Assembly (NCBI GenBank): GCA_017465225.1
Contig: JAFTWQ010000005.1
Span: 1 to 61,285, forward strand
Direction of reading: 5' to 3'
Source: Bacteroidales bacterium
GTDB lineage: Bacteria > Bacteroidota > Bacteroidia > Bacteroidales > UBA932
DNA: 61,285 bases
Shown here: in pieces, positions 1-61,285 of the stretch
Numbering within the stretch: position 1 is the first letter of the stretch
Layout: each line of letters starts with the position of its first letter
Notes under the pieces: generated by a model
What the model was told of the DNA's origin: nothing
The model's input: the letters and a program-made list of their open reading frames with translations, nothing else
The model's database searches: none
Position numbers and translations under genes: made by a program

Positions 1-1
1 G

Positions 2-1072
2 CTCGGCGGAAGTACCACTTCAAACAATCTGCTGGACATCACATTCCATAAGAAGAGTATCTTCATTTCTTTCCATCACGCGATGTGTGACGGAAGAGGA
101 ATCATGCTCTTTATCAAGACGCTCCTTTATTACTATCTGAACTTCAAGTATCCTCATAATAATGTCAGGATTCCCGATGTAAGACTTGTCGGAGAAGGGA
201 TGCTCCCGGGTGAGACTGCCGACCCGGTAAATGACGGAAACCTTGAGTTCGACAAGTCAAAGGTATATGTGGCCGACAGAACAGCATTTGCAATACCGGA
301 AGTGCAGAACGGTGAGGATGCTGGCGGAATGAGCTGGAGATATGAGATGACATTCGATGTCAATAAGGTGATGGAAGTCTGCAAGGCAAAAAATTGCACT
401 CCGGCGATATTGATGACCATTCTTATGCAGAAAGGTGTCAAGGCGGTAAATCCGGATGCCACAGAGCAGATCCTTTGCAGCATGAGCTGTGACTGGAGAG
501 AAAGTATCGGGCTTCCGAATACATTCAGGAACTGCGTTTCCTCGATTTATCTGCCTTATGGAGCAGCAGAACAGGAAATGGACATGACAGAGTTAGGTAC
601 GCATTTCAGGTCACTGATTGCCAAGCAGAAAGAAACTGATTCTGCACGATGCAGCGCAAGCGTGATGAAGATGATGTCGGATATGCTGGATTCGCTCGGA
701 AGTTACGAGAAGAAGGTTGAAACGGTATCCGGATTCACATCCCGGCCGATAAACTCATTCATCTGCAGTTACACCGGAAGAGCTAATATGGGAGATGCGG
801 AAAAATACATCGAATCCATCCACGTATACAGCAGTGGAACAAAGGGAATCAGCCTGCAGATGATGTCGGTCGGAAGCACATTCACCATTGATTTCCAGCA
901 GAATTTCCCTGATGCCACCTACGCAAAGGCATTTCTTACGGAAGCATCAAAGATGGGACTGACGGCCAATTGTTCTGATGTCATCGCTTATATCACCCCG
1001 AAGGACCACACGGCAAACACCAATTTCATCAAGTCGCTTGCCGGATTCTTCAAAAGAATAATACAGCGGTAA
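2..1072 (+). CDS. Condensation-domain-like acyltransferase (5' partial)
   Basis: The frame is open from base 2, so the true start lies left of the window and 356 codons remain. HHAMCDG (bases 74-94) fits the HHxxxDG catalytic motif of the CoA-dependent acyltransferase superfamily (condensation domains, PapA-type and alcohol-acetyltransferase-like enzymes); its second His would be the general base. In full-length members of roughly 430-450 residues this motif sits about 130 residues in, so around 100 residues are probably missing. No membrane segment is visible. The gene converges on the TetR gene 18 bases away. No carrier-protein or adenylation domain is nearby, so a free-standing acyltransferase is more likely than part of a peptide synthetase. 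Substrate unknown. Confidence 0.7.
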   Translation, partial: LGGSTTSNNLLDITFHKKSIFISFHHAMCDGRGIMLFIKTLLYYYLNFKYPHNNVRIPDVRLVGEGMLPGETADPVNDGNLEFDKSKVYVADRTAFAIPEVQNGEDAGGMSWRYEMTFDVNKVMEVCKAKNCTPAILMTILMQKGVKAVNPDATEQILCSMSCDWRESIGLPNTFRNCVSSIYLPYGAAEQEMDMTELGTHFRSLIAKQKETDSARCSASVMKMMSDMLDSLGSYEKKVETVSGFTSRPINSFICSYTGRANMGDAEKYIESIHVYSSGTKGISLQMMSVGSTFTIDFQQNFPDATYAKAFLTEASKMGLTANCSDVIAYITPKDHTANTNFIKSLAGFFKRIIQR

Positions 1073-1090
1073 ATTCGAATTTATCAGGCG

Positions 1091-1678
1091 CTAGGGCTTT
1101 AGGAGGAACATCATATGGCGTACCACGTGGGTGCGCCATCTTTCATTCAGGAGTTCATCAATCTGTGCCTGACCGAAGATATGGGACGCGATAGGCATTG
1201 TAAGGAAGGGCATTGCAATAAGGCCATAGAATGTGTAGAAGATTTCGATGACCGGTACATTTCTGATCTTGCCAGACGCGATTTCCGATTCAATTGCATT
1301 GAACACATTATTTCCTGCCTGACTGATGTTTATTCCGAGTGCCATCTGCACGAAACCGTCGAGATCCCTCATGGCTTCCTTCATAAGGAACATAGGCAGC
1401 TGCGGATTTTCTTTCAGGATGGCAAGATAAGCATCGGCAATCGCTCCGATCTTTTCTTCAAGAGGAAGATCTGAAGTAATTGTGTCAGAGACCTTTGGAA
1501 GAAAACTCATCAGGATGTCACCGAAGACAGCCTGGAAGAGGCGTTCCTTTGTACGGAAATAATAGTGCATTGCAGGACGGGTCAGTCCTACCTCTGCAGC
1601 AATATCTGACATGTTGGTATCCTTGAATCCTTTTTTAAGGAAAGTGGCCTTCGCAGCCTCTATGATCTTCTGTTCCAT
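1091..1678 (-). CDS. TetR/AcrR family transcriptional regulator
   Basis: 195 residues, the usual size of the family. The N-terminal helix-turn-helix is clear: residues ~5-50 contain the pattern T-F-x-x-K-G-F, then M-S-D-I-A, G-L-T-R-P-A and HYYFRTKERLF, the typical TetR recognition helix and following helix. The C-terminal ligand domain is alpha-helical and not assignable. Its ATG overlaps the TAA of the upstream activase gene by one base (TAATG, bases 1676-1680), so the two are co-transcribed and probably translationally coupled. The perfect palindrome in front of the activase gene (5910-5923) is the obvious candidate operator, giving autoregulation. The inducer may be an acyl-CoA or related compound, inferred only from the partner gene. 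Confidence 0.93.
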   Translation of the reverse strand: MEQKIIEAAKATFLKKGFKDTNMSDIAAEVGLTRPAMHYYFRTKERLFQAVFGDILMSFLPKVSDTITSDLPLEEKIGAIADAYLAILKENPQLPMFLMKEAMRDLDGFVQMALGINISQAGNNVFNAIESEIASGKIRNVPVIEIFYTFYGLIAMPFLTMPIASHIFGQAQIDELLNERWRTHVVRHMMFLLKP

Positions 1679-4600
1679 TATCCCAAATTGTCAATAAACA
1701 ACAGCATTCTGTTGGTGACATTCACATCACTCACTCCGCTATCAAAATCCAAAGATAGCAAATTCAACCGAGGGAACAATTCCTTCAACCTTTTTTCAAC
1801 GCCACGGACAATGATATGGTTCGCAATGCACCCGAAAGGCTGCAGAGAAATCACATTCTTCACTCCAGATCTGTAATAAGTCGCGACTTCTGCAGGAAGA
1901 AGCCATCCCTCTCCGAACTGCACATTGAGATTGATGATTCTTTCAGCCTCCTTCGCTTCGTGGAAGATATCATTGAAGTCGGACCAGTATCTGAAGCATG
2001 ATCCTGCCTTATTGAAATATGCAACATGCTTCTTGTAAAGCCTGTAGAGATAATTGTATATCCAGTCAGGAATCCGGCTGTCTTCAGAAAGAGAAGCCTT
2101 CTTTACCTTGCGGTTCACAAAGAACTGGGTAAAGAAATCCGTGAGCATCGGAGGCACGATCTCCACTCCCCTGCCGATCAGCCAATCCACAACGTGCTTA
2201 TGAGCAAATGGGTTGAATTTGAGGTATATTTCTCCTACAACTCCGACCTTGTCGGTATCCTTGTCCACCGTGGCATCATTAAATTCCGCCGCCGCTTTTC
2301 CTGCAAGCTCTACCAGGCCTTTCCATTGGCCTTTCTCAAGCAACGAAGCGCCATCTGCAAGATACCTGGCCATGAGCCTCGATGCAGTTCCTGCCACCTT
2401 TTCCCTTGCTGCACAGGCATAATACATCTTCGCTATCGAATCCGAGAAAAGAAGCGAATACAGGGCATATGGAATCACCTTCAGCCAGTTTACCTTGAAT
2501 CCCGGCTGTTCGTTCTCAAGCCCGCTTCCGAACGCGACTGATATGACAGGCGTATCTGTATATCCCGCATCGATGAGAGCCTTCTTGATCATAGGCAGAT
2601 AGTTGCTGGCCCTGCATTGTCCTCCGGTCTGGGTCATCGCGACCGCACATTCAGACGGATTATATCCATCCTCCTTGAAAGCCTTCACAAAATCCCCGAC
2701 CACCAGCGTCGCAGGATAGCATACCTCGTTATTCGCATATTTCAGTCCATATTCAGCAGACTTCTCATCGCTGACCGGAAGACTCTCCACATCATAGCCG
2801 AGAGGCTTCATAAGGGCCGGAAGAAGCGGGGAAATGAAAGGAGTGAAATACGGAATAAGTATCTTTCTTTTTCTATGGCGTTCCACATATACAGGAGGTG
2901 TCAGACGTTTCTCCGGACGGGATGCTGCGGCATGGGAAAGAAGCATGGTATCGACAAGAGACCTTACCCTTAATTTCATCGATCCGACGTTATTGATATC
3001 ATCCAGTTTCAGGAGAGTCAGAGACTTGCCCCTCTCCATCAGGATATCCCTCACCGAATCAGTAAGGAAAGCATCAGGGCCACATCCGAACGACGTCATC
3101 TGCACGAACTGGACGTCATTTCCCTGAGCGGCACACCATTTTGCTGCCTGCAGGATCCTGTTGGTATAGGTCCATTGAGAGACGAAGTTCACCTTTGAAA
3201 GAATCTTTCCTTCGCGCTGACGGACAATATCTTCCGATATGACGTTCACCCCGAGGGATGCAATCATGTCAGCAACATTATGCTGTATGAGCGGATCGCT
3301 ATGGTATGGTCTGCCGACCAGCATTATCGTCATCTTCCTCTCTTTGCGCGATAAAGCAAGTATTTCATCCGCCTTGTCCGCCACCTGCGACTCATATTCC
3401 TGAATCTCCATCATTGCCAGATCGAAGGCCTTGCCCCCAGCCTGCTCATCCACTCCCAATGATTCCAGATATATGCAGCACTGCTTCCTGAACAGCCTCC
3501 TGTCCTTCATGGAGAATGTGAATGAATCAAGCGGAATCCCCGTCTTCTGCACATTCCTGACAACTTCGGTATATCCCGTCACAATCGGACAGTTGTAGCT
3601 GTTCTCTCCCCCGTTCTGACGGCTGTGGATAACAAACGGGAAAAATATCCTGTCAACCTTCTTCTCAACAAGATTGCTGATATGGCTATGCACGACCTTT
3701 GCCGGGAAACAAAGATTGTCGGACATCACCATTCCTGCATTCCTTTCATAATTACCGTAATCGGAATCATCGGAAAGAACCACCTCGAAACCACATTCCA
3801 CAAACAGCCTCTGCCAGAAAGGAAAGTCCTCATATATGTTAAGGCATCGTGGAATACCGATTTTCAGAGCGTTCTGTCCGTTCAATGCAAGCGTCCGGAA
3901 TATCCTCTGATATTTGTATTCATATATGTTTCTGCCCTTATCTGTCTTCTCACCGGAATTGCAAAAGATCCTTTCACATCTGTTTCCCGAATAATAGTTC
4001 CTCTCTCCCTTGAATCTGTATGCTGTAACGAGACAGCTGTTCTCGCAGCCTTTACAGTTGATGGTCTTTGAGGTAAAGGTGGCATTGGCGACAAGATGTT
4101 TCGGAAGCCTGCATCTTTCAATATCGATGTCTGCAGGACAATGCTCCAACGCATAGAGAGCGCAGCCGTAAGCACCCATAAGTTCAGGCATATCGCTGCG
4201 GCTGACCTGCGCACCTGTCATCATCTCCAGAGCCTTGACCACAGCATCATTTCTCATGGTTCCTCCCTGAACGACGATATGTTTGCCGAGAGAAGATATA
4301 TCATTAACCTTCAGGACCTTATAGAGGCAGTTCTTTATCACCGAATAAGCCAGACCGGCCGCTATGTCTTCTGCTGAATATCCTTCGCGGAGCACCTGCT
4401 TGACCTTGGAATTCATGAACACGGTACATCTTGTTCCGAGATCGCATGGATATTTGGCACGGCAGGCGGCTTCTGCAAATTCAGATACGGTAAGACCGGT
4501 AGAGCGGGCAAATGTCTCAAGAAAAGATCCGCATCCCGAAGAGCAGGCCTCGTTGATCTCTATACGGTTGATAACCCCTTCGCTGACATACATCGCCTTC

Positions 4601-5892
4601 ATATCCTGACCGCCGATATCAAGAATGAAGCTTACCAGAGGGTCGATCTTCTTGGCTGCGATGAAATGAGCCACGGTCTCGATGATTCCGAAATCCAGTC
4701 CGAATGCGGCCTTGATAAGATCCTCACCGTAGCCGGTCGAACACGCGGACACGATATTGAGCATGGTTCCGTTCTCAATGCAGTTGTCAGCAAGATTCTT
4801 GAGAGCATTCCTGACAGCAGCGACCGGCTGACCTCCGTTTGGAGAATAATGCTCGAACAGGACCTTGCCTTCCCTATCTATGACGACTACCTTCGTGGTT
4901 GTCGAGCCGGAATCTATCCCGAGAAAAGCTTCCTTATAGCCTTCGGTCAACACTCCCCTTGCCGTCCTGTTTTTCAATACTCTCTTTGACCACTCCAGAT
5001 GGTCCTCGTCCGATTCAAACAGCGGAGCAAGCGTATTCTTCCTGGATTCTGCAACATTTAATTTAGTCTTGATTCCTTCAACGATGGAGCTCAAGGATTT
5101 GTAGACTGGAGAATGTCCGACAGCAGTACCCAGAGCCGGCAACAGACTGCCGTCCTCGGGAAGGATGAAGTCATCTTCCGACAGGTTCAGGTATTCTCTA
5201 TATGATCTGCGAAGCGAAGGGATATAGGTCAGAGGTCCGCCACACAAAAGCACGGGAGGCTTAATCTCACATCCGTGAGCCAATGTAACTACGGTCTGTA
5301 CTACAACCGCACGGAATATTGAAGCTGCAATATCCTCTTTTTCTACGCCTTTTGCAATAAGATTCTGGATGTCAGTCTTGCAGAATACTCCGCAACGGGA
5401 TGCAATCGGATAGGTCTTCGTTGACTTCTCGGCCAGAGCACTTAACTTGTCTATATCTTCACCAAGTATTATTGCCATCTGGTCGATGAATGCACCGGTT
5501 CCTCCTGAACAGTTTCCATTCATACGAAGATCCTCGGCCGCTCCGTCTTCATTGAAGAAAACAACCTTCGCATCTTCACCGCCGATGTCAATCATCGTGT
5601 TTACACAAAGTCCTTTATGAGCGATTGCCTTTGTAGCGGCAACAACTTCCTGGACGAACGGAATTGCGCATTTTTCGGCAACACCCATACCGACAGAGCC
5701 GGTAACTGCAAGCGATGCTTCAACATCATTTCCGAATACATCGGCAATCTCATCAAGAACATTGAAGAGCACCTCATTCAGCTTGGCATTATGCCTTATA
5801 TATTTATGGAACAGCGTGTTACCATCACTATCCAGAACCACCGCTTTAATAGTGGTCGAGCCTAAATCCAGACCGATTCTATACATTTTCAC
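1678..5892 (-). CDS. Acyl-CoA dehydratase activase fusion (two BcrAD/BadFG ATPase domains, DUF2229, HGD-D-like)
   Basis: 1404 residues. Residues ~4-260 and ~325-580 are two ASKHA ATPase domains of the BadF/BadG/BcrA/BcrD family, each opening with a phosphate-binding loop (GLDLGSTTIKAV and GIDSGSTTTKVV) and each carrying candidate cluster cysteines (GNCSGGTGAF with SRCGVF; EACSSGCGSF with TRCTVF). A DUF2229 domain starts near residue 680 (KIGIPRCLNIYEDFPF), and the remainder resembles the 2-hydroxyacyl-CoA dehydratase D-component family. Known activases use ATP to drive one electron into a radical dehydratase; large fusions like this occur in Bacteroidota and Firmicutes but their substrate is not established. 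No separate dehydratase subunits lie next to it. It is first in a two-gene operon with TetR. Confidence 0.9.
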   Translation of the reverse strand: MKMYRIGLDLGSTTIKAVVLDSDGNTLFHKYIRHNAKLNEVLFNVLDEIADVFGNDVEASLAVTGSVGMGVAEKCAIPFVQEVVAATKAIAHKGLCVNTMIDIGGEDAKVVFFNEDGAAEDLRMNGNCSGGTGAFIDQMAIILGEDIDKLSALAEKSTKTYPIASRCGVFCKTDIQNLIAKGVEKEDIAASIFRAVVVQTVVTLAHGCEIKPPVLLCGGPLTYIPSLRRSYREYLNLSEDDFILPEDGSLLPALGTAVGHSPVYKSLSSIVEGIKTKLNVAESRKNTLAPLFESDEDHLEWSKRVLKNRTARGVLTEGYKEAFLGIDSGSTTTKVVVIDREGKVLFEHYSPNGGQPVAAVRNALKNLADNCIENGTMLNIVSACSTGYGEDLIKAAFGLDFGIIETVAHFIAAKKIDPLVSFILDIGGQDMKAMYVSEGVINRIEINEACSSGCGSFLETFARSTGLTVSEFAEAACRAKYPCDLGTRCTVFMNSKVKQVLREGYSAEDIAAGLAYSVIKNCLYKVLKVNDISSLGKHIVVQGGTMRNDAVVKALEMMTGAQVSRSDMPELMGAYGCALYALEHCPADIDIERCRLPKHLVANATFTSKTINCKGCENSCLVTAYRFKGERNYYSGNRCERIFCNSGEKTDKGRNIYEYKYQRIFRTLALNGQNALKIGIPRCLNIYEDFPFWQRLFVECGFEVVLSDDSDYGNYERNAGMVMSDNLCFPAKVVHSHISNLVEKKVDRIFFPFVIHSRQNGGENSYNCPIVTGYTEVVRNVQKTGIPLDSFTFSMKDRRLFRKQCCIYLESLGVDEQAGGKAFDLAMMEIQEYESQVADKADEILALSRKERKMTIMLVGRPYHSDPLIQHNVADMIASLGVNVISEDIVRQREGKILSKVNFVSQWTYTNRILQAAKWCAAQGNDVQFVQMTSFGCGPDAFLTDSVRDILMERGKSLTLLKLDDINNVGSMKLRVRSLVDTMLLSHAAASRPEKRLTPPVYVERHRKRKILIPYFTPFISPLLPALMKPLGYDVESLPVSDEKSAEYGLKYANNEVCYPATLVVGDFVKAFKEDGYNPSECAVAMTQTGGQCRASNYLPMIKKALIDAGYTDTPVISVAFGSGLENEQPGFKVNWLKVIPYALYSLLFSDSIAKMYYACAAREKVAGTASRLMARYLADGASLLEKGQWKGLVELAGKAAAEFNDATVDKDTDKVGVVGEIYLKFNPFAHKHVVDWLIGRGVEIVPPMLTDFFTQFFVNRKVKKASLSEDSRIPDWIYNYLYRLYKKHVAYFNKAGSCFRYWSDFNDIFHEAKEAERIINLNVQFGEGWLLPAEVATYYRSGVKNVISLQPFGCIANHIIVRGVEKRLKELFPRLNLLSLDFDSGVSDVNVTNRMLLFIDNLG

Positions 5893-5909
5893 TTGCTTTT
5901 TTCAAATAC

Positions 5910-5923
5910 TGACACATGTGTCA
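5910..5923. promoter_or_regulatory. Palindromic operator, probable TetR site
   Basis: TGACACATGTGTCA is a perfect 14-base palindrome, 17 bases upstream of the activase ATG and within a few bases of the start of transcription predicted from the -7 box at 5928-5935. A perfect palindrome at +1 of an operon encoding its own TetR repressor is the expected geometry for autorepression. The assignment to this TetR is inference from position. Confidence 0.72.
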
Positions 5924-5927
5924 AACG

Positions 5928-5959
5928 CAAATGTAAATCAATTTACCGAATAAAGCAAA
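5928..5959 (-). promoter_or_regulatory. Bacteroidota-type promoter of the activase-tetR operon
   Basis: On the minus strand TTTG (5956-5959), a 20-base spacer, then TACATTTG (5928-5935). This matches the Bacteroidota housekeeping consensus TTTG-N19-21-TAnnTTTG. The operator palindrome starts 4 bases downstream of the -7 box. Confidence 0.78.
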
Positions 5960-5964
5960 TCAGA

Positions 5965-6099
5965 TCAGGCGATGCCGTAGAAGAACTGGATAAATGCGGA
6001 CATGCTTGAGAAATTGAGTCTATCAGAGACTTGCTGAACCGTCAGGTCAGTTGTCTTGAGGAGCATCTTCGCCTCAATCAGGACAGTGGTGGACAGTAA
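5965..6099 (-). pseudogene. Remnant of an AraC-family regulator C-terminus
   Basis: The minus strand encodes about 44 residues before a stop, including IEAKMLLKTTDLTVQQVSD followed by RLNFSSMSAFIQFF. This is the second helix-turn-helix of AraC regulators (A-x-x-L-L-x-x-T-D-L-T-V-x-x-[IV]-x-D-R-L-x-F-x-x-x-S-x-F-x-x-x-F). The frame is closed at both ends, and the usual final G-x-S-P-x-x-Y-R block is missing. There is no room for the ligand domain, so only a fragment remains. It lies between the activase promoter and the SMR gene and may mark a deletion. Confidence 0.72.
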
Positions 6100-6131
6100 T
6101 CAGCCTCTCATTAGGTTCTGCACAATTTTGC

Positions 6132-6139
6132 TATATTTG
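6132..6139 (+). promoter_or_regulatory. Candidate -7 box for the SMR gene
   Basis: TATATTTG matches TAnnTTTG, 63 bases upstream of the SMR start. No convincing -33 TTTG lies 19-21 bases further up, so this is weak. Confidence 0.4.
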
Positions 6140-6202
6140 CATTTCCTTGGAAGGAGACGCCGGCATATCGCTGCAGCCCTCAGCAGGAGTATTCAAAACG
6201 TC

Positions 6203-6526
6203 ATGAATTGGATTATCTTGATTGTTGCCGGCATGTGCGAAGTCGGCTTCACCTATTGCCTCGGACGAGCAAAATCTGTAGAAGGCCTGGAATGGTGGCT
6301 ATGGATCGGAGGATTCCTATTGTTTTCTGTCATCAGTATGTCACTGCTGGCAAAAGCGACACAAACCCTGCCTATCGGAATAGCATATCCTGTATGGACG
6401 GGTATAGGAGCCGTGGGAACAGTCCTTGCCGGAATATTCTTTTTCCATGAGCCAGTCACTTTCTGGCGCATGTTCTTCACCTTCACATTGATTGCTTCAA
6501 TCGTCGGATTGAAGGTACTGTCCTGA
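6203..6526 (+). CDS. Small multidrug resistance (SMR) exporter, SugE/Gdx-like
   Basis: The frame is open further upstream, but the ATG at 6203 gives 107 residues, the standard SMR length, starting M-N-W-I-I-L-I-V-A-G. Four membrane helices fill the protein. Glu13 (GMCEVGF) is the membrane-embedded proton- and substrate-binding acid, at the Gdx/SugE position (Glu14 in EmrE). The segment IGIAYPVWTGIGAVGT matches the second-half signature; a Pro before V-W-T-G-I-G and the overall pattern are closer to the guanidinium-exporting Gdx branch than to drug-exporting EmrE. SMR proteins work as antiparallel dimers, so one gene can suffice. I recognised no guanidine riboswitch upstream. The gene converges on the esterase gene. 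Confidence 0.88.
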   Translation: MNWIILIVAGMCEVGFTYCLGRAKSVEGLEWWLWIGGFLLFSVISMSLLAKATQTLPIGIAYPVWTGIGAVGTVLAGIFFFHEPVTFWRMFFTFTLIASIVGLKVLS

Positions 6527-6572
6527 CAATACACCTCCTGCATTGAGCATCTAACCGTCGTAAAATTATGGC

Positions 6573-6684
6573 CGTCGGTACACGAATGAACCTTTTTATG
6601 TACCGACGATATCCATTTAAATGAAATAAAAGCAAAATTATTACCGTCGGTACAAGAAAACACCAGATCTTGCACCGACGGTAA
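6573..6684. repeat. Paired-hairpin repeat, 72-base period (stem family CCGTCGGTAC)
   Basis: Hairpin 1: arms 6573-6582 and 6599-6608, 10 base pairs, 16-base loop. Hairpin 2: arms 6641-6657 and 6668-6684, 17 pairs with one mismatch. The shared core CGTCGGTAC starts at 6573 and 6645, exactly 72 bases apart, separated by A+T-rich sequence. It lies between convergent genes (SMR and esterase). Members with the same geometry but other stems are at 17086, 46908 and 54075. Confidence 0.85.
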
Positions 6685-6707
6685 TTTTAACAATTCAGTT
6701 GAAGCTC

Positions 6708-8282
6708 TTACAGTATTGTCTTCAGCCATGAATAAGCTTCCGGGACATCGTAGTCGCCGCTGTGAGGCATCAGCCATGCGAAACCGACATTCCGGCTGGC
6801 GACCTTCGGATTGCTCCTAATGGCAGCGAACAGCAGGGCTTCGACAGCAAATGAGGTATCCCTGTCATCCATTCCATGGCGGACATACCAGTACGGAGCG
6901 ATGTCGGAAGTGCCTTCGAGAAGATAGTCTATCGCGGAGGTCATCTTGATCTGCATGGCCAGCTCCCTGCCCTCTTCTGTCAGCATATACTCTTCCCATG
7001 ACAAGCCGGTTTCATCCTTTCCGACGCCATTATCCTCCTTGTCATTGTTCCATGAATATTCATTGAACGGGCAATAAGGAACTTCCGCAGATCCGAATAG
7101 TGAATCTTCATTCATGTGAGTCACGAAAAGTCCTTTGTTGGAGAAGGCCGGTGCAGGTTTGAGGGTCGTATATTTCGCGACATAGTAAAGATGCTTGTCA
7201 AGATCATATTCATAGCTTCCGTCATCATTGAACACAAGCCAGCCGTTATTGACACGATTTCCCCTTCGGGTCTTCTTTTCAATATCCTTCTGCATCTGCT
7301 CAGCACCGATTTCTTCTATGGTCCTGGCGATCTCCTCATGCATCAGCCCCGAAATGTATTCCTTGAGGTTTGCCGACGTAATAAGATTTCCTTCCTCGTC
7401 CTTCAGGCCAAGACCACCGACATAACCGGTATACTGTTCAGCCAGTGCCGAAGATGCAGACATAACAGTAGATTCGTCAACGAAAGGATAATTCATCTCG
7501 CCGGTTATGTACATGATGCGCCTTGTATCACCATAAAGCCACTCATAAGCTGCACAGGCATGTCCAAGGTCGGTGATCGGGCAATATCCGATCACTCCGA
7601 GCACATTATCCCCGCAAGCCGGGTCAGACGAATAAGTTCCATCCTTTTCGAGACTGACTCCCGCAGCGCCGATCTCATGGAGAGACGGGAAGAAGTCCGG
7701 GCTGTTTCCGCTGGCAGCAATGAGGGTGGACAAAGCACCGCCACCGGAGGTTCCAGTGATGAAAATCTTCTCGACATCACCGGCAGGTAGAGCCTTGCGG
7801 TTGTGGCGGAGATAGCGGATCGCCGCTTTTGTGTCTGTCATTGTTGCAGGAGAATGTCCGAGATAGGAGCCGTCCACAGGTTCGTTCGCACGGCTGCGGC
7901 AACCATATGAAACCACGACATAACCCTCCTTCAAGGCCACTCCTACCCTATCATATGTTCCGTTATAATCCGATCCTTCCGCAATAGTATGGTCAGGATA
8001 TGAATTTGCAATCCATCCGCCATTGTTTACATAAAACATTATCGGTGAGGACTTTGTAGAGTTCTCCGGAACATATACATTAATCAGCTGATCCTGCGGA
8101 CGGTTCGGATATTTCACATAATTATCCACATACCAGTCGACCTTGACCGGCTGTCCGTCAACAGAGACATTCAGAACCGTTTTCTTTGCAGACCTGAAAT
8201 TGATGCTTTCGGATGTATTTCGTGCATTGAGTGAAAAGCCTAAGAGTCCTGCCAGAACCGTCAGAAATATTATTCGTTTCAT
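6708..8282 (-). CDS. Secreted alpha/beta hydrolase, subtype-B-tannase-like esterase
   Basis: 524 residues from the ATG at 8282, chosen over an upstream ATG because it starts a signal peptide (MKRIIFLTVLAGLLGFSLNA). The nucleophile elbow is G-T-S-G-G (Ser near residue 177), an oxyanion-hole segment YVNNGGW lies near residue 85, and the C-terminus has DDRDTSFAV and MPHSGDYD, which would supply the catalytic Asp and His. The Asp and His contexts remind me of the subtype B tannase/feruloyl esterase group, so an extracytoplasmic esterase acting on aromatic or carbohydrate esters is plausible; the substrate is inference. It is the last gene of the minus-strand GPx-OhrR operon, 5 bases after the DUF5714 gene. 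Confidence 0.78.
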   Translation of the reverse strand: MKRIIFLTVLAGLLGFSLNARNTSESINFRSAKKTVLNVSVDGQPVKVDWYVDNYVKYPNRPQDQLINVYVPENSTKSSPIMFYVNNGGWIANSYPDHTIAEGSDYNGTYDRVGVALKEGYVVVSYGCRSRANEPVDGSYLGHSPATMTDTKAAIRYLRHNRKALPAGDVEKIFITGTSGGGALSTLIAASGNSPDFFPSLHEIGAAGVSLEKDGTYSSDPACGDNVLGVIGYCPITDLGHACAAYEWLYGDTRRIMYITGEMNYPFVDESTVMSASSALAEQYTGYVGGLGLKDEEGNLITSANLKEYISGLMHEEIARTIEEIGAEQMQKDIEKKTRRGNRVNNGWLVFNDDGSYEYDLDKHLYYVAKYTTLKPAPAFSNKGLFVTHMNEDSLFGSAEVPYCPFNEYSWNNDKEDNGVGKDETGLSWEEYMLTEEGRELAMQIKMTSAIDYLLEGTSDIAPYWYVRHGMDDRDTSFAVEALLFAAIRSNPKVASRNVGFAWLMPHSGDYDVPEAYSWLKTIL

Positions 8283-8287
8283 ATATG

Positions 8288-8980
8288 TTACCTGTTTATT
8301 GGAAAGAACGGGCATCTCTTACCGATACACTGCCTGTTTGAAGAAGTGTGGGTGCAGATGATTTCTGACTTATCCATCCTGATGCCGTTGATCTCTTCTG
8401 CATATTCAATGGCGGTAAGAATGGACATGTAAGAATTGCGTTTACAGCATCGGGGGCCTCCTATTTCGCCAAGCCGTGCCAATGAACGTGAGGTCATGAG
8501 ATTGGAATGGCCCCAGGCATCCTCTGCAAGAGGGGTTGAAGACGTGATGATCGACATGAACATGCCTGTGCTGACGGCTGCGCCGCAGGCTCCCCAAAAC
8601 CCGCATGCACCTCCAGGCACCTTGCCTCCTCTGCTGACCATCTCATTGAGAGCTGCAGGGAGGTCGATTTCGCCTCCGGCATTGCTGTAGGCAGTCAAAA
8701 GCGCACATCCTACCATGATATGATGCTCCGGTCCGTGCATATGGCAGAACGGCATATCCATCATCTTCCTCACGATCTCTATAGGATTGCACGACTCTTC
8801 CTTCAGGCATAGTCCGATGACAACGTCTATTCCCTTCGTATGGCACTCATTGCATACATAATGGCCGTTGACGCATCTTGTCTTGCTCATTTCCTGCTTA
8901 TGGCATATGCTGCATTCCATCAGCACATCCTCATTGAGATACTCGAGCGGCGCTTTGCAGATAAGGCATTCTTCTTTCAT
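8288..8980 (-). CDS. DUF5714-like Cys/His-rich protein
   Basis: 230 residues. The N-terminus carries three CxxC-type pairs (CLIC, CSIC, CNEC) plus an isolated Cys-x-x-x-His, a likely zinc-binding module. The central part has MHGPEHHIMV and GGACGFWGACGAAVSTG, conserved blocks I associate with DUF5714, and the C-terminus adds more cysteines (CCKRNS, CTHTSSNRQCIGKRC). Function is not established; in other genomes I recall similar proteins near methyltransferases or radical enzymes, but none is here. It sits inside the GPx-OhrR operon, 13 bases after the upstream membrane protein gene. Confidence 0.72.
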   Translation of the reverse strand: MKEECLICKAPLEYLNEDVLMECSICHKQEMSKTRCVNGHYVCNECHTKGIDVVIGLCLKEESCNPIEIVRKMMDMPFCHMHGPEHHIMVGCALLTAYSNAGGEIDLPAALNEMVSRGGKVPGGACGFWGACGAAVSTGMFMSIITSSTPLAEDAWGHSNLMTSRSLARLGEIGGPRCCKRNSYMSILTAIEYAEEINGIRMDKSEIICTHTSSNRQCIGKRCPFFPINR

Positions 8981-8993
8981 AGAAACAACTTTT

Positions 8994-9404
8994 CTACAAA
9001 GTTACATTTCTCCCCGATTTAAGCAAATATCTTCCTGCAGACAGCAGAAGCATAGGTCCGAGGCCGGTATAGAATGACGCTGTAAAGGCAGAAGGGACGC
9101 CAGGAATATGCTTTAGCGCGATTCCAAGTCCCATCATGAACACCAGCAGAATCCATCCTCGCGTCGGGAATGTCTGCCATATCTTCACATTCTCAGGCAA
9201 GGCGGCGATCCTGTCACAATACCTGTCGACAATCCTGCGGAACATCAGATAGAAAGCAGCAAGGACGGCAGCAGTAATCAGCAGCAGCCACCAGAGTCTA
9301 TCCGATGGCTGCATACCGTATGCGCCGATCCCCTTGGATGTAATTATGATTCCCGGAATTCCCCAGATGACCGCAGCGACGACATACAAATGCTTCCTGT
9401 TCAT
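8994..9404 (-). CDS. Hypothetical four-helix membrane protein
   Basis: 136 residues with four hydrophobic segments (about 5-25, 36-54, 83-103 and 108-126) joined by short charged loops, including a basic stretch RRIVDRYCDR after the second. I do not recognise a family. Gaps of 5 bases to the upstream small gene and 13 to the DUF5714 gene place it in the GPx-OhrR operon, so it is probably expressed under organic peroxide stress. Confidence 0.75.
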   Translation of the reverse strand: MNRKHLYVVAAVIWGIPGIIITSKGIGAYGMQPSDRLWWLLLITAAVLAAFYLMFRRIVDRYCDRIAALPENVKIWQTFPTRGWILLVFMMGLGIALKHIPGVPSAFTASFYTGLGPMLLLSAGRYLLKSGRNVTL

Positions 9405-9409
9405 CCGGA

Positions 9410-9595
9410 TCAGTACTTTGTGAAATTGTACTTCTTCCTTATTTCATCTTTCTCCGCATCGGAAAGGCTGTTGAAATATGCCTTCCAGCCTGGACAGAAA
9501 TTGATATGCCATCTCCAGAATCTTCCGACAAACGAAGCAGGTCTGGCATCATGCTTTGCCCTCATAGGGCATGTTGAACATCTGTAAGTTTCCAT
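9410..9595 (-). CDS. Small conserved protein with CxxCP motif
   Basis: 61 residues from the ATG at 9595; an upstream TTG in frame is less likely. It starts M-E-T-Y-R-C-S-T-C-P-M-R, then has a W-R-W-H-I-N-F-C-P-G-W-K block and a charged helical tail. Three cysteines in a short basic protein suggest metal or redox chemistry, but the function is unknown. It follows ohrR by 12 bases in the operon. Confidence 0.68.
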   Translation of the reverse strand: METYRCSTCPMRAKHDARPASFVGRFWRWHINFCPGWKAYFNSLSDAEKDEIRKKYNFTKY

Positions 9596-9607
9596 AGTCA
9601 ATTGTTG

Positions 9608-10030
9608 TTAAAAGGATTTCATTAGTTTATGAAGCAGAGAATACAGCTGTAGAGCCTCATCGTTTTCCAGCGTGACGCATCCCGCCATCTTCGCAGGGAT
9701 TTCAGCGGCCATGTCATGGAGCGCCTCTCCCCTGTCGGTAATGGTGATGATCACCATACGTTCATCAATCTCCGATCTTTTCCGCTGGATCCAGCCGGCC
9801 TTCTCCATCTTCTTGAGCATGGGCGTCAATGTACCCGAATCGAGGAAAAGAAGTTTCCCCATATCCCTGATACTGATAGACTTATGCTCCCACATCACCA
9901 TCATCGCTATATATTGGGTATATGTGAGGCCGAGGGGTTCAAGAAGAGGCGTATATCTCCTGACAATCTCCTTTGCGCAGGCATAGAGCGGAAAACACAG
10001 CTGGTTCTCCAGTTTCAGTTTCTCATTCAT
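9608..10030 (-). CDS. ohrR: OhrR-type organic peroxide sensor (MarR family)
   Basis: 140 residues, resembling Bacillus OhrR along its length: LENQLCFPLYA at the N-terminus with the reactive sensing Cys (Cys12 here), LTYTQYIAMMVMWEH, LDSGTLTPMLKKMEKAG in the recognition helix, and R-S-E-I-D-E-R in the winged hairpin. Only one Cys is present, so it belongs to the 1-Cys class that is inactivated by mixed disulfide formation or overoxidation. Its ATG overlaps the TGA of the peroxidase gene (ATGA). The promoter in front of the operon contains a near-perfect OhrR box (10521-10537), so autorepression is well supported. Confidence 0.92.
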   Translation of the reverse strand: MNEKLKLENQLCFPLYACAKEIVRRYTPLLEPLGLTYTQYIAMMVMWEHKSISIRDMGKLLFLDSGTLTPMLKKMEKAGWIQRKRSEIDERMVIITITDRGEALHDMAAEIPAKMAGCVTLENDEALQLYSLLHKLMKSF

Positions 10031-10500
10031 AGCAGTTTCAGAATGTCGCTTTCAATCTTTTCCGGTTTGGTCACCGGAGCATATCTTTCGACTACCGTCC
10101 CGTCACGTGAGACAAGGAACTTCGTGAAATTCCATTTGATGTCATTACCAAGGAAGCCGCCCTTCTGCTTCTTCAGAAATCCGAACAGCGGCTCAGCATC
10201 CTTGCCATTTACATCAATCTTTGCAAACAACGGAAATGTAGTATTGTATTTCAATGTACAGAACTCCTGGATCTCATCCTCCGTACCCGGTGCCTGGTGG
10301 CCGAACTGGTTGCATGGGAAATCAAGGATTTCCAGCCCCTTGTCCCTGTATTTGTCGTACAGTTTTTGCAGACCCTCATACTGTGGGGTAAATCCGCATC
10401 CTGTAGCGGTATTCACAATCAGGAGGACCTTCCCCTGATACTCTGTCATCGGCACCTCCACGCCCTTGGCGTTACGTACCTTGAAGTCATAAATCTTCAT
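10027..10500 (-). CDS. Glutathione-peroxidase-family thiol peroxidase
   Basis: 157 residues, a compact GPx of the bacterial Cys type. The peroxidatic Cys35 sits in NTATGCGFTPQY; FPCNQFGHQ and KWNFTKF supply the conserved second Cys, Gln, Trp and Asn. Enzymes of this type usually take electrons from thioredoxin rather than glutathione. There is no signal peptide, so it acts in the cytoplasm on hydrogen peroxide or lipid and organic hydroperoxides. It is the first gene of a six-gene minus-strand operon and overlaps ohrR by four bases, replacing the Ohr peroxidase that usually accompanies OhrR. Confidence 0.93.
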   Translation of the reverse strand: MKIYDFKVRNAKGVEVPMTEYQGKVLLIVNTATGCGFTPQYEGLQKLYDKYRDKGLEILDFPCNQFGHQAPGTEDEIQEFCTLKYNTTFPLFAKIDVNGKDAEPLFGFLKKQKGGFLGNDIKWNFTKFLVSRDGTVVERYAPVTKPEKIESDILKLL

Positions 10501-10520
10501 ATCAATTCAGTTTAGGTTTT

Positions 10521-10537
10521 ATACAATCGAATTGTAT
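10521..10537. promoter_or_regulatory. OhrR operator
   Basis: ATACAATCGAATTGTAT, a 17-base palindrome with one mismatched pair around a central G. It closely matches the known OhrR box (TACAATT-AATTGTA). It starts 4 bases downstream of the -7 box, so bound OhrR would cover +1. Confidence 0.85.
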
Positions 10538-10541
10538 GCCA

Positions 10542-10573
10542 CAAATATAGAAGAAAGATACGAATCGGCCAAA
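10542..10573 (-). promoter_or_regulatory. Promoter of the GPx-OhrR operon
   Basis: Minus strand TTTG (10570-10573), 20-base spacer, TATATTTG (10542-10549): full match to the Bacteroidota consensus. Confidence 0.82.
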
Positions 10574-10670
10574 CAACCCTTACATTAAATTCACATCAAC
10601 CAGGGATTTTGCAGAATTTCATTGCGTAGACGAAAGATTGAAACAAATAAACTGCTAACTTTACGCAACC

Positions 10671-11819
10671 ATGTATTTTCTGCTTCTCATATTGATATAC
10701 ATCGCATTCATCTCATTAGGACTGCCTGATTCAGTCTTGGGTGCGGCATGGCCTTCAATGTACAGGTCATTCGGAGTGCCGGAAGGATCTGCCGGAATCA
10801 TCACGATGCTGATGTATTCGGGCACGATGATTTCCAGCATGGCAAGCGATTGGGTCATCCGCAAGCTCGGAACGGGATATGTCCTCGTGCTGTCGGTTGC
10901 CCTTACCGCCATTACAATGTTAGGGTTCTCAATGGCAGAAAATTTCACCATGCTCTGTCTGATCGCCCTGCCATACGGACTTGGCGGAGGATGTGTTGAC
11001 GCCTCATTGAACAACTATGTCGCGACTCATTACAAAGCCCGCCACATGAACTTCCTGCACTGCTTCTGGGGAATCGGCACTATCATCAGTCCTCTGGTCA
11101 TGGGTGCATTCATTGAAAACGGAGGTGTATGGACACAGGGATACAGGGCCATAGCCATCTTCCAGTTCATACTTGTTGCCGTGCTGCTGTTTTCAGTACC
11201 GCTATGGAAAAGAGACAGCAATGACCACCAGGAAGAAAAAAGTCCGGTCTCATTCAGGAATCTGATCAGTATGCCGGGTGTGAAAGCATCGTTGACTGCA
11301 TTCTTCAGCTATTGCGCCCTGGAGACCACAATGGGCTTATGGACAAGCACTTACCTGTCGGAAGTAAAAGGGATCGACCTCGCCATGGCTACCAAATGCG
11401 GAATGCTGTTTTACATCGGAATAGCGTCAGGCAGATTCATATCCGGTCTCATATCAGAAAAGCTGGGCGACATGAAGCTGATCGGAATCGGAATCTCCGT
11501 GACCATATTGGCATTATGCGCCTTGCTCATCCCCGGGACAGGAGGTCCGATGCTGTACTCGCTGATAATCCTTGCAGGCATGGGATGCGGCCCTATATTC
11601 CCAAGCATGGTGCATAATTCTCCAGAAATCAGCGGTCCTGACGGTTCACAGATGCTGATAGGCTTCCAGCTCGCAATGGCATCGGCTGGCTCCATAACCA
11701 TCCCAGCCATGTTCGGAATCATAGTCAACCGCATATCGATTGCCCTCATGCCATGCTTCAGCCTGATCTTCGCCCTGATACTGCTGGCAATGGTCCTTAA
11801 AATCAGCCGCAGGCATTAG
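10671..11819 (+). CDS. Major facilitator superfamily transporter
   Basis: 382 residues and about twelve hydrophobic helices in two halves. The first helix contains FISLGLPDSVLGAAWP; the helix 2-3 loop has D-W-V-I-R-K-L-G-T-G, the MFS loop-2 signature position; helix 4 has GLGGGCVDASLNNYV. The pattern resembles the FucP-like or sugar/metabolite MFS branch more than drug exporters, but no substrate can be named. It is divergent from the GPx operon. A possible -7 box (TAACTTTA, 10656-10663) ends only 7 bases before the ATG, which would give a nearly leaderless message. Confidence 0.88.
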   Translation: MYFLLLILIYIAFISLGLPDSVLGAAWPSMYRSFGVPEGSAGIITMLMYSGTMISSMASDWVIRKLGTGYVLVLSVALTAITMLGFSMAENFTMLCLIALPYGLGGGCVDASLNNYVATHYKARHMNFLHCFWGIGTIISPLVMGAFIENGGVWTQGYRAIAIFQFILVAVLLFSVPLWKRDSNDHQEEKSPVSFRNLISMPGVKASLTAFFSYCALETTMGLWTSTYLSEVKGIDLAMATKCGMLFYIGIASGRFISGLISEKLGDMKLIGIGISVTILALCALLIPGTGGPMLYSLIILAGMGCGPIFPSMVHNSPEISGPDGSQMLIGFQLAMASAGSITIPAMFGIIVNRISIALMPCFSLIFALILLAMVLKISRRH

Positions 11820-11905
11820 CCGGGAGATCTTTCTGCAGAATATCTGGCTATGCCTGTCACATTCAAGGGAGTTTTTGCATCATTATGGACAAACACATAA
11901 CGAGT

Positions 11906-12496
11906 ATGAAAAACATCTTATTATTTATGGCTTTGCTCATGGGGCTGTCCGCATGTACAAAGTACGAAGACCTCCCATTGAGGCCCGTTTCTTTTGAGAT
12001 CGATGGAAGGAAGTATTATTCAGCAAAAGACACACGTACCATGCATGGAAACATTTTCAACATTCCAGAGCCTGATACATTACGCGTCTGCGAAACAGAT
12101 GGCCGTCTCAGCATTTCCTACACACGCAAAACAGACTTCATCAATCACGACATCGACTTCATCTCTCTCAACATCAAGGGAGTGGATGCCCTTTTCGAAA
12201 CTGGCAATAAGATATCCTTTGACTTGACAGACGGACTTGAGGCGTACCCATCTGTGTACATGTCTCGTGTAAAGACCAGTGACGCTTCTCATTCTGATTT
12301 ATACAAAGCGGTCAAAGGATGGATCGAATTTGATGACATAGACCGGGATGCCAAGACAGTTTCCGGAAGATTCGAGTTCAAGGCCGAGCTGGAAACCGAC
12401 CATCAGGAATGCGGTCATGATAAAGAGATCGAAGTGAAGAAAGGTTCATTTGTTAACATTCCGTTTGCTGTTTCAGCAAACCCAGATCATGAGTAG
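11906..12496 (+). CDS. Hypothetical lipoprotein, paralogue of the next gene
   Basis: 196 residues from the ATG at 11906; an upstream in-frame ATG adds seven residues in front of the signal. MKNILLFMALLMGLSACTKY is a lipoprotein signal with the Cys in L-S-A-C. The C-terminal part has a repeated fold signature, V-S-G-R-F-E-F-K-A ... I-E-V-K-K-G-S-F, that also occurs in the next gene (I-S-G-S-F-E-F-T-A ... I-E-I-T-N-G-V-F). This resembles small DUF6252-like Bacteroidota lipoproteins, a guess at family level. Two bases separate it from the next gene, so they form an operon. Confidence 0.78.
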   Translation: MKNILLFMALLMGLSACTKYEDLPLRPVSFEIDGRKYYSAKDTRTMHGNIFNIPEPDTLRVCETDGRLSISYTRKTDFINHDIDFISLNIKGVDALFETGNKISFDLTDGLEAYPSVYMSRVKTSDASHSDLYKAVKGWIEFDDIDRDAKTVSGRFEFKAELETDHQECGHDKEIEVKKGSFVNIPFAVSANPDHE

Positions 12497-12498
12497 TT

Positions 12499-13080
12499 AT
12501 GAAAAGAATTATACTGATTATACTGGCTGTTATCTGCATCACAGGTTGTGATAAGATGATTGTTTCAGCCGTTGACGCCGCCACACCGGATTCAGAACTT
12601 TCATTCATGGCAAATGGCGAATCCTATAAGGTTACAGGCAGCAACACAAATACTTTGAGAATAATTGATTCCGGTGACGAAGGTTTTGCAATAAGCCTCA
12701 TAGGAGGCAGTCACTGGGACACTGAAAACACTCTGGAATCCGCCGTTATAGCTCTTAGTTGCGGCTTCTTCAATGGGGAATTGAAGAAGGGAGAGGAATA
12801 CGTTTATTCCGCTGAAGAGATGGACACATATCCATATTTCAAATATACAATACGGGAGGAGCTGGAATCTTCCGACAAGTATTCTACATATAGGGTTAAG
12901 ACCATGTGGTACAACGCTACAGACGGTTGGTTCAAGATTACCCGGATGAACAAGAAAAAGGGCATTATTTCCGGCAGTTTCGAGTTTACAGCCGTATGCG
13001 ACGACCCATCGAACGGCGATGTAATTGAGATAACAAATGGAGTTTTCAAGGACATCTCCTATAAGATAATTGAAGACTGA
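12499..13080 (+). CDS. Hypothetical lipoprotein, paralogue of the preceding gene
   Basis: 193 residues. Lipoprotein signal MKRIILIILAVICITGCDKM with the Cys in I-T-G-C. The mature part is a probable beta-sandwich ending in S-G-S-F-E-F-T-A and E-I-T-N-G-V-F-K-D-I-S-Y, shared with the upstream gene, so the pair looks like a diverged tandem duplication. Likely exposed at the periplasmic or outer surface of the outer membrane. Function unknown. Confidence 0.78.
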   Translation: MKRIILIILAVICITGCDKMIVSAVDAATPDSELSFMANGESYKVTGSNTNTLRIIDSGDEGFAISLIGGSHWDTENTLESAVIALSCGFFNGELKKGEEYVYSAEEMDTYPYFKYTIREELESSDKYSTYRVKTMWYNATDGWFKITRMNKKKGIISGSFEFTAVCDDPSNGDVIEITNGVFKDISYKIIED

Positions 13081-13307
13081 AACAGGGCAGACCTATCGTG
13101 GTGAAGACTATGGACTTATATTGATGCCCAAGACAAGAAGGACGGAGCCGGCTGAACTTAAAGGGTTCAGGATAGAGTGGGGATCGTATTATGGCGACAT
13201 CCTTTCATTTGGAGAGTTCAATGGCCATGAGGGACTGGACATTAGATGGATGGCAAGAAATGCGAATTGAATATGGCCAGGAATCTGCAGATTGTAAATT
13301 GTCTAAA

Positions 13308-13334
13308 TGTCATTCTGAACGTAGTGAAGAATCT
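13308..13334 (+). repeat. Dispersed short repeat (TGTCATTCTGAACG...GAAGAATCT)
   Basis: 27-base copy of the common bacterial intergenic sequence of the type TGTCATCCTGAGCG...GAAGGATCT. Other copies are at 22267-22293, 22304-22330 (inverted) and 51073-51100. Confidence 0.75.
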
Positions 13335-13367
13335 TTTGAAGAGCAAGCAAAAAATTCACTAACTTCG
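13335..13367 (+). promoter_or_regulatory. Promoter of the retropepsin gene
   Basis: TTTG (13335-13338), 21-base spacer, TAACTTCG (13360-13367), one base off TAnnTTTG. It begins one base after the dispersed repeat ends. Confidence 0.55.
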
Positions 13368-13386
13368 CGCCATTACATTCTAATAC

Positions 13387-14664
13387 ATGAAACGGATCTT
13401 AACAATCATTACTGTCCTGCTGATCACGTCATCAGCTGCCTTCACTCAAAATGCAGACATGAGGGTCGGGGAACTCATCAATACCGGAAACTGGTTCGAA
13501 CTGGAAAGATTATATCCGGATGTCAAGGATGATGTGCAGACCCCTATGCTCAAACAGATGGCAGAAGTGATGCTGGCTTCCAATTTCAACCGTCCGGACG
13601 AGCTGCGCGAAAAGCTTCAGAAACTCATTGCGGAGCATCAGGCGGAACTGGGATTCAGTAATGTATGCAATATGACAGTCATGGGAGCAATGGCCGAAGG
13701 ATATGAAGGAAACTACGGAGTTGCCGCTGACATGGTGAAGGCTATAGCTGATGCAGTACAGACCGCTGCAGGTTCGTTGGAAGGAACAGGAATAGAGGAA
13801 CTTCTGGCATATTATGAGTCCTTGCGTAAGCTGCCGGCTCCTGCTGTAGAAAAGCCTTCTGCAGATGTGGAGATTGCATTTTCCGAGAAGTCAGACCAGC
13901 TTCTGTACATTCCTGTGGTCATCAAAGGGAAGACATACGATTTCATATTTGACACAGGAGCGACATTATCTATGATTTCACAGTATGTAGCGAATGAGAT
14001 CGGCGCAAAGTTCATCGGTGATTCAGTATATGTCGGAGGCGCAACCGGCGGAGGAGCCCTTCAGAATGCATTTATAGAGAAGATGGATGTCGGTCCCATT
14101 ACATTCAGGAATGCCCTGACCTTTGTAAGCCCGAATCCGGCTGATGACGACCCGCTCAAAGTAGACGCAATACTTGGTATGGACTTTATCAAGAGGCTTG
14201 GAGAGATTCAGATTGATATGACCGGCATGACTTTGAGAGTCCCTGTTCAGAAGACTGCACTTCCCGAATATGGCCGAAACATCATACTTGATCAGAATAT
14301 TCCTATCATAGAGATTACGGACAGCAAGGGTAACAAGCTGGCATTCACTCTCGACACCGGCAATAGCGGCGCAGACCTCACAGACCTTTGGTTTGCAAAG
14401 AATGCAGAGACTGCAGGTGCTCTCCCTATCGAAACCCAGAACACATGGGGACATGGAGGTACGCTGAAGCATGAAATAGTAAAGGTTCCGGAATGTATTC
14501 TGACAATAGGTGATGCGTCAGTCACTTTCAATGACATTCCGGCATCGGTTCCGGCAGGTGGTACAGTAACTTCGCCACGCGACGGCAATCTCGGAATGGG
14601 TCTTCTGAAGAAGTCCGGTAAGATAACCATCAGTTTCGATGAAATGTTCATAAAGGTTGAATAA
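13387..14664 (+). CDS. Secreted retropepsin-like aspartic protease
   Basis: 425 residues. Signal peptide MKRILTIITVLLITSSAAFT. Residues ~20-150 form a helical region of unknown role; from ~165 there are two retropepsin-like halves, each with the catalytic triad motif: F-I-F-D-T-G-A-T near residue 188 and F-T-L-D-T-G-N-S near 323. The hydrophobic-hydrophobic-G block follows each (DAILGMDFI; NLGMGLL). Two D-T-G motifs in one chain mean a single chain could form the bilobal active site without dimerising. A periplasmic or surface protease is the simplest reading, though many bacterial members are uncharacterised. The next gene starts directly after its stop codon. Confidence 0.85.
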   Translation: MKRILTIITVLLITSSAAFTQNADMRVGELINTGNWFELERLYPDVKDDVQTPMLKQMAEVMLASNFNRPDELREKLQKLIAEHQAELGFSNVCNMTVMGAMAEGYEGNYGVAADMVKAIADAVQTAAGSLEGTGIEELLAYYESLRKLPAPAVEKPSADVEIAFSEKSDQLLYIPVVIKGKTYDFIFDTGATLSMISQYVANEIGAKFIGDSVYVGGATGGGALQNAFIEKMDVGPITFRNALTFVSPNPADDDPLKVDAILGMDFIKRLGEIQIDMTGMTLRVPVQKTALPEYGRNIILDQNIPIIEITDSKGNKLAFTLDTGNSGADLTDLWFAKNAETAGALPIETQNTWGHGGTLKHEIVKVPECILTIGDASVTFNDIPASVPAGGTVTSPRDGNLGMGLLKKSGKITISFDEMFIKVE

Positions 14665-15277
14665 ATGAAGAACCTGATATTGAAATATTGGTGGGTACCG
14701 GTATTGCTGCTTGCCCTGTTAGAGATCCTGTCCGCATGGATGCTTTTGTCAACACATGTATTACCCGCTGAATGATCCGTTCGGTGAAAAGCATCCGATT
14801 CCGCAGGACATGGAGTTCAACATTCCTCTTGATATGGAGTCACATGATAATCCAGTTGCAGATAGCCTTGACACAGACTCATACCTTCAGATCCGGAATG
14901 ATTTCCAGGGAGGCATTTATCTGTATGATTTTTACTATGGAGCTTTGCCGGCTGGTGAGATCTACCTGAAATGTCATGAGGTAACGGAAAACATCCCGCT
15001 TTCAGCAGACCGGGTAATCGAAGAAAGCAAGGTGTCAATCGAAGGGACTTCCTCATTTGCACAGCTTGTAAGCAGGAAGCGCTTCACAATATATGAAGGA
15101 GACTGGGGAGATTATTATGCCGCGCGGATAGAGGTCTGGCATAAAGATGCAGCGACCGGAGAAGAAACAAAACTAGTCAGCTACCCATGGAGCTTCATAT
15201 CACCGTCCTTGACCCAGCCGAGACGTTTCATGATGAAGTGGAAGCAAAGGCTCAGGAGAGCTGGCGCAATGAAGTAA
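14665..15277 (+). pseudogene. Frameshifted membrane-anchored protein gene
   Basis: The ATG directly after the retropepsin stop opens MKNLILKYWWVPVLLLALL, a membrane anchor, but this frame stops at 14773-14775. The continuation is in the +1 frame from about 14750: YYPLNDPFGEKHPIP, then about 165 residues with IRNDFQGGIYLYDFYYGALP and FTIYEGDWGDYYAARIEVW. Together they read as one protein with an N-terminal helix and an extracytoplasmic beta-rich domain, so one base appears to have been gained near 14740-14756. The short T-run there is a candidate. Sequencing error cannot be excluded. The 3' end overlaps the convergent PTS gene by 97 bases. Confidence 0.7.
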
Positions 15278-16200
15278 AGACCAATGATTTCGGCAAGGAG
15301 AATGCCATGGTCTGTCGTGGCGGCCATGGTGTCCCAGCAGCCAAGAGGTCCGACCAGACCGGCTGTACCCATACCGGCACCGGCGGCATTGTTGGTCATT
15401 TTGAGCCACATTGTCGAGACAGGTCCGAGAATAGCCGATGTCAGGGTCGGAGCCAGCCATATGATCGGCTTGCGGGCGATATTACCTACCTGCAGCATGG
15501 ACGTGCCAAGCCCCTGCGATATCAGTCCTCCCAGTCCATTGTCCTTGTAGCTGATGACTGCGAAACCAATCATCTGGGCGCAGCATCCGGCCGTTGCCGC
15601 ACCTGCTGCAAGTCCACCTATGCCGATCGATATGCAGAGAGCGGCCGAACTGATCGGAAGCGTCAGGATACATCCTACCGAAACCGACACAACAATTCCC
15701 ATGATGAAAGGATTGAGCATGGTAGCACGGTTGATGACCTCTCCCAGAGACATCACCCACTCGTTGACCGGTGCGCAGCAATACTTGGCGAAAAGGCCTC
15801 CTGCAACGACAGCCAGAAGAGGCGTGATGATTATATCGACAGGCGTACGCTTCGACACGAGCGATCCGGCTTCAACTCCGACGATGGATGCAAGGTATGC
15901 ACCAATGGGTCCGCCGAACTGATAGCCGAGGGCACCGACCGCAACGGCGGATATCGTCACCAACGGCGCACGCTTGAGACCGAGGGCAATGGCAAGACCG
16001 ATGAAACCTCCCACTACAGGTGCAGACTGCAGCAGCGACGCTATGTCTGCGAGAAAGTCAAATCCCGGAATAAGGGCAATCTGCTTTATGATAAGACCAA
16101 GGATTAGGGAGCAGAAGAGGCCCATTGCCATATAGCTTAACGCATCTACGACATATATGCTGAACAATCTTCCAATTGTGGATCGGCTTTTCTTATTCAT
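15181..16200 (-). CDS. PTS sugar transporter subunit IIC (PTS_EIIC_2 type)
   Basis: 339 residues from the ATG at 16200 (MNKKSRSTIGRLFSIYVVDA); two in-frame ATGs lie further up. Around nine to ten glycine- and alanine-rich membrane helices, with the pattern ALSYMAMGLFCSLILGL near the start and PLGCWDTMAAT towards the end, fit the stand-alone EIIC_2 family (PF13303). No EIIA, EIIB, HPr or EI gene is nearby, and many Bacteroidales carry this protein without a complete PTS, so phosphotransfer-coupled transport is uncertain. A -7 box (TAATTTTG, 16219-16226, minus strand) lies just upstream. Divergent from the flavodoxin-fold gene. Confidence 0.85.
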   Translation of the reverse strand: MNKKSRSTIGRLFSIYVVDALSYMAMGLFCSLILGLIIKQIALIPGFDFLADIASLLQSAPVVGGFIGLAIALGLKRAPLVTISAVAVGALGYQFGGPIGAYLASIVGVEAGSLVSKRTPVDIIITPLLAVVAGGLFAKYCCAPVNEWVMSLGEVINRATMLNPFIMGIVVSVSVGCILTLPISSAALCISIGIGGLAAGAATAGCCAQMIGFAVISYKDNGLGGLISQGLGTSMLQVGNIARKPIIWLAPTLTSAILGPVSTMWLKMTNNAAGAGMGTAGLVGPLGCWDTMAATTDHGILLAEIIGLYFIAPALLSLCFHFIMKRLGWVKDGDMKLHG

Positions 16201-16310
16201 CTCATTCATCTTTGAAGACAAAATTAAGAAAAGTTTCACAACTCAACGCTGGTTTCTGTTGTAATTATTCCTTTATTGAGATATCTTTACCAAAACAATT
16301 CTCCTATCAG

Positions 16311-17084
16311 ATGGACAGACGAGGTTTCATTAAACGATCGTTCTTTGCAATGGGATCGCTGGCGGCGATAAAGCTGCTGGAGAATCCGTTGATGGCACAC
16401 GATATGGATACTGTAAGCGCAGACAAGACACAAACGGAAATGAAAAGGATAATGATCATCGACGGCGGTCCGCGCCGCAACATGAACACAGCACAGATGC
16501 TGCAGAAATTTGCAGAGGGAGCAAAATCAGTCGGCAATGATGTAGAGGTGAAGACAGTGCGCCTGTACGACATGGACTATAAAGGCTGCATGTCGTGCAT
16601 GGCCTGCAAACTGAAAGGCAAGGCATCCAACGTATGCCGTTTCAGGGATGCGCTCTCCCCTGTTCTTGACGAGATCGCCCAGGCAGACGGACTGGTGCTT
16701 GGCTCACCTATCTATTTCGGAGAAGTTACAGGACAGATGCGTGCCTTCCTGGAGCGTCTCTCATTCCCATGGCTCTCATACAATGACTATAGCATGACCG
16801 CACCGAAGCGTATGCCGGTAGTCCTGATCGAGACCATGAACGGAATGCCGGAAAGGAACAACAGCAACGGCTTCGGCACGATGGAAGGATGCATCACAAG
16901 GGTCCTCGGAGAACCGCAGCACATCGTTGCATACAACACCTGTCAGGTAAAGGACTATTCCCGCTACGAACTTGGCGGATTCTCCGAAGAAGCAAAACAC
17001 CAGTGGCGTGACGCGCATTGGGAAGAGGACCTTCAGAAGGCGTACGATGCCGGCCGTCAGATGGCCAGCCAATCGACATTTTAA
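16311..17084 (+). CDS. Exported flavodoxin-fold NAD(P)H-dependent oxidoreductase
   Basis: 257 residues from the ATG at 16311; the longer open frame upstream is not hydrophobic and lies in the divergent promoter region. The N-terminus M-D-R-R-G-F-I-K-R-S-F-F looks like a Tat-type signal with weak hydrophobic core, which would fit export of a folded FMN enzyme. The catalytic part starts near residue 45 (RIMIIDGGPRRNMNTAQML), has GCMSCMACK, a Cys-rich loop of the iron-sulfur-flavoprotein type, and VLGSPIYFGEVTGQMRAFLER, the FMN-reductase signature. Role: quinone, nitro or azo compound reduction, unknown in detail. Confidence 0.82.
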   Translation: MDRRGFIKRSFFAMGSLAAIKLLENPLMAHDMDTVSADKTQTEMKRIMIIDGGPRRNMNTAQMLQKFAEGAKSVGNDVEVKTVRLYDMDYKGCMSCMACKLKGKASNVCRFRDALSPVLDEIAQADGLVLGSPIYFGEVTGQMRAFLERLSFPWLSYNDYSMTAPKRMPVVLIETMNGMPERNNSNGFGTMEGCITRVLGEPQHIVAYNTCQVKDYSRYELGGFSEEAKHQWRDAHWEEDLQKAYDAGRQMASQSTF

Positions 17085-17085
17085 C

Positions 17086-17196
17086 CGGTGGTACATAAAT
17101 AACCGCTTTTGTGTACCACCGATACATAAAAACGGGGAGATCAGCATAAAAAGATAACCGGTGGTACAAGAATCCGTAATTTCTTGTACCACCGGT
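17086..17196. repeat. Paired-hairpin repeat, 73-base period (stem family CCGGTGGTAC)
   Basis: Hairpin 1: arms 17086-17095 and 17112-17121, 10 pairs, 16-base loop. Hairpin 2: arms 17157-17172 and 17181-17196, 16 perfect pairs, 8-base loop. The core CGGTGGTAC is at 17086 and 17159. Compared with the 6573 locus both arms have changed in step (C-C-G-T-C-G-G to C-C-G-G-T-G-G and the complements), keeping all pairs. Located between convergent genes. Confidence 0.88.
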
Positions 17197-17215
17197 ATTT
17201 ATCAGGGATTGCAGG

Positions 17216-17401
17216 CTACTCTGCAGGAGTCCATTTGCATCTTACTGGCGACACGATGGCGCCATCTTTCTTCAACTGTGCGAAAACCTTGTCAACGATC
17301 TTTCTGTCAAGACCTGAAAGGGTTGCCACTTCACCGGCCGCAACTGGCTTGCCGGCCTCTTTCATCACTTTAAGTACGAGTTCTCTTTCCATATCCATCA
17401 A
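17216..17401 (-). CDS. Small winged-helix DNA-binding protein
   Basis: 61 residues forming one winged helix: L-V-L-K-V-M-K-E-A-G-K-P-V, A-G-E-V-A-T-L-S-G-L-D-R-K-I-V-D-K-V-F-A, then K-K-D-G-A-I-V-S-P as the wing. No ligand or cofactor site is visible. It begins 6 bases after the desulfoferrodoxin gene and I recall the same pairing in other Bacteroidales, so it may regulate or be co-expressed with superoxide defence. The ORF can start at either of two adjacent ATGs. Confidence 0.78.
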   Translation of the reverse strand: MMDMERELVLKVMKEAGKPVAAGEVATLSGLDRKIVDKVFAQLKKDGAIVSPVRCKWTPAE

Positions 17402-17407
17402 AAAATA

Positions 17408-17782
17408 TTACAGTTCAGTCTTCCAAAGTCCATGAAGATTGCAGTACTCATATACAGCAACAGGCTTCTCATCTCCCAAGGCGATAACAGCCTCCGGCTT
17501 GTCCTTGAGGTCAACACGGATTCCTCCGTTTTCTGTCTCGACATAGATGAATGAGATATGATGTTCCTCAAGCATAGGATGAGCCACGCTTCCTACCTCA
17601 ACCTTGATTGTCTTTTCATCAATCCAGGTTACTACCGGAAGATGCTTCTCAACACTAGCCTCAACCGTTCCCGGAACAAGTTCTTCCATCCTCTTTCCAC
17701 AGCAGAATACCGGTACTCGCCTGTCCACAACCTTCTGTACTACATTGCCGCAATTAGCGCACTTATAAAATTTCGTTGCCAT
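17408..17782 (-). CDS. dfx: Desulfoferrodoxin (two-iron superoxide reductase)
   Basis: 124 residues, typical length. The N-terminal rubredoxin-like centre I has Cys8, Cys11, Cys27 and Cys28 (YKCANC ... VFCCGK). The neelaredoxin domain carries the centre II ligands: E-K-H47-L-P, A-H-P-M-L-E-E-H-H-I and C-N-L-H-G-L-W near the C-terminus. It reduces superoxide to peroxide in the cytoplasm of anaerobes without making oxygen. Own promoter upstream (17833-17863) and a winged-helix gene directly downstream. Confidence 0.96.
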   Translation of the reverse strand: MATKFYKCANCGNVVQKVVDRRVPVFCCGKRMEELVPGTVEASVEKHLPVVTWIDEKTIKVEVGSVAHPMLEEHHISFIYVETENGGIRVDLKDKPEAVIALGDEKPVAVYEYCNLHGLWKTEL

Positions 17783-17832
17783 ATCATTATCCTTTTTATT
17801 GTTATCTAATTTTGAATTATTCTAATTTACTG

Positions 17833-17863
17833 CAAATATAGTAATATATTCCGAATATGCAAG
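17833..17863 (-). promoter_or_regulatory. Promoter of the desulfoferrodoxin gene
   Basis: Minus strand CTTG (17860-17863), 19-base spacer, TATATTTG (17833-17840). The -7 box is a full match; the -33 box differs in its first base. Confidence 0.65.
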
Positions 17864-17878
17864 CGACGCGCGAAAAAA

Positions 17879-18442
17879 TTATTTCAATTTCTTTCCGTCA
17901 GCGAATGCATTGCCCACACATTCCCCCAGAACGAGATAACCATGGCGTACTGGTTCATAGGTGATGAGGTCCATCTTCTCGACTTCAGGTTTGCCGTCCT
18001 CACCGAGGTACTTCTCATCAACAAGGATGTTTACAATCTCTGCAACAATGTTATAACCTTCAGCTGTCTCGTCAATCTTACGGATGATACGGCACTCAAG
18101 CGTCATCGGGAAATCAGTAAACACCGGAGCATTGACATTATCAGCCTTCACGGCAGTCCAGCCGGTCTTCTGCATCTTCTGCGGGTCATTATTGGCGCTT
18201 ACTATTCCGACAAAATCAGATGCCACCAATGTCTCTCGGTTGGCGAATGCTACAGTAAAGTCAGCACAACGGGCAAGATTCTCTGTCGTGGCATGCGATC
18301 CCATACTGATCATTATCTCCTTTGCATCCCACTGTCCTCCCCAAGCTGCGTTCATCGCATTCGGAGTTCCATCTTCATTGTATGTGCCGATGATCAGCAC
18401 CGGCTGCGGGAGTACCCACGGCTTCGATCCAAAACTTTTCAT
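17879..18442 (-). CDS. Flavin reductase-like FMN-binding protein (flavoredoxin type)
   Basis: 187 residues: P-Q-P-V-L-I-I-G-T-Y near the start, NAMNAAWGGQWDAKEIMISM, A-D-F-T-V-A-F-A-N and TLECRI are the conserved strands of the flavin reductase domain that holds FMN in a dimeric split barrel. Likely an NAD(P)H:flavin reductase or electron carrier. Last gene of a five-gene minus-strand operon, 3 bases after the EamA gene. Confidence 0.85.
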   Translation of the reverse strand: MKSFGSKPWVLPQPVLIIGTYNEDGTPNAMNAAWGGQWDAKEIMISMGSHATTENLARCADFTVAFANRETLVASDFVGIVSANNDPQKMQKTGWTAVKADNVNAPVFTDFPMTLECRIIRKIDETAEGYNIVAEIVNILVDEKYLGEDGKPEVEKMDLITYEPVRHGYLVLGECVGNAFADGKKLK

Positions 18443-18445
18443 AAT

Positions 18446-19336
18446 CTATCTTTTAGTTACTGTTATCATGAATGTCACTGATACTATGGCAATGGTTATG
18501 CCTATGATGATATTGGACGTCAAAGGCTCTCCGAACACAAGAGTACCGACCAGTATGGCCGTAATCGGCTCAAAGACTCCAAGGACGGATGCCTTTGTCG
18601 CACCGATATTGCGGGTAGCGACTGCCAGCGTAGCGGTCGAGATTATCGTCGGAAGGATTGCCAATCCTATAAGGTTCATCCAGTCCGCACCGGTCGTTAT
18701 ACATGAAGTCATCGGTGTTCCGGATATTATTATCTTGCCAAGAAACACGAATACACCGACAGCCAGGGCATAAAAGGTCAGAAGAGTGTCGGATATTTCC
18801 GCAATGGCCTTGCTCCTGTTTATGATGACAATGAACAGGGCGTAGACCAGAGCCGATCCTAAAGCCAGTATGACACCTACAGGGTTTAATGACTGTCCCG
18901 CCTCACCCTGAGTCATCAGAAGGACGCCTCCGAATGTCGCCGCTATTGCCAGCCAGACCGGCCATGACGGCACGACCTTTAGGAATACCATGATGATCGC
19001 GACCAGCACCGGATAGAGGAATATCAGGGTCGTAGCCAGACCGGAGGCGATATAGTTATATGATTCGAAAAGACACAGGCTGCTGGATGTATACAGCAGA
19101 CCCAGGACCAGCAGTATCCCGGCCTGCCTGAGAGACACCTTGAAGTCCTGTCTTCTTAACATCAGGAATCCGCCCAGGATGAGGACTGCGAAAAGATACC
19201 TGAAGAAAAGGATTGACTCGATTGCCGCGCCCTTGTTCATCAATGGCATGGCAAAGAGAGGATTCAGGCCGTATGTGATTCCGGTGATTATTCCTGCCGG
19301 ATAACCTATTATGGCATTTCTACTCAGCGGTTTCAT
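18446..19336 (-). CDS. EamA-type drug/metabolite transporter
   Basis: 296 residues from the ATG at 19336, which begins M-K-P-L-S-R-N-A-I-I-G-Y right before the first helix; longer starts lie deep in the upstream gene. Ten hydrophobic helices in two EamA repeats, with the second ending F-E-P-I-T-A-I-L-V-G, the classic EamA signature near helix 9. Exporter of a metabolite; substrate unknown. Its start overlaps the end of the dehydrogenase gene by 17 bases, so the two are translationally linked. Confidence 0.88.
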   Translation of the reverse strand: MKPLSRNAIIGYPAGIITGITYGLNPLFAMPLMNKGAAIESILFFRYLFAVLILGGFLMLRRQDFKVSLRQAGILLVLGLLYTSSSLCLFESYNYIASGLATTLIFLYPVLVAIIMVFLKVVPSWPVWLAIAATFGGVLLMTQGEAGQSLNPVGVILALGSALVYALFIVIINRSKAIAEISDTLLTFYALAVGVFVFLGKIIISGTPMTSCITTGADWMNLIGLAILPTIISTATLAVATRNIGATKASVLGVFEPITAILVGTLVFGEPLTSNIIIGITIAIVSVTFMITVTKR

Positions 19337-20357
19337 AAGCGATCTTGATGACTCCATCTTCCTTGTTCTCAAATATGCGGTATGCCTCTTCCATTTCACA
19401 AAGCCTGAACCGGTGAGTGATCAATGGCGTCGTATCAATCTTCCCCTGTCCGATGAGAGAAAGGATCTCATCGCAGTCGCAGCCGTCAACACCGCCGGTC
19501 TTGAAGACAAGATTCTTGCCGTACATGTCTGGCAACGGAAGCGTCTGCGGAGCATCATACAAAGCGACAATGGTCACAATCGCATTAGGCCGGGCGGCCT
19601 GCCATGCCAGCCGGAATGTATCTTCAGCACCTGCCACCTCGATCACTACATCCGCTCCTCCCCTTTCGCAGCCTCCGGCAACAGCAAGACATTCTTCCGG
19701 ACTGACCACCTCAACTGAAGGATAATGTTTCCGCACAAAAGCCTGCCTGTCCGCTGACTTTTCACATACGATGATGCGGTTCGGATTCTTGAGCATGACA
19801 CAAAGAAGAGTGCATATTCCTGTCGGACCGGCACCTATGATCAGAACGGTATCATCTTCCTTGATTTCAGATATCCTTGCCGCCCAGAAGCCTGTAGCGA
19901 GCACATCTCCGACAAAGAGAGCCTGCTCATCAGTCACGGAATCCGGAATGATGCTGAGCCCCTGATCGGCATACGGCACACGCACATATGCGGCCTGACC
20001 GCCGTCTATGCGGCAGCCCAAGGCCCATCCGCCATGCGGGTCAGTACAGTTATTGACATAGCCGTTGCGGCAGAAGAAGCATTCGCCGCAGAATGTCTCC
20101 ACATTGACCGCTACCCTGTCTCCAGGCTTCACCTTCGTCACCTGCGGACCGGTCTCCTCAACCACACCGACCATCTCATGACCGACCGTGATTCCGGGAA
20201 CAGCCCTCGGCACGCTTCCATGCTTGATATGCAGGTCGCTGGTACAGATGCTTCCGAGAGTTATCCTCACGACCGCATCCTTGGGATCCTCCACAGCCGG
20301 CTTCGGCTTCTCCACAAATCCGAACCGTCCCTTCTCTATATATGTATATGCTTTCAT
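19320..20357 (-). CDS. Zinc-dependent alcohol dehydrogenase (MDR family)
   Basis: 345 residues from the ATG at 20357, which overlaps the AlaX stop (ATGA). Catalytic zinc ligands in C-T-S-D-L-H and G-H-E-M-V-G; the structural zinc site is the four-Cys loop C-G-E-C-F-F-C-R-N-G-Y-V-N-N-C; the Rossmann motif is V-L-I-I-G-A-G-P-T-G. All ligands are present, so it should be active. It resembles threonine/sorbitol dehydrogenase-like MDR enzymes; substrate not assignable. Third gene of the operon. Confidence 0.9.
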   Translation of the reverse strand: MKAYTYIEKGRFGFVEKPKPAVEDPKDAVVRITLGSICTSDLHIKHGSVPRAVPGITVGHEMVGVVEETGPQVTKVKPGDRVAVNVETFCGECFFCRNGYVNNCTDPHGGWALGCRIDGGQAAYVRVPYADQGLSIIPDSVTDEQALFVGDVLATGFWAARISEIKEDDTVLIIGAGPTGICTLLCVMLKNPNRIIVCEKSADRQAFVRKHYPSVEVVSPEECLAVAGGCERGGADVVIEVAGAEDTFRLAWQAARPNAIVTIVALYDAPQTLPLPDMYGKNLVFKTGGVDGCDCDEILSLIGQGKIDTTPLITHRFRLCEMEEAYRIFENKEDGVIKIAYETAE

Positions 20358-20824
20358 TGTATCACTTTCCATCGCAGTCTCCAAATGCCGTCAGCATAGG
20401 AGTGGCTGATAATCTTGAATGTACCGATTTCCCTGGTGTTCGTGACGTGGGCACCTATGCACGCGCAAGCGTCATAATCCCCTATCCTTACGATCCGGAG
20501 AGTCTGTGAGGCATCCTCTGGAAGCTTGGTGAGGTCGACGATTTCCGCAGCCTGCTCACGTGACATGAACTCGATGGTCACATCAAGATTGCGTGATATG
20601 GCCTCATTGACCCTTGCCTCGATCTCGGCGACCTGCTCCGCAGCAGGCTCCGCATCAAGGATATAGTCACATTTCGACTTCTTTCTCTCCACATGCGCAT
20701 TCCTCGAACGAGGGCATCCGAACATCTTCACCATCGTGGCATTCAGTAGATGTTCCGCACTATGAGCCGGTTCATACTCGGCCTTATTGTGCTGATTGAG
20801 TATTGGCTGTCCGTTCTGGTCCAT
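20354..20824 (-). CDS. AlaX-type tRNA-editing protein
   Basis: 156 residues. The zinc site of the second additional domain is complete: H21-S-A-E-H25 and C-A-C-I-G-A-H. Free-standing AlaX proteins hydrolyse Ser- or Gly-charged tRNA-Ala (or Ala-tRNA-Pro in other branches) in trans. No synthetase domain is attached. It starts 3 bases after the lipoprotein gene and overlaps the dehydrogenase by 4, an odd set of partners for an editing enzyme. Confidence 0.85.
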   Translation of the reverse strand: MDQNGQPILNQHNKAEYEPAHSAEHLLNATMVKMFGCPRSRNAHVERKKSKCDYILDAEPAAEQVAEIEARVNEAISRNLDVTIEFMSREQAAEIVDLTKLPEDASQTLRIVRIGDYDACACIGAHVTNTREIGTFKIISHSYADGIWRLRWKVIQ

Positions 20825-20827
20825 AGC

Positions 20828-21568
20828 TTATTCTTCATCTGGCTGCTGGCCGTCATGAGCCTTCCACATGCATTCGGTGATCTTCATGTCGGTGAAGACC
20901 GCTGTAAATGAAAAATCTTCCGGCGAGCATGCATATACACCGAAAGTGATTTCCTCTGCCCCTGCATACATATGGCAGATGCGCATCTGGCTGAAGTCCA
21001 CGCCATTTGTCGAGCACTCGATGCAATAGTCATCGGCACGGCGGGAGAAACGGTACCACATGGTCTTCACATCCGCAGGGATGGCAGTAGTGGCCCAGTC
21101 CGAATAGCCGTTATTGGTAACCACGCTTCCGAGATGCTGGAATTCCTCGTTCTCGAACTCCACCGATCCTTTCAGCCAGTTCTCACTGTCGAGATACATC
21201 ACGATGCCGCACTGGTCGAAACGCTGATGGCTCTGTGTGAAATCGGTCCTGACCACAAAGCTGAAATACTTTTCACGGGTCCTGATCTGAAAGACGGGAG
21301 CATTGTCATTTCGGAAATGATAATATGTCCTCTGCCAGAGATCGGTGTGAGGAGCGGTCGTGATCTTCAAGGTATCGCCCTCGATAGAGAATGATGCCGG
21401 TTCTCTTGTCCATTCGAATGCAGTCAGGTCCACACGTCCGCCTTCCGCAAGAGCAGTCGTCACACAATCTGTGAATTCCTCTGCATTTGCCGTCCCGGAA
21501 TCATTAGGGCCGCATGAAGCAGCCAAGAAAGAAATGCCCATAATCAACAGTTTTGCCAGTTTTTTCAT
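20828..21568 (-). CDS. DUF1349 lipoprotein (concanavalin-like fold)
   Basis: 246 residues. Lipoprotein signal ending L-A-A-S-C. The body has F-S-F-V-V-R-T-D-F, FDQCGIVMYLDSENWLKGSVEFEN and W-Y-R-F-S-R-R-A-D-D-Y, characteristic of DUF1349, a jelly-roll domain related to YesU-like carbohydrate-binding proteins. Probably outer-membrane anchored and sugar-binding. First gene of the operon; its promoter lies at the edge of the hairpin-rich region. Confidence 0.85.
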   Translation of the reverse strand: MKKLAKLLIMGISFLAASCGPNDSGTANAEEFTDCVTTALAEGGRVDLTAFEWTREPASFSIEGDTLKITTAPHTDLWQRTYYHFRNDNAPVFQIRTREKYFSFVVRTDFTQSHQRFDQCGIVMYLDSENWLKGSVEFENEEFQHLGSVVTNNGYSDWATTAIPADVKTMWYRFSRRADDYCIECSTNGVDFSQMRICHMYAGAEEITFGVYACSPEDFSFTAVFTDMKITECMWKAHDGQQPDEE

Positions 21569-21640
21569 ATCTGTAATATTTACTTTCCCAATAATCGTGT
21601 AAAGTTACGGCTTTACCGCCGCTTTCCAAAACTTTCCTGC

Positions 21641-21892
21641 CGCGAAACGGATGTAGAGGTCTTCTGGTGCGTTTCGCGGTGCTGAAACTGCAGGTTTTGA
21701 CGTTTTTCCCTTCGCGAAACGGAAGTAGGCAGACTGACGTACGTTTCGTGGCACTGAAACGACAGGTTTTTGCGTTTTTCCTGCTGCGAAACGGAAGTAA
21801 GCAGGCTGACGTACGTTTCGTGATGCTGAAACTGCCGTTTTTTACGCGTTCCCTTCTATGAAACGGAAGTAGGGACCGTCACGTGCGTTTCG
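21641..21892. repeat. Four tandem hairpins, exact 72-base period (stem CGAAACG)
   Basis: Left arms begin at 21643, 21715, 21787 and 21859 (the fourth starts TGAAACG); right arms CGTTTCG end at 21676, 21748, 21820 and 21892. Each loop is 20 bases, starting GATGTA or GAAGTA and usually ending ACGTA or ACGTG. Spacers of 38 bases are semi-conserved and contain a second weak inverted repeat (GAAAC...GTTTT). Confidence 0.92.
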
Positions 21893-21995
21893 GAGAACAG
21901 AGGCAACAGAATGGGATCCTGTAAAGAAGGTGTCTGCGAATTAAACGATCATGACAAGGCAAAACTACATGTCCTTTCGGGTGGTGCGAATTCCG

Positions 21996-22076
21996 AAAGC
22001 ACGGAAACCCCTGTATTTGTGCTTTTAAATGGTAAAATACCTGTCGAAAGCACGAAATGGGCCGATTTTGTTCTTT
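21996..22076. repeat. Two tandem hairpins, 51-base period (stem AAAGCAC)
   Basis: Arms 21996-22002/22019-22025 and 22047-22053/22070-22076, 16-base loops; the second has one mismatched pair. Same stem, loop and period as the array at 32017-32150, about 10 kb away. Confidence 0.85.
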
Positions 22077-22094
22077 TAACCGTTACTTTTTCCA

Positions 22095-22200
22095 CGAAAC
22101 GGATGTAGGCAGGCTGACGTGCGTTTCGTAGCACGAAAAGAACCAGTTTTGCCTGATATTCTTCCACGAAACGGAAGTAGAGGTCTTCACGTGCGTTTCG
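22095..22200. repeat. Two further CGAAACG hairpins, 72-base period
   Basis: Arms 22095-22101/22122-22128 and 22167-22173/22194-22200, again with 20-base loops and an exact 72-base step. Continues the block at 21641 after the interruption. Confidence 0.9.
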
Positions 22201-22266
22201 GGGTGCACGGACACAAAGAACGACGAAACAGTCTGCACCTGCAATGTCGAAAGGACAGTAATTCAC

Positions 22267-22330
22267 TGTCATGCTGAACGAAGTGAAGCATCTTTAAGGA
22301 TGAAGATCCTTCGCTACGCTCAGGATGACA
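22267..22330. repeat. Inverted pair of dispersed 27-base repeats
   Basis: Copies at 22267-22293 (plus) and 22304-22330 (minus) match each other at 22 of 27 positions and face each other across 10 bases, forming a large hairpin. Same family as 13308 and 51073. Confidence 0.78.
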
Positions 22331-22417
22331 ATCAGAGCAAACCAGGATGACAATCAGTCCGAACAGGTAAATCATCAGCCCCCAAAAACACGCAAAAACA
22401 AAAAAAATCGTAAAAAT

Positions 22418-22465
22418 TATTGTTTTTCGATAAAAGTGTATATATTTGCATATCGAAAAACGATA
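22418..22465. promoter_or_regulatory. Promoter and twin operators of the DUF2975 operon
   Basis: Plus-strand -7 box TATATTTG (22441-22448), with TTG at 22420-22422. Two similar 15-base inverted repeats flank it: TATTGTTTTTCGATA (22418-22432) and TATCGAAAAACGATA (22451-22465), centres 33 bases apart, about three helical turns. As a unit they are also mirror-related (GTTTTTCGATA against TATCGAAAAAC). Likely sites for the XRE protein encoded fifth in the operon; that is inference. Confidence 0.75.
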
Positions 22466-22480
22466 AATACTTATTGAATT

Positions 22481-22945
22481 ATGAAAACGAACTCAACAAG
22501 ATCCCTCAAATGGCTTACCGGAGTGACAATGATCTTCGGAGCGATCTACTTACTGACAGTAGGCGCACAGACATTCGGAGTGTTCATCGGAAAGCAGCCG
22601 GTCGTATGGCAGGATGAAATCAGGATCCTTCAGGGCGCCATCGCAATCTTCCGGTTCCTCGGAGCTGCCGCTACGGTAGGATGTGTCCTCGCATTTCTGA
22701 TGAATTCCATCAAGGCTTTGAAAAACGGCGTACTCTTCCCCAGAAAGAATGTCGGAATCCTGTTCGCGACAGCAGCGGCATCATTCATCCTCATATGGTG
22801 CGGCTCAAACATCCATATCGTCTTCGGATCAAGGTCGGTGAACCTCGGACTGGAGGAGATTCTGGTCCCCGTTGTGATATGCGCATTTGCGATCATCTAC
22901 AGAGTCGCAGTGCATGTAAGCGAAGAAAACAACCTGACAATCTGA
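22481..22945 (+). CDS. DUF2975 family membrane protein (copy 1, short)
   Basis: 154 residues, four hydrophobic helices (about 11-32, 50-75, 83-106 and 124-146) with the pattern F-L-M-N-S-I-K-A-L-K-N-G-V-L-F in the middle loop, typical of DUF2975. It ends E-E-N-N-L-T-I, the same kind of tail as the next three genes. Unlike them it lacks a long loop after helix 1. DUF2975 proteins usually neighbour a small XRE regulator of the YozG type; their role is unknown. First gene of an eleven-gene same-strand run. Confidence 0.82.
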   Translation: MKTNSTRSLKWLTGVTMIFGAIYLLTVGAQTFGVFIGKQPVVWQDEIRILQGAIAIFRFLGAAATVGCVLAFLMNSIKALKNGVLFPRKNVGILFATAAASFILIWCGSNIHIVFGSRSVNLGLEEILVPVVICAFAIIYRVAVHVSEENNLTI

Positions 22946-22968
22946 CGAACATATAAACACAGGATATC

Positions 22969-23658
22969 ATGAAACTTAACAAAGGAACAAAAAGACGCAC
23001 GATTGTATATTTCACAATCATTACCCTCCTCATGGTCTATACAGCCATATTCATGACTACCGAACTCCGTATGGGACTGGCGCACAAGAATTGGAGGAAT
23101 GGTCCAGGCAATGTTACCATCGGAAGAATGACCACGCATTGGGAACATTTCTCGATAAGACCGGAAGACGAAGACATCGCCTATACGATCGCTACTGATG
23201 AAAATGGGAATGCATCTGTAAAAGGAATGCCGCTTCAACTGTTTGTCTATGGAGTAGGAGAAGACTTTGAAGTGCCGGGCCATTGGGGATTCAAGGTCAG
23301 CGACATCATGCGGAAAGTATGGTACTGCCTTACCATACTACTGATACTCTTTTTCATCCTGATCCTGACCAATGTCGTGAAGGGATTCCGTAACGGGATA
23401 TACTTCAGCAGGCTCCAGGTAGTACTGCTTCGCTGGAGTTCACTGATATACTTTCTGGCCGCCACAGCCGGCGAGCTCTGCTCAAAATTCAGCATGATCG
23501 CGATCGGAGACATTTACGGCAAATCGTCCGGCGTGAAAATGGCAACGGTATATCAGATAGAAATACAGGAAATCATCATCCCTTTCCTCTTGCTGATACT
23601 TGCTGAGATCATCAACATCGCCCTGCATTTCAATGAAGAAGAAACAATGACAATCTAA
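22969..23658 (+). CDS. DUF2975 family membrane protein (copy 2, long)
   Basis: 229 residues. Helix 1 at about 14-34, then about 75 residues predicted outside the cytoplasm, then three helices (about 110-132, 148-170 and 200-220). The loop F-R-N-G-I-Y-F-S matches the K-N-G-V-L-F block of copy 1. C-terminus E-E-E-T-M-T-I. Starts 23 bases after copy 1. The outer loop has no Cys and no obvious ligand motif. Confidence 0.8.
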   Translation: MKLNKGTKRRTIVYFTIITLLMVYTAIFMTTELRMGLAHKNWRNGPGNVTIGRMTTHWEHFSIRPEDEDIAYTIATDENGNASVKGMPLQLFVYGVGEDFEVPGHWGFKVSDIMRKVWYCLTILLILFFILILTNVVKGFRNGIYFSRLQVVLLRWSSLIYFLAATAGELCSKFSMIAIGDIYGKSSGVKMATVYQIEIQEIIIPFLLLILAEIINIALHFNEEETMTI

Positions 23659-23669
23659 AACCGGCACCT

Positions 23670-24353
23670 ATGAAAACCAGATTTAACATAATGTGCGCAG
23701 TTCTTGCCGTCGCAATGATATTCGGCATAACTACAGACTTCATCACCAACAGGAAAGCTTTTTCTGTTTCTTTCAATCAAGGACGTGAATCAGCCACTGC
23801 ATTCGAGAGTTCTGAAGAAGGCCCGATGAAGGTCATGGACAACAAGGACATGGAATGGTATTATGTCGACATTGTGGCAAAGGACTACCATATTCAGACT
23901 GACAGCTTATATAACCACAAGACAGGGCGGTACGAGCATGCAGTGCTCTCAGAAGCGGCAGTCAGAACAGACGCGAAAAGCGATGCGGAACAAAAGGCAT
24001 ACAGCCTGGCAGGCCCGATCTGCGCCATCACATACATAGCAAGCATAGGATACTTCTGGCTGATGCTCATCTTCTGTATCATCGGAGTCAACAGGAATGA
24101 ATTTTTCTCAGAAGGACTGGAAAGCAGGTTCACCAGGATGGGAATATGCCTGATCGTCGCCTATGCTGCTCAATGGACCCTGGAGATTTTCGGATATTTC
24201 TGGACCAGAAGTCACATATCTCTTGAGCATTATGACATTGTCATCGATGGCCCGAACTGCTATTTCCTATGTTTCGGAATAGGCATGATCATAGTTGCAG
24301 AGCTATTCAGGATAGCAAGAGCATACAAGGAAGAAAACGAAATGACAATCTGA
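23670..24353 (+). CDS. DUF2975 family membrane protein (copy 3, long)
   Basis: 227 residues, same plan as copy 2: helix 1 at about 7-24, a roughly 95-residue outer loop, then three helices. The middle loop reads N-R-N-E-F-F-S-E-G, a diverged form of the block in copies 1 and 2. Ends E-E-N-E-M-T-I. Identity to copies 1 and 2 is low outside these points, so the duplications are old. Confidence 0.75.
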   Translation: MKTRFNIMCAVLAVAMIFGITTDFITNRKAFSVSFNQGRESATAFESSEEGPMKVMDNKDMEWYYVDIVAKDYHIQTDSLYNHKTGRYEHAVLSEAAVRTDAKSDAEQKAYSLAGPICAITYIASIGYFWLMLIFCIIGVNRNEFFSEGLESRFTRMGICLIVAYAAQWTLEIFGYFWTRSHISLEHYDIVIDGPNCYFLCFGIGMIIVAELFRIARAYKEENEMTI

Positions 24354-24365
24354 CAAAGAAACGCC

Positions 24366-25064
24366 ATGAAAAACAAGAAGAACGACGACAGGAAATCTGT
24401 CAACAGGATTACCCGCATCATAAATACATTCTCGGTTGTGTGGCTCATTGTGCTGCTCGTGATTGTCTTTGTCTTACGCGTGAAGAGCGGCATTCCTTCC
24501 TTGCTGCTTTATGCCTGTCTGGGAGTGGCCTATATCGGAGGATTCTATGTATTCCAGAGGATACTTGAGAAGAGCAGCCTGAAGGATGAGCTGGAAGAAG
24601 CCAACAGGATATGTGAGGAAGAAGAGGAGAAGAAGACAGCCGCCGATGAAAAGCCGGAATTCTCGAGTCTGGCATTAATTGCGTTATTTGCATTCGTATA
24701 TGCGATATTTGATGTGATCGAAATGATAAAGATGATCACATCAGATGGGATTCCAGTTCAGGAATGCCTCCCGCAATGTGTCAACACTCTGACCCTCCTG
24801 ATCTGCTGCATATTCATCGCCGTCATCCTGTTCAACGTATCAAGGAAACGCATATTCGACAGACGCAATTCAATATGCATATATGGCGTAGGAGCAACTG
24901 TAATCTTCGGGACCATACTGCGCATCAGACTGATGGGCGATGCCCCGATGCCCGACTCGGATGCCATAATATATTACTCACTTCTTGGCATCTTCATCAT
25001 ATTCTTCGGCCGTCTGTTTGACATTGCCGTGAAGATAAAGAAGGAACAGGATCTGACAATCTAG
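24366..25064 (+). CDS. DUF2975 family membrane protein (copy 4)
   Basis: 232 residues. Two helices near the N-terminus (about 20-40 and 44-64), a very acidic cytoplasmic segment around 75-97 (E-E-A-N-R-I-C-E-E-E-E-E-K-K), then four further helices. Ends K-K-E-Q-D-L-T-I, the form I know best from this family. The acidic insert is not seen in the other three copies. Confidence 0.75.
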   Translation: MKNKKNDDRKSVNRITRIINTFSVVWLIVLLVIVFVLRVKSGIPSLLLYACLGVAYIGGFYVFQRILEKSSLKDELEEANRICEEEEEKKTAADEKPEFSSLALIALFAFVYAIFDVIEMIKMITSDGIPVQECLPQCVNTLTLLICCIFIAVILFNVSRKRIFDRRNSICIYGVGATVIFGTILRIRLMGDAPMPDSDAIIYYSLLGIFIIFFGRLFDIAVKIKKEQDLTI

Positions 25065-25077
25065 AAAAGGAGGAATA

Positions 25078-25305
25078 ATGCCGATCATAGTAAATGTAGA
25101 CGTAATGCTGGCAAAGAGGAAGATGTCTTCCGGAGAGCTGGCGGAGAAGGTCGGGATCACGGCCGCAAACCTGTCCATCCTCAAGACAGGCAAGGCGAAG
25201 GCCGTACGTTTCTCCACCCTGTCCGCCCTCTGCAAGGCCCTGGACTGCCAGCCCGGAGATATCCTGGAATATCAGCCGGGCGAAGAAGAAAACGACGAAC
25301 AATAG
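25078..25305 (+). CDS. Small XRE/Cro-type regulator (YozG-like)
   Basis: 75 residues: one helix-turn-helix (M-L-A-K-R-K-M-S-S-G-E-L-A-E-K-V-G-I-T-A, then N-L-S-I-L-K-T-G-K-A-K-A-V-R-F-S-T-L) and the ending A-L-D-C-Q-P-G-D-I-L-E-Y that marks this subgroup. It follows copy 4 by 13 bases. In the family the membrane protein and this regulator form a unit, so repression of the promoter at 22418-22465 is the natural guess. Confidence 0.9.
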   Translation: MPIIVNVDVMLAKRKMSSGELAEKVGITAANLSILKTGKAKAVRFSTLSALCKALDCQPGDILEYQPGEEENDEQ

Positions 25306-25320
25306 ACACAATCAACTTAT

Positions 25321-27138
25321 ATGAAACGGACAATATTATTTCTCCTGAGCCTCATCTCCCTGTCTGCCGAGGCTCAGGAAGCGACAGCAGACTATATCTC
25401 ATTCGCCAAAGCTTATGGAATCATGAGATATTATTCACCTGATCATCATACCGAGAAATGGGATGACATCGACTGGTTCAAGATTGGTTACTACTATGCG
25501 GACAAGATCGGAGAAAACACCGCAGAGGATGTGATCAAAGAAATGGCGGCAGTCTTTGCCCCGGATGCATTCATCACATCCAAGCCTGTAAACAGGAATT
25601 CCCGAGTCAGTCCCGACGAATTATCCTCATATCAATATCGGCTTCATACCGGAGGCGGCTCCATCAGCCTCCAGGACTATTCGCCATATTACAAAGAAAT
25701 CATAAAATGTTCTGCAGACATGCCGGAATATGTTCCGGAGGCCGGAAGATGGTACAGCTACAGACTGTCTGACAATTTGTATCTGAACATGCAGTCTGCT
25801 GCAAAGACCGGCATCTTCTCAAAGGATGATACAGAAAAGGCGTTGAAGGAAGCAGAAGAATTATGGGATGCCCTTTATGATGAGGAAGGAGAGTATATGA
25901 CTGAAGTCATAAGCATATTCAACGACCGAACCTACAGGGTAACCGATCTTATGATACGCTGGAACATGATACAGCACTTCTATCCTTACCATCGTGAAGA
26001 CGGACTTGACTGGGAAAGCCAGTTGCCGGTCATGATCGGGAAAGCGATATCTGAAGAATTCGACCAGAAAGACAGAAATACCGTATTTGCATATTGGGAT
26101 ATGCTCAGAGAAGTATATTCCCCTGTCAAGGATGCGCATCTTGATATTGACGGTGCATTGTCATTCCCCGGATTACCGGAAAGATATCTGACCAAATGCT
26201 ATCTTCCCATTGCTCTGACCAGCCTTGGGGATTGTATAATCATCGACGGAAGCGAAATGGGCATTGAGAAAGGCAGCAGACTTAAAACAATCTCAGGCAT
26301 TGACATTGAAGAGCTGATCAAGGAAAAGTCCAAGGTAATCAGTCAGACCAACAAGGCGGCAGAACGACAGATGTCGTTATATGAGGCCATATCTGCCTTC
26401 GACAGAGATTCAGTGATGACAGTCGGATACATCACTCCGGAAGGAGTTGAAAAGACGGTGTCATCCAAGCCGGTTCATTACAGGCCTATGAGTATCAGGG
26501 AGGCAAAACCGGTTTTTGAAGTTAAAGACAGATGCATGATTGTAAACCTTTGCGAACGTGAGGCTTTTGATGACGGATTCTACGATTCTTTCATGAAGAT
26601 GTATGCCGACACCGCACCAGAGGCAATCATATTCGACATCCGAGGATACCCGACTTATCATTTTGAACGCATTCTTCCGCATTTGACAGACAAGGAATTG
26701 TCATATGCATTTTTCAAGGTCTTAAAGACTGCTCTTCCTGATCAGAAGAATGCCGGATACTCGGAAGACGAAAGCGCAATCATACCGAAAGCTCCTTATA
26801 TCGATATTCCATGCTATTTTCTGACAGACTACAGAGCGATGAGCTGGGCTGAGACTGTATTTATGCTTGTAAAGGAATATGATCTGGGCAAAATCATAGG
26901 CACTCCGACATGCGGTACGAACGGTGATGTAACACAGTTCATGTTTCCGGCTTTCAACGTAATGACGACAGGCCTTCACGCATCATATATTGACGGCAGC
27001 CAGCATCACGGAATCGGAGTCCAGCCTGACATATGGGTAGAAATATCAGCAGAAGATCATATAAATGAAAAAGATGCGGTTATGGCACGCGCTTTGAATA
27101 TGATCGGCCAGACCACGCATTCAATACTTAACAAATAG
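25321..27138 (+). CDS. Secreted S41-family (tail-specific-like) serine protease
   Basis: 605 residues with signal peptide MKRTILFLLSLISLSAEAQ. A roughly 200-residue N-terminal region of unknown fold is followed by an S41-type domain: M-I-V-N-L-C near 405, E-A-I-I-F-D-I-R-G-Y near 435 (the strand D-x-R-G-N in canonical members), then A-M-S-W-A-E-T-V near 505, the usual nucleophile position, and I-I-G-T-P-T-C-G-T-N-G-D. A standard PDZ is not obvious. Sits 15 bases after the XRE gene, so it could be in the same transcript. Confidence 0.8.
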   Translation: MKRTILFLLSLISLSAEAQEATADYISFAKAYGIMRYYSPDHHTEKWDDIDWFKIGYYYADKIGENTAEDVIKEMAAVFAPDAFITSKPVNRNSRVSPDELSSYQYRLHTGGGSISLQDYSPYYKEIIKCSADMPEYVPEAGRWYSYRLSDNLYLNMQSAAKTGIFSKDDTEKALKEAEELWDALYDEEGEYMTEVISIFNDRTYRVTDLMIRWNMIQHFYPYHREDGLDWESQLPVMIGKAISEEFDQKDRNTVFAYWDMLREVYSPVKDAHLDIDGALSFPGLPERYLTKCYLPIALTSLGDCIIIDGSEMGIEKGSRLKTISGIDIEELIKEKSKVISQTNKAAERQMSLYEAISAFDRDSVMTVGYITPEGVEKTVSSKPVHYRPMSIREAKPVFEVKDRCMIVNLCEREAFDDGFYDSFMKMYADTAPEAIIFDIRGYPTYHFERILPHLTDKELSYAFFKVLKTALPDQKNAGYSEDESAIIPKAPYIDIPCYFLTDYRAMSWAETVFMLVKEYDLGKIIGTPTCGTNGDVTQFMFPAFNVMTTGLHASYIDGSQHHGIGVQPDIWVEISAEDHINEKDAVMARALNMIGQTTHSILNK

Positions 27139-27152
27139 ATTTTCTTATCTTG

Positions 27153-27818
27153 ATGTCCCCCAACATCAGAATATCATGGTTGATAGGCGGCATGATGCTA
27201 TTCATGCTGCCTGTCGGCATGTCTGCACAGGAGCGAAGCCGTGAACAGGAGCTGCTGAACGATATCGACAGGCTTGGAGAAAGGGCTGTCCGTGACAAGG
27301 TAATCAGCAAGGAAGAGCATATGGAGATGGTCAGTTTCGTCAGGGATTCCCTGCCGGAAGGGACGGACCTGAAGATCCGTGCGCTCGAGCAGATCCGCAA
27401 CGAGCTGGACGAGCAGTATGCCGAGATGGTCAGGAATTCACAGAAGATGTTCGACGAGGCTGGATTGATCGGAGAGAGCATGCTGCCGGAGGTGCTGGAT
27501 GAGCCGGAGGGCTACATCAGTCCGCAGGAGAGACGCAGGGCGAGCGAGATGGCGGCCGTGGCAAACGCAGCGATCGATGTCGAGGAAATGATGAAGCACG
27601 TAAAGCCGCTGCCGATGAAGCCATGGCTCCGGGTGACTCTGCGGCTGCTTTTCGGCATCGGGGTGAACCAGCGGCCGGAAAGATGGGACTACAAGCCTGT
27701 ACCACAGATGGGCGGGCTCTATTACATCATCATGCCCGGAGGGCAGCCGGACGACAGCTGGCGGGACGCTCCGAAAATGTATTATGACCCGCACCCTGAC
27801 AAACATTTCAGAAGATAA
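27153..27818 (+). CDS. Secreted protein of unknown function
   Basis: 221 residues. Signal peptide SWLIGGMMLFMLPVGMSAQE; the mature part is charged and helical (probably coiled coil) to residue ~110 and ends in W-D-Y-K-P-V-P-Q-M-G-G-L-Y-Y-I-I-M-P-G, a possible beta segment. Base composition is richer in G+C than its neighbours. Not recognised. Fourteen bases after the protease gene and 11 before the next gene. Confidence 0.72.
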   Translation: MSPNIRISWLIGGMMLFMLPVGMSAQERSREQELLNDIDRLGERAVRDKVISKEEHMEMVSFVRDSLPEGTDLKIRALEQIRNELDEQYAEMVRNSQKMFDEAGLIGESMLPEVLDEPEGYISPQERRRASEMAAVANAAIDVEEMMKHVKPLPMKPWLRVTLRLLFGIGVNQRPERWDYKPVPQMGGLYYIIMPGGQPDDSWRDAPKMYYDPHPDKHFRR

Positions 27819-27829
27819 CATATATCACC

Positions 27830-28168
27830 ATGCTTGACTTCAGACAGAAAATATCCCTTATGTGGATGTATATGCGGCCGGTACTGATCATATCGGGACT
27901 GGGCACCTTGTCGGTCCTGTCGTCGCTGATGCTGGTCAGCGCGGAGGCCATGGGCGATACCGCCGTGATGACGACGATCGTGAAAGTGATGGTTCTTGCA
28001 ATCAGCTGCCTGCTCTTCACGATGCTGACCTCGAAAGACCGCAGATTCTTCTACATCAATGTAGGGATTTCAACACGCAAGCTGACACGATGGGCCATTT
28101 GCCTTGACTTGGCCGTCTACTTCATTCTTTTAACAACCATAATCCTCATACGACATGCAGCAGCCTGA
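27830..28168 (+). CDS. Small membrane protein, likely ABC transporter partner
   Basis: 112 residues, three helices (about 17-38, 47-63 and 88-107). The last 14 bases overlap the start of the ABC ATPase gene, so they are translationally coupled. No ABC permease family is recognisable and three helices are few for one; it may be a partial or minimal membrane component. Confidence 0.7.
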   Translation: MLDFRQKISLMWMYMRPVLIISGLGTLSVLSSLMLVSAEAMGDTAVMTTIVKVMVLAISCLLFTMLTSKDRRFFYINVGISTRKLTRWAICLDLAVYFILLTTIILIRHAAA

Positions 28169-28823
28169 AAAGAACACATTGCTTGCTGACAGCATACGCC
28201 TGTCGTTCGGTCAGTTCAACGTGCTGAACGGGGCATGGCTGCGCAGCGAAACGGGGAAGGTGACAGGAGTCCTCGGAAGGAACGGAAGCGGGAAATCATG
28301 TATGTTCAGGGCCATCATGGGCGAGCTCAAGACCCAGGATCTCTTCGTAAGGTACAATGACAGTGTCGTGACTCATTCCGACGAGATGGGCAGATACGTC
28401 AAATATCAGGCGCAGAAGCCTTTCCTGCCTCCGAAGATGCCGCTGAAGAAGGTTTTTGAATATTTCGGGGCTGACTATGAAAGATTCACAGATGATTTTC
28501 CTAAATTCGCACAATATCCGGACACTCCTGTAAAGGAACTTTCTGGAGGCGAGGTACGTATTGCGGAAACATGGCTCTGCCTATGTTCAGACTCCCCTTT
28601 CTGCATTCTGGACGAGCCTTTTTCATACCTGGCACCGGTGGCGATAGAAGTCATCCAGAAACTGATCAAGAGGCAGAAGGGAAAGATGGGCATAATCGTG
28701 TCTGACCACAATTACGAAGCCCTGCTTGAAGTCGCAGACGAAGTCCTGCTTCTCAGCGACGGATATGTCCATCTGGTCAGAGACAGGAGCGACCTTGTGA
28801 GATACGGATATTGCAGAGGATGA
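28155..28823 (+). CDS. ABC transporter ATP-binding protein
   Basis: 222 residues. Walker A G-R-N-G-S-G-K-S near 42, Q-loop Y-Q-A-Q-K-P near 82, signature L-S-G-G-E-V-R near 132, Walker B F-C-I-L-D-E-P near 155, and H-switch S-D-H-N-Y near 185. All catalytic motifs are intact. The signature is close to L-S-G-G-E. With only one 112-residue membrane partner next to it, the transported substrate and direction are unclear; it might act with a distant permease. Confidence 0.92.
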   Translation: MQQPEKNTLLADSIRLSFGQFNVLNGAWLRSETGKVTGVLGRNGSGKSCMFRAIMGELKTQDLFVRYNDSVVTHSDEMGRYVKYQAQKPFLPPKMPLKKVFEYFGADYERFTDDFPKFAQYPDTPVKELSGGEVRIAETWLCLCSDSPFCILDEPFSYLAPVAIEVIQKLIKRQKGKMGIIVSDHNYEALLEVADEVLLLSDGYVHLVRDRSDLVRYGYCRG

Positions 28824-28841
28824 TATCATAAAACGGACAGA

Positions 28842-31013
28842 ATGAGACACGCAATCCTAACCATAGCAGCCTTATTGATCTGCCTTGCTTCAGAAGCAGT
28901 CAATCTCCATGATAGAGACAGCCTTGCCATGAAGGAAAGGCTGGATACGATCCGCGAGGCCAGGATCACATCGGACAGGGCTTCGGCGGTCGCAAAGACG
29001 CAGACAGGCCACAAACGTCTTGACAAGCTTGACTTCATATATGGAAATGTGGTCTTCAGCTCCCCGGACATCATCAAGTCCCTGCAGAATCTCCCGGGAG
29101 TCAGCGCCGGTACGGAACTTATGTCCGGCCTGTATGTCCATGGAGGTGAGGGTTCCGACAACCTTTTCCTTCTTGACGGGGTCCCGATGTATCAGATAAG
29201 CCACCTCGGAGGCCTGTTCTCTTCGTTCAACACGGATGTGGTCGGAGGTCTGGATTTCTACAAGAGCGGCTTCCCGGCAAGGTACGGAGGAAGAATGAGC
29301 TCGGTCGTGGATGTAAGCACGAGAGATGGGGATTTCGAGGAATTCCATGGCTCGTTCATGATCGGTCTGATAGACGGAAGGCTTCAGTTTGAAGGCCCGG
29401 TCGTAAAGGGAAAGACATCTTTCAATGTGGCATTGAGAAGGAGCTGGATGGACGCAGTGCTCGCTCCGACCATCGCCTACCTGAACAGAAAGAATGAAGA
29501 CGGCGAGACCATAGGAGGCACATATGCATTTCATGACCTGAATGCCTCCGTCACACATAGATTCAGCGAAAAGGACAAGCTGTCGCTGAAGATGTACTAC
29601 GGACGTGACAGACTGGGTCTGGGTCTGACCTATCCGGAGACAGTAGATGCAGTTCTCGGAAACGGCATCAGTGTGACTGTATCGGGAGAAGATGAGCTGG
29701 AAGCTGACATCGCATGGGGTAATTTCCTGACATCCCTGAACTGGGACCATGTCATGAATGAAGACATGCATCTCAAGACGGTTGCCTATTACTCCGGCAG
29801 CGATGCGGACATATGGTACAGGTGGAAGGACTGGATATTCGAAGCCGAGGGCAAGGAGCAGTATGACGCCCTGAATGAGACGAACGTATCCAAGGTATCC
29901 GACATTGCAGCCACGACCGACCTGGACTGGAGGCTTGACGGAAACAACCGCTTGAGGATGGGTGCATCATACCAGCATCACATCTACAATCCATCAAGAA
30001 ATTCGGCCATAGACAACGACGGTTCGCTTCTCGAGACCTCATCCGGGAAAAGATACACAGGCGACGAATTCGCATTGTATGCAGAAGATGAGGTAAGCAT
30101 AGGTAAACGCCTGAATATGAACGCCGGACTGCGGTATGTGATATTCTCCGTACCCGGCAAGTTCCGCCACAGGCTCGAGCCGAGACTTGCCATGAGCTTC
30201 AGATGCTCGGACAATGTGGACATCAAGGCATCATACACCCATATGAACCAGTTTGCACATCTGATCTCCACAAACTATCTCGACGTGCCTACAAACTGCT
30301 GGCTTCCGTCCACGGAAAACATTGCCCCTATGCATTCTAAACAGGTTGCGGCCGGGGTATATTCAAGGCTGCCGATGGATTTCCGTCTGAATGTCGAGGC
30401 ATATTACAAGACAATGGACAACCTTCTTGAGTATTCCGGCTCAAACACACTCTTCCCTCCTCTGGATTCGTGGGAGACATCGTTCCATAAAGGCAAAGGA
30501 AGGGCATATGGTCTTGAAACCGAACTGGGATGGGAGTCATCAAAGCTATCCTTCACGACATATTATACATTGTCCTGGAGCGAAAGGCGGTTTGACGGGA
30601 TATGGCACGACTGGTATCACCACAGACATGACAACAGACATAAGCTTACATTGATGGGGCTTTGGAAGATCACTGAAGGGATTGATGTATATGCCAACTG
30701 GAATTACAACAGCGGAGGATGGATGACTGTCCCTACCCACATCTACAATCCCGGAGAGGTATTCGACAGGTACTACACCGCTCCTAACAACGTAAATCTC
30801 CCTGATTATCACCGCCTTGACCTCGGGGCCAATTTCAGGAAGACGACCAGACGCGGCAACGAAAGGATATGGAACATAGGAGTCTATAACGCCTATTGCA
30901 GGAAGAATGTAGTCTTCGTGGCCATAAGCGAAAGAGAGGACAAGAGCCTGTACGGAGAAGGAAGGGCCATCTTCCCTATCATACCTTCATTCAGTTACAC
31001 CTTAAAGTTCTGA
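28842..31013 (+). CDS. TonB-dependent outer-membrane receptor
   Basis: 723 residues. Signal peptide, then only about 50 residues before the plug (S-P-D-I-I-K-S-L-Q-N-L-P-G-V, then Y-V-H-G-G-E-G-S-D-N-L-F-L-L-D-G-V-P), so the carboxypeptidase-like N-terminal domain common in Bacteroidota receptors is absent. Residues ~200-723 are beta-barrel with a C-terminal Phe (F-S-Y-T-L-K-F). It imports a ligand too large for porins; which one is unknown. Paired with a DUF4249 lipoprotein 4 bases downstream, a usual partnership in the phylum. Confidence 0.93.
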   Translation: MRHAILTIAALLICLASEAVNLHDRDSLAMKERLDTIREARITSDRASAVAKTQTGHKRLDKLDFIYGNVVFSSPDIIKSLQNLPGVSAGTELMSGLYVHGGEGSDNLFLLDGVPMYQISHLGGLFSSFNTDVVGGLDFYKSGFPARYGGRMSSVVDVSTRDGDFEEFHGSFMIGLIDGRLQFEGPVVKGKTSFNVALRRSWMDAVLAPTIAYLNRKNEDGETIGGTYAFHDLNASVTHRFSEKDKLSLKMYYGRDRLGLGLTYPETVDAVLGNGISVTVSGEDELEADIAWGNFLTSLNWDHVMNEDMHLKTVAYYSGSDADIWYRWKDWIFEAEGKEQYDALNETNVSKVSDIAATTDLDWRLDGNNRLRMGASYQHHIYNPSRNSAIDNDGSLLETSSGKRYTGDEFALYAEDEVSIGKRLNMNAGLRYVIFSVPGKFRHRLEPRLAMSFRCSDNVDIKASYTHMNQFAHLISTNYLDVPTNCWLPSTENIAPMHSKQVAAGVYSRLPMDFRLNVEAYYKTMDNLLEYSGSNTLFPPLDSWETSFHKGKGRAYGLETELGWESSKLSFTTYYTLSWSERRFDGIWHDWYHHRHDNRHKLTLMGLWKITEGIDVYANWNYNSGGWMTVPTHIYNPGEVFDRYYTAPNNVNLPDYHRLDLGANFRKTTRRGNERIWNIGVYNAYCRKNVVFVAISEREDKSLYGEGRAIFPIIPSFSYTLKF

Positions 31014-31017
31014 TACG

Positions 31018-31992
31018 ATGAGAAAGACAATCATATTGCTGATGAGCCTTGCATGCGTAGCCTGCAAGGTGGATTTTGATTTCAGCGACCTCAATAGCGA
31101 ACCGATTCTTTGCCTTGACATGAATCTGGAATATGATCCGACAGAATATAAAGGAGGTGTGATTCCGGATGATGCACCGCTGTATTTGTCAGGATTCATA
31201 TATGCGATACCGTCAGCTGCAGGAGAAAGAGAGTTTCCCGAAGATATTTACTGCACGCTTGATGTATATCACAATTCCGAGCTTGCCTATACTTGGGACG
31301 GGATACGGCTCGACAAATTCGCAGGTCTTGTAAGCGCAGATATCCGAGGTCTGGTTCCGGGCGATGAGATCAAGGTGATTGCACAGGCTGAAGGATTTCC
31401 GACAGCTACTTCCACAATCATAGTGCCCCAGCGGCCTCCGCAGGTAAGTGTCTCGCATTCAAGGATAAACGACAAGACATTCCGCATAAGCTTCACGATT
31501 GAAGATGACCCGGATACGGAAGACTCGTATGCATTTACATTCCATAGGGCATCAATCTACGGATCAGGCTTTTTTGGTATTGATCCGGTCGGAGGTTCGC
31601 CCCTGCCTCTTGCTTTCGGAAATGATAACGAGACGTCATACCTTGATCTGGGCCCATTCGATATCATATGGGAAGATGGTGTAAAATTTTATGGCGTATC
31701 CGACCGTAGCTTCAACGGACTGAAAAAGACATTCGACGTAAATGTGGAATATGAATTGCCTGACGGAGAAGAGGCCGAGAACTATGCGTACTACAGGATA
31801 GGCATACACAGATACACACCGGAAAGAGTGAAATATGAAATCGCCTGCCGGGACAAAGGCAGCAACATCCTCGGCTTCATAGGCCTATCCCCGGCCACAT
31901 TCGCCTACACAAATGTCATCGGAGGCACCGGCTGCATCTCCGGCTCCAACGTCTCCACCACAGAATGGTTCCTCGTTCCCCCGCTTGAATAG
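31018..31992 (+). CDS. DUF4249 lipoprotein, partner of the TonB receptor
   Basis: 324 residues, lipoprotein signal with Cys in V-A-C. Body with repeated beta strands; V-P-Q-R-P-P-Q-V-S-V-S near 140 and T-E-W-F-L-V-P near the end fit DUF4249. Probably a surface lipoprotein that covers or feeds the receptor encoded 4 bases upstream. Last gene of the eleven-gene run; the hairpin array at 32017 follows. Confidence 0.85.
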   Translation: MRKTIILLMSLACVACKVDFDFSDLNSEPILCLDMNLEYDPTEYKGGVIPDDAPLYLSGFIYAIPSAAGEREFPEDIYCTLDVYHNSELAYTWDGIRLDKFAGLVSADIRGLVPGDEIKVIAQAEGFPTATSTIIVPQRPPQVSVSHSRINDKTFRISFTIEDDPDTEDSYAFTFHRASIYGSGFFGIDPVGGSPLPLAFGNDNETSYLDLGPFDIIWEDGVKFYGVSDRSFNGLKKTFDVNVEYELPDGEEAENYAYYRIGIHRYTPERVKYEIACRDKGSNILGFIGLSPATFAYTNVIGGTGCISGSNVSTTEWFLVPPLE

Positions 31993-32016
31993 CCGATTTC
32001 GTCCCCCGACTGAATC

Positions 32017-32150
32017 AAAAGCACAGAAACAGGCTATTCCGTGCTTTTAACGGACAATTCTGCAGTCAAAAGCACAAAAACGGCCGATTTTGTGCTTTTA
32101 AGATTCATTTTGACGTTTAAAAGCACAAAACAGGGGTAAATTGTGCTTTT
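32017..32150. repeat. Three tandem hairpins, exact 51-base period (stem AAAAGCAC)
   Basis: Arms 32017-32024/32041-32048, 32068-32075/32092-32099 and 32119-32126/32143-32150: 8 perfect pairs, 16-base loops, 19-base spacers, steps of exactly 51. In the middle unit pairing continues to 12 pairs around A-C-G-G-C-C-G-A. Loops and spacers differ between units while the stems are identical. Confidence 0.93.
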
Positions 32151-32213
32151 AACTGGACGGTCGGGAACGAAATGGGGCCAACTTGCATCTATTTAGGGAC
32201 TAAACTGACTATC

Positions 32214-33167
32214 ATGAAACGGATTTTAACAATTCTGACGGCCTTGGCCGTCATCTGGGGTTGCGAGAAACCCACGACGGAAGTTGAAAAGATCGAAGGA
32301 CTTACCATACGGAATTTCCCTGTGATAGACGGATCGGACTCCACCACCCCATTAAGGCAGATACTGGCTGCCAGGCTTCTAGGGCTGGACTACAGATGGG
32401 AAAGACGACCTTTCGCGGACGGCGACATTTTCCAGGTGCTGATATCACCGGACGGATGTACAGATGACGACTGGCACACACTCAATGCAGACAAACTGCA
32501 GGAAAACAACACACACGCCTCATTCAACAACCTGATCGACGGAAAAGTCGATGTTATCCTGACGGCTCGCAGCATCTCTCGAGACGAAAAGGCATATTCA
32601 CAGGAAAAAGGTGTGGAACTGATCGAAAAGCCGATCGCACGCGACGCATTCATATTCCTCATCAACCCGGACAATCCTGTCAGTTCCCTGACAATCAGTC
32701 AGATCCAGGACATCTACACCGGAAAGATCACCAGCTGGAAGGAGGTCGGAGGTGAAGACCGCCCGATCACGGCATATACCAGAAACCGCAATTCGGGAAG
32801 CCAGGAAAAGATGGAGACATTGGTGATGGCCGGTCTGGAAATGATCGAAGGGACAGAGATGAGCGTCGGTCAGACAATGATGTCGCCATATTATCAGATA
32901 GGCGGAGACATCAGCGGCATAGGCTATACACCGTTCTACTATTACGACACCATCGTGAACAACGGAGAGACCAAGGCAGTCGGAGTGAACGGAACAGTTC
33001 CGTCAAAAAAGACCATCAAGGACAGGTCATATCCATATTGCACAGAAATATATGCAGCCGTAAGAGCCGACATAGACCGCACCTCCCTCGCCTGGCTTCT
33101 CTTTAAATACCTCTCCTCCGGCTCCGGAACAAGGATAATCGAAGAGAGCGGGTATATAAGATTATAA
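32214..33167 (+). CDS. PstS-like phosphate-binding lipoprotein
   Basis: 317 residues from the ATG at 32214, which begins the lipoprotein signal MKRILTILTALAVIWGC. PBP-like domain: Y-T-G-K-I-T-S-W-K-E-V-G-G and A-Y-T-R-N-R-N-S-G-S, the classic T-R-x-x-x-S-G-T-type anion-binding segment of PstS-related proteins, here N-S-G-S-Q. The first half has an unusual N-terminal segment before the domain. No pstCAB genes adjoin, so a free-standing binding or sensing role is possible. Confidence 0.8.
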   Translation: MKRILTILTALAVIWGCEKPTTEVEKIEGLTIRNFPVIDGSDSTTPLRQILAARLLGLDYRWERRPFADGDIFQVLISPDGCTDDDWHTLNADKLQENNTHASFNNLIDGKVDVILTARSISRDEKAYSQEKGVELIEKPIARDAFIFLINPDNPVSSLTISQIQDIYTGKITSWKEVGGEDRPITAYTRNRNSGSQEKMETLVMAGLEMIEGTEMSVGQTMMSPYYQIGGDISGIGYTPFYYYDTIVNNGETKAVGVNGTVPSKKTIKDRSYPYCTEIYAAVRADIDRTSLAWLLFKYLSSGSGTRIIEESGYIRL

Positions 33168-33218
33168 CCTGCCAAGGCATGATTTTGGCATCAGATACGG
33201 GATACAATTAACAAGGAC

Positions 33219-33971
33219 ATGGATATTACATTGAAGAATAAGGTGGCAATCGTCACCGGTGGAACGCGTGGCATCGGCTTCGCGATAGTGAAGAAGTTTG
33301 TTGAAGCAGAGGCAAAAGTGGTGATCTGGGGATCGAAGAAAGAGACTGCCGAGACCGCATTGGAGAAACTCAGGGAGATATATCCGGATTGCGATGCCAT
33401 GGCGATGGCACCTGCACTCACCGACCAGAATCAGGTCAGGGAGGCGATGGAGGTGGTCAAGAGCAGGTACGGAAGGATAGATATCCTGGCAAACAATGCA
33501 GGCATATCGCAGAGCATACCTCTCGAAAACTATACAGACGAGGACCTGGACAGGATCATTGACCTTAACATCAGGGCGGTGTTCGTATGCTGTAAGGCTG
33601 CCGCAGCATATATGAAGGAGGCTGGCGGAGGATGCATCATCAACACAAGTTCCGTAGTGAGTTTCTACGGCCAGGGACTGGGCTGCATGTATCCGGCATC
33701 AAAGTCAGCCGTGAACGGACTCACCCGTTCGCTGTCAAGGGAACTGGGAAGATATGGCATAAGGGTGAACGCTGTCGCTCCGGGAGTGACACGCACTGAT
33801 ATGGTTGCCGCGCTTCCTGAAAGCATGGTGTCTCCCCTGCTTCAGAAAATCCCTCTAGCAAGGATGGGAGAGGCGGAGGACATAGCCAATGCAGCCCTCT
33901 TCCTTGCAAGCGATATGGCATCATACATCACAGGAGCGGTGATCCCGGTTGATGGTGGTGCTATAATTTAG
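33219..33971 (+). CDS. Short-chain dehydrogenase/reductase
   Basis: 250 residues, classical SDR: T-G-G-T-R-G-I-G near residue 12, N-N-A-G-I near 90, catalytic Ser near 144 (N-T-S-S-V-V-S), and Y-P-A-S-K near 158. Most like FabG-type 3-oxoacyl-ACP reductases or sugar/polyol dehydrogenases; the neighbours do not help choose. Monocistronic by appearance. Confidence 0.9.
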   Translation: MDITLKNKVAIVTGGTRGIGFAIVKKFVEAEAKVVIWGSKKETAETALEKLREIYPDCDAMAMAPALTDQNQVREAMEVVKSRYGRIDILANNAGISQSIPLENYTDEDLDRIIDLNIRAVFVCCKAAAAYMKEAGGGCIINTSSVVSFYGQGLGCMYPASKSAVNGLTRSLSRELGRYGIRVNAVAPGVTRTDMVAALPESMVSPLLQKIPLARMGEAEDIANAALFLASDMASYITGAVIPVDGGAII

Positions 33972-34060
33972 ATTAGAGGTGCCAACACCGCATACATGAG
34001 TATCCTGACCCTGTTCCTGATATCCTCCCTGATCAGCGCGTTCCAGAGACCGAGGACACG

Positions 34061-34119
34061 AACATACTACTAAATTTTTAGAAGAGAATCTTGCACTTCT
34101 AAAAATTTAGTAGTATGTT
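34061..34119. repeat. 24-base perfect inverted repeat over the first blaI promoter
   Basis: Arms 34061-34084 and 34096-34119 are exact complements, with an 11-base loop. Each arm contains ACTAAATTTTTAG (or its complement), the motif also seen in front of the second BlaI gene (50975-50990). The right arm runs from the -33 region into the -7 box. Confidence 0.92.
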
Positions 34120-34121
34120 TG
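34091..34121 (+). promoter_or_regulatory. Promoter of the first BlaI-M56 operon
   Basis: TTG (34091-34093), 20-base spacer, TATGTTTG (34114-34121), 19 bases before the ATG. The spacer carries a candidate BlaI site, so bound repressor would block the polymerase. Confidence 0.72.
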
Positions 34122-34140
34122 CATCGTAATAATATGGAAC

Positions 34141-34521
34141 ATGTCTGATAAAACTAAAACACTCACCAAAGGCGAAGAGGATGTAATGAAGATCCTCTGG
34201 ATGCTTGGCAAGGGAACAGTCAATGACATTCTGGAGCATTGCGACGAGCCCAAGCCCAAGTACACGACTGTCGCGACATTCCTCAAACTCCTGGAAGACA
34301 AGGGATTTGCAGGTCACACATCAACGGGCAAGAGCAATATGTACTACCCGGTCGTAGAGCAGAAGGAATATGCAGGAAGCGTAGCCGGAAACATGCTGGA
34401 CAGCTTCTTCGGAGGCTCTCTTGTACAGATGTTTTCATTCTTCTCCAGCGAGAAGAAACTTTCGTCCAAGGAGAAGCAGGAACTTCTCAAGCTTGCACAG
34501 GAAATAATAGACAAGGAATAA
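34141..34521 (+). CDS. BlaI/MecI/CopY-type repressor (copy 1)
   Basis: 126 residues. The winged helix occupies about 8-80 (K-G-E-E-D-V-M-K-I-L-W, P-K-Y-T-T-V-A-T-F-L-K-L-L-E-D-K-G) and the helical dimerisation tail has F-F-G-G-S-L. In the family, repression is lifted when an M56 partner triggers cleavage. The M56 gene follows by 4 bases. Recognition helix residues differ from copy 2 (T-T-V-A-T against N-T-V-S-T), yet the presumed operators share a core. Confidence 0.93.
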   Translation: MSDKTKTLTKGEEDVMKILWMLGKGTVNDILEHCDEPKPKYTTVATFLKLLEDKGFAGHTSTGKSNMYYPVVEQKEYAGSVAGNMLDSFFGGSLVQMFSFFSSEKKLSSKEKQELLKLAQEIIDKE

Positions 34522-34525
34522 GAAT

Positions 34526-35521
34526 ATGGGAATTTTGATCGACATGATGCTCTTCAGCAGCATTTCATACCTGCTCTACTGCATTCTCCCCAAGAGCAGG
34601 ATGTCGTTTGCAGCCAGAAGGATGTACCTTCTGCTGTCGACGCTCATGTCGGCTGCAGTCCCGTTCATACATATTCCGATAAGGACAGAATCTGTTCCGG
34701 TCATCCTTACAAGATTCAGATACTACGGAACACTCCCTTCGGAAACAACCGAAACCCTTCGGATCATTTATCTGACAGTTGCAGCATGCCTTTTCATATC
34801 CCTGACGGTCCAGCTTGCCCGGTTCGCAGCAGAAGGTAAAAGACGCACTGTCCGTGAATATGAATATAAAGGATATAAGGTAAAGGAACTTGACAACAAA
34901 GGCACATCGGCATATTCATTCATCAGCAGCATCCATATCTCCGCAGGCCTCCCTGCTGCGGAAAAAGCGATGATCCTTGAGCATGAAGCCAGCCATATCA
35001 GGCACAGACACACATGGGAGAAGCTGGTCATGCACATCATGAAGATATTCATGTGGTTCAACCCGTTCGTCCATCTGGCAGAGATACATCTGGATGAAGT
35101 GCAGGAATGCGAGGCTGACTGCGATGTACTGCAAAGCGGAGCTGACAGAAAGGAATACGTGAGTCTGATACTTGATCAGATACTCGCGAAAAAGGCCCCT
35201 CCATTCACTTCCGAATTCCATAACTCCCTCACCCGCAAGAGGTTTGAGTCCATGCTGAATCCACCTTCCGGAAAAGTCGGTCTGATGAGACTTGCATATC
35301 TCAGTCTCACGCTTATGCTTCTTGGACTCTCGACTGAGTTCACCGAAGCGAGCCACGGCAATGAAGATATGCTCAGGATACCGGCATACAGCGAAGACTC
35401 CAGAATGCAGAGCGACTCATCAGCGTCTCAGATAATCATAAGCACGGACAAGGGTTCACGTACCAAGTCGAAAGACACGCGGATTGAGCCTGAAGACAAT
35501 ATAATCCTCATAATAAAGTAA
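34526..35521 (+). CDS. M56 (BlaR1-like) membrane metalloprotease (copy 1)
   Basis: 331 residues. Three N-terminal helices, zinc motif H-E-A-S-H near residue 152 with E-C-E-A-D-C-D further on as third ligand region, and a fourth helix near 252-272. After it only about 60 hydrophilic residues remain, so the penicillin-binding sensor domain of true BlaR1 is absent. It probably cleaves or unlocks the BlaI encoded just upstream in response to an envelope signal. Confidence 0.9.
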   Translation: MGILIDMMLFSSISYLLYCILPKSRMSFAARRMYLLLSTLMSAAVPFIHIPIRTESVPVILTRFRYYGTLPSETTETLRIIYLTVAACLFISLTVQLARFAAEGKRRTVREYEYKGYKVKELDNKGTSAYSFISSIHISAGLPAAEKAMILEHEASHIRHRHTWEKLVMHIMKIFMWFNPFVHLAEIHLDEVQECEADCDVLQSGADRKEYVSLILDQILAKKAPPFTSEFHNSLTRKRFESMLNPPSGKVGLMRLAYLSLTLMLLGLSTEFTEASHGNEDMLRIPAYSEDSRMQSDSSASQIIISTDKGSRTKSKDTRIEPEDNIILIIK

Positions 35522-35528
35522 CATCATC

Positions 35529-37652
35529 ATGAAACGGACAACTTTTGCTGCAGCAAGCACAATCCTTGCTGTAGTGGCCCTCCTCACATCTTCAACAAGG
35601 GCAGGCGCCCAGCTTCTATGGCCTGTAAAGGGCGCAGAACCTGGTGAAGGCATCATCTGCAAGCCTCAGCAGTACATTGGCTCCGAAATGAATTTCGACG
35701 ACCTCTTCATAACCGCAGAAGATGGAACCGAAGTCGTTTCTCCATGCGACGGAACGCTCTTCAACTACATCATCGATCAGCAGACATCGCTGACCTCGCT
35801 CTTTACTTCACGTCTGCCAGAGATGACGTTTGACGAAGGAATATCTATAGTGATCAGAGACGGCAATCTGAAAGTCCCGTCAAAATACGTATGCGGAAGC
35901 CTGGGCATAAGGATGGATGACGGCAGGAAACTGTACATCAGCGGACTTACAGGAAATGTAAGATTCAAGACCGGGATGAAGATCAGCAAGGGCGACATTC
36001 TTGGAAAGGTCGGATATGCATTCAAGGAATTCGACGAACCTCATATCAGTCTCTCAATCAGCACTTCGGACGGAAAGGCTGGTGATCCTATGACACCATT
36101 CGGTCTGGAGACCACATTCGTTGCTCCGGGAAAGATGATAATACCTGAAACGCTGACCCCTGAGCAGGCTCAGCAGGACTTCAGCGTACTTATGGATGCA
36201 TATCAGGAAATATTTCCTACTCTGGACGAGATAGTTACACAGGAACAGTTCGATGCTTTCAGGAGCGAGAGCATGAAGATGCTGGAAAAAGAGACCAGCT
36301 ATCTGGATTTCTATAAACTCGCAAGACGCACTACATCTGCTGAACTGATTCACGACTCACATGTCAGCCTGCTTACCCGTGATCCGAGAATGGGAGAGGA
36401 CAGACGCGCCCTTTATTCTCCTAACCTCATGCTGGGAATAATCAAGGACACGTTGTTCGTGACCATGGCAAGCATCGGCTGCAAGGACATGGTGGGACGA
36501 AAAGTTGCCTTCCTCGACGGCGTACCGGCAGCGGAAGTCATTGAAAGGACAGAAAAGATGCTGACCGGATATGACGGAGAAAATGAGAGCTTCAGAGACT
36601 ACCTCAGACTGCAGGCGTGGAACTACATTTATGACAATGAGGTAACAAAGCCGAGAACGTCAACAGTCCGTTTTGATGACGGAACAGAATATGTGGACGT
36701 ATGGATGGATTCGAGAAAGGCCAGATATATCCCTGTCCTAAGTACCAGACTGGGCTATTACAAAAGGATGTATGCTGCCATGGGCAAGAGCTGGGAATAC
36801 AAGAACCTCAACGACAGCACCGGACTTCTCTCCATTCACACATTTGCCCTGAATGAAGTTGAAGTGGACGCCATTGCCGACACCATCAGGGCAGAATCGG
36901 GTAAGCCCAACATGATCATTGATGTGAGATTCAACGACGGAGGCCACATCGACCCTATGAACCGACTTCTGTCACTGTTCATGGACAAGCCGTCAGCCGA
37001 CCTTGAATCGTATCAGATGGTCAATTCGGACTCGACATTCAACAGCTTCAGGTACAGTGCCAATTATACAGTCGATATGACACCGTTTGCAGATTTCGTG
37101 ATGAAGAAAGGCAAGGAAGGATACTATCAGGATTCTGACACATATTACCATTCTTCAGACGACGATCTAAAAAACAGCTACAAGGGCAGACTATACATCT
37201 TAACAGACGAGACATCCGTTTCCGCCGCAACATATTTCCCTGCTTACCTTGTAAGAAACCACAGGGCAGTCACAGTCGGAAGGGAGACGAAGACGGGTTA
37301 TCATTATATGACCGCGATCAAGTTCGTCGATATCATGCTTCCTAATTCTAAGATACAGGTCAGAATTCCAATGGTCAAGGATGTATTTGATGATGTCGTG
37401 ACGCCTCGTACACCGTCCGGACGCGGTCTGCTCCCTGATCATAAAGTTCCTCTGACCTACGAAGAATTGTTTACTGCCGAGAATGATCCGGTACTGGACA
37501 AGGCCCTGGAACTGATTGCAGAAGGTAAGTACCTCGGTGACAATCCGTTTGCCGTGATCGAGCATGACAGAAAACTAGGAAGGATAGCTCTGGCTGCAGG
37601 CGGTTTAGGCCTGATTGCCCTTATGGTTCTCGGATATAGGAAAAGAGGATGA
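35529..37652 (+). CDS. M23-like domain fused to S41-type protease, membrane-anchored
   Basis: 707 residues. Signal peptide, then at about 30-200 a LytM/M23-like fold (L-L-W-P-V-K-G, A-E-D-G-T-E-V-V-S-P-C-D-G-T-L, G-D-I-L-G-K-V-G-Y, E-P-H-I-S-L-S-I). The H-x-x-x-D and H-x-H zinc residues are missing, so it is probably a binding domain. Residues ~215-650 are S41-like (D-V-R-F-N-D-G-G near 464 and T-D-E-T-S-V-S-A-A-T near 559 with the presumed Ser). A C-terminal helix (ALAAGGLGLIALMVLGY) followed by R-K-R-G anchors it. Seven bases after the M56 gene. Confidence 0.85.
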   Translation: MKRTTFAAASTILAVVALLTSSTRAGAQLLWPVKGAEPGEGIICKPQQYIGSEMNFDDLFITAEDGTEVVSPCDGTLFNYIIDQQTSLTSLFTSRLPEMTFDEGISIVIRDGNLKVPSKYVCGSLGIRMDDGRKLYISGLTGNVRFKTGMKISKGDILGKVGYAFKEFDEPHISLSISTSDGKAGDPMTPFGLETTFVAPGKMIIPETLTPEQAQQDFSVLMDAYQEIFPTLDEIVTQEQFDAFRSESMKMLEKETSYLDFYKLARRTTSAELIHDSHVSLLTRDPRMGEDRRALYSPNLMLGIIKDTLFVTMASIGCKDMVGRKVAFLDGVPAAEVIERTEKMLTGYDGENESFRDYLRLQAWNYIYDNEVTKPRTSTVRFDDGTEYVDVWMDSRKARYIPVLSTRLGYYKRMYAAMGKSWEYKNLNDSTGLLSIHTFALNEVEVDAIADTIRAESGKPNMIIDVRFNDGGHIDPMNRLLSLFMDKPSADLESYQMVNSDSTFNSFRYSANYTVDMTPFADFVMKKGKEGYYQDSDTYYHSSDDDLKNSYKGRLYILTDETSVSAATYFPAYLVRNHRAVTVGRETKTGYHYMTAIKFVDIMLPNSKIQVRIPMVKDVFDDVVTPRTPSGRGLLPDHKVPLTYEELFTAENDPVLDKALELIAEGKYLGDNPFAVIEHDRKLGRIALAAGGLGLIALMVLGYRKRG

Positions 37653-37656
37653 TCTT

Positions 37657-38817
37657 ATGAGGCGTTATAGAATTCTGACGGTTTTCATCGCATGCATCGC
37701 GATGTCTTCCCTCTGCTCCTGCAAATCAGAAGTCGACCATGAGAAGGTCATCACGGTCAATCTTGCAGAAGTAAACAAGAAACGTGTCATCAACCTTTCG
37801 GATTGGGTGTCAGAGCCAGAATTCATAGCCCTTGACAGCAGTTCGGAGGATGCATATACTGAGGGTGGAAATTGTTGTGTATCCGACAATTACATCGGGC
37901 TATACGGCTCCAGTCAGGTATATAAGCTGTATGACAGGAAGACAGGTAAATATCTGCGCAACATCGGAAGGATAGGTAAGAATTCCGGAGAATATACCAA
38001 TGTTTATCGCTCCGAGATTAATGAGGAGAATTCTATGGTGTATATCCTTCCTTGGACTGCAAAGGAGTTATTATGTTATGACCTCAATACAGGAGAGCTG
38101 ATTGAAGCACGTCAATTGAAATATAATGTACCGAAGGGAGCGTTTGCCATTGACCCTGAGACAGGAGAACTGACAGTAGCGACACTTCCTTTTGAAGGTG
38201 AGAATGAGGCTGTGGCATGGAAGCAGGACGGAGAAGACAAGGTTATTTGGGAAGTTCCGGCTGGCGATCTTTCCCTTGTCCGGGATTACAGCCACGCAAT
38301 AGGTGGCGCTTTTAATACTGAAGATTTTGATTTTTCAATACACACCTGGGGTGGCAGAGTAGATTCTCTTTATGTTGTCAAAGATGGATTCCTCAAGCCG
38401 ATCTTCACAATGAATTTCCTTAAAGGCAATCAAAAGGCTGCCTCAAGTGTCCTGCCGAATCACACATACACATTGCTTCCTGACCATATAATCACTTCGG
38501 TCAGTATGCCTGTTCGAAGGGCAAGCGGATATTACAGCTATGGCAAGCCTGTTTTTGTGGTTACAGAACGTGAAACGGAACATTCATACGTAGCAGACTT
38601 TACAGATGATATGTTGAACAGGAAGCTGGAATATCTGCCTTTTACGCAAGGATATTATATGGAGATGTTTTCTGCTGAGGATTTTATGAAGATAGGAAAG
38701 GCTGCACTCTCCAAAGGAAAACTTTGCGAGACCTCAAAAGCAAGGATATCGGAGATCCTGAAGACTATCACTCCTGAAAGCAATGATGTAATTCTTTTAG
38801 CTCCATTGAAACGATAA
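37657..38817 (+). CDS. Six-bladed beta-propeller lipoprotein
   Basis: 386 residues from the ATG at 37657, four bases after the preceding stop; lipobox L-C-S-C. Repeated blades of the type Y-D-R-K-T-G-K-Y-L-R-N-I-G-R-I-G and Y-D-L-N-T-G-E-L-I-E are those of the Bacteroidota 6-bladed propeller lipoprotein family, whose function is unknown. Located in the BlaI-M56 operon, so likely under the same control. Confidence 0.82.
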   Translation: MRRYRILTVFIACIAMSSLCSCKSEVDHEKVITVNLAEVNKKRVINLSDWVSEPEFIALDSSSEDAYTEGGNCCVSDNYIGLYGSSQVYKLYDRKTGKYLRNIGRIGKNSGEYTNVYRSEINEENSMVYILPWTAKELLCYDLNTGELIEARQLKYNVPKGAFAIDPETGELTVATLPFEGENEAVAWKQDGEDKVIWEVPAGDLSLVRDYSHAIGGAFNTEDFDFSIHTWGGRVDSLYVVKDGFLKPIFTMNFLKGNQKAASSVLPNHTYTLLPDHIITSVSMPVRRASGYYSYGKPVFVVTERETEHSYVADFTDDMLNRKLEYLPFTQGYYMEMFSAEDFMKIGKAALSKGKLCETSKARISEILKTITPESNDVILLAPLKR

Positions 38818-38818
38818 T

Positions 38819-40048
38819 ATGAAAGGCATTAATTATATTCTTATTATAATCTGCATTTCGGTAATATCCTGCAGACAGGAGGTTGCTGTTACCGCTATCC
38901 TGGAGGCGGAGGACGGAAATTTCACATATTCCGCAGAAGGTTCCACCAGGCTTATAATCATGGACATTCCTATCGGTTCCGGAAAGAGCTCGATGATTTT
39001 CGACACAGGTGGTCTAGGATTGTTGCTGGATAGTCTCACAGCCGCTCAATGCCTCAATATGAAAAAACTGGAGCGTGAGGGTAAGTCTACGGAAAGCAGT
39101 GTATATTTTCCTGCAGCATCGAGGGATTTTTTCGGGACTACGTATTTCCACCCTATTGACATACCTTTCTATGGTGGAACTCTTCATTATGACTGGTTTA
39201 TGGTGTTCGATGGGCTGAAGGATGAGTTTGAATACGACGGAATATTCTCCATTCCACAGGACGACACCCGCATATGGAACTTTGATTTCGAGAACCTTTC
39301 GATATCAGTTTCCGATGCGCTGTCGGTCAGTCAGAGAGACAGCTGCGACTTTGTATGCAATATAGAGAGGCGTGGGGAAAAGATATATCTGACTGATTTT
39401 CCGATAAGTTTTTCCAGCGAGGATAAGCTTTCAATGAAACAGGAACTGCTTCTCGATACTGGCTGCTGTTCCGCCCTTGCATTCAATTTCAACGAAGGGG
39501 AACTTGATGAGGAACGGCAGTTCATGGAGGATAATGCCTTGCTTTACTATAAGACATATGTTGGAGATCATACTTTCGTCATATACTCCCCTGACGTAAT
39601 CAATGATACTTTGATGGTTACTTTCAGGCAGAAGGACCAAAGGGCAGCAGATTTTCCTCATTTTGTCGGTCTGGAGCTGTTGTCAAAGTTCGATATTGCC
39701 ATTGATCTTGCTGATGGAAAGGCTTATTTCAAAAGAAACGGTACAGGCAACTGGGCTGAATATCTGAATGAGAATTCGTCGTTTGAAAGGAAGGCACTCA
39801 GTCTTATTCCTGATGATGATTTCAAGACTGCATTCGTAAAATCAATCGGCAAGGAGTCCCCTGCATACATAGGAGGTTTGAGACAATATGATGTCATCGA
39901 GAAATTTGACGGAGGCAATTTCTCTGCATTCAACACCAAATACGCAAAGATGAGACAGAGAGGCGAAGGTGATACACTGACTTTCGACGTTGACCGCTTC
40001 GGAAAGAAAAAGAGGATCCGGTTCTATTGGAGTATTTCGGAGCAATAA
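38819..40048 (+). CDS. Retropepsin-like lipoprotein with C-terminal PDZ
   Basis: 409 residues, lipobox V-I-S-C. Two D-T-G motifs, M-I-F-D-T-G-G near residue 61 and L-L-L-D-T-G-C near 213, mark two retropepsin lobes; a PDZ-like tail spans about 335-405 (S-P-A-Y-I-G-G-L-R-Q-Y-D-V-I-E-K-F-D-G-G). It starts one base after the propeller gene. Both Asp are present, but the first motif lacks the usual T/S/A after G, so activity is not certain. Confidence 0.82.
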   Translation: MKGINYILIIICISVISCRQEVAVTAILEAEDGNFTYSAEGSTRLIIMDIPIGSGKSSMIFDTGGLGLLLDSLTAAQCLNMKKLEREGKSTESSVYFPAASRDFFGTTYFHPIDIPFYGGTLHYDWFMVFDGLKDEFEYDGIFSIPQDDTRIWNFDFENLSISVSDALSVSQRDSCDFVCNIERRGEKIYLTDFPISFSSEDKLSMKQELLLDTGCCSALAFNFNEGELDEERQFMEDNALLYYKTYVGDHTFVIYSPDVINDTLMVTFRQKDQRAADFPHFVGLELLSKFDIAIDLADGKAYFKRNGTGNWAEYLNENSSFERKALSLIPDDDFKTAFVKSIGKESPAYIGGLRQYDVIEKFDGGNFSAFNTKYAKMRQRGEGDTLTFDVDRFGKKKRIRFYWSISEQ

Positions 40049-40062
40049 ATGATTGTCTTTGA

Positions 40063-40191
40063 AAGTTTTCGCATGGCAATCTGCTGGCTGCTTTCGAGAG
40101 GGATCACCCAGAGTTCATAGAGCATCTGAAGGAGTGCGGGCTTGATGAGGAGGAGATTCGGTATTGCTGTCTGGAGGTGCTGGGGGGTTAA
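40063..40191 (+). pseudogene. Fragment of a Bacteroidota regulator C-terminus
   Basis: An open stretch encodes about 42 residues ending G-L-D-E-E-E-I-R-Y-C-C-L-E-V-L-G-G and a stop, preceded by A-A-F-E-R-D-H-P-E-F-I-E-H-L. The H-P-x(n)-L-x-E-E-E-I-R-x-C-C pattern is the start of the C-terminal helix-turn-helix seen in many Bacteroidota regulators, including the gene at 41103 (S-S-H-P-E-L-K-E-E-E-I-R-Q-F-C). The frame is closed upstream at 40060 and the DNA-binding helices are missing. Confidence 0.65.
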
Positions 40192-40249
40192 GGAATAGTA
40201 TTATGAGGATATTTTTTCGTCTTATATATGAACATTAACAATTATTGAT

Positions 40250-40732
40250 ATGAAGACTATCAAGCATCTGATTGGGTGGATTATGACTCTGTGCATCGTA
40301 AATTCGTGCGGATTGGACAAACTGAACAATGTTGTTGAGTATGAATTCTACATCAGGAATGAAACTGGAAGTGACGTTGTCTTTACTCTGAAAACTTATA
40401 AACAAGAATCATCGCAGTTACCTACAGAAAGGGTAATCTCCATAAATGAGGACGAATGTGTGACATTATTTGGAACACTCGTTGTCGGAGAGGGATTTCC
40501 ATATACTGACATGGACCTGTTCAACCACGCCTTGATTGGTGATCTTCGTGAAGACACTTATGCAGAAGCGGAGATGACAGAAGATGGCAGAAAGATCAGA
40601 TGGTCTCCGCACGAGATAAATGAAAAATCATTTTACTCTCCAGACAGCTGGATATTCGAAGAAAGCGAGGCAAATGGTAAAGCATATAAAAAGTGGACGT
40701 TTATTCTGGGGCAAGCTATCTTTGAGGATTAG
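40250..40732 (+). CDS. Hypothetical lipoprotein
   Basis: 160 residues, lipobox V-N-S-C at 20. The mature part is a small beta-rich domain (Y-E-F-Y-I-R-N-E-T-G-S-D-V-V-F-T-L), acidic overall. Similar small lipoproteins are common in Bacteroidales, but I cannot name a family. Confidence 0.75.
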   Translation: MKTIKHLIGWIMTLCIVNSCGLDKLNNVVEYEFYIRNETGSDVVFTLKTYKQESSQLPTERVISINEDECVTLFGTLVVGEGFPYTDMDLFNHALIGDLREDTYAEAEMTEDGRKIRWSPHEINEKSFYSPDSWIFEESEANGKAYKKWTFILGQAIFED

Positions 40733-40853
40733 CGGATGATATAGATATTGACCGGCACTAGCCGGATACCAAGGTGAGCACCCACCTTTCGATGCCGTCG
40801 ATGATGGTTTCGATTATTATTAGTCTACCTTCTTGTGAGAGGAGAACGGAGAT

Positions 40854-40874
40854 GCCCGATCAGGTCGGGCTTTT
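40854..40874 (+). terminator. Intrinsic terminator-like hairpin
   Basis: GCCCGA (40854-40859) pairs with TCGGGC (40865-40870) across a 5-base loop, followed by TTTT. It lies 120 bases beyond the lipoprotein stop codon. Confidence 0.7.
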
Positions 40875-41064
40875 GGTATGTTTGAGACATTCAACTGATA
40901 TATGCATTGAGGTAAAGGACATCGGACGAAGATAACGGCCTTACCGTCCATTGATAGAAAAACGGAATCACAGTTTACAGATAGAACTATATATCAATTA
41001 TTTACATCTACCTTCCGATAGATTCTGACAGGCAAAAGACAACAATGTTCCGTTACTATGTCTG

Positions 41065-41072
41065 TAACTTTG
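41065..41072 (+). promoter_or_regulatory. -7 box of the following regulator gene
   Basis: TAACTTTG matches TAnnTTTG, 30 bases before the start codon. The -33 region is not convincing. Confidence 0.5.
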
Positions 41073-41102
41073 TCCAATAAAATCCAATAAAAAAATAAAG
41101 TT

Positions 41103-41672
41103 ATGATGGACATCAGGTATTTTACAGAAAACTTTAAAAAGGAATTTAAGGACATGAACATTTTCCGTTTACGTCTGTTTAACATTAAGTTGTTCGGGGA
41201 TATCCGTAAGGGATTATACAAAGAAATTTCTGCAGAGGATATTTCAGAGTTCATTCGGGACTTCCGAAACTTCTGTAACAGGAAGAATGAAGTTCATGAA
41301 AGCGGCGACAACAAGCCGGAGCAGACAGAGAACAGCAATTTCAAGATTCTTGAAAGGCTGTGTGAGCAGTATTATGTCTATGAGGATACTGACAGGTTCC
41401 AGAAGAAGATCATCCAGGAGGTCAGGGAGATCATTGATGAAATGAGGAACGATCCGGGGGTCCTGAAAGAGCTTGAGCAATGGCTCAATCTGACTCAAGG
41501 CGATGTTGTCGCAAGGCTCCGTAGCTCCCACCCGGAATTAAAAGAGGAGGAGATCAGGCAGTTCTGTTATATCCAGGCAGGGTTTACTCCGACTATGATG
41601 TCAGTTCTTCTGCAAAAGGACAAAAGCGTCGTTTATAACAGAGTATCGAGACTGAAGGCTAAAATCAGATAG
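41103..41672 (+). CDS. Putative DNA-binding regulator (LuxR-like C-terminus)
   Basis: 189 residues. The C-terminal third is a helix-turn-helix of the kind that ends many Bacteroidota regulators: L-K-E-E-E-I-R-Q-F-C-Y-I-Q-A-G-F-T-P, then S-V-V-Y-N-R-V-S-R-L-K-A-K-I as recognition helix. The N-terminal 100 residues are charged and helical with no membrane segment or tetratricopeptide pattern, so it looks like a shortened relative. The small membrane-protein cluster follows. Confidence 0.7.
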   Translation: MMDIRYFTENFKKEFKDMNIFRLRLFNIKLFGDIRKGLYKEISAEDISEFIRDFRNFCNRKNEVHESGDNKPEQTENSNFKILERLCEQYYVYEDTDRFQKKIIQEVREIIDEMRNDPGVLKELEQWLNLTQGDVVARLRSSHPELKEEEIRQFCYIQAGFTPTMMSVLLQKDKSVVYNRVSRLKAKIR

Positions 41673-41735
41673 ATTCAGTTGGATTTCAGCCAGATAATCG
41701 CTACATTGCGATAAACTTTACAAATAACACGAACC

Positions 41736-41930
41736 ATGAACAAATCCGAACCCTCCAAAGCCTTTCTCATAGGCTGGCCTCTCATCGGCTCATTGTATCT
41801 GGCACTTGCAATCTGGGACTTCGTTGACGGCAGCGGATGGCATATTCCAGGTATCGTCTGGTCCATCTTTGCAATCGCATGGGGCATGCTTTACATTTTC
41901 CAGATAAAGAAATCAAGGAAGGAAGAATAG
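41736..41930 (+). CDS. Small two-helix membrane protein (copy 1)
   Basis: 64 residues: M-N-K-S-E-P-S-K-A-F-L-I-G-W-P-L-I, two helices around the motif W-D-F-V-D-G, and a basic tail K-K-S-R-K-E-E. A clear paralogue is at 42835, with the same N-terminus, central E-F-I-D-D and K-K-E-E tail. Two bases before the next gene. Function unknown. Confidence 0.78.
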   Translation: MNKSEPSKAFLIGWPLIGSLYLALAIWDFVDGSGWHIPGIVWSIFAIAWGMLYIFQIKKSRKEE

Positions 41931-41932
41931 AA

Positions 41933-42694
41933 ATGAAGCTGAAAGTAATATTGATCGGGGTTCTCGGACTCTGCTGTCTGAACGGCCTTGCACAGGAGAA
42001 GGTGTTCTTTGTAACGGAACCGGAAAACGCCAGATGGTCATATAAGGAGATGGATGGCGACGGAAATACCGTCGCCACCGTTTATCATTCCGTGGAAACG
42101 ATGAAGGGTGACGCGGTAAATGGAAGCGTGAAGCTGCGAGTTGAGAAAGTCAGGACAGCCTCCCCTGCCGATACCCTGAAAAGCTATATATTCTACCGGT
42201 TCAAGGACGGGGAATATATGGTGGACATGAACGCCATTTTTGAAGAGGATGTTCTGGAAAGCATCCTGAAGGATGCCATTGATGACATGAAGTCCGATGT
42301 TTCCGAAGAAAAGAAGAAGGCGGCCATTGAAGAGATGAAGAGCAAGTTCAGCTTTTCAGGAGAGGTCAGGGGCATTCCGCGATATCCGAAGACCGGTCCA
42401 TTGCCGGATTATGAATTCCAGTTCAAGTTCTCTGTCATCAGCGTCAGGATATCGGGCGAGGACCGGAAGATCATCGGCAAAGAGACCCTGCATACGCCAG
42501 CGGGAGATTTCGACTGCTTCATCATGGAAGAGACCATCACAAGCAAGGCCATGATGCAAAAAGATGTTGAGAAGATAGTCTCATGGTATGCCTACGGCAT
42601 CGGACTGGTCAAGCAGCTTACATATGACCAAAAAGGAGAATTGCAGTCCGCAACCCTCCTTGACAGTCAACGGACTGCCATTACATACGAATAA
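41933..42694 (+). CDS. Secreted protein, DUF3108/TapB-like
   Basis: 253 residues from the ATG at 41933, two bases after the preceding stop, which gives signal peptide MKLKVILIGVLGLCCLNGLA. The rest is beta-rich; H-T-P-A-G-D-F-D-C-F and V-S-W-Y-A-Y-G-I-G-L-V-K-Q near the end fit the DUF3108-like (TapB) family of periplasmic proteins. The middle is lysine- and glutamate-rich (residues ~115-140). Function unknown. Confidence 0.75.
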   Translation: MKLKVILIGVLGLCCLNGLAQEKVFFVTEPENARWSYKEMDGDGNTVATVYHSVETMKGDAVNGSVKLRVEKVRTASPADTLKSYIFYRFKDGEYMVDMNAIFEEDVLESILKDAIDDMKSDVSEEKKKAAIEEMKSKFSFSGEVRGIPRYPKTGPLPDYEFQFKFSVISVRISGEDRKIIGKETLHTPAGDFDCFIMEETITSKAMMQKDVEKIVSWYAYGIGLVKQLTYDQKGELQSATLLDSQRTAITYE

Positions 42695-42699
42695 AACAC

Positions 42700-42766
42700 G
42701 AAGCGTTATGCTTATCTTGTAGTTTGGAAACCTGAGAAATTACTACATCATAACAGTTCACGCTTC
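42700..42766. terminator. Long imperfect hairpin, possible terminator
   Basis: Nested complementary segments GAAGCG/CGCTTC, GTTATG/CATAAC and TGTAGT/ACTACA with small bulges form one hairpin of about 67 bases starting 6 bases after the stop codon, followed by TTTTATT. Terminator or a small structured RNA. Confidence 0.55.
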
Positions 42767-42834
42767 TTTTATTCCGAAACTGTAGTGAAATGATGCTCAC
42801 GAGCGTCTATATATATAAACGAACACATAAAACT

Positions 42835-43029
42835 ATGAACAAACCGAAATCCAACAAAGCCTGGCGTATCGGCTGGCCGATCATTGCAATCGGGTGGTTG
42901 GTGCTGTCAGTCCTGGAATTCATTGATGATGAAGGAAGAATTTTCAGAGGAATAATCTTCCTTGTCTTCGCCATTCTATGGGCTGTCATCTATTTCAACG
43001 AACTCAAGAAATTCAAGAAGGAGGAGTAG
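42835..43029 (+). CDS. Small two-helix membrane protein (copy 2)
   Basis: 64 residues, paralogue of 41736: M-N-K-P-K-S-N-K-A-W-R-I-G-W-P-I-I, L-E-F-I-D-D-E-G, and tail K-K-F-K-K-E-E. Two bases precede the next gene, so it is the first of a run of small membrane-protein genes. Confidence 0.75.
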   Translation: MNKPKSNKAWRIGWPIIAIGWLVLSVLEFIDDEGRIFRGIIFLVFAILWAVIYFNELKKFKKEE

Positions 43030-43031
43030 CT

Positions 43032-43247
43032 ATGAGGAATTACACAGAAAAAGAATTGCGAGGCATTCTGAGGTCTTATGGCCTGTCAAGCGCCGCATTG
43101 ATCTGTGTCTGTATTGCACAGATTTCCGCATCTAAACACGGAGCCTCATCAGACCTTGTCCTGTATCTGGCCATCGGATGTCTGCTATGCAGCAGCATTC
43201 TATTTATATACTATCTGACAAAGTACCGCAAACTGAAAAATAACTGA
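43032..43247 (+). CDS. Small two-helix membrane protein
   Basis: 71 residues from the ATG at 43032. Helices at about 18-34 and 41-62 and a basic tail. No family recognised. It follows copy 2 by two bases. Confidence 0.65.
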   Translation: MRNYTEKELRGILRSYGLSSAALICVCIAQISASKHGASSDLVLYLAIGCLLCSSILFIYYLTKYRKLKNN

Positions 43248-43267
43248 CTAAACAAATAGACACGACC

Positions 43268-43468
43268 ATGAAAACAAGAACTAAAATCATCTGGATCTGC
43301 CTCGGCTATCTGATCTTTGGCGCATTCGCAGTCGATAGAATTGTTATGTTCATCAACGGAAATATCGCTACCCATAAACTTATCATAGGACTCGGTACAT
43401 GTATCTGCTGTACATATCTGCTTGCATATAACCACCATAGATTGCTGAAAGAGAACAAGGAGGAATAG
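43268..43468 (+). CDS. Small two-helix membrane protein
   Basis: 66 residues, helices at about 6-28 and 37-54 (contains C-I-C-C), tail L-L-K-E-N-K-E-E. The K-E-E ending recurs in three proteins of this cluster. Starts 20 bases after the previous gene; function unknown. Confidence 0.65.
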   Translation: MKTRTKIIWICLGYLIFGAFAVDRIVMFINGNIATHKLIIGLGTCICCTYLLAYNHHRLLKENKEE

Positions 43469-43470
43469 TT

Positions 43471-43686
43471 ATGAAACTAAGCAAAGATCAGATTCGGATT
43501 GCGAAGTCAACCACATTGTATGCAGTGGGTATCATTGTCCTGCTACCTTTAGTCAGGCATCTGATGGGAACACCTTTCTGATGGGGTGATGCGCTTGTTT
43601 CGGCAGGAGCAATCATTCTGGGTGCTTTGATCATAGGTGTGCTGCTCATAATAGGATCATCTAAACCTTCTCGAAACAAGGAGTAA
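43471..43686 (+). pseudogene. Small membrane protein gene with an internal TGA
   Basis: The frame starts 2 bases after the preceding stop and would give 71 codons, but codon 37 is TGA (43579-43581), directly followed by TGG. Around it the frame reads normally: two helices (residues ~14-28 and ~43-60) and tail S-K-P-S-R-N-K-E. A Trp-to-stop change (TGG to TGA) is the simplest explanation. Confidence 0.65.
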
Positions 43687-43720
43687 AACAACAACTTTCC
43701 ATCTTAAAATCACATTAATT

Positions 43721-44110
43721 ATGCAAACGCTGAAACTAATCCGATTGATTTCGATTATTGCCGCTCTTGGAATCCTGGCAGCTTACACTATTGTGTATAT
43801 ATTCCAGGGAGAATACCAGATGTTTAATTGGATCATTCTGTTAAGTTGTCTGGTTCTGGTACCACTGCTTCTCATTACTGAATTCAAGAAGGAGAAATTT
43901 CAGAATCTTCTTATCAAGCATGGCAAGAAACGCCGTAACATCATGCTTTGTCTATGTGCAATTGCCCTTGCTATAGGCCTTTATGATATGATTGCGTTTG
44001 ACAAGGGTTGGAAAGGCTTACCGTTCATCTTTATCGTGATATATCTGGCATCCACATCGTTGATAAGATATAAGATCAGACAGCAGTATCTGGAAGAAAA
44101 CCCGTCATAG
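43721..44110 (+). CDS. Four-helix membrane protein
   Basis: 129 residues: four hydrophobic segments (about 8-28, 34-52, 74-90 and 100-116), with a very basic loop K-K-R-R in the middle. No family recognised. Four bases before the broken S41 gene. Confidence 0.68.
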   Translation: MQTLKLIRLISIIAALGILAAYTIVYIFQGEYQMFNWIILLSCLVLVPLLLITEFKKEKFQNLLIKHGKKRRNIMLCLCAIALAIGLYDMIAFDKGWKGLPFIFIVIYLASTSLIRYKIRQQYLEENPS

Positions 44111-44114
44111 AACA

Positions 44115-44724
44115 ATGATAGAAAAACGAATACATATACTTCTGTTGGCCATACTGACCATCATCAGCTGCAGCAGTCCGAATCAGACATATGTGCGTGA
44201 CGCTATCCAGCAGATGGATCGAAAAGGACTTTATGCTGAGGGCGAGACATGGGAAGCTGCAAAGAAGGAAGCGCTTTCTCAGAATCCGGAAACTTTGGAA
44301 GAGGCCCAGGAGATAATCAACAAGGCTGCTAAGATTGCCGGAGGCAAACATTCCTATCTTCTGCCGGCAGATAAGGCTCAAGCTCGTGAAAAGAGGTCCA
44401 ATGAAGAGGCGTCTCCGCATCAATTGTCCTGTAGCTATTCTGACAGATGAAGCGACAGCTAGTTCAGGAGAGGCGGTACTGCTCAGTTTCAGAGGTTTGG
44501 ACAATGTACGCGTTTTCGGATCTCCTACCGCCGGATATGCTTCTGCCAATGAATGCATCATATTTTATAACGGCTCCATCCTTGCCCTGACAGTCAGTTG
44601 TGACATTGCCCGCACCGGTGAAGTTTTCTGTGATGACCCTATAGTTCCGGATGTCGAAACAGGATCACCGGAAGAAGATGCGATATCCTGGTTGAAGGAT
44701 AGATCGAGTGCACTTTTACAGTAA
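44115..44724 (+). pseudogene. S41-family protease gene with internal deletion and frameshift
   Basis: The first part (44115-44450) encodes a lipoprotein signal (I-I-S-C) and about 85 residues ending G-G-K-H-S-Y-L-L-P, then runs out of frame. The second part, in another frame up to 44724, encodes the S41 core: C-P-V-A-I-L-T-D-E-A-T-A-S-S-G-E-A (active-site Ser) and V-F-G-S-P-T-A-G-Y. The region between, including D-x-R-G-N and about 100-130 residues of a normal member, is missing at the junction near 44380-44430. The catalytic half is intact but detached. Confidence 0.78.
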
Positions 44725-44792
44725 AACCGCACTCGACACCCCAAAATTTCGGGGTACCAAGTGCAAAATGGGCTGAAAATGCACTCGATACC
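44705..44792. repeat. Hairpin cluster, 52-base period (GCACTCGAYACC)
   Basis: The 12-mer GCACTCGAYACC occurs at 44729 and 44781, a 52-base step. Hairpin 1: 44705-44711/44729-44735 with an inner TTTTAC/GTAAAA stem. Hairpin 2: ACCCC/GGGGT at 44738-44755, a small terminator-like stem. Hairpin 3: 44753-44765/44780-44792 with two mismatches. Less regular than the other arrays; it also overlaps the end of the broken S41 gene. Confidence 0.65.
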
Positions 44793-44821
44793 TGAAATAA
44801 ATAATTATTTCTGTAGTTTTT

Positions 44822-44846
44822 TGACCGGTTCGTTGTTTAACGGTCA
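44822..44846. promoter_or_regulatory. Inverted repeat upstream of the sigma factor gene
   Basis: TGACCG (44822-44827) and CGGTCA (44841-44846) flank 13 bases. Position 25 bases before the ECF gene suggests a regulatory site; no -7 box is clear. Confidence 0.35.
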
Positions 44847-44870
44847 GAAACATTTCAGAAAACCCTAGAT

Positions 44871-45344
44871 ATGGACAACAAAGAAAGAGAATTTGCGCAA
44901 ATCGTTCTGGAGAACAAAAGGCGGATCTACACGGTCTGCTACATGTTTTCCAAGGATGCAGATGAGGTGAACGATCTCTTCCAGGAGATACTTATCAACC
45001 TATGGAAAGGCCTGCAGTCTTTCGAGGGTGACAAGTTCATCAGCACCTGGGTATGGAGAGTGAGCCTCAACACCTGCATCAACTGGTCCAGGAAACAGAA
45101 ACGGACTCTGGAGAAGGTTCCGCTCGATGTCAACATCAACCTCTTCGAGGACATGGATGAGGACTCGATGCAGATCCGCCAGCTCTACGACCGCATCAAC
45201 AGGCTCGGTTATATCGACCGAAGCATAATCCTGATGTGGCTGGAGAACCTGAGCTATGACGAGATCGGATCAATTCTCGGAATCACGGCCAACAATGTCT
45301 CTGTGAAGCTTGTCCGTATCAGGGAGAAACTGAAATCAATGTAG
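44871..45344 (+). CDS. ECF-type RNA polymerase sigma factor
   Basis: 157 residues. Region 2 (V-N-D-L-F-Q-E-I-L-I-N-L-W-K-G-L, then W-V-W-R-V-S-L-N-T-C-I-N) and region 4 (I-L-M-W-L-E-N-L-S-Y-D-E-I-G-S-I-L-G-I-T, V-S-V-K-L-V-R-I-R-E-K-L) are both clear. Short and without an extra domain. The next gene, a membrane protein with N-terminal coiled coil, is a candidate anti-sigma partner. Confidence 0.93.
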   Translation: MDNKEREFAQIVLENKRRIYTVCYMFSKDADEVNDLFQEILINLWKGLQSFEGDKFISTWVWRVSLNTCINWSRKQKRTLEKVPLDVNINLFEDMDEDSMQIRQLYDRINRLGYIDRSIILMWLENLSYDEIGSILGITANNVSVKLVRIREKLKSM

Positions 45345-45365
45345 AACCGTCAAAAAGCGAAAGAA

Positions 45366-45956
45366 ATGGAAAGAGATAATTTTGAGATTTCACAGGAACT
45401 GGAGCAGATGCGAGAGCAGTTCAAGGTTCTCACTGATAAGGTCGAGAAGCAGAAGATCGTGAACGAAAGGCTGCTGGAATCGTCTGTAAAAAGCAAGGTG
45501 GACAAATACACCGGAGGAAAGAAAGGATGGATTTCGATCATCATAATAGCTTATATCGTGTATATCGATATTAAGTACTGTATCAAATACAACCTGCCGT
45601 TATGGTGCACCATATTTGTAGGAGTCGGATTCAGCGCGATGGTACTTATATCCATATTCAGCAAGCTGAAATGGCAGAAAGACCTTGATTTCAAGGGCGA
45701 CGTGAGCGAGTTTGCGGTCAAGGTAAGGTCAGTGAAAAAGCTCGACATCATCACATCGATTGTGTCCAGACTTATCGGATATTCTGTATTGGCAGTATTC
45801 TTTTACCAGTTCATCACCATCCAGTCGAACAATGTGAGAGAAGACAGTGTTCTGGTCATATCAGCCTTTCTGCTGATTATGCTCATACTTGTAGCGATAA
45901 GGGACATCCACAGATTCCGAATACTTGACGACATACTTAAAGACATAGAAGAATAA
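45366..45956 (+). CDS. Membrane protein with N-terminal coiled coil, possible anti-sigma
   Basis: 196 residues. Residues 1-45 form a charged helix (E-L-E-Q-M-R-E-Q-F-K-V-L) likely in the cytoplasm, followed by four helices (about 58-75, 80-100, 130-150 and 160-178). It follows the ECF sigma gene by 21 bases and has a cytoplasmic N-terminus, as expected of anti-sigma factors, but has no known anti-sigma domain. Confidence 0.65.
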   Translation: MERDNFEISQELEQMREQFKVLTDKVEKQKIVNERLLESSVKSKVDKYTGGKKGWISIIIIAYIVYIDIKYCIKYNLPLWCTIFVGVGFSAMVLISIFSKLKWQKDLDFKGDVSEFAVKVRSVKKLDIITSIVSRLIGYSVLAVFFYQFITIQSNNVREDSVLVISAFLLIMLILVAIRDIHRFRILDDILKDIEE

Positions 45957-45958
45957 TC

Positions 45959-46828
45959 ATGAAACGAATCCTGACAATCCTGGCACTTTCCCTATTGTGC
46001 CTTACTTCCAACGCGCAGCTCGTGTGGAAGATCAGCGGAAACGGCATAAAGAAGCCGTCGTACATTCTCGGAACCCATCACGGATGTCCATTTACTTATT
46101 GTGACAGCATTCCGGGCCTGATGAAAGCCTTTGACAAGGTGGACAACATCATCGGCGAGATCAATATGATTGAGTTTGACCAGATGAGTCCGGAGCGGAT
46201 GCAGAAGATGCAGGCTATGATGATGATGCCGGCGGACACTTCGCTGCTATCGCTTTTCAATAAAGAGGAAACTGTAAAAGTCAATGCCTGGCTTATCAAG
46301 GAATTGGGAGCAAATCTTGAAATGCTCTCTATGATGAACCCTATGACCATAATGGTGACTGTCCAGAACAAGGTGATGATGGAAGTGATACCGGATGTGG
46401 CTGATATGACTACGATCGACAAGTATATGCAGACACTCGGCCAGTCGAAGGGCAAGACCATCGGAGAACTGGAAACAACTGACTATCAGATGGAACTACT
46501 CTACGGAAATTCTCTTGAGGAACAAGCTGACGCACTTCTGGAGATGATTGATCTAGGGAACAGCAAGGAGCTGATGATTCAACTGACAGATGCATACAAG
46601 TCGCAGAATCTTGATACTCTTTGGGAAATCTTCCAGGAGCAGATGACCGGTTATGAATATGACGCCATCGTCAAGGTCCGCAATCTCAACTGGGAGAAGC
46701 AGATGAAGGAGCTTCTTCCGAAGCAGACTACCCTCTTCGTAGTCGGTGCCGGCCATCTGCCGGGAGAATATGGCATGATCAATCTCCTTCGTGAGGTGGG
46801 ATATAAGGTGAAACCTGTGAAGAAGTAA
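45959..46828 (+). CDS. TraB/GumN family protein
   Basis: 289 residues, signal peptide then W-K-I-S-G-N-G, S-Y-I-L-G-T-H-H near residue 36 and V-V-G-A-G-H-L-P-G-E-Y-G near the end. These two blocks (G-x-x-H and G-x-x-H) are the conserved, probably metal-binding parts of TraB/GumN proteins (Tiki/EreA-like fold). Likely a periplasmic hydrolase or protease. Two bases after the coiled-coil gene, so in the sigma operon. Confidence 0.9.
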   Translation: MKRILTILALSLLCLTSNAQLVWKISGNGIKKPSYILGTHHGCPFTYCDSIPGLMKAFDKVDNIIGEINMIEFDQMSPERMQKMQAMMMMPADTSLLSLFNKEETVKVNAWLIKELGANLEMLSMMNPMTIMVTVQNKVMMEVIPDVADMTTIDKYMQTLGQSKGKTIGELETTDYQMELLYGNSLEEQADALLEMIDLGNSKELMIQLTDAYKSQNLDTLWEIFQEQMTGYEYDAIVKVRNLNWEKQMKELLPKQTTLFVVGAGHLPGEYGMINLLREVGYKVKPVKK

Positions 46829-46907
46829 CGGATGATGCACGAATCTATCTATACGCCCAAGTTCTCCTTTGGGAAATGGTGCTTCCTGTTTACGGTGGCA
46901 ACATAAT

Positions 46908-47020
46908 ACACCTTGGACGTTTTTGGGCAATTAATTGACCGAGGTGTAAGAGAAATCATGTAAAATGACCATTTAGTGGAACACCTTGGACGGATTTCAG
47001 GGTATTTCCGTCCGAGGTGT
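46908..47020. repeat. Paired-hairpin repeat, 73-base period (stem family ACACCTTGGACG)
   Basis: Hairpin 1: 46908-46919/46936-46947, 12 positions with one A-A mismatch and two G-T pairs, 16-base loop. Hairpin 2: 46981-46994/47007-47020, 14 pairs (one G-T), 12-base loop. The left arms are 73 bases apart. The same stem family is used at 54075. It lies between two plus-strand genes. Confidence 0.85.
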
Positions 47021-47100
47021 ATATGAAAAAACTCGAAACAGTTGCAACAAAATGATGCCGATATGCATCTATGTACAAGAATTCGACAAAGCTGTAATAT

Positions 47101-47652
47101 ATGAAAAGAATCCTGACCGTATTATCCATCTTTGGAATATCTATGATATTGGCCCATACATCTGTGGCGCAGGAATATAAGTATGACGCGAAACTGGGAT
47201 GGTTTCCGGCTGACTTGTTCACCCTTATCTATATGATGGGAGAAGACACGTCTGGTGAGGCATCATACGGTCCCATGAAGACTGCAGGCATATTTTCAGC
47301 TGACTTCGATTTCAAGATGAAGAAATGGCTTTCTGTGGGAGCCAAAGTCAATTACAGGAATTCATGGCGCGACAAGATCACTGCGGATAGTAAGGACATC
47401 GACAGGATGCAGGCGCTTTCAGTCATGCCGACTGTAAAATTCACCACGGGATTCGACTCCAGATTCCGTTATTACGCAATGTTCGGTTTAGGCGCAGGTA
47501 TAGATCTCTCTACAGACTCAACCAGTCATTTTACAGCATTTCAATTCACTCCTGTCGGCATAGCGGTGGGAAAGAAGGTCTCATGGTTTCTGGAGCTCGG
47601 TCTTGGCTATGCATATACCGGATATATGACCGGAATCAGCTGGCGATTCTGA
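47101..47652 (+). CDS. Small outer-membrane beta-barrel protein
   Basis: 183 residues. Signal peptide MKRILTVLSIFGISMILAHT; alternating strands (F-S-A-D-F-D-F-K-M-K-K-W-L-S-V-G-A-K-V-N-Y) and a C-terminal S-W-R-F, the typical last strand ending in Phe. Size suggests an eight-stranded barrel of the OmpW/OmpA-like type. Function unknown. Confidence 0.78.
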   Translation: MKRILTVLSIFGISMILAHTSVAQEYKYDAKLGWFPADLFTLIYMMGEDTSGEASYGPMKTAGIFSADFDFKMKKWLSVGAKVNYRNSWRDKITADSKDIDRMQALSVMPTVKFTTGFDSRFRYYAMFGLGAGIDLSTDSTSHFTAFQFTPVGIAVGKKVSWFLELGLGYAYTGYMTGISWRF

Positions 47653-47663
47653 AACGGCACATT

Positions 47664-48362
47664 TCAGGCCGGATAATTTTCCTGTACGGATTTGTAATAT
47701 TTCCGTGAAATCGGGAGCTGGGTCTCCCCCATCCATACATATTCCTTATCAATGGATGTGATCGTGGCACGGTTCACAATATATGAGCGATGTATTCTAA
47801 TGAAATCATCGCCGAGGATGCTTTCCCATTGTGAGATTCCGGTCTTGTTACGGAATACTCTTCCCTCTGTAGCCACGACCGATACTTCCCTGTCATTGGA
47901 CTCCACGTACAGGATTTCCGAAGGGAGCAATGAGACTTTGTGCCTGTCGGAGATAAAAGTGACAGTCCTGTCTTGAGGAAGAATGCGGGAAAGGTATCCG
48001 GACAGGTACCAGTCCCCAAGACAAAGCAAAGTGATGACCACGGCAACAAACATCGGATTGACCAGCACTCCTGCAATTGAAGGATAAGGATGGTCAGATA
48101 TCCAGATATGTACGGATACAATGAGCAGGAATTCAAGAACGGCCACTCCCAAGAACAGGAAGACGGAACTCATGATCCGTTTACTACCCTCTTCCTTAAG
48201 TGCTTTCGGCAGGAGAAATTTCACTATGAACGTACCCGGCAGGAAAAGACTTCCCATAAGCAGTCCGAGAGCGAACGGATAACCGAGGCTGAGCAGGATC
48301 ATGGCAATGATCGTAACCGCCAGTATCCAGTAAGAGACCGTTATGAGAATTGTCCTGTTCAT
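47664..48362 (-). CDS. LytTR-domain regulator with membrane N-terminus
   Basis: 232 residues from the ATG at 48362. Four hydrophobic helices in residues ~5-120 (membrane sensor) and a LytTR domain in ~135-230: V-S-L-L-P-S-E-I-L-Y-V-E-S-N-D-R-E, then I-R-I-H-R-S-Y-I-V-N and L-P-I-S-R-K-Y-Y-K-S-V. Divergent from a large outer-membrane barrel gene, with two direct repeats 21 bases apart between them, the spacing LytTR dimers use. A -7 box (48369-48376) ends 6 bases before the ATG, implying an almost leaderless message. Confidence 0.9.
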   Translation of the reverse strand: MNRTILITVSYWILAVTIIAMILLSLGYPFALGLLMGSLFLPGTFIVKFLLPKALKEEGSKRIMSSVFLFLGVAVLEFLLIVSVHIWISDHPYPSIAGVLVNPMFVAVVITLLCLGDWYLSGYLSRILPQDRTVTFISDRHKVSLLPSEILYVESNDREVSVVATEGRVFRNKTGISQWESILGDDFIRIHRSYIVNRATITSIDKEYVWMGETQLPISRKYYKSVQENYPA

Positions 48363-48368
48363 ATGGTA

Positions 48369-48376
48369 CAAATGTA
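48369..48376 (-). promoter_or_regulatory. -7 box of the LytTR gene
   Basis: Minus strand TACATTTG, a full match to TAnnTTTG, ending 6 bases before the start codon. No clear -33 box at the usual distance. Confidence 0.55.
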
Positions 48377-48422
48377 ATGGAAATTGTTGAAATATCCCTC
48401 CTGATGCGCTCAGAATGTGTCC

Positions 48423-48458
48423 AGAGGTGGATTCAACACAGCGAGAGGTGGATTCGAC
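48423..48458. promoter_or_regulatory. Two direct repeats 21 bases apart, probable LytTR operator
   Basis: AGAGGTGGATTCAAC (48423-48437) and AGAGGTGGATTCGAC (48444-48458) match at 14 of 15 bases with a 21-base step, two helical turns. LytTR regulators bind such tandem sites. They end 24 bases before the -7 box of the barrel gene, a position fit for activation. Confidence 0.75.
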
Positions 48459-48482
48459 ATGGCATTTCTACGAGGTTCTGCA

Positions 48483-48490
48483 TAGTTTTG
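48483..48490 (+). promoter_or_regulatory. -7 box of the outer-membrane barrel gene
   Basis: TAGTTTTG fits TAnnTTTG. The -33 position (about 48459-48462) reads ATGG, a poor match, as expected for an activator-dependent promoter. Confidence 0.55.
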
Positions 48491-48515
48491 CAGCAGCTTT
48501 AAAACGTATTTCGCC

Positions 48516-50582
48516 ATGAAAAGATTCATCATTATTTCCATGCTTCTTTCATTGACTTTTTCGATGGAAGCGCAGACTGACAGCCTTATCACAGAGATGC
48601 TGAATGCTGCAGTAATCAGCGACGGCAACATGACCTACAAGATTGACCGGACCACCCATTTCTTCACAAAGGAGCAGATGGCTCAGGCACGCGAAGCAAG
48701 AGATCTTGTTTCCGGTATCCCGGGATTGTTCATAGACCAGCAGAGCAATACCATCAAGACCGTCGGGGCAAAGAATGTCCTTGTCCTGATCAACGGAGTC
48801 AAGGCCAGCGATTATGAACTTCAATTGATTTCCCCTGACAAGGTCAAGAAGGTCGATTATTATGATGTTCCGCCTGTAAGGTATATGGAGGATGCTGATG
48901 TGATGATAAATGTACATACGTCACGTCTCGATACAGGCTGGTCGGGCAACTTCTACGGCAGAGGCGGTCAGATGTACACGAATGCACGCGGTTCCGTGAG
49001 TTATGTGAGCGGCAACAACAAGTTCACGATGGACATAGGGACGCATTTCAACCATAAAAGAAAGATCTGGGATACCGAAGAAGGCATATATTCATGCATC
49101 CTTGACGGGCAGAGCTATCAGTACGACTATATCCAGAAAAGACAGGACTGGGGCAGCCAGTACAGCGGAGGTCTGTCATGGCTGAATGCGAAAGACAATG
49201 ACTATACCCTGCAGATTTCCATGAACCTGCAGGGCGATAAGAGCAGAATGGAGAGGAACAGGGACATCGGTCTGAAATGGGGCGACATCGTGCAGAAACG
49301 AAGCGGACTGACCCAGGACATGGTAAAGACACTGATGCCAGTGGCGGAGGTATATTTCTCGAAGATCATATCGCCTTCAAGCACATTGACATTCGATGTG
49401 CTCGGAACGACATACAGGAATTCACAGAATGCGGTTTCTTCAGAGACGCTTTCAGAAGGGGGCGAAGGAGGTTATAAGGACATCATGGACCTTGACACGA
49501 GGAAAAGTTCTGTCATCGGAGAATTGAACTACCTCTGGACCAAAGGAACCCATAAACTTGATTTCGGGTACAAGGGGGCATATAACTGGCTTCAGAATAA
49601 TCTGGTGAATTGCGACGGAGAAGGAGCTTCCGATGTAAACACATCTACCCACAGGGTTTATGGAGAGTATTCATCCAGAATAAATTCATTCTCATACAGG
49701 TTCAGCCTCGGAGCGACCGGAAACATCAAATCGGGAGACAACGGCTTTTCAGACATAGCCTTCACCCCTACTCTTCTTCTCGGATACGGATTCAGACAGA
49801 AGCACTATATGAGACTGAAACTCGACTCGGAGACCATGATGCCAGGAATACAGCAGATGTCCGACAACAGGATCATGATAATGGAGGGATTCTACAGAAG
49901 TGGCAATGTGAATGTAAGGAACAGCACACGATACGGCTCACAGTTCATGTATGCATTCAATATTCCGGGGAAACTTGCCATGACTGCCGACCTGCATTTC
50001 AACTACACCAAAGGCCAGTTGTACAATGCCTTCGTTGATGGCGGAGACCATTGGATGCTTCAGACAATGAACGGACAATATGGTTCGGCACTTGGAACTA
50101 ACGTCACATTGTCATACGTTCCGTGGAAATTCCTTGAGATATCTCTCGACGGTACTGCTGACTATCAGACATTCAAGGCTAACGCTGAATCAGGTGCTGT
50201 TCACCACTGGTTCTTCCCTGTATATGGAAACATAGCTGCATACTGGAAGGGTTTCACATTGTCATACAGGCATACTCTTGTCGGCCAGTCATTAAGCGGA
50301 ATTTATCTTGAGGGATATGAGAAGATTTCATACATCAATCTCTCTTGGAGAAAGAACAGGCTGACCATCGGGCTGCAGTGTCTGTTCCCGTTTGTAGAGG
50401 ACAAGTTCGTTTCCGAAACGACAGCTGCCTCTCCGGTCCATCACAAGACATCGACAGATCTGCGCACAAAGAACCATGAATTCGGACTCTCATTGTCATG
50501 GAACTTTGTCAAGGGCAAGGGCAAATACTCCAACAAGAGTATAAATAACAGTGACTCCGATACGGGAGTATTTGAATTTTAG
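48516..50582 (+). CDS. Large outer-membrane beta-barrel (TonB-receptor-like, PF14905 type)
   Basis: 688 residues, signal peptide, then a plug-like segment (A-R-E-A-R-D-L-V-S-G-I-P-G-L-F-I-D, N-V-L-V-L-I-N-G-V-K-A-S-D) without the usual N-terminal carboxypeptidase-like domain. Residues ~130-660 are barrel strands typical of the outer-membrane beta-barrel family found with LytTR regulators. Ligand unknown. The C-terminus runs on to D-S-D-T-G-V-F-E-F. Likely activated by the divergent LytTR protein. Confidence 0.85.
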   Translation: MKRFIIISMLLSLTFSMEAQTDSLITEMLNAAVISDGNMTYKIDRTTHFFTKEQMAQAREARDLVSGIPGLFIDQQSNTIKTVGAKNVLVLINGVKASDYELQLISPDKVKKVDYYDVPPVRYMEDADVMINVHTSRLDTGWSGNFYGRGGQMYTNARGSVSYVSGNNKFTMDIGTHFNHKRKIWDTEEGIYSCILDGQSYQYDYIQKRQDWGSQYSGGLSWLNAKDNDYTLQISMNLQGDKSRMERNRDIGLKWGDIVQKRSGLTQDMVKTLMPVAEVYFSKIISPSSTLTFDVLGTTYRNSQNAVSSETLSEGGEGGYKDIMDLDTRKSSVIGELNYLWTKGTHKLDFGYKGAYNWLQNNLVNCDGEGASDVNTSTHRVYGEYSSRINSFSYRFSLGATGNIKSGDNGFSDIAFTPTLLLGYGFRQKHYMRLKLDSETMMPGIQQMSDNRIMIMEGFYRSGNVNVRNSTRYGSQFMYAFNIPGKLAMTADLHFNYTKGQLYNAFVDGGDHWMLQTMNGQYGSALGTNVTLSYVPWKFLEISLDGTADYQTFKANAESGAVHHWFFPVYGNIAAYWKGFTLSYRHTLVGQSLSGIYLEGYEKISYINLSWRKNRLTIGLQCLFPFVEDKFVSETTAASPVHHKTSTDLRTKNHEFGLSLSWNFVKGKGKYSNKSINNSDSDTGVFEF

Positions 50583-50604
50583 TAACTTTAACAAAATTTG
50601 CATT

Positions 50605-50937
50605 ATGACTACAATTTTGACTTCAATCATCCATCTTTTTGTAGAAGGTGGTTATCTCGGAATGTCAATGATAACAATTCTGCTGACTCTCATATTCTTT
50701 GCTGCGTGGAAGGCTCCTGCATGGGTCGAGAACATCGGCAAGATTGCATTCGCTGTCGGACTGATATGGGCTTTTGCAGGATTGAGGCAGGCACTCACCT
50801 ACCTCGCATCGAATCCCGACACAGCAATGGCCATAATATATAAAGGTCTGAAAGTGACCCTCATACCTGCGATTTACGGTGCAATCGTTTATGTCGTTTC
50901 ACAGGTGATTTCGATTTTTCAGAAGCCTCGGCTGTAG
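50605..50937 (+). CDS. Short MotA/TolQ/ExbB-like membrane protein
   Basis: 110 residues from the ATG at 50605. Three helices: H-L-F-V-E-G-G-Y-L-G-M-S in the first, K-I-A-F-A-V-G-L-I-W-A-F in the second, and G-L-K-V-T-L-I-P-A-I-Y-G-A-I-V-Y in the third, which is the MotA/TolQ/ExbB core pattern. No TolR/ExbD partner is adjacent. Might energise the upstream barrel protein; that is inference from position. Confidence 0.7.
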   Translation: MTTILTSIIHLFVEGGYLGMSMITILLTLIFFAAWKAPAWVENIGKIAFAVGLIWAFAGLRQALTYLASNPDTAMAIIYKGLKVTLIPAIYGAIVYVVSQVISIFQKPRL

Positions 50938-50974
50938 GGACTTAAATCAGATAAAAAGAAAAAATTCGTTATTT

Positions 50975-51019
50975 AACTAAATTTTTAGTTGGATAATTAA
51001 AATATTAGTTCTATATTTG
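50975..51019 (+). promoter_or_regulatory. Promoter and operator of the second BlaI gene
   Basis: AACTAAATTTTTAGTT (50975-50990) has 7-base arms around two bases and overlaps the -33 element GTTG (50988-50991); 20 bases on is TATATTTG (51012-51019). ACTAAATTTTTAG is shared with the first blaI promoter arms at 34061-34119. Confidence 0.78.
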
Positions 51020-51072
51020 CAATGTCATGATAATTAAATTACCATCATGGTATAGACATGAACGTAATTATA

Positions 51073-51100
51073 TGTCATCCTGAGCGAAAGCGAAGGATCT
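51073..51100 (+). repeat. Dispersed short repeat (TGTCATCCTGAGCG type)
   Basis: 28-base copy, in the leader of the second BlaI gene, ending 13 bases before its ATG. See 13308 and 22267. Confidence 0.75.
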
Positions 51101-51113
51101 TTAAACAAGAGTT

Positions 51114-51497
51114 ATGGGAGAAAACATAAAGAACAAACCACAGGAGCTTACCAAGGCGGAGCTCGAGATAATGCAGGTTATATGGCAGAAGGAGAAGGTG
51201 CTCGTGCACGATATCCTGGCCGAGCTGCCGGAACCGAAGCCTGCATACAATACGGTATCGACCATCGTGCGAATCCTCGAGAACAAGGGATTCGTGTCGC
51301 ACAAGGCATATGGAAGAACATACGAATACTTCCCTGTCGTAGCGAAGGAAGACTACACGAACACATACATGCGAACCGTTCTGGACAATTTCTTTGAAGG
51401 TTCAGTCAGCCGCATGGTGAACTTCTTCTCATCGCAGAAAAGCATCTCTCTGGAAGAGACCGATGAGATCCTTAGAATCCTGAACGGCGACAAATAG
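51114..51497 (+). CDS. BlaI/MecI/CopY-type repressor (copy 2)
   Basis: 127 residues: winged helix in 10-80 (L-T-K-A-E-L-E-I-M-Q-V-I-W, P-A-Y-N-T-V-S-T-I-V-R-I-L-E-N-K-G-F) and tail F-F-E-G-S-V-S-R-M-V. Close to the family consensus, more so than copy 1. The M56-M23 fusion gene follows after 17 bases. Confidence 0.94.
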   Translation: MGENIKNKPQELTKAELEIMQVIWQKEKVLVHDILAELPEPKPAYNTVSTIVRILENKGFVSHKAYGRTYEYFPVVAKEDYTNTYMRTVLDNFFEGSVSRMVNFFSSQKSISLEETDEILRILNGDK

Positions 51498-51514
51498 CAC
51501 ACAATAACCTCCCC

Positions 51515-54058
51515 ATGTCAGCAATAAGATACATAATTGAAGTCATCATCTGCAGCGGACTGTTTCTTGTCATATACCGCTGGCTTCTCGCCAGAAAGGT
51601 CAGTTTCAGGCTCTGCAGAGCCTACATCATGGCTACAATGATCCTGGCTGCGGCAATCCCGGCCATGGATGTTCCTATGTACACGATCGACGAGCAGAGG
51701 AATCAATATGCCCTTCTCCCTTATCTCATGTCAGATGACATGGCTTTGGAAGACGCCGCAGCTGCAGAGGCGTATTCAGCCGAAACGGCGGCAACAGGAG
51801 ATATGCAGGCTTTAGATGCATCCGCCGTGCAGATGGAAAAGAGCAAGGCAGATGTACGGAAAATCGTCACATGGGCCCTGATATGCATTTACATTCTGGC
51901 TGCAGCTGCATCATTAAGCCTTGTCCTGTACAGTTCATACAGGATATCGCTGCTTCGCAAAAGATCGAAACTCACTCATACTGAAGAATATACCCTTGCA
52001 GAGCACGAGGAGATAAAGACTCCGTTCTCATTCATCAGGACAATTTTCCTGGGATATGATTACGAAAGATATGAGCGCGAGCAGATCATCACACATGAAG
52101 CAAGCCATGTGAGACATGGACATTCCTATGAGCGCATAGCCCTTTCGATCCTCCGCTCGCTGTTCTGGTTCAATCCGTTCTTCTGGATGGCGGAAAAGAG
52201 CCTTGAAGAAGTACAGGAATGGGAGGCAGACAAGGATGTACTCAACGAAGGATACGAACTTGACAAATATAGAACAACCATATTCAAACAACTCTTTGGT
52301 TATAATCCGGATATATCCTGTGGGTTGAATCATTCATTGACAAAACAAAGATTCATTATGATGACTCAATCTCATCGTGGCAAAGGGGCCTGGATAAGGC
52401 TGGCTGCCACACTCCCCGTAATCGCAGCTGCTTTCTTCGCCTTCGGCTGCGGAACAAAAGAGGCCAAAGCCTCAACAGATTTTTCAACGGACCTTACAAA
52501 TGGCACGGAACAGACATATCTCCCTATGTGTCCTCCATGCGACGCTTCTGTGAGCAATTCGTTCGGCGCTAGAACGGACGCCTCAGGTGCGGGTACTCAT
52601 CAGGGCATCGACTATGTCCTTAAAGAGGGTGATCCTGTCTATGCGGCAGCGGATGGTGAAATCTCATCCATCACACGCGACGACAGCAACGGCCTCATGC
52701 TTGTACTGAACCACTCTGACGGCATCGAGACAAGGTATGCTCATCTTTCCAAGATCCAGATTGTGTCGCATCTGAAGATAGAAGGTGGTATGATGACGGT
52801 AAACAACACCTATAATCTTATCACGGATGGCGACCATTCGAATCAGAAGATCAGCGGAAAGGTGAATCGTGGCCAGCTCATAGGCTATGCCGGTTCAACG
52901 GGACGCGCTACGGGTCCTCACCTCCATTTCGAGGTACGCAAAGACGGCAAGCCGGTTGATCCTGCGCCTATGTTCACATCGGACAAGCCGGTGACCGCTC
53001 CTTTCCCTATCTATATTGTCGAAGGCACAAACAAACCGGGAGAAGAATATTTCGCGATCTGTAACGGAAAGCTCTGCAAGATAAACGATGAGATCGGCGA
53101 AGCTGTCAGCAGATATTTTGCAGAAATAGATGACCCGCAGTATGCAACCATCCAGCTTGAAGCAGACAAGGACGTGCCCGAGGCTGTTCTGACCAAGGTA
53201 TCGGAACAATTGAGAAAGGTTCAGGCATTGAAGGTCAGCAAGAGCATCACAGAGAGTAACCCAGGCGAAATCGTGGTCCTGAAAGATGCCACCACGACTT
53301 ATAGCAGGATTGCAAACGGTGCTTTGATAGAGGTCATATATGATCCGAACGAAAGCCGTATCTACATCGACGGAGCCAGACATTCCCTTGATGAAGTCGC
53401 TGAAGTGATCGGTGCCAAAAGGGATTCATCTGACAAGCCGTATGAATTCACTGTCCAGATCAAGGCCTCAGGGGATACCAGAATGGGAATCATCACCGAC
53501 ATAAAGAATGAGCTCCGCACCATCAATGGAATACGCCTGCTCTATACATTGGACGAAATGGTAACCCCTGACCACCCGTATGCAGAAGCCGAAATAGACC
53601 CATACTACAAGGTAGAGACATACAAGGAAAGCCGCAACAATATCATTGTCATCAAGACTAATGCTGCTGACAGATACCTGATAGGAGATAGACCGGACTA
53701 TCTTGACGACAAAGTCCTGGAAAGAGTGAAAAGTTACATTCTCAACAAGGAGAACAACCCAGACCTTCCTGACAAGACAGATAAGGAATTCACTCTTCCT
53801 GACGGCAGAATCATAACTTATCCCGTATCCCAGGCAATGATACTGATGCAGAACGACAGAGGGACCAGTTTCGAGGGATATCAGGCGGTAAACGCATTCG
53901 TCCAGAAAGCCTATAGGGAACTTCGCAACGATCTCGCTACAGAACTTTTCGGAAGAGCACTAGCTGAATTGTCCGATGCAGAAACAGCTATCATAAGACA
54001 GGCAATACCGATGAATGTCTGCGAAGCGGAGCCTAAAGACGCTCCTGCAAGAAGATAA
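51515..54058 (+). CDS. M56 (BlaR1-like) metalloprotease fused to M23 peptidase
   Basis: 847 residues. Four membrane helices (about 5-25, 32-50, 115-140 and 291-312). The M56 site H-E-A-S-H is near residue 191 with E-W-E-A-D as third-ligand region. After helix 4, where BlaR1 has its penicillin sensor, comes an M23 (LytM) domain with complete zinc residues: T-H-Q-G-I-D-Y near 360 and G-P-H-L-H-F-E near 468. A roughly 330-residue C-terminal region of unknown fold follows. Such M56/M23 proteins occur in Bacteroidota, but their role is not established. It should regulate the BlaI just upstream. Confidence 0.9.
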   Translation: MSAIRYIIEVIICSGLFLVIYRWLLARKVSFRLCRAYIMATMILAAAIPAMDVPMYTIDEQRNQYALLPYLMSDDMALEDAAAAEAYSAETAATGDMQALDASAVQMEKSKADVRKIVTWALICIYILAAAASLSLVLYSSYRISLLRKRSKLTHTEEYTLAEHEEIKTPFSFIRTIFLGYDYERYEREQIITHEASHVRHGHSYERIALSILRSLFWFNPFFWMAEKSLEEVQEWEADKDVLNEGYELDKYRTTIFKQLFGYNPDISCGLNHSLTKQRFIMMTQSHRGKGAWIRLAATLPVIAAAFFAFGCGTKEAKASTDFSTDLTNGTEQTYLPMCPPCDASVSNSFGARTDASGAGTHQGIDYVLKEGDPVYAAADGEISSITRDDSNGLMLVLNHSDGIETRYAHLSKIQIVSHLKIEGGMMTVNNTYNLITDGDHSNQKISGKVNRGQLIGYAGSTGRATGPHLHFEVRKDGKPVDPAPMFTSDKPVTAPFPIYIVEGTNKPGEEYFAICNGKLCKINDEIGEAVSRYFAEIDDPQYATIQLEADKDVPEAVLTKVSEQLRKVQALKVSKSITESNPGEIVVLKDATTTYSRIANGALIEVIYDPNESRIYIDGARHSLDEVAEVIGAKRDSSDKPYEFTVQIKASGDTRMGIITDIKNELRTINGIRLLYTLDEMVTPDHPYAEAEIDPYYKVETYKESRNNIIVIKTNAADRYLIGDRPDYLDDKVLERVKSYILNKENNPDLPDKTDKEFTLPDGRIITYPVSQAMILMQNDRGTSFEGYQAVNAFVQKAYRELRNDLATELFGRALAELSDAETAIIRQAIPMNVCEAEPKDAPARR

Positions 54059-54074
54059 CTTAACCCACAGCGAG

Positions 54075-54189
54075 ACCTTGGTCGGTTTTTGTAAAATAAT
54101 TGACCGAGGTGTAGGGATAATCACATAAATCACCTCTTTTTAATAACACCTTGGACGGTTTTTGAAGCATTTCCGTCCAAGGTGTTATT
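54075..54189. repeat. Paired-hairpin repeat, 73-base period (stem family ACACCTTGGACG)
   Basis: Hairpin 1: 54075-54084/54101-54110, 10 pairs with two G-T, 16-base loop. Hairpin 2: 54142-54158/54173-54189, 17 perfect pairs, 14-base loop. The shared A-C-C-T-T-G-G cores are 73 bases apart. Stem shared with 46908. Lies between convergent genes, where it may also terminate both. Confidence 0.87.
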
Positions 54190-54192
54190 CCT

Positions 54193-55380
54193 TTACTCAG
54201 CGGCTTCCTTGCCGGGCTTTCGGGAACTTCTTTTCTCAAATGCGTCGGTTATCAAAGTCAAGGCACCGTCTCCTGTTACGTTACATGCTGTACCGAAACT
54301 GTCCTGCAGGGCAAAGATTGTCAGAAGCAATGCCGTTCCGGCCTCATCGAAATGAAGAACGGAAACAATCAGTCCCAATGAGGCAAGGACTGTGCCCCCA
54401 GGTACTCCCGGCGCCCCGATGGCGAAAAGCCCCAGCATCAGAATGAACAATGACAATGATAGGAAATCAGGCATATTTCCGTACAGAAGCTGGGAAACCG
54501 TCATGACAAATACCGTTTCGGTAAGGATCGATCCACACAAATGGATATATGCGAAAAGCGGTATGGTCACATCGCTGATTTCCTTGCGCAATACCGGGCT
54601 TTTATGTGTACAATCCAGCGCGACTCCCAAAGTAGCGGCCGAAGACATTGTTCCCAGAGCGGTAAGATATGCAGGACCATAGTATTTCAGGACCTGCCAG
54701 CTGTTCCTGCCGGAATAGATGGCGGCTGTGACATATAGAACCCCCAGCCAGATGAAGTGACAGACCAGCACTACAGCCAAGATAGAAATGAAGACAGGCA
54801 ATTGCCGCGTAACTGATCCCTGATAGCTGAGAATGCAGAAATTTGCAAAGATGAACACCGGCAGAACAGGAAGAAGGATCTTGTGAACAAGCACGATGAC
54901 CATCCGGCGGAACGTATCAAGCAATTGAGAGAATTCATCAGATTTTATCCAAGCCGTCGCAAGACCGAGCAGAACAGCAAGCACCAATGCAGTCATTACA
55001 TTCATGACTGGCGGTATATCGATCCGGATAGTATTTGCCGGGAGTTCTTTCAATGCACCTGCATCCGGAGCCATATGCAGATGAGGGATGATCTGATAGC
55101 CGACTGCCGCACCGAAAAAAGAGGCCCCTACTGATGAAAGATATGCTATGCCGAACGCAAAGAGAAGCATCTTTGATGCATTGTTGCGTAGATGTGCTAC
55201 AGAAGGAGCGATGAAGCCAAGGATAATAAGAGGAACCAGAAAAAAGATGATCTGTCCGCAAATATGCTTTACAGCCATAACTACCCTCAACGGAATCCCA
55301 TCGATAAACAGTCCGGCCAGGATGCCTGCCACTACCGCAATCAGCAGATGAAAAATTGTATTCTTAAATATCTTTTTCAT
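54193..55380 (-). CDS. Dicarboxylate/amino acid:cation symporter (DAACS family)
   Basis: 395 residues from the ATG at 55380; the longer frame starts in the divergent region. Eight helices plus two re-entrant loops: the Ser-rich tip T-M-S-S-A-A-T-L-G-V near 250, G-A-P-G-V-P-G-G-T near 330, and D-S-F-G-T-A-C-N-V-T-G-D near 365, which hold substrate Asp and Asn in GltPh-type carriers. Imports Glu, Asp or C4-dicarboxylates with protons or sodium. Confidence 0.92.
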   Translation of the reverse strand: MKKIFKNTIFHLLIAVVAGILAGLFIDGIPLRVVMAVKHICGQIIFFLVPLIILGFIAPSVAHLRNNASKMLLFAFGIAYLSSVGASFFGAAVGYQIIPHLHMAPDAGALKELPANTIRIDIPPVMNVMTALVLAVLLGLATAWIKSDEFSQLLDTFRRMVIVLVHKILLPVLPVFIFANFCILSYQGSVTRQLPVFISILAVVLVCHFIWLGVLYVTAAIYSGRNSWQVLKYYGPAYLTALGTMSSAATLGVALDCTHKSPVLRKEISDVTIPLFAYIHLCGSILTETVFVMTVSQLLYGNMPDFLSLSLFILMLGLFAIGAPGVPGGTVLASLGLIVSVLHFDEAGTALLLTIFALQDSFGTACNVTGDGALTLITDAFEKRSSRKPGKEAAE

Positions 55381-55469
55381 AATAGCGATGCATTCACAAA
55401 AAAGACTCCATGATAGTATTTTTTCAGAAACATTCCGTCTCATATATGAACTAATTAAATTCTATGTAT

Positions 55470-56084
55470 ATGAGACGGATTTTCATTTTCATCTGGGCAG
55501 CGGTGATCTGCCTGTGTTCATGCGACAAGGAAACTTTCAGTCCAACCTTCGAGTCGGACATCCAGAAACTGTATGGAGACTACACATTGGCCGACATTCA
55601 TTGGCCGGGAGTGGCGGTAGACCTCAATTACGATGGCACCGGATACTGGAGTCTCCTGCATGAATTTCAGAGCAAGGTCGGATATTATGAACCGGACTAC
55701 ACAGCAAATGTAGCCGACGGCATCATATTCAGCAGCGACGACCCATGGGCAGAACCGACAGCAGCCTTCAACGTGACCCTCCCCTATCCCCACTATGTGA
55801 TGTCCGATGGGAAATGGATCTGCACGGACATCCGCAGCATCAAGATCACGCTGAGAGCAACCGAAGAAACCTTCAAGCTAGGATCAAACAGCTGCTGGAT
55901 TGTCCCCGGATACACGGACCAGGACGACCTCTTCCTCTCCAACATCCAGGACATCAGCCTGTATGTAGAGTCCCTCGATGCCACCTCATTCAAAGTCGGC
56001 ATCAATTGCACATTGCCTCACGACTACACCGACGGCACGCAGAAACTTGACGACAACTATCTGTACTATACTTTTTCGAGATAG
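55470..56084 (+). CDS. Hypothetical lipoprotein
   Basis: 204 residues from the ATG at 55470 (another ATG lies 6 bases upstream); lipobox L-C-S-C. The mature domain is beta-rich and acidic (S-K-V-G-Y-Y-E-P-D-Y, S-I-K-I-T-L-R-A-T-E-E-T-F). Not recognised. It is the last chromosomal gene before the integrated element. Confidence 0.75.
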   Translation: MRRIFIFIWAAVICLCSCDKETFSPTFESDIQKLYGDYTLADIHWPGVAVDLNYDGTGYWSLLHEFQSKVGYYEPDYTANVADGIIFSSDDPWAEPTAAFNVTLPYPHYVMSDGKWICTDIRSIKITLRATEETFKLGSNSCWIVPGYTDQDDLFLSNIQDISLYVESLDATSFKVGINCTLPHDYTDGTQKLDDNYLYYTFSR

Positions 56085-56126
56085 GCCTGGAAGGCATTAC
56101 ATTTTCAGTACACTATTGAGGGTAAG

Positions 56127-56165
56127 AAAAATAAAAACCCCTCTAGAAGCGTGTCTAGAGGGGTT
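56127..56165 (-). terminator. Strong minus-strand terminator, probably of a tRNA gene
   Basis: A 12-pair stem (56136-56147 with 56154-56165, loop AGCGTG), followed on the minus strand by a T-rich tract (TTTATTTTT). It lies directly beyond the tRNA-like fragment at 56171-56185, so it is read as the terminator of that gene; the protein gene at 55470 is on the other strand. Confidence 0.82.
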
Positions 56166-56170
56166 GAGTG

Positions 56171-56185
56171 AGGTGCCTAGCGGAT
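56171..56185 (-). other. tRNA 3'-end fragment, putative attachment site
   Basis: On the minus strand ATCCGCTAGGCACCT reads as the end of a tRNA: CCGCT is the 3' half of a T-stem, AGGCACC the 3' half of a 7-base acceptor stem, T the discriminator base. A T at this position and the acceptor sequence fit tRNA-Cys best (inference). The rest of the tRNA is absent to the right, where the integrase begins, as expected when an element integrates at a tRNA 3' end. Confidence 0.65.
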
Positions 56186-56287
56186 AATACACCCGTAACC
56201 CAATGTAATCAAAACCCCATTATAACGCACTCCAAAGCCTTTTTCTGTAAATTTCATCACATTAATTTCCATTATTTTCTTAAAAAG

Positions 56288-56306
56288 GTAGCAAGAAAGT
56301 AGCAAG
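56288..56306 (+). repeat. Two direct repeats GTAGCAAG, 11 bases apart
   Basis: GTAGCAAG at 56288-56295 and 56299-56306, between the attachment site and the integrase gene. The one-helical-turn step suits integrase arm-binding sites; this is inference. Confidence 0.5.
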
Positions 56307-56355
56307 GTTTCCAAATATTCATTATCTTTGTAAAGCGATTAAAATATAATGAATT

Positions 56356-57735
56356 ATGGCTTGCGTATATTCAATTGGAGCCGTTAAGAAAGACGGCAAA
56401 GCCCCTATCTTCATCAGGGTGCAATCAAAGAAACTCAAAGTAAACATCCAAAGGAAAATCAATCTTTCCGTCCTTCCAAGCATCTGGAAAATGGACAGAG
56501 ACAGCTATGCCTTCAAGAAATACAAGACATCTGATGAAGGCAAAAAACTCTTCGGACTGCTTGATGAGATCGAATTTGCCATCAACGCCAAATTAGGCGA
56601 CGGCATAAAACTATCATCTCCGGATGTGCAGCAAATTGTCGAAAGCATCGTCTATAAAGACATCATCGAAGAACAGGAACGTCAGAAAGCAGCGGAACAG
56701 GCAAAAGAAGCCGAAGCCAACAGAATGACTCTGAACAAATTCATCGAGGCATTCCGCAGACAAATCAAAGACGGATCACGACAGACAGAGCAAGGTAGGA
56801 ACTATGCTCCTGGCACAGTAAAAGCCATCAATGCAGCACTCAACCAGTTTGCATATTTCCAACAGGAAACAGGCAGAGAATACGACTTCAACGATATAGA
56901 TATGCAATTCTATTACGACTTTACCGCATATCTCAAGAAGAAGAACTACGCCATCAACACAGTCGGCAAATGTGTCAAAGAACTCAAAGCAGTCCTCTAT
57001 TGTGCCGAGACCGAAGGCTACCACAGCAACGGCAAATACAAGGACAAGAAATTCAAAGGCACCAGAATAGAAGTCGATTCAATCTATCTGACAAAAGAGG
57101 ATCTCGACAAGATTATGGCAGCCGACCTATCAAAATACGGCAAAGGTCATGAACTGGCCAGAGATATATTTATGGTAGGCGTATGGACCGCCCAGCGAGT
57201 ATCGGACTACAACAACATCAACAGAGGCGACATCAACACCCTCACCAAAAACATCATGCACGAAGATTCTGATCCGGAGAATCCGGGAGAAACAATCGCA
57301 TGGATAGAAAAGAAAGTCATCACCTATATTAATATACGTCAGAAAAAGACCGGAGCCAAAGTATCCGTACCTTGCTCAAGCGAACTCAAAACCATCCTTG
57401 AGAAATACGACTACCAGATTCCTCATCTTGAAGACCAGGTACTGAACAGATACCTCAAAGACATCTGCAGAACTGCCGGATTGACAGAAAGAGTCCTTAT
57501 CGAGACAACCAAAGGCGGTACACCGATAAAAGAAGAAAAAGAGAAATGGGAGCTCGTTCACACCCATACCGCAAGGCGCACAGGAGCTACGCTGATGTAC
57601 CTCTCCGGAATGGAACTATTCGACATAATGAAAATCACCGGACACTCATCGCCAATGATGCTCAAGAAGTATATTAAAGCCGATCAATTGGAAGTAGTAT
57701 CCAAGATCACAGACAAATACAGATATTTTGATTAA
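56356..57735 (+). CDS. Tyrosine recombinase (integrase)
   Basis: 459 residues: an arm-binding N-terminal domain (A-C-V-Y-S-I-G-A-V-K-K-D-G-K), a SAM-like core-binding domain near 150-230, and the catalytic domain from about 245. Catalytic residues visible: Arg in T-A-Q-R-V-S-D-Y, H-x-x-R in H-T-A-R-R-T-G, His in T-G-H-S-S and Tyr in K-K-Y-I-K. All are present, so it is probably active. It lies about 170 bases from the tRNA-like fragment. The -7 box TATCTTTG sits about 30 bases upstream of the ATG. Confidence 0.93.
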   Translation: MACVYSIGAVKKDGKAPIFIRVQSKKLKVNIQRKINLSVLPSIWKMDRDSYAFKKYKTSDEGKKLFGLLDEIEFAINAKLGDGIKLSSPDVQQIVESIVYKDIIEEQERQKAAEQAKEAEANRMTLNKFIEAFRRQIKDGSRQTEQGRNYAPGTVKAINAALNQFAYFQQETGREYDFNDIDMQFYYDFTAYLKKKNYAINTVGKCVKELKAVLYCAETEGYHSNGKYKDKKFKGTRIEVDSIYLTKEDLDKIMAADLSKYGKGHELARDIFMVGVWTAQRVSDYNNINRGDINTLTKNIMHEDSDPENPGETIAWIEKKVITYINIRQKKTGAKVSVPCSSELKTILEKYDYQIPHLEDQVLNRYLKDICRTAGLTERVLIETTKGGTPIKEEKEKWELVHTHTARRTGATLMYLSGMELFDIMKITGHSSPMMLKKYIKADQLEVVSKITDKYRYFD

Positions 57736-57761
57736 TTTCGCAACCAATACAGGAAAGCGCT

Positions 57762-59177
57762 ATGGAAGAAACAAATATCATAGAACACAAAAGCCAGTGG
57801 AGAGACGAATGGCTGCAATGGATATGTGGCTTCGCCAACAATCAGGGTGGAGTCATAAACATCGGCCTCAATGACAAAGGGCAACCTGTCGGTCTGCAGA
57901 AAGTCAAGAAACTTATGGAGGACATTCCGAGCAAGATCATCAACAAGCTCGGAATTGTTCCTGACGTCGATCAACTCCAGATAGACGGAATCGACTACAT
58001 AAAGATTACCGTCCTGCCAAGTAACGTCCCTATCCTACTCGACGGTGTATGTTACTACAGAAGCGGAGCAACCAATCAGATACTCAGAGGCGACAGTCTC
58101 CACACCTTTGTACTCAAGAAAATGGGACTCAGCTGGGATGACATCCCGGTAAATGATGCGACCATAGAAAATGACATCGACAGAAATGCCATCGAATTCT
58201 TCATCAACAAAGCCAAGAAATCAGGAAGAGTACCAGGCATTTCAATCGACGACAGCACTGAAACCATTCTCGAGAACCTGAACCTCATAACCCGCGACGG
58301 CAAACTCAAGAATGCCGCCATCCTGCTCTTCGGTAAAGAGCCGGAAAAGTTCTTCGTAGCCAACGGATTCAAGATCGGTCGCTTCGTATCTGACGAATCA
58401 GACCTCATCATCCAAGACGAAATCAAAGGCAACATCATCCAGATGACAGATAAAGTCATCGAAACCCTGATGAGCAAATATCTCGTCTTCCACATCAGCT
58501 ACGAAGGTCTCCAGAGAATAGAAACCCTTGAAATCCCGGAGCAAGCCCTCAGAGAACTCATATATAACGCCATCTGTCACAAATCCTACCCAGGCGAGCA
58601 GATACAGATGAAGATATACAACGACAGGATATCACTCTACAATTACGGCTCCCTCCCGGACGGATTCACAGTAGAAAAACTCCTTCAGGAACATTCATCA
58701 AGGCAGCGTAACCAGAACATAGCACGCGTTTTCTACCTCGCTGGCTTCATCGAGGCTTGGGGTCGTGGCTTCCGCAAGATTCACAACGAATTTGAGAAAG
58801 CCGGACTGGAACAACCAACATACGACGAACACTGTGGAGGTTTCAGAGTGACAATAAAACGTCCTAAAAGTGATGCACTATTCGGTAGAAATGGCACTCT
58901 AAAAGACAGTCATGACGTTCTAGAAGTTACTGATAATAAAGGAGATAATACTTTAGAACCTCAAAATGATGTTCTAAATGATGTTCTAGAAGGTGCTATA
59001 GAACATCAGACATATCATCTTATTAAGAAAGATAGAAAGATTACCATTGTGGAAATCAGTAAAGAACTTAGAGTAGGTAAAGCAACTATTGAAAGATGTA
59101 TTAAAACACTTAAAGACAAAGGTTTCCTGGACCGCACCAAAAACAACCGCTACGGAGAATGGATAATCAAGAAATAA
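57762..59177 (+). CDS. AlbA_2/Schlafen-type ATPase-fold protein with winged helix
   Basis: 471 residues. The N-terminal AlbA_2 domain (E-H-K-S-Q-W, then G-F-A-N-N-Q-G-G-V-I-N-I-G) is followed near 240-400 by a divergent HATPase-like module (L-R-E-L-I-Y-N-A-I-C-H-K-S-Y, N-Y-G-S-L-P, G-F-I-E-A-W-G-R-G) and a C-terminal winged helix (R-V-G-K-A-T-I-E-R-C-I-K-T-L-K). Such proteins are common on mobile elements; some relatives are linked to phage defence and others look regulatory. The region encoding the linker (58870-59100) is visibly A+T-rich. Overlaps the next gene by 19 bases. Confidence 0.85.
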   Translation: MEETNIIEHKSQWRDEWLQWICGFANNQGGVINIGLNDKGQPVGLQKVKKLMEDIPSKIINKLGIVPDVDQLQIDGIDYIKITVLPSNVPILLDGVCYYRSGATNQILRGDSLHTFVLKKMGLSWDDIPVNDATIENDIDRNAIEFFINKAKKSGRVPGISIDDSTETILENLNLITRDGKLKNAAILLFGKEPEKFFVANGFKIGRFVSDESDLIIQDEIKGNIIQMTDKVIETLMSKYLVFHISYEGLQRIETLEIPEQALRELIYNAICHKSYPGEQIQMKIYNDRISLYNYGSLPDGFTVEKLLQEHSSRQRNQNIARVFYLAGFIEAWGRGFRKIHNEFEKAGLEQPTYDEHCGGFRVTIKRPKSDALFGRNGTLKDSHDVLEVTDNKGDNTLEPQNDVLNDVLEGAIEHQTYHLIKKDRKITIVEISKELRVGKATIERCIKTLKDKGFLDRTKNNRYGEWIIKK

Positions 59178-59914
59178 CCTTGAATAACAACAGACACATA
59201 CTCCAGACCACAATAGATCAAGCCTCAACCCTATCCCAAGCAATGGATACAGTTGAGGCTGATATCTCTACCCCACTCGGCTGCAAATCAGCCATCGACC
59301 TGCTTGAAACTTCCCTCCCCAAATTCAAGACCACTCTTCAAGCAGCCCTTTTCCACATCACAGACAACTGGAACACAATCACAACCAACGAACTACGCAT
59401 AGAAGAAGTACGACACTTCCTACAGCAAATAGAAATCTTCGGCAAAAGAACAGAACAATTCGACGACTTCTGCACATCCACAGACACAGAACAACTCAAC
59501 CAGGACCTCGGCCGTGAATACTATCTCACAGTCTATGACACCCTGGCACAATTCACCTGCACAGTCGAAGCAATAAAACGCACAATATTCCAGCAGAAGC
59601 CAGACTCCCCATATAAAGGAATAGCCAGAAAACTCAAAGACTACGTCCGTACAGCCACAGATGCTGACTGGGAGAACCTCATCATCAACGGCATCCCATT
59701 CAGCAACACATGCAAATGGGAAGGCACACGCGTAGAAGCCACAGTCCTAGGCACCCTCTTCAACATCCCTGCTGCAACTCTCAACAAAAGCCTCCTCTTC
59801 TCCACAGCAAGCGGCTCCACACGCAAAATCAACTATGCACAGGACAAAATCACCTGCGGCATCGAAACATATGCAATCTACCCCATCATAAAAGATTACA
59901 TCAACAAAAAATAA
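59159..59914 (+). CDS. Hypothetical protein of the mobile element
   Basis: 251 residues, soluble, largely helical in the first two thirds (H-I-L-Q-T-T-I-D-Q-A-S-T-L-S-Q-A), with W-E-N-L-I-I-N-G-I-P-F and A-Y-P-I-I-K-D-Y near the end. Not recognised. Its start overlaps the previous gene by 19 bases, so the two are translationally coupled. Confidence 0.72.
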   Translation: MDNQEITLNNNRHILQTTIDQASTLSQAMDTVEADISTPLGCKSAIDLLETSLPKFKTTLQAALFHITDNWNTITTNELRIEEVRHFLQQIEIFGKRTEQFDDFCTSTDTEQLNQDLGREYYLTVYDTLAQFTCTVEAIKRTIFQQKPDSPYKGIARKLKDYVRTATDADWENLIINGIPFSNTCKWEGTRVEATVLGTLFNIPAATLNKSLLFSTASGSTRKINYAQDKITCGIETYAIYPIIKDYINKK

Positions 59915-60073
59915 CGAACACAACTTTTCTACAACTATTCTACCCTGTAATATAACCAAGACTGCCAACGACAGTCCCACAACTCATAACCTTACACATT
60001 CTACAGCATTTCTACAATCACCCTTAAATCAGAACACTTGACTTTCACTGATTTACACCCCAATTTTGCAACA

Positions 60074-60133
60074 TCTCAGAACCTCTGAGACCAGGTGTGG
60101 CCACATCTGTTTTAACTACCCATTAAAACAGAT
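60074..60133. promoter_or_regulatory. Three adjacent palindromes upstream of the HTH gene
   Basis: TCTCAGA/TCTGAGA (60074-60090, 3-base gap), TGTGGCCACA (60096-60105, perfect; 18 bases with one G-T if extended), and an 11-base inverted repeat ATCTGTTTTAA/TTAAAACAGAT (60105-60115 and 60123-60133) ending 5 bases before the ATG. Together they suggest operators, an excision or replication site, or a leader hairpin. Confidence 0.6.
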
Positions 60134-60138
60134 ACACT

Positions 60139-60453
60139 ATGGACCAACAAATCGAAAAAGCAGTCTGGACCTATCTTGGCGACAGGCTAAAGCCAATCAT
60201 TGCCGACACCCTCAATGAGACAATGCCAAAGCTCCTCAAAGAGCACAATCGAGATCTTATCCCAAGAGAAAAGATCATCACAGACTATGGCATCTCCAAC
60301 GGCAAACTCTACAACCTCTTCAATGCCGGCATCCTCACCAAATACAAACTTGACGGACTCACATTCATAGACAAACAAGAGATAGAAGCCCTCGTCAAGA
60401 AAGAAAGCACCTTTGAAATCTCGCCAAAGAAAACAAGATCATCAAAGAAATAG
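60139..60453 (+). CDS. Excisionase-like small DNA-binding protein
   Basis: 104 residues. A helix-turn-helix spans about 43-80 (P-R-E-K-I-I-T-D-Y-G-I-S-N-G-K-L-Y-N-L-F, then K-Y-K-L-D-G-L-T-F-I-D as wing), of the MerR/Xis type found in the same position in other Bacteroidota elements. Basic tail K-K-T-R-S-S-K-K. It precedes the VirE_N gene by 3 bases. Confidence 0.8.
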   Translation: MDQQIEKAVWTYLGDRLKPIIADTLNETMPKLLKEHNRDLIPREKIITDYGISNGKLYNLFNAGILTKYKLDGLTFIDKQEIEALVKKESTFEISPKKTRSSKK

Positions 60454-60456
60454 CCT

Positions 60457-61285
60457 ATGGGACAGACAGCACGAACCATCGACTGGGATTCCATCTATGT
60501 AAGCGTCTTTCCTAGGATATCATCGAAAATCACTACCGGAGCAACCTACGCTCAGCGCAAACAAGATTACAACGAATCCCATAAGGCACCAAAGGAAATC
60601 ACCCTATGGCAATTCCTTGACCTATGGAAAGAATACTGGCAACAGATTGAGGCCATACGCAACGAAACAGACAAAGAGAAAAGGAAACATCTCAAGTCCA
60701 CCACAATCCCTGCAGCAACCATCTGTGCCACCTTCCATACAAGAGAAGGAGCTGTAGAACTGGCAGACAGAATCAAGCATTACAACTCATTGGTCGTAAT
60801 AGACTTAGACAACATTACCGACATAGATACTTCACGACAGAAAGTCCAGCAGCTCCCCTATGTACTCTACTGTGCAACCTCAGTCAGTGGAAACGGATTA
60901 TACGCCATAATCCCCATCGACAACACAGACTACACCAGGCACTCCACCTACGTCAAAGCACTTGAAAACGAATTTGCCAGAATAGGACTCCAGGCAGACA
61001 CAGCCTGCAGAGACGTAACACGCCTCCGCATATTAAGTCACGACCCAAACCCATACATCAACAAACAATGCCTGATATACTCACTGCCAGAGACATCAGA
61101 ACCGGAAACATACAAACCCACTAGCACAGCTCAAGACGAACTGCACACCCAGATAGAATCCTGCATACGTCAATGGGAAGAAAAACAAATTCCGCTTGAC
61201 GAATACAACGAATGGACAACAATGGGAATGGCACTCAGCAGCCTCGGAGAACCAGGCAGAGAATACTTCAACAGAATATCAAGAT
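60457..61285 (+). CDS. VirE_N/BT4734-type protein with PriCT-2-like region (3' partial)
   Basis: 276 codons from the ATG at 60457 to the window edge. V-V-I-D-L-D-N-I near residue 110 and C-A-T-S-V-S-G-N-G-L-Y-A-I-I-P near 140 are the signature of the VirE_N (BT4734/BF3469) domain; W-T-T-M-G-M-A-L-S-S-L-G near 255 is a PriCT-2-like motif. Proteins of this kind usually continue into a primase/helicase-like domain, here beyond the window, and are typical of integrated Bacteroidota elements. Confidence 0.87.
   Translation, partial: MGQTARTIDWDSIYVSVFPRISSKITTGATYAQRKQDYNESHKAPKEITLWQFLDLWKEYWQQIEAIRNETDKEKRKHLKSTTIPAATICATFHTREGAVELADRIKHYNSLVVIDLDNITDIDTSRQKVQQLPYVLYCATSVSGNGLYAIIPIDNTDYTRHSTYVKALENEFARIGLQADTACRDVTRLRILSHDPNPYINKQCLIYSLPETSEPETYKPTSTAQDELHTQIESCIRQWEEKQIPLDEYNEWTTMGMALSSLGEPGREYFNRISR

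Follow-up and report, generated by a model that had tools for sequence, protein, structure and literature searches.

Related repeat systems

REPINs, which include the doublets of Pseudomonas and the BIMEs of E. coli, are short intergenic doublets with a fixed spacing (71 bp between the 16-mers of a GI doublet) and compensatory changes (PMC3116915), and they form repeat families that each have a RAYT (PMC3116915, PMC6006769). The copy number of REPs and REPINs usually exceeds 100 per genome (PMC2817692). The TnpAREP subclass 2.6, or RAYT group 5, is found in Bacteroidetes, is associated with 'atypical secondary structures' and is characterized by the signature YIH[QN]NP and a model of 179 aa; the consulted passages of PMC6006769 give no hairpin geometry. 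The TIRs of TIRtrons (Di Nocera 2013) are non-GTAG repeats flanking RAYT-type genes, many of them arranged as dimers or clusters and some of them grouped into families, and some share a GGGGWSAS motif (PMC3733652).

The hairpin pairs analysed here were found in a Bacteroidales bacterium (UBA932). The window, i.e. the whole stretch of DNA analysed (61,285 nt), is the entire contig C71 of a 2.35-Mb, 78%-complete genome. The pairs are of a known kind (REP-RAYT) in an unusual and well-defined form, a fixed two-hairpin unit devoid of a GTAG tag. With a probability of about 0.87, they are REP-like doublets, gene-free units of 112–113 nt made of two 12-16-12 hairpins (arm, loop, arm) located at a distance of 71–73 nt, with a domesticated Y1 HUH tyrosine transposase from a divergent RAYT subfamily, here called subfamily b, as their cognate enzyme. 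The preliminary description of this DNA had named the REP-like elements of RAYT systems as the nearest analogue, and the doublets flanking RAYT genes (see below) support this comparison.

Like REPINs, the doublets are intergenic, have a fixed spacing, show compensatory changes and have a RAYT per family. Unlike REPINs, each half is a 12-16-12 hairpin of its own, A/T tracts are phased and copies number tens at most. In REPINs, two REPs in inverted order close a single long hairpin; in the doublets, the first and second loops of 116 units share 0.47 identity in direct and 0.44 in inverted orientation. When six nucleotides are taken at each of the 168 hairpin feet of 42 units, GTAG occurs once (0.9 expected) and GGAG four times (2.9 expected). 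Copy number is low for REPs, with 9 hairpins of family IV and 22 of family III in the 78%-complete assembly. They are called REP-like doublets of a divergent RAYT subfamily rather than members of the REP or REPIN families because neither the GTAG tag nor a high copy number, which mark the well-studied ones, was found. As in subclass 2.6, RAYTs from Bacteroidetes are flanked by non-canonical structures that have copies elsewhere in the genome (PMC6006769); subfamily b differs by its motif, Y-x-L-R-N-A/P-x-H-H in place of YIH[QN]NP, and by its size (about 305 aa versus 179 aa for the model). The TIRs of TIRtrons also are non-GTAG repeats that flank RAYT-type genes, often as dimers, but PMC3733652, as far as consulted passages go, reports no fixed two-hairpin frame for them. 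IS200/IS605 elements likewise combine a Y1 HUH enzyme with hairpins in direct orientation on both sides; unlike them, the present loci have two hairpins per side at a fixed spacing, and gene-free doublets are found elsewhere in the genome. The literature search, which extended to a minority of subscription papers, found no publication with a title or abstract opening that describes the doublet geometry.

Hairpin doublets of the window

The hairpin features of the window are the following:

6571..6682, unstranded: locus A, doublet, family IV stem GCCGTCGGTACA / ACCGTCGGTACA, loop 16, spacing 72
17084..17196, unstranded: locus B, doublet, left arms ACCGGTGGTACA, spacing 73
21640..21895, unstranded: family III array, stem CGAAACGGA, four 12-16-12 hairpins, spacing 72
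21994..22079, unstranded: AAAGCAC-type / GCAC hairpins, family I (different RAYT subfamily), spacing 51
22092..22203, unstranded: family III doublet, stem CGAAACGGA, spacing 72
32017..32150, unstranded: AAAAGCACAAAA-type array, family I, three hairpins, spacing 51
46908..47020, unstranded: locus C, doublet, family V stem ACACCTTGGACG, spacing 73
54073..54185, unstranded: locus D, doublet, family V stem AGACCTTGGTCG / ACACCTTGGACG, spacing 73

Loci A to D and the two CGAAACG blocks of family III (four copies and two copies) have a common frame made of a 12-nt arm, a 16-nt loop and a 12-nt arm. The distance from loop start to loop start is 72 nt in locus A and in both CGAAACG blocks and 73 nt in loci B, C and D. 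The single layout with 72–73-nt steps announced by the preliminary description is thus borne out by the recomputed hairpins. The 16-base loop attributed to the first hairpin was also retrieved, but all hairpins fit the 12-16-12 frame, and the 'longer stem' attributed to the second corresponds to additional base pairs within the 16 nt, to which loci A and D add pairs beyond the frame.

This geometry is commoner than expected by chance: six pairs (loop of 16, distance of 71–73 nt, arms scoring at least 8/10) are present in the window versus a mean of 0.05 and a maximum of 1 in 60 windows simulated with a second-order Markov model. In 432,786 nt of the genome, 48 hairpins have an arm score of at least 11, versus 1, 5 and 4 in three simulations. 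When folded as single-stranded DNA, loci A to D have z-scores of -6.1 to -8.3, and none of 200 shuffles per locus folds as well. No Rfam family matches the window at the gathering score. All copies had been described as intergenic; this holds for the family IV and V hairpins (0 of the 8 matched in a 433-kb sample lie inside an ORF), while the second CGAAACG block overlaps a 107-aa ORF, which is taken as spurious.

Two other palindromes were observed in the window. Another type of palindromic repeat (TGTCATGCTGAACGAAG ... CTACGCTCAGGATGACA, with a 22-nt direct repeat) adjoins a CGAAACG block at about 22267–22364. The longest inverted repeat of the window hairpin list is perfect, with 24-nt arms and an 11-nt loop (34061–34119).

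Stem families and dispersed copies

Stems are shared by families and are not private to loci. Locus C shares 75% identity with locus D over 111 nt. Five more sites of the same genome (C49:34k, C53:36k, C53:38k, C59 and C85) have the stem of locus A, exact or with 1–2 bases changed, and locus B differs from family IV at two positions, in all four arms. The joint change of both arms noted previously stands but the specificity is that of the family, not that of the locus. Loci differ in their stems because they belong to different families, which go with RAYT lineages; a copying process that would rewrite both arms at each locus, as was proposed, is unneeded.

The family V pattern (ACACCTTGGACG[16]CGTCCAAGGTGT, up to 3 mismatches) was retrieved from 5 of 200 genomes of the genus, with 5 matches in the own genome, 11 in G024, 8 in G080, 2 in G193 and 3 in G211, versus none for the reversed control. 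Most of the family V loci listed are doublets with hairpins 73 nt apart; L124 is a lone hairpin. One copy has flanks common to G024:C58 and G193:C3 and therefore was inherited at one site. At locus D, relatives of the neighbouring transporter gene are only 33–38% identical, which makes the comparison with an empty site uninformative. Neither an empty site nor an insertion or cleavage event was observed for any doublet. The family IV pattern (CCGnnGGTACA[16], up to 2 mismatches) is present in 7 of 200 genomes versus 3 of 200 for the control, with 9 matches in the own genome and one in each of six others. Among the latter, the match in G211 is clearly a true family copy and that in G090 carries a paired change (CCGGTGCTACA/TGTAGCACCGG); the remaining four look like chance matches. 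The family III pattern (CGAAACGGA[16], at most 2 mismatches) matches 25 of 190 genomes versus 9 for the control, and single matches outside the own genome may therefore be due to chance.

An array of tandem CGAAACGGA hairpins, whose higher-order unit measures about 144 nt, is located in the own genome at G000:C49:77794-78335. The loops of its neighbouring hairpins look complementary (GGACACTCC / GGAGTGCC).

A divergent RAYT subfamily

The Pfam domain Y1_Tnp was detected in 143 of 200 genomes of the genus (E ≤ 0.001). Out of 71 Y1_Tnp loci examined, 47 passed a RAYT motif filter; one or more hairpins lie close to the gene in 41 of these 47, and in 18 the stems of the two sides look alike by eye, the stem varying from gene to gene. 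A profile built from 32 of the 47 retrieved more divergent RAYTs in six genomes. The search for a RAYT-type transposase suggested by the preliminary description was fruitful, as the own genome carries at least seven RAYT-type genes, one of them decayed.

Subfamily b, which carries the 72/73 spacing class, comprises proteins of about 305 aa with the signature MKKTYHLCLS..Y-x-L-R-N-A/P-x-H-H. The HuH histidines and the tyrosine are invariant in 40 of 40 proteins, and H-x-H, Tyr and Asn are common to 21 diverse RAYTs. The subfamily b profile aligns with canonical RAYTs in hhalign (98.5%, E 3.9e-15), and the AlphaFold model of the L261 RAYT (pLDDT 94) shows a strand bearing HuH and a helix bearing Tyr. 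The curated models tried miss most of these proteins: Pfam Y1_Tnp matches 12 of 40 subfamily-b proteins at E ≤ 0.01, and NCBIfam REP_Tyr_transpos matches none of the four tried, a canonical RAYT also falling below its cut-off. A sequence search of the PDB with subfamily b returned no transposase; with canonical RAYTs, it returned the transposase entries 2xo6, 2xm3 and 2xma (E of about 2e-4), which we take to be ISDra2.

Subfamily b was identified in 113 of 340 genomes (E ≤ 1e-60). Among 188 genomes of the order (148 genera), it was found in the own genome alone at E ≤ 1e-30: the other member of the genus in this draw lacks it, as do all 186 genomes from outside the genus.

RAYT genes flanked by doublets

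Subfamily-b RAYT genes adjoin doublet copies and are often located between them, and copies are scattered over intergenic sites. In the own genome, a RAYT of 304 aa without internal stop (C85:1610-2524) lies between two AGCGTCGGTACA doublets with a spacing of 73, one upstream and one downstream, which belong to the family of locus A. A second one (C81) is flanked upstream and downstream by ACCGTCCGACAA/ACCGTCCATCAT doublets with a spacing of 73; its stem matched no dispersed copy in the 433-kb sample. A third one (C25) has a doublet at 72 upstream only and one hairpin downstream. In other genomes, the RAYT of G024:C9 is followed by a ACACCTTGGACG pair at 73 nt, of the family of loci C and D, and preceded by a perfect hairpin with a weak partner at 73 nt (8/12 paired). 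The L261 RAYT, 78% identical to that of C85, has the locus A stem ACCGTCGGTACA in one doublet hairpin. The stems of the L261 and own C85 RAYTs are of the CGTCGGTACA type, and those of the L265 RAYT of the ACACCTTGGACG type. Like REPs, families IV and V are intergenic palindromes with several copies, which also flank a RAYT gene.

No RAYT with the exact stem of locus B (ACCGGTGGTACA) or of family III was found in the genomes searched. The nearest lead for family III is a related case only, the more distant subfamily-b RAYT of G078:C34, beside which GAAACAGA hairpins follow one another in five steps of exactly 83 nt. Two other candidates were rejected: the canonical RAYT C80:102709 as the doublet enzyme, since it pairs with another palindrome family (CCCACGTGC hairpins), and a family IV hairpin that accompanies a subfamily-e RAYT in G090 as a repeat of that enzyme, since it is one-sided.

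Among 40 distinct RAYTs, a pair of hairpins with 16-nt loops at 71–73 nt is present in 44 of 80 flanks. In a grid of loop size against distance, the fullest cells are loops of 18 and 16 at 73, which are nested readings of the same hairpins; with one shuffle per flank, no shuffled cell exceeds 1. A named set was composed of the best 80 of 113 loci, mostly from ruminant-gut Bacteroidales by title, and partly overlaps the set of 40 RAYTs. Doublets occur in 64 of its 158 flanks, versus 2 of 139 distant flanks (1000–1450 nt away) and 2 of 3160 shuffles. At loci whose flanks are both readable, they are present on at least one side in 44 of 78 cases and on both in 20 of 78. If a spacing of 82 is allowed and the best pair is counted, a unit is found at 63 of the 80 named loci and at all three loci of the own genome; 17 of the 80 lack such a pair under these criteria. 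The geometry is absent from ten more distant members of the subfamily (A5 E of about 1e-98 to 1e-106), i.e. those of 20 loci taken that were parsed after the motif filter.

In 38 of 46 loci, the upstream unit resembles the downstream one more as a direct than as an inverted repeat; the two spacings are equal in 38 of 46. As IS200/IS605 ends lie in direct orientation, this arrangement would also suit solo ends left by decayed RAYT-carrying elements that move as a whole, rather than copies of the doublet only. Decayed RAYTs do exist, such as the one of the own genome at C80:55071-55829, which has 51-nt-spaced units on either side. However, the copies of the window show no trace of a gene, although a solo end would itself be one doublet. 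Such an origin is unlikely.

Co-diversification of stems and RAYTs

Doublet stems co-diversify with the RAYT while the geometry stays. Stem identity is correlated with RAYT identity (Mantel r 0.57, reached by 0 of 2000 permutations; 67 rows, one held twice, related RAYTs not being independent): RAYTs that are 80–90% identical share 0.92 of their stem letters and those that are 60–70% identical share 0.53. In a tree of 66 RAYTs, related branches hold related stems, and spacing changes 9 times versus a mean of 22 and a minimum of 18 in 300 shuffles. The paired substitutions whose search had been recommended were found: among 58 distinct stems, each of the 12 positions is occupied by several types of Watson–Crick pair, and 622 of 696 cells are paired versus 242 ± 11 after shuffling. 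The latter figure is too high, as the hairpins had been selected for their pairing; the flank counts (64/158), unlike this statistic, have their own controls.

Spacing and helical phase

In the flanks of the named RAYTs, hairpin distances cluster at 71–73 and 82, with few at 75–80. The step of about +10, to a spacing of 82, is seen in two clades located apart on the RAYT tree, and the jump from 71–73 to 82–83 amounts to one helical turn. In 39 distinct 73-nt units, AA/TT steps in the loops and the spacer have a period of 10.4 nt, reached in none of 5000 column permutations and in 5 of 5000 circular shifts, the shared ancestry of the units being only partly controlled. The same A positions are found in window units C and D, and two of the three in B. 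The A/T phasing and the spacing are in keeping with a constraint acting on the double helix.

Pairs of operators recognised by a nucleoid protein or by a regulator that binds double-stranded DNA, for which the RAYT neighbourhood would be secondary, would account for spacings of whole helical turns (51, 72–73, 82–83) and for A/T tracts phased at 10.4 nt, but stems follow the RAYT tree and differ among RAYTs of one genome, neither of which is needed by a single host protein, and this explanation is very improbable.

If the doublets are instead read by their RAYTs, a bolder and rather doubtful proposal is that these enzymes recognise both hairpins as one complex on double-stranded (cruciform) DNA and not on a free single strand, because spacing is quantised in helical turns (51, 71–73, 82–83) and A/T tracts are phased at 10.4 nt. 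Stems might then be read in a modular way, and a radiation of enzymes so far seen in this genus only might have tried out dozens of stem 'words' built on a single fixed scaffold, a natural recognition code.

Subfamily e and other RAYT-hairpin systems

Another RAYT subfamily, e, has the signature FWHIYTDG..YVNRNA, and at E ≤ 1e-20 its profile has matches in 322 of 400 genomes, of which the weaker ones may be other divergent RAYTs. Palindromes such as TCCGTAAAA, AAAAGCACAAAA and GTCCATGAAA flank several of 31 subfamily-e loci, and hairpin pairs with a centre distance of 51 are present in 30 of 62 flanks of 32 distinct loci. AAAGCAC-type and AAAAGCACAAAA-type hairpins flank the subfamily-e RAYTs L173 and L205 in relatives. 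The GCAC hairpins of the window, at 51 nt, fit with this subfamily.

Across the genus, subfamily-e RAYTs go with several palindrome types spaced at 51 nt and represent another radiation of this kind. The decayed subfamily-e gene of the own genome (G000:C80:55071-55829) has two stops and lies between TCCGTAAA hairpins at 51-nt steps. Within a single array (G000:C53:41617-41760), the stem shifts from CATCCGTAAAA to GTCCATGAAAA in both arms; these stems resemble palindromes found beside two different subfamily-e RAYTs. A canonical RAYT (G000:C80:102709-103632; L009, L146) is flanked in direct orientation by CTACCCACGTGC hairpins that share a downstream GTAGG...CTCCACGG, a third hairpin copy being located at C10:7802.

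Model for the doublets

The following model, inferred from work on TnpAREP (hairpin recognition, cuts near the feet and spread; passages of PMC8266576 and PMC6006769), can be drawn for the REP-like doublets. The RAYT would bind the folded doublet and nick near its feet. By analogy with TnpAREP, it would move doublets, and may have distributed copies among intergenic sites, for the most part downstream of a gene. Some copies of the window probably belong to families whose RAYT is missing from the incomplete assembly. Stem letters would be free to change provided that all arms and the enzyme change too, whereas loop, spacing and helical phase would change little.

The location of the copies also bears on whether the hairpins could be ordinary (bidirectional) transcription terminators or mRNA 3' stabilisers with an incidental spacing. 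Their stems are strong and, in the 433-kb sample, no intergenic family match lies between divergent genes versus 40 of 157 background spaces (rough gene model), but without the 107-aa ORF, the space that holds the CGAAACG blocks of the window would be a divergent one. Moreover, a terminator scan called neither C nor D, a weak argument because its loop limit is 8. Since terminators predict neither a common 16-nt loop, nor a 71–73 spacing, nor stems shared with and flanking a transposase gene, there is scarcely any chance that this explanation is right.

Significance

The doublets account for many intergenic palindromes in the genus, whose subfamily-b RAYTs are largely missed by the curated models tried. 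The genus bears on how RAYTs read REPs and on how new REP families arise. It contains tens of enzyme-hairpin pairs built on a single fixed scaffold in which all stem positions vary, so that a recognition code would be readable by comparison. The helical quantisation of spacing is unexpected for enzymes that are thought to act on single strands.
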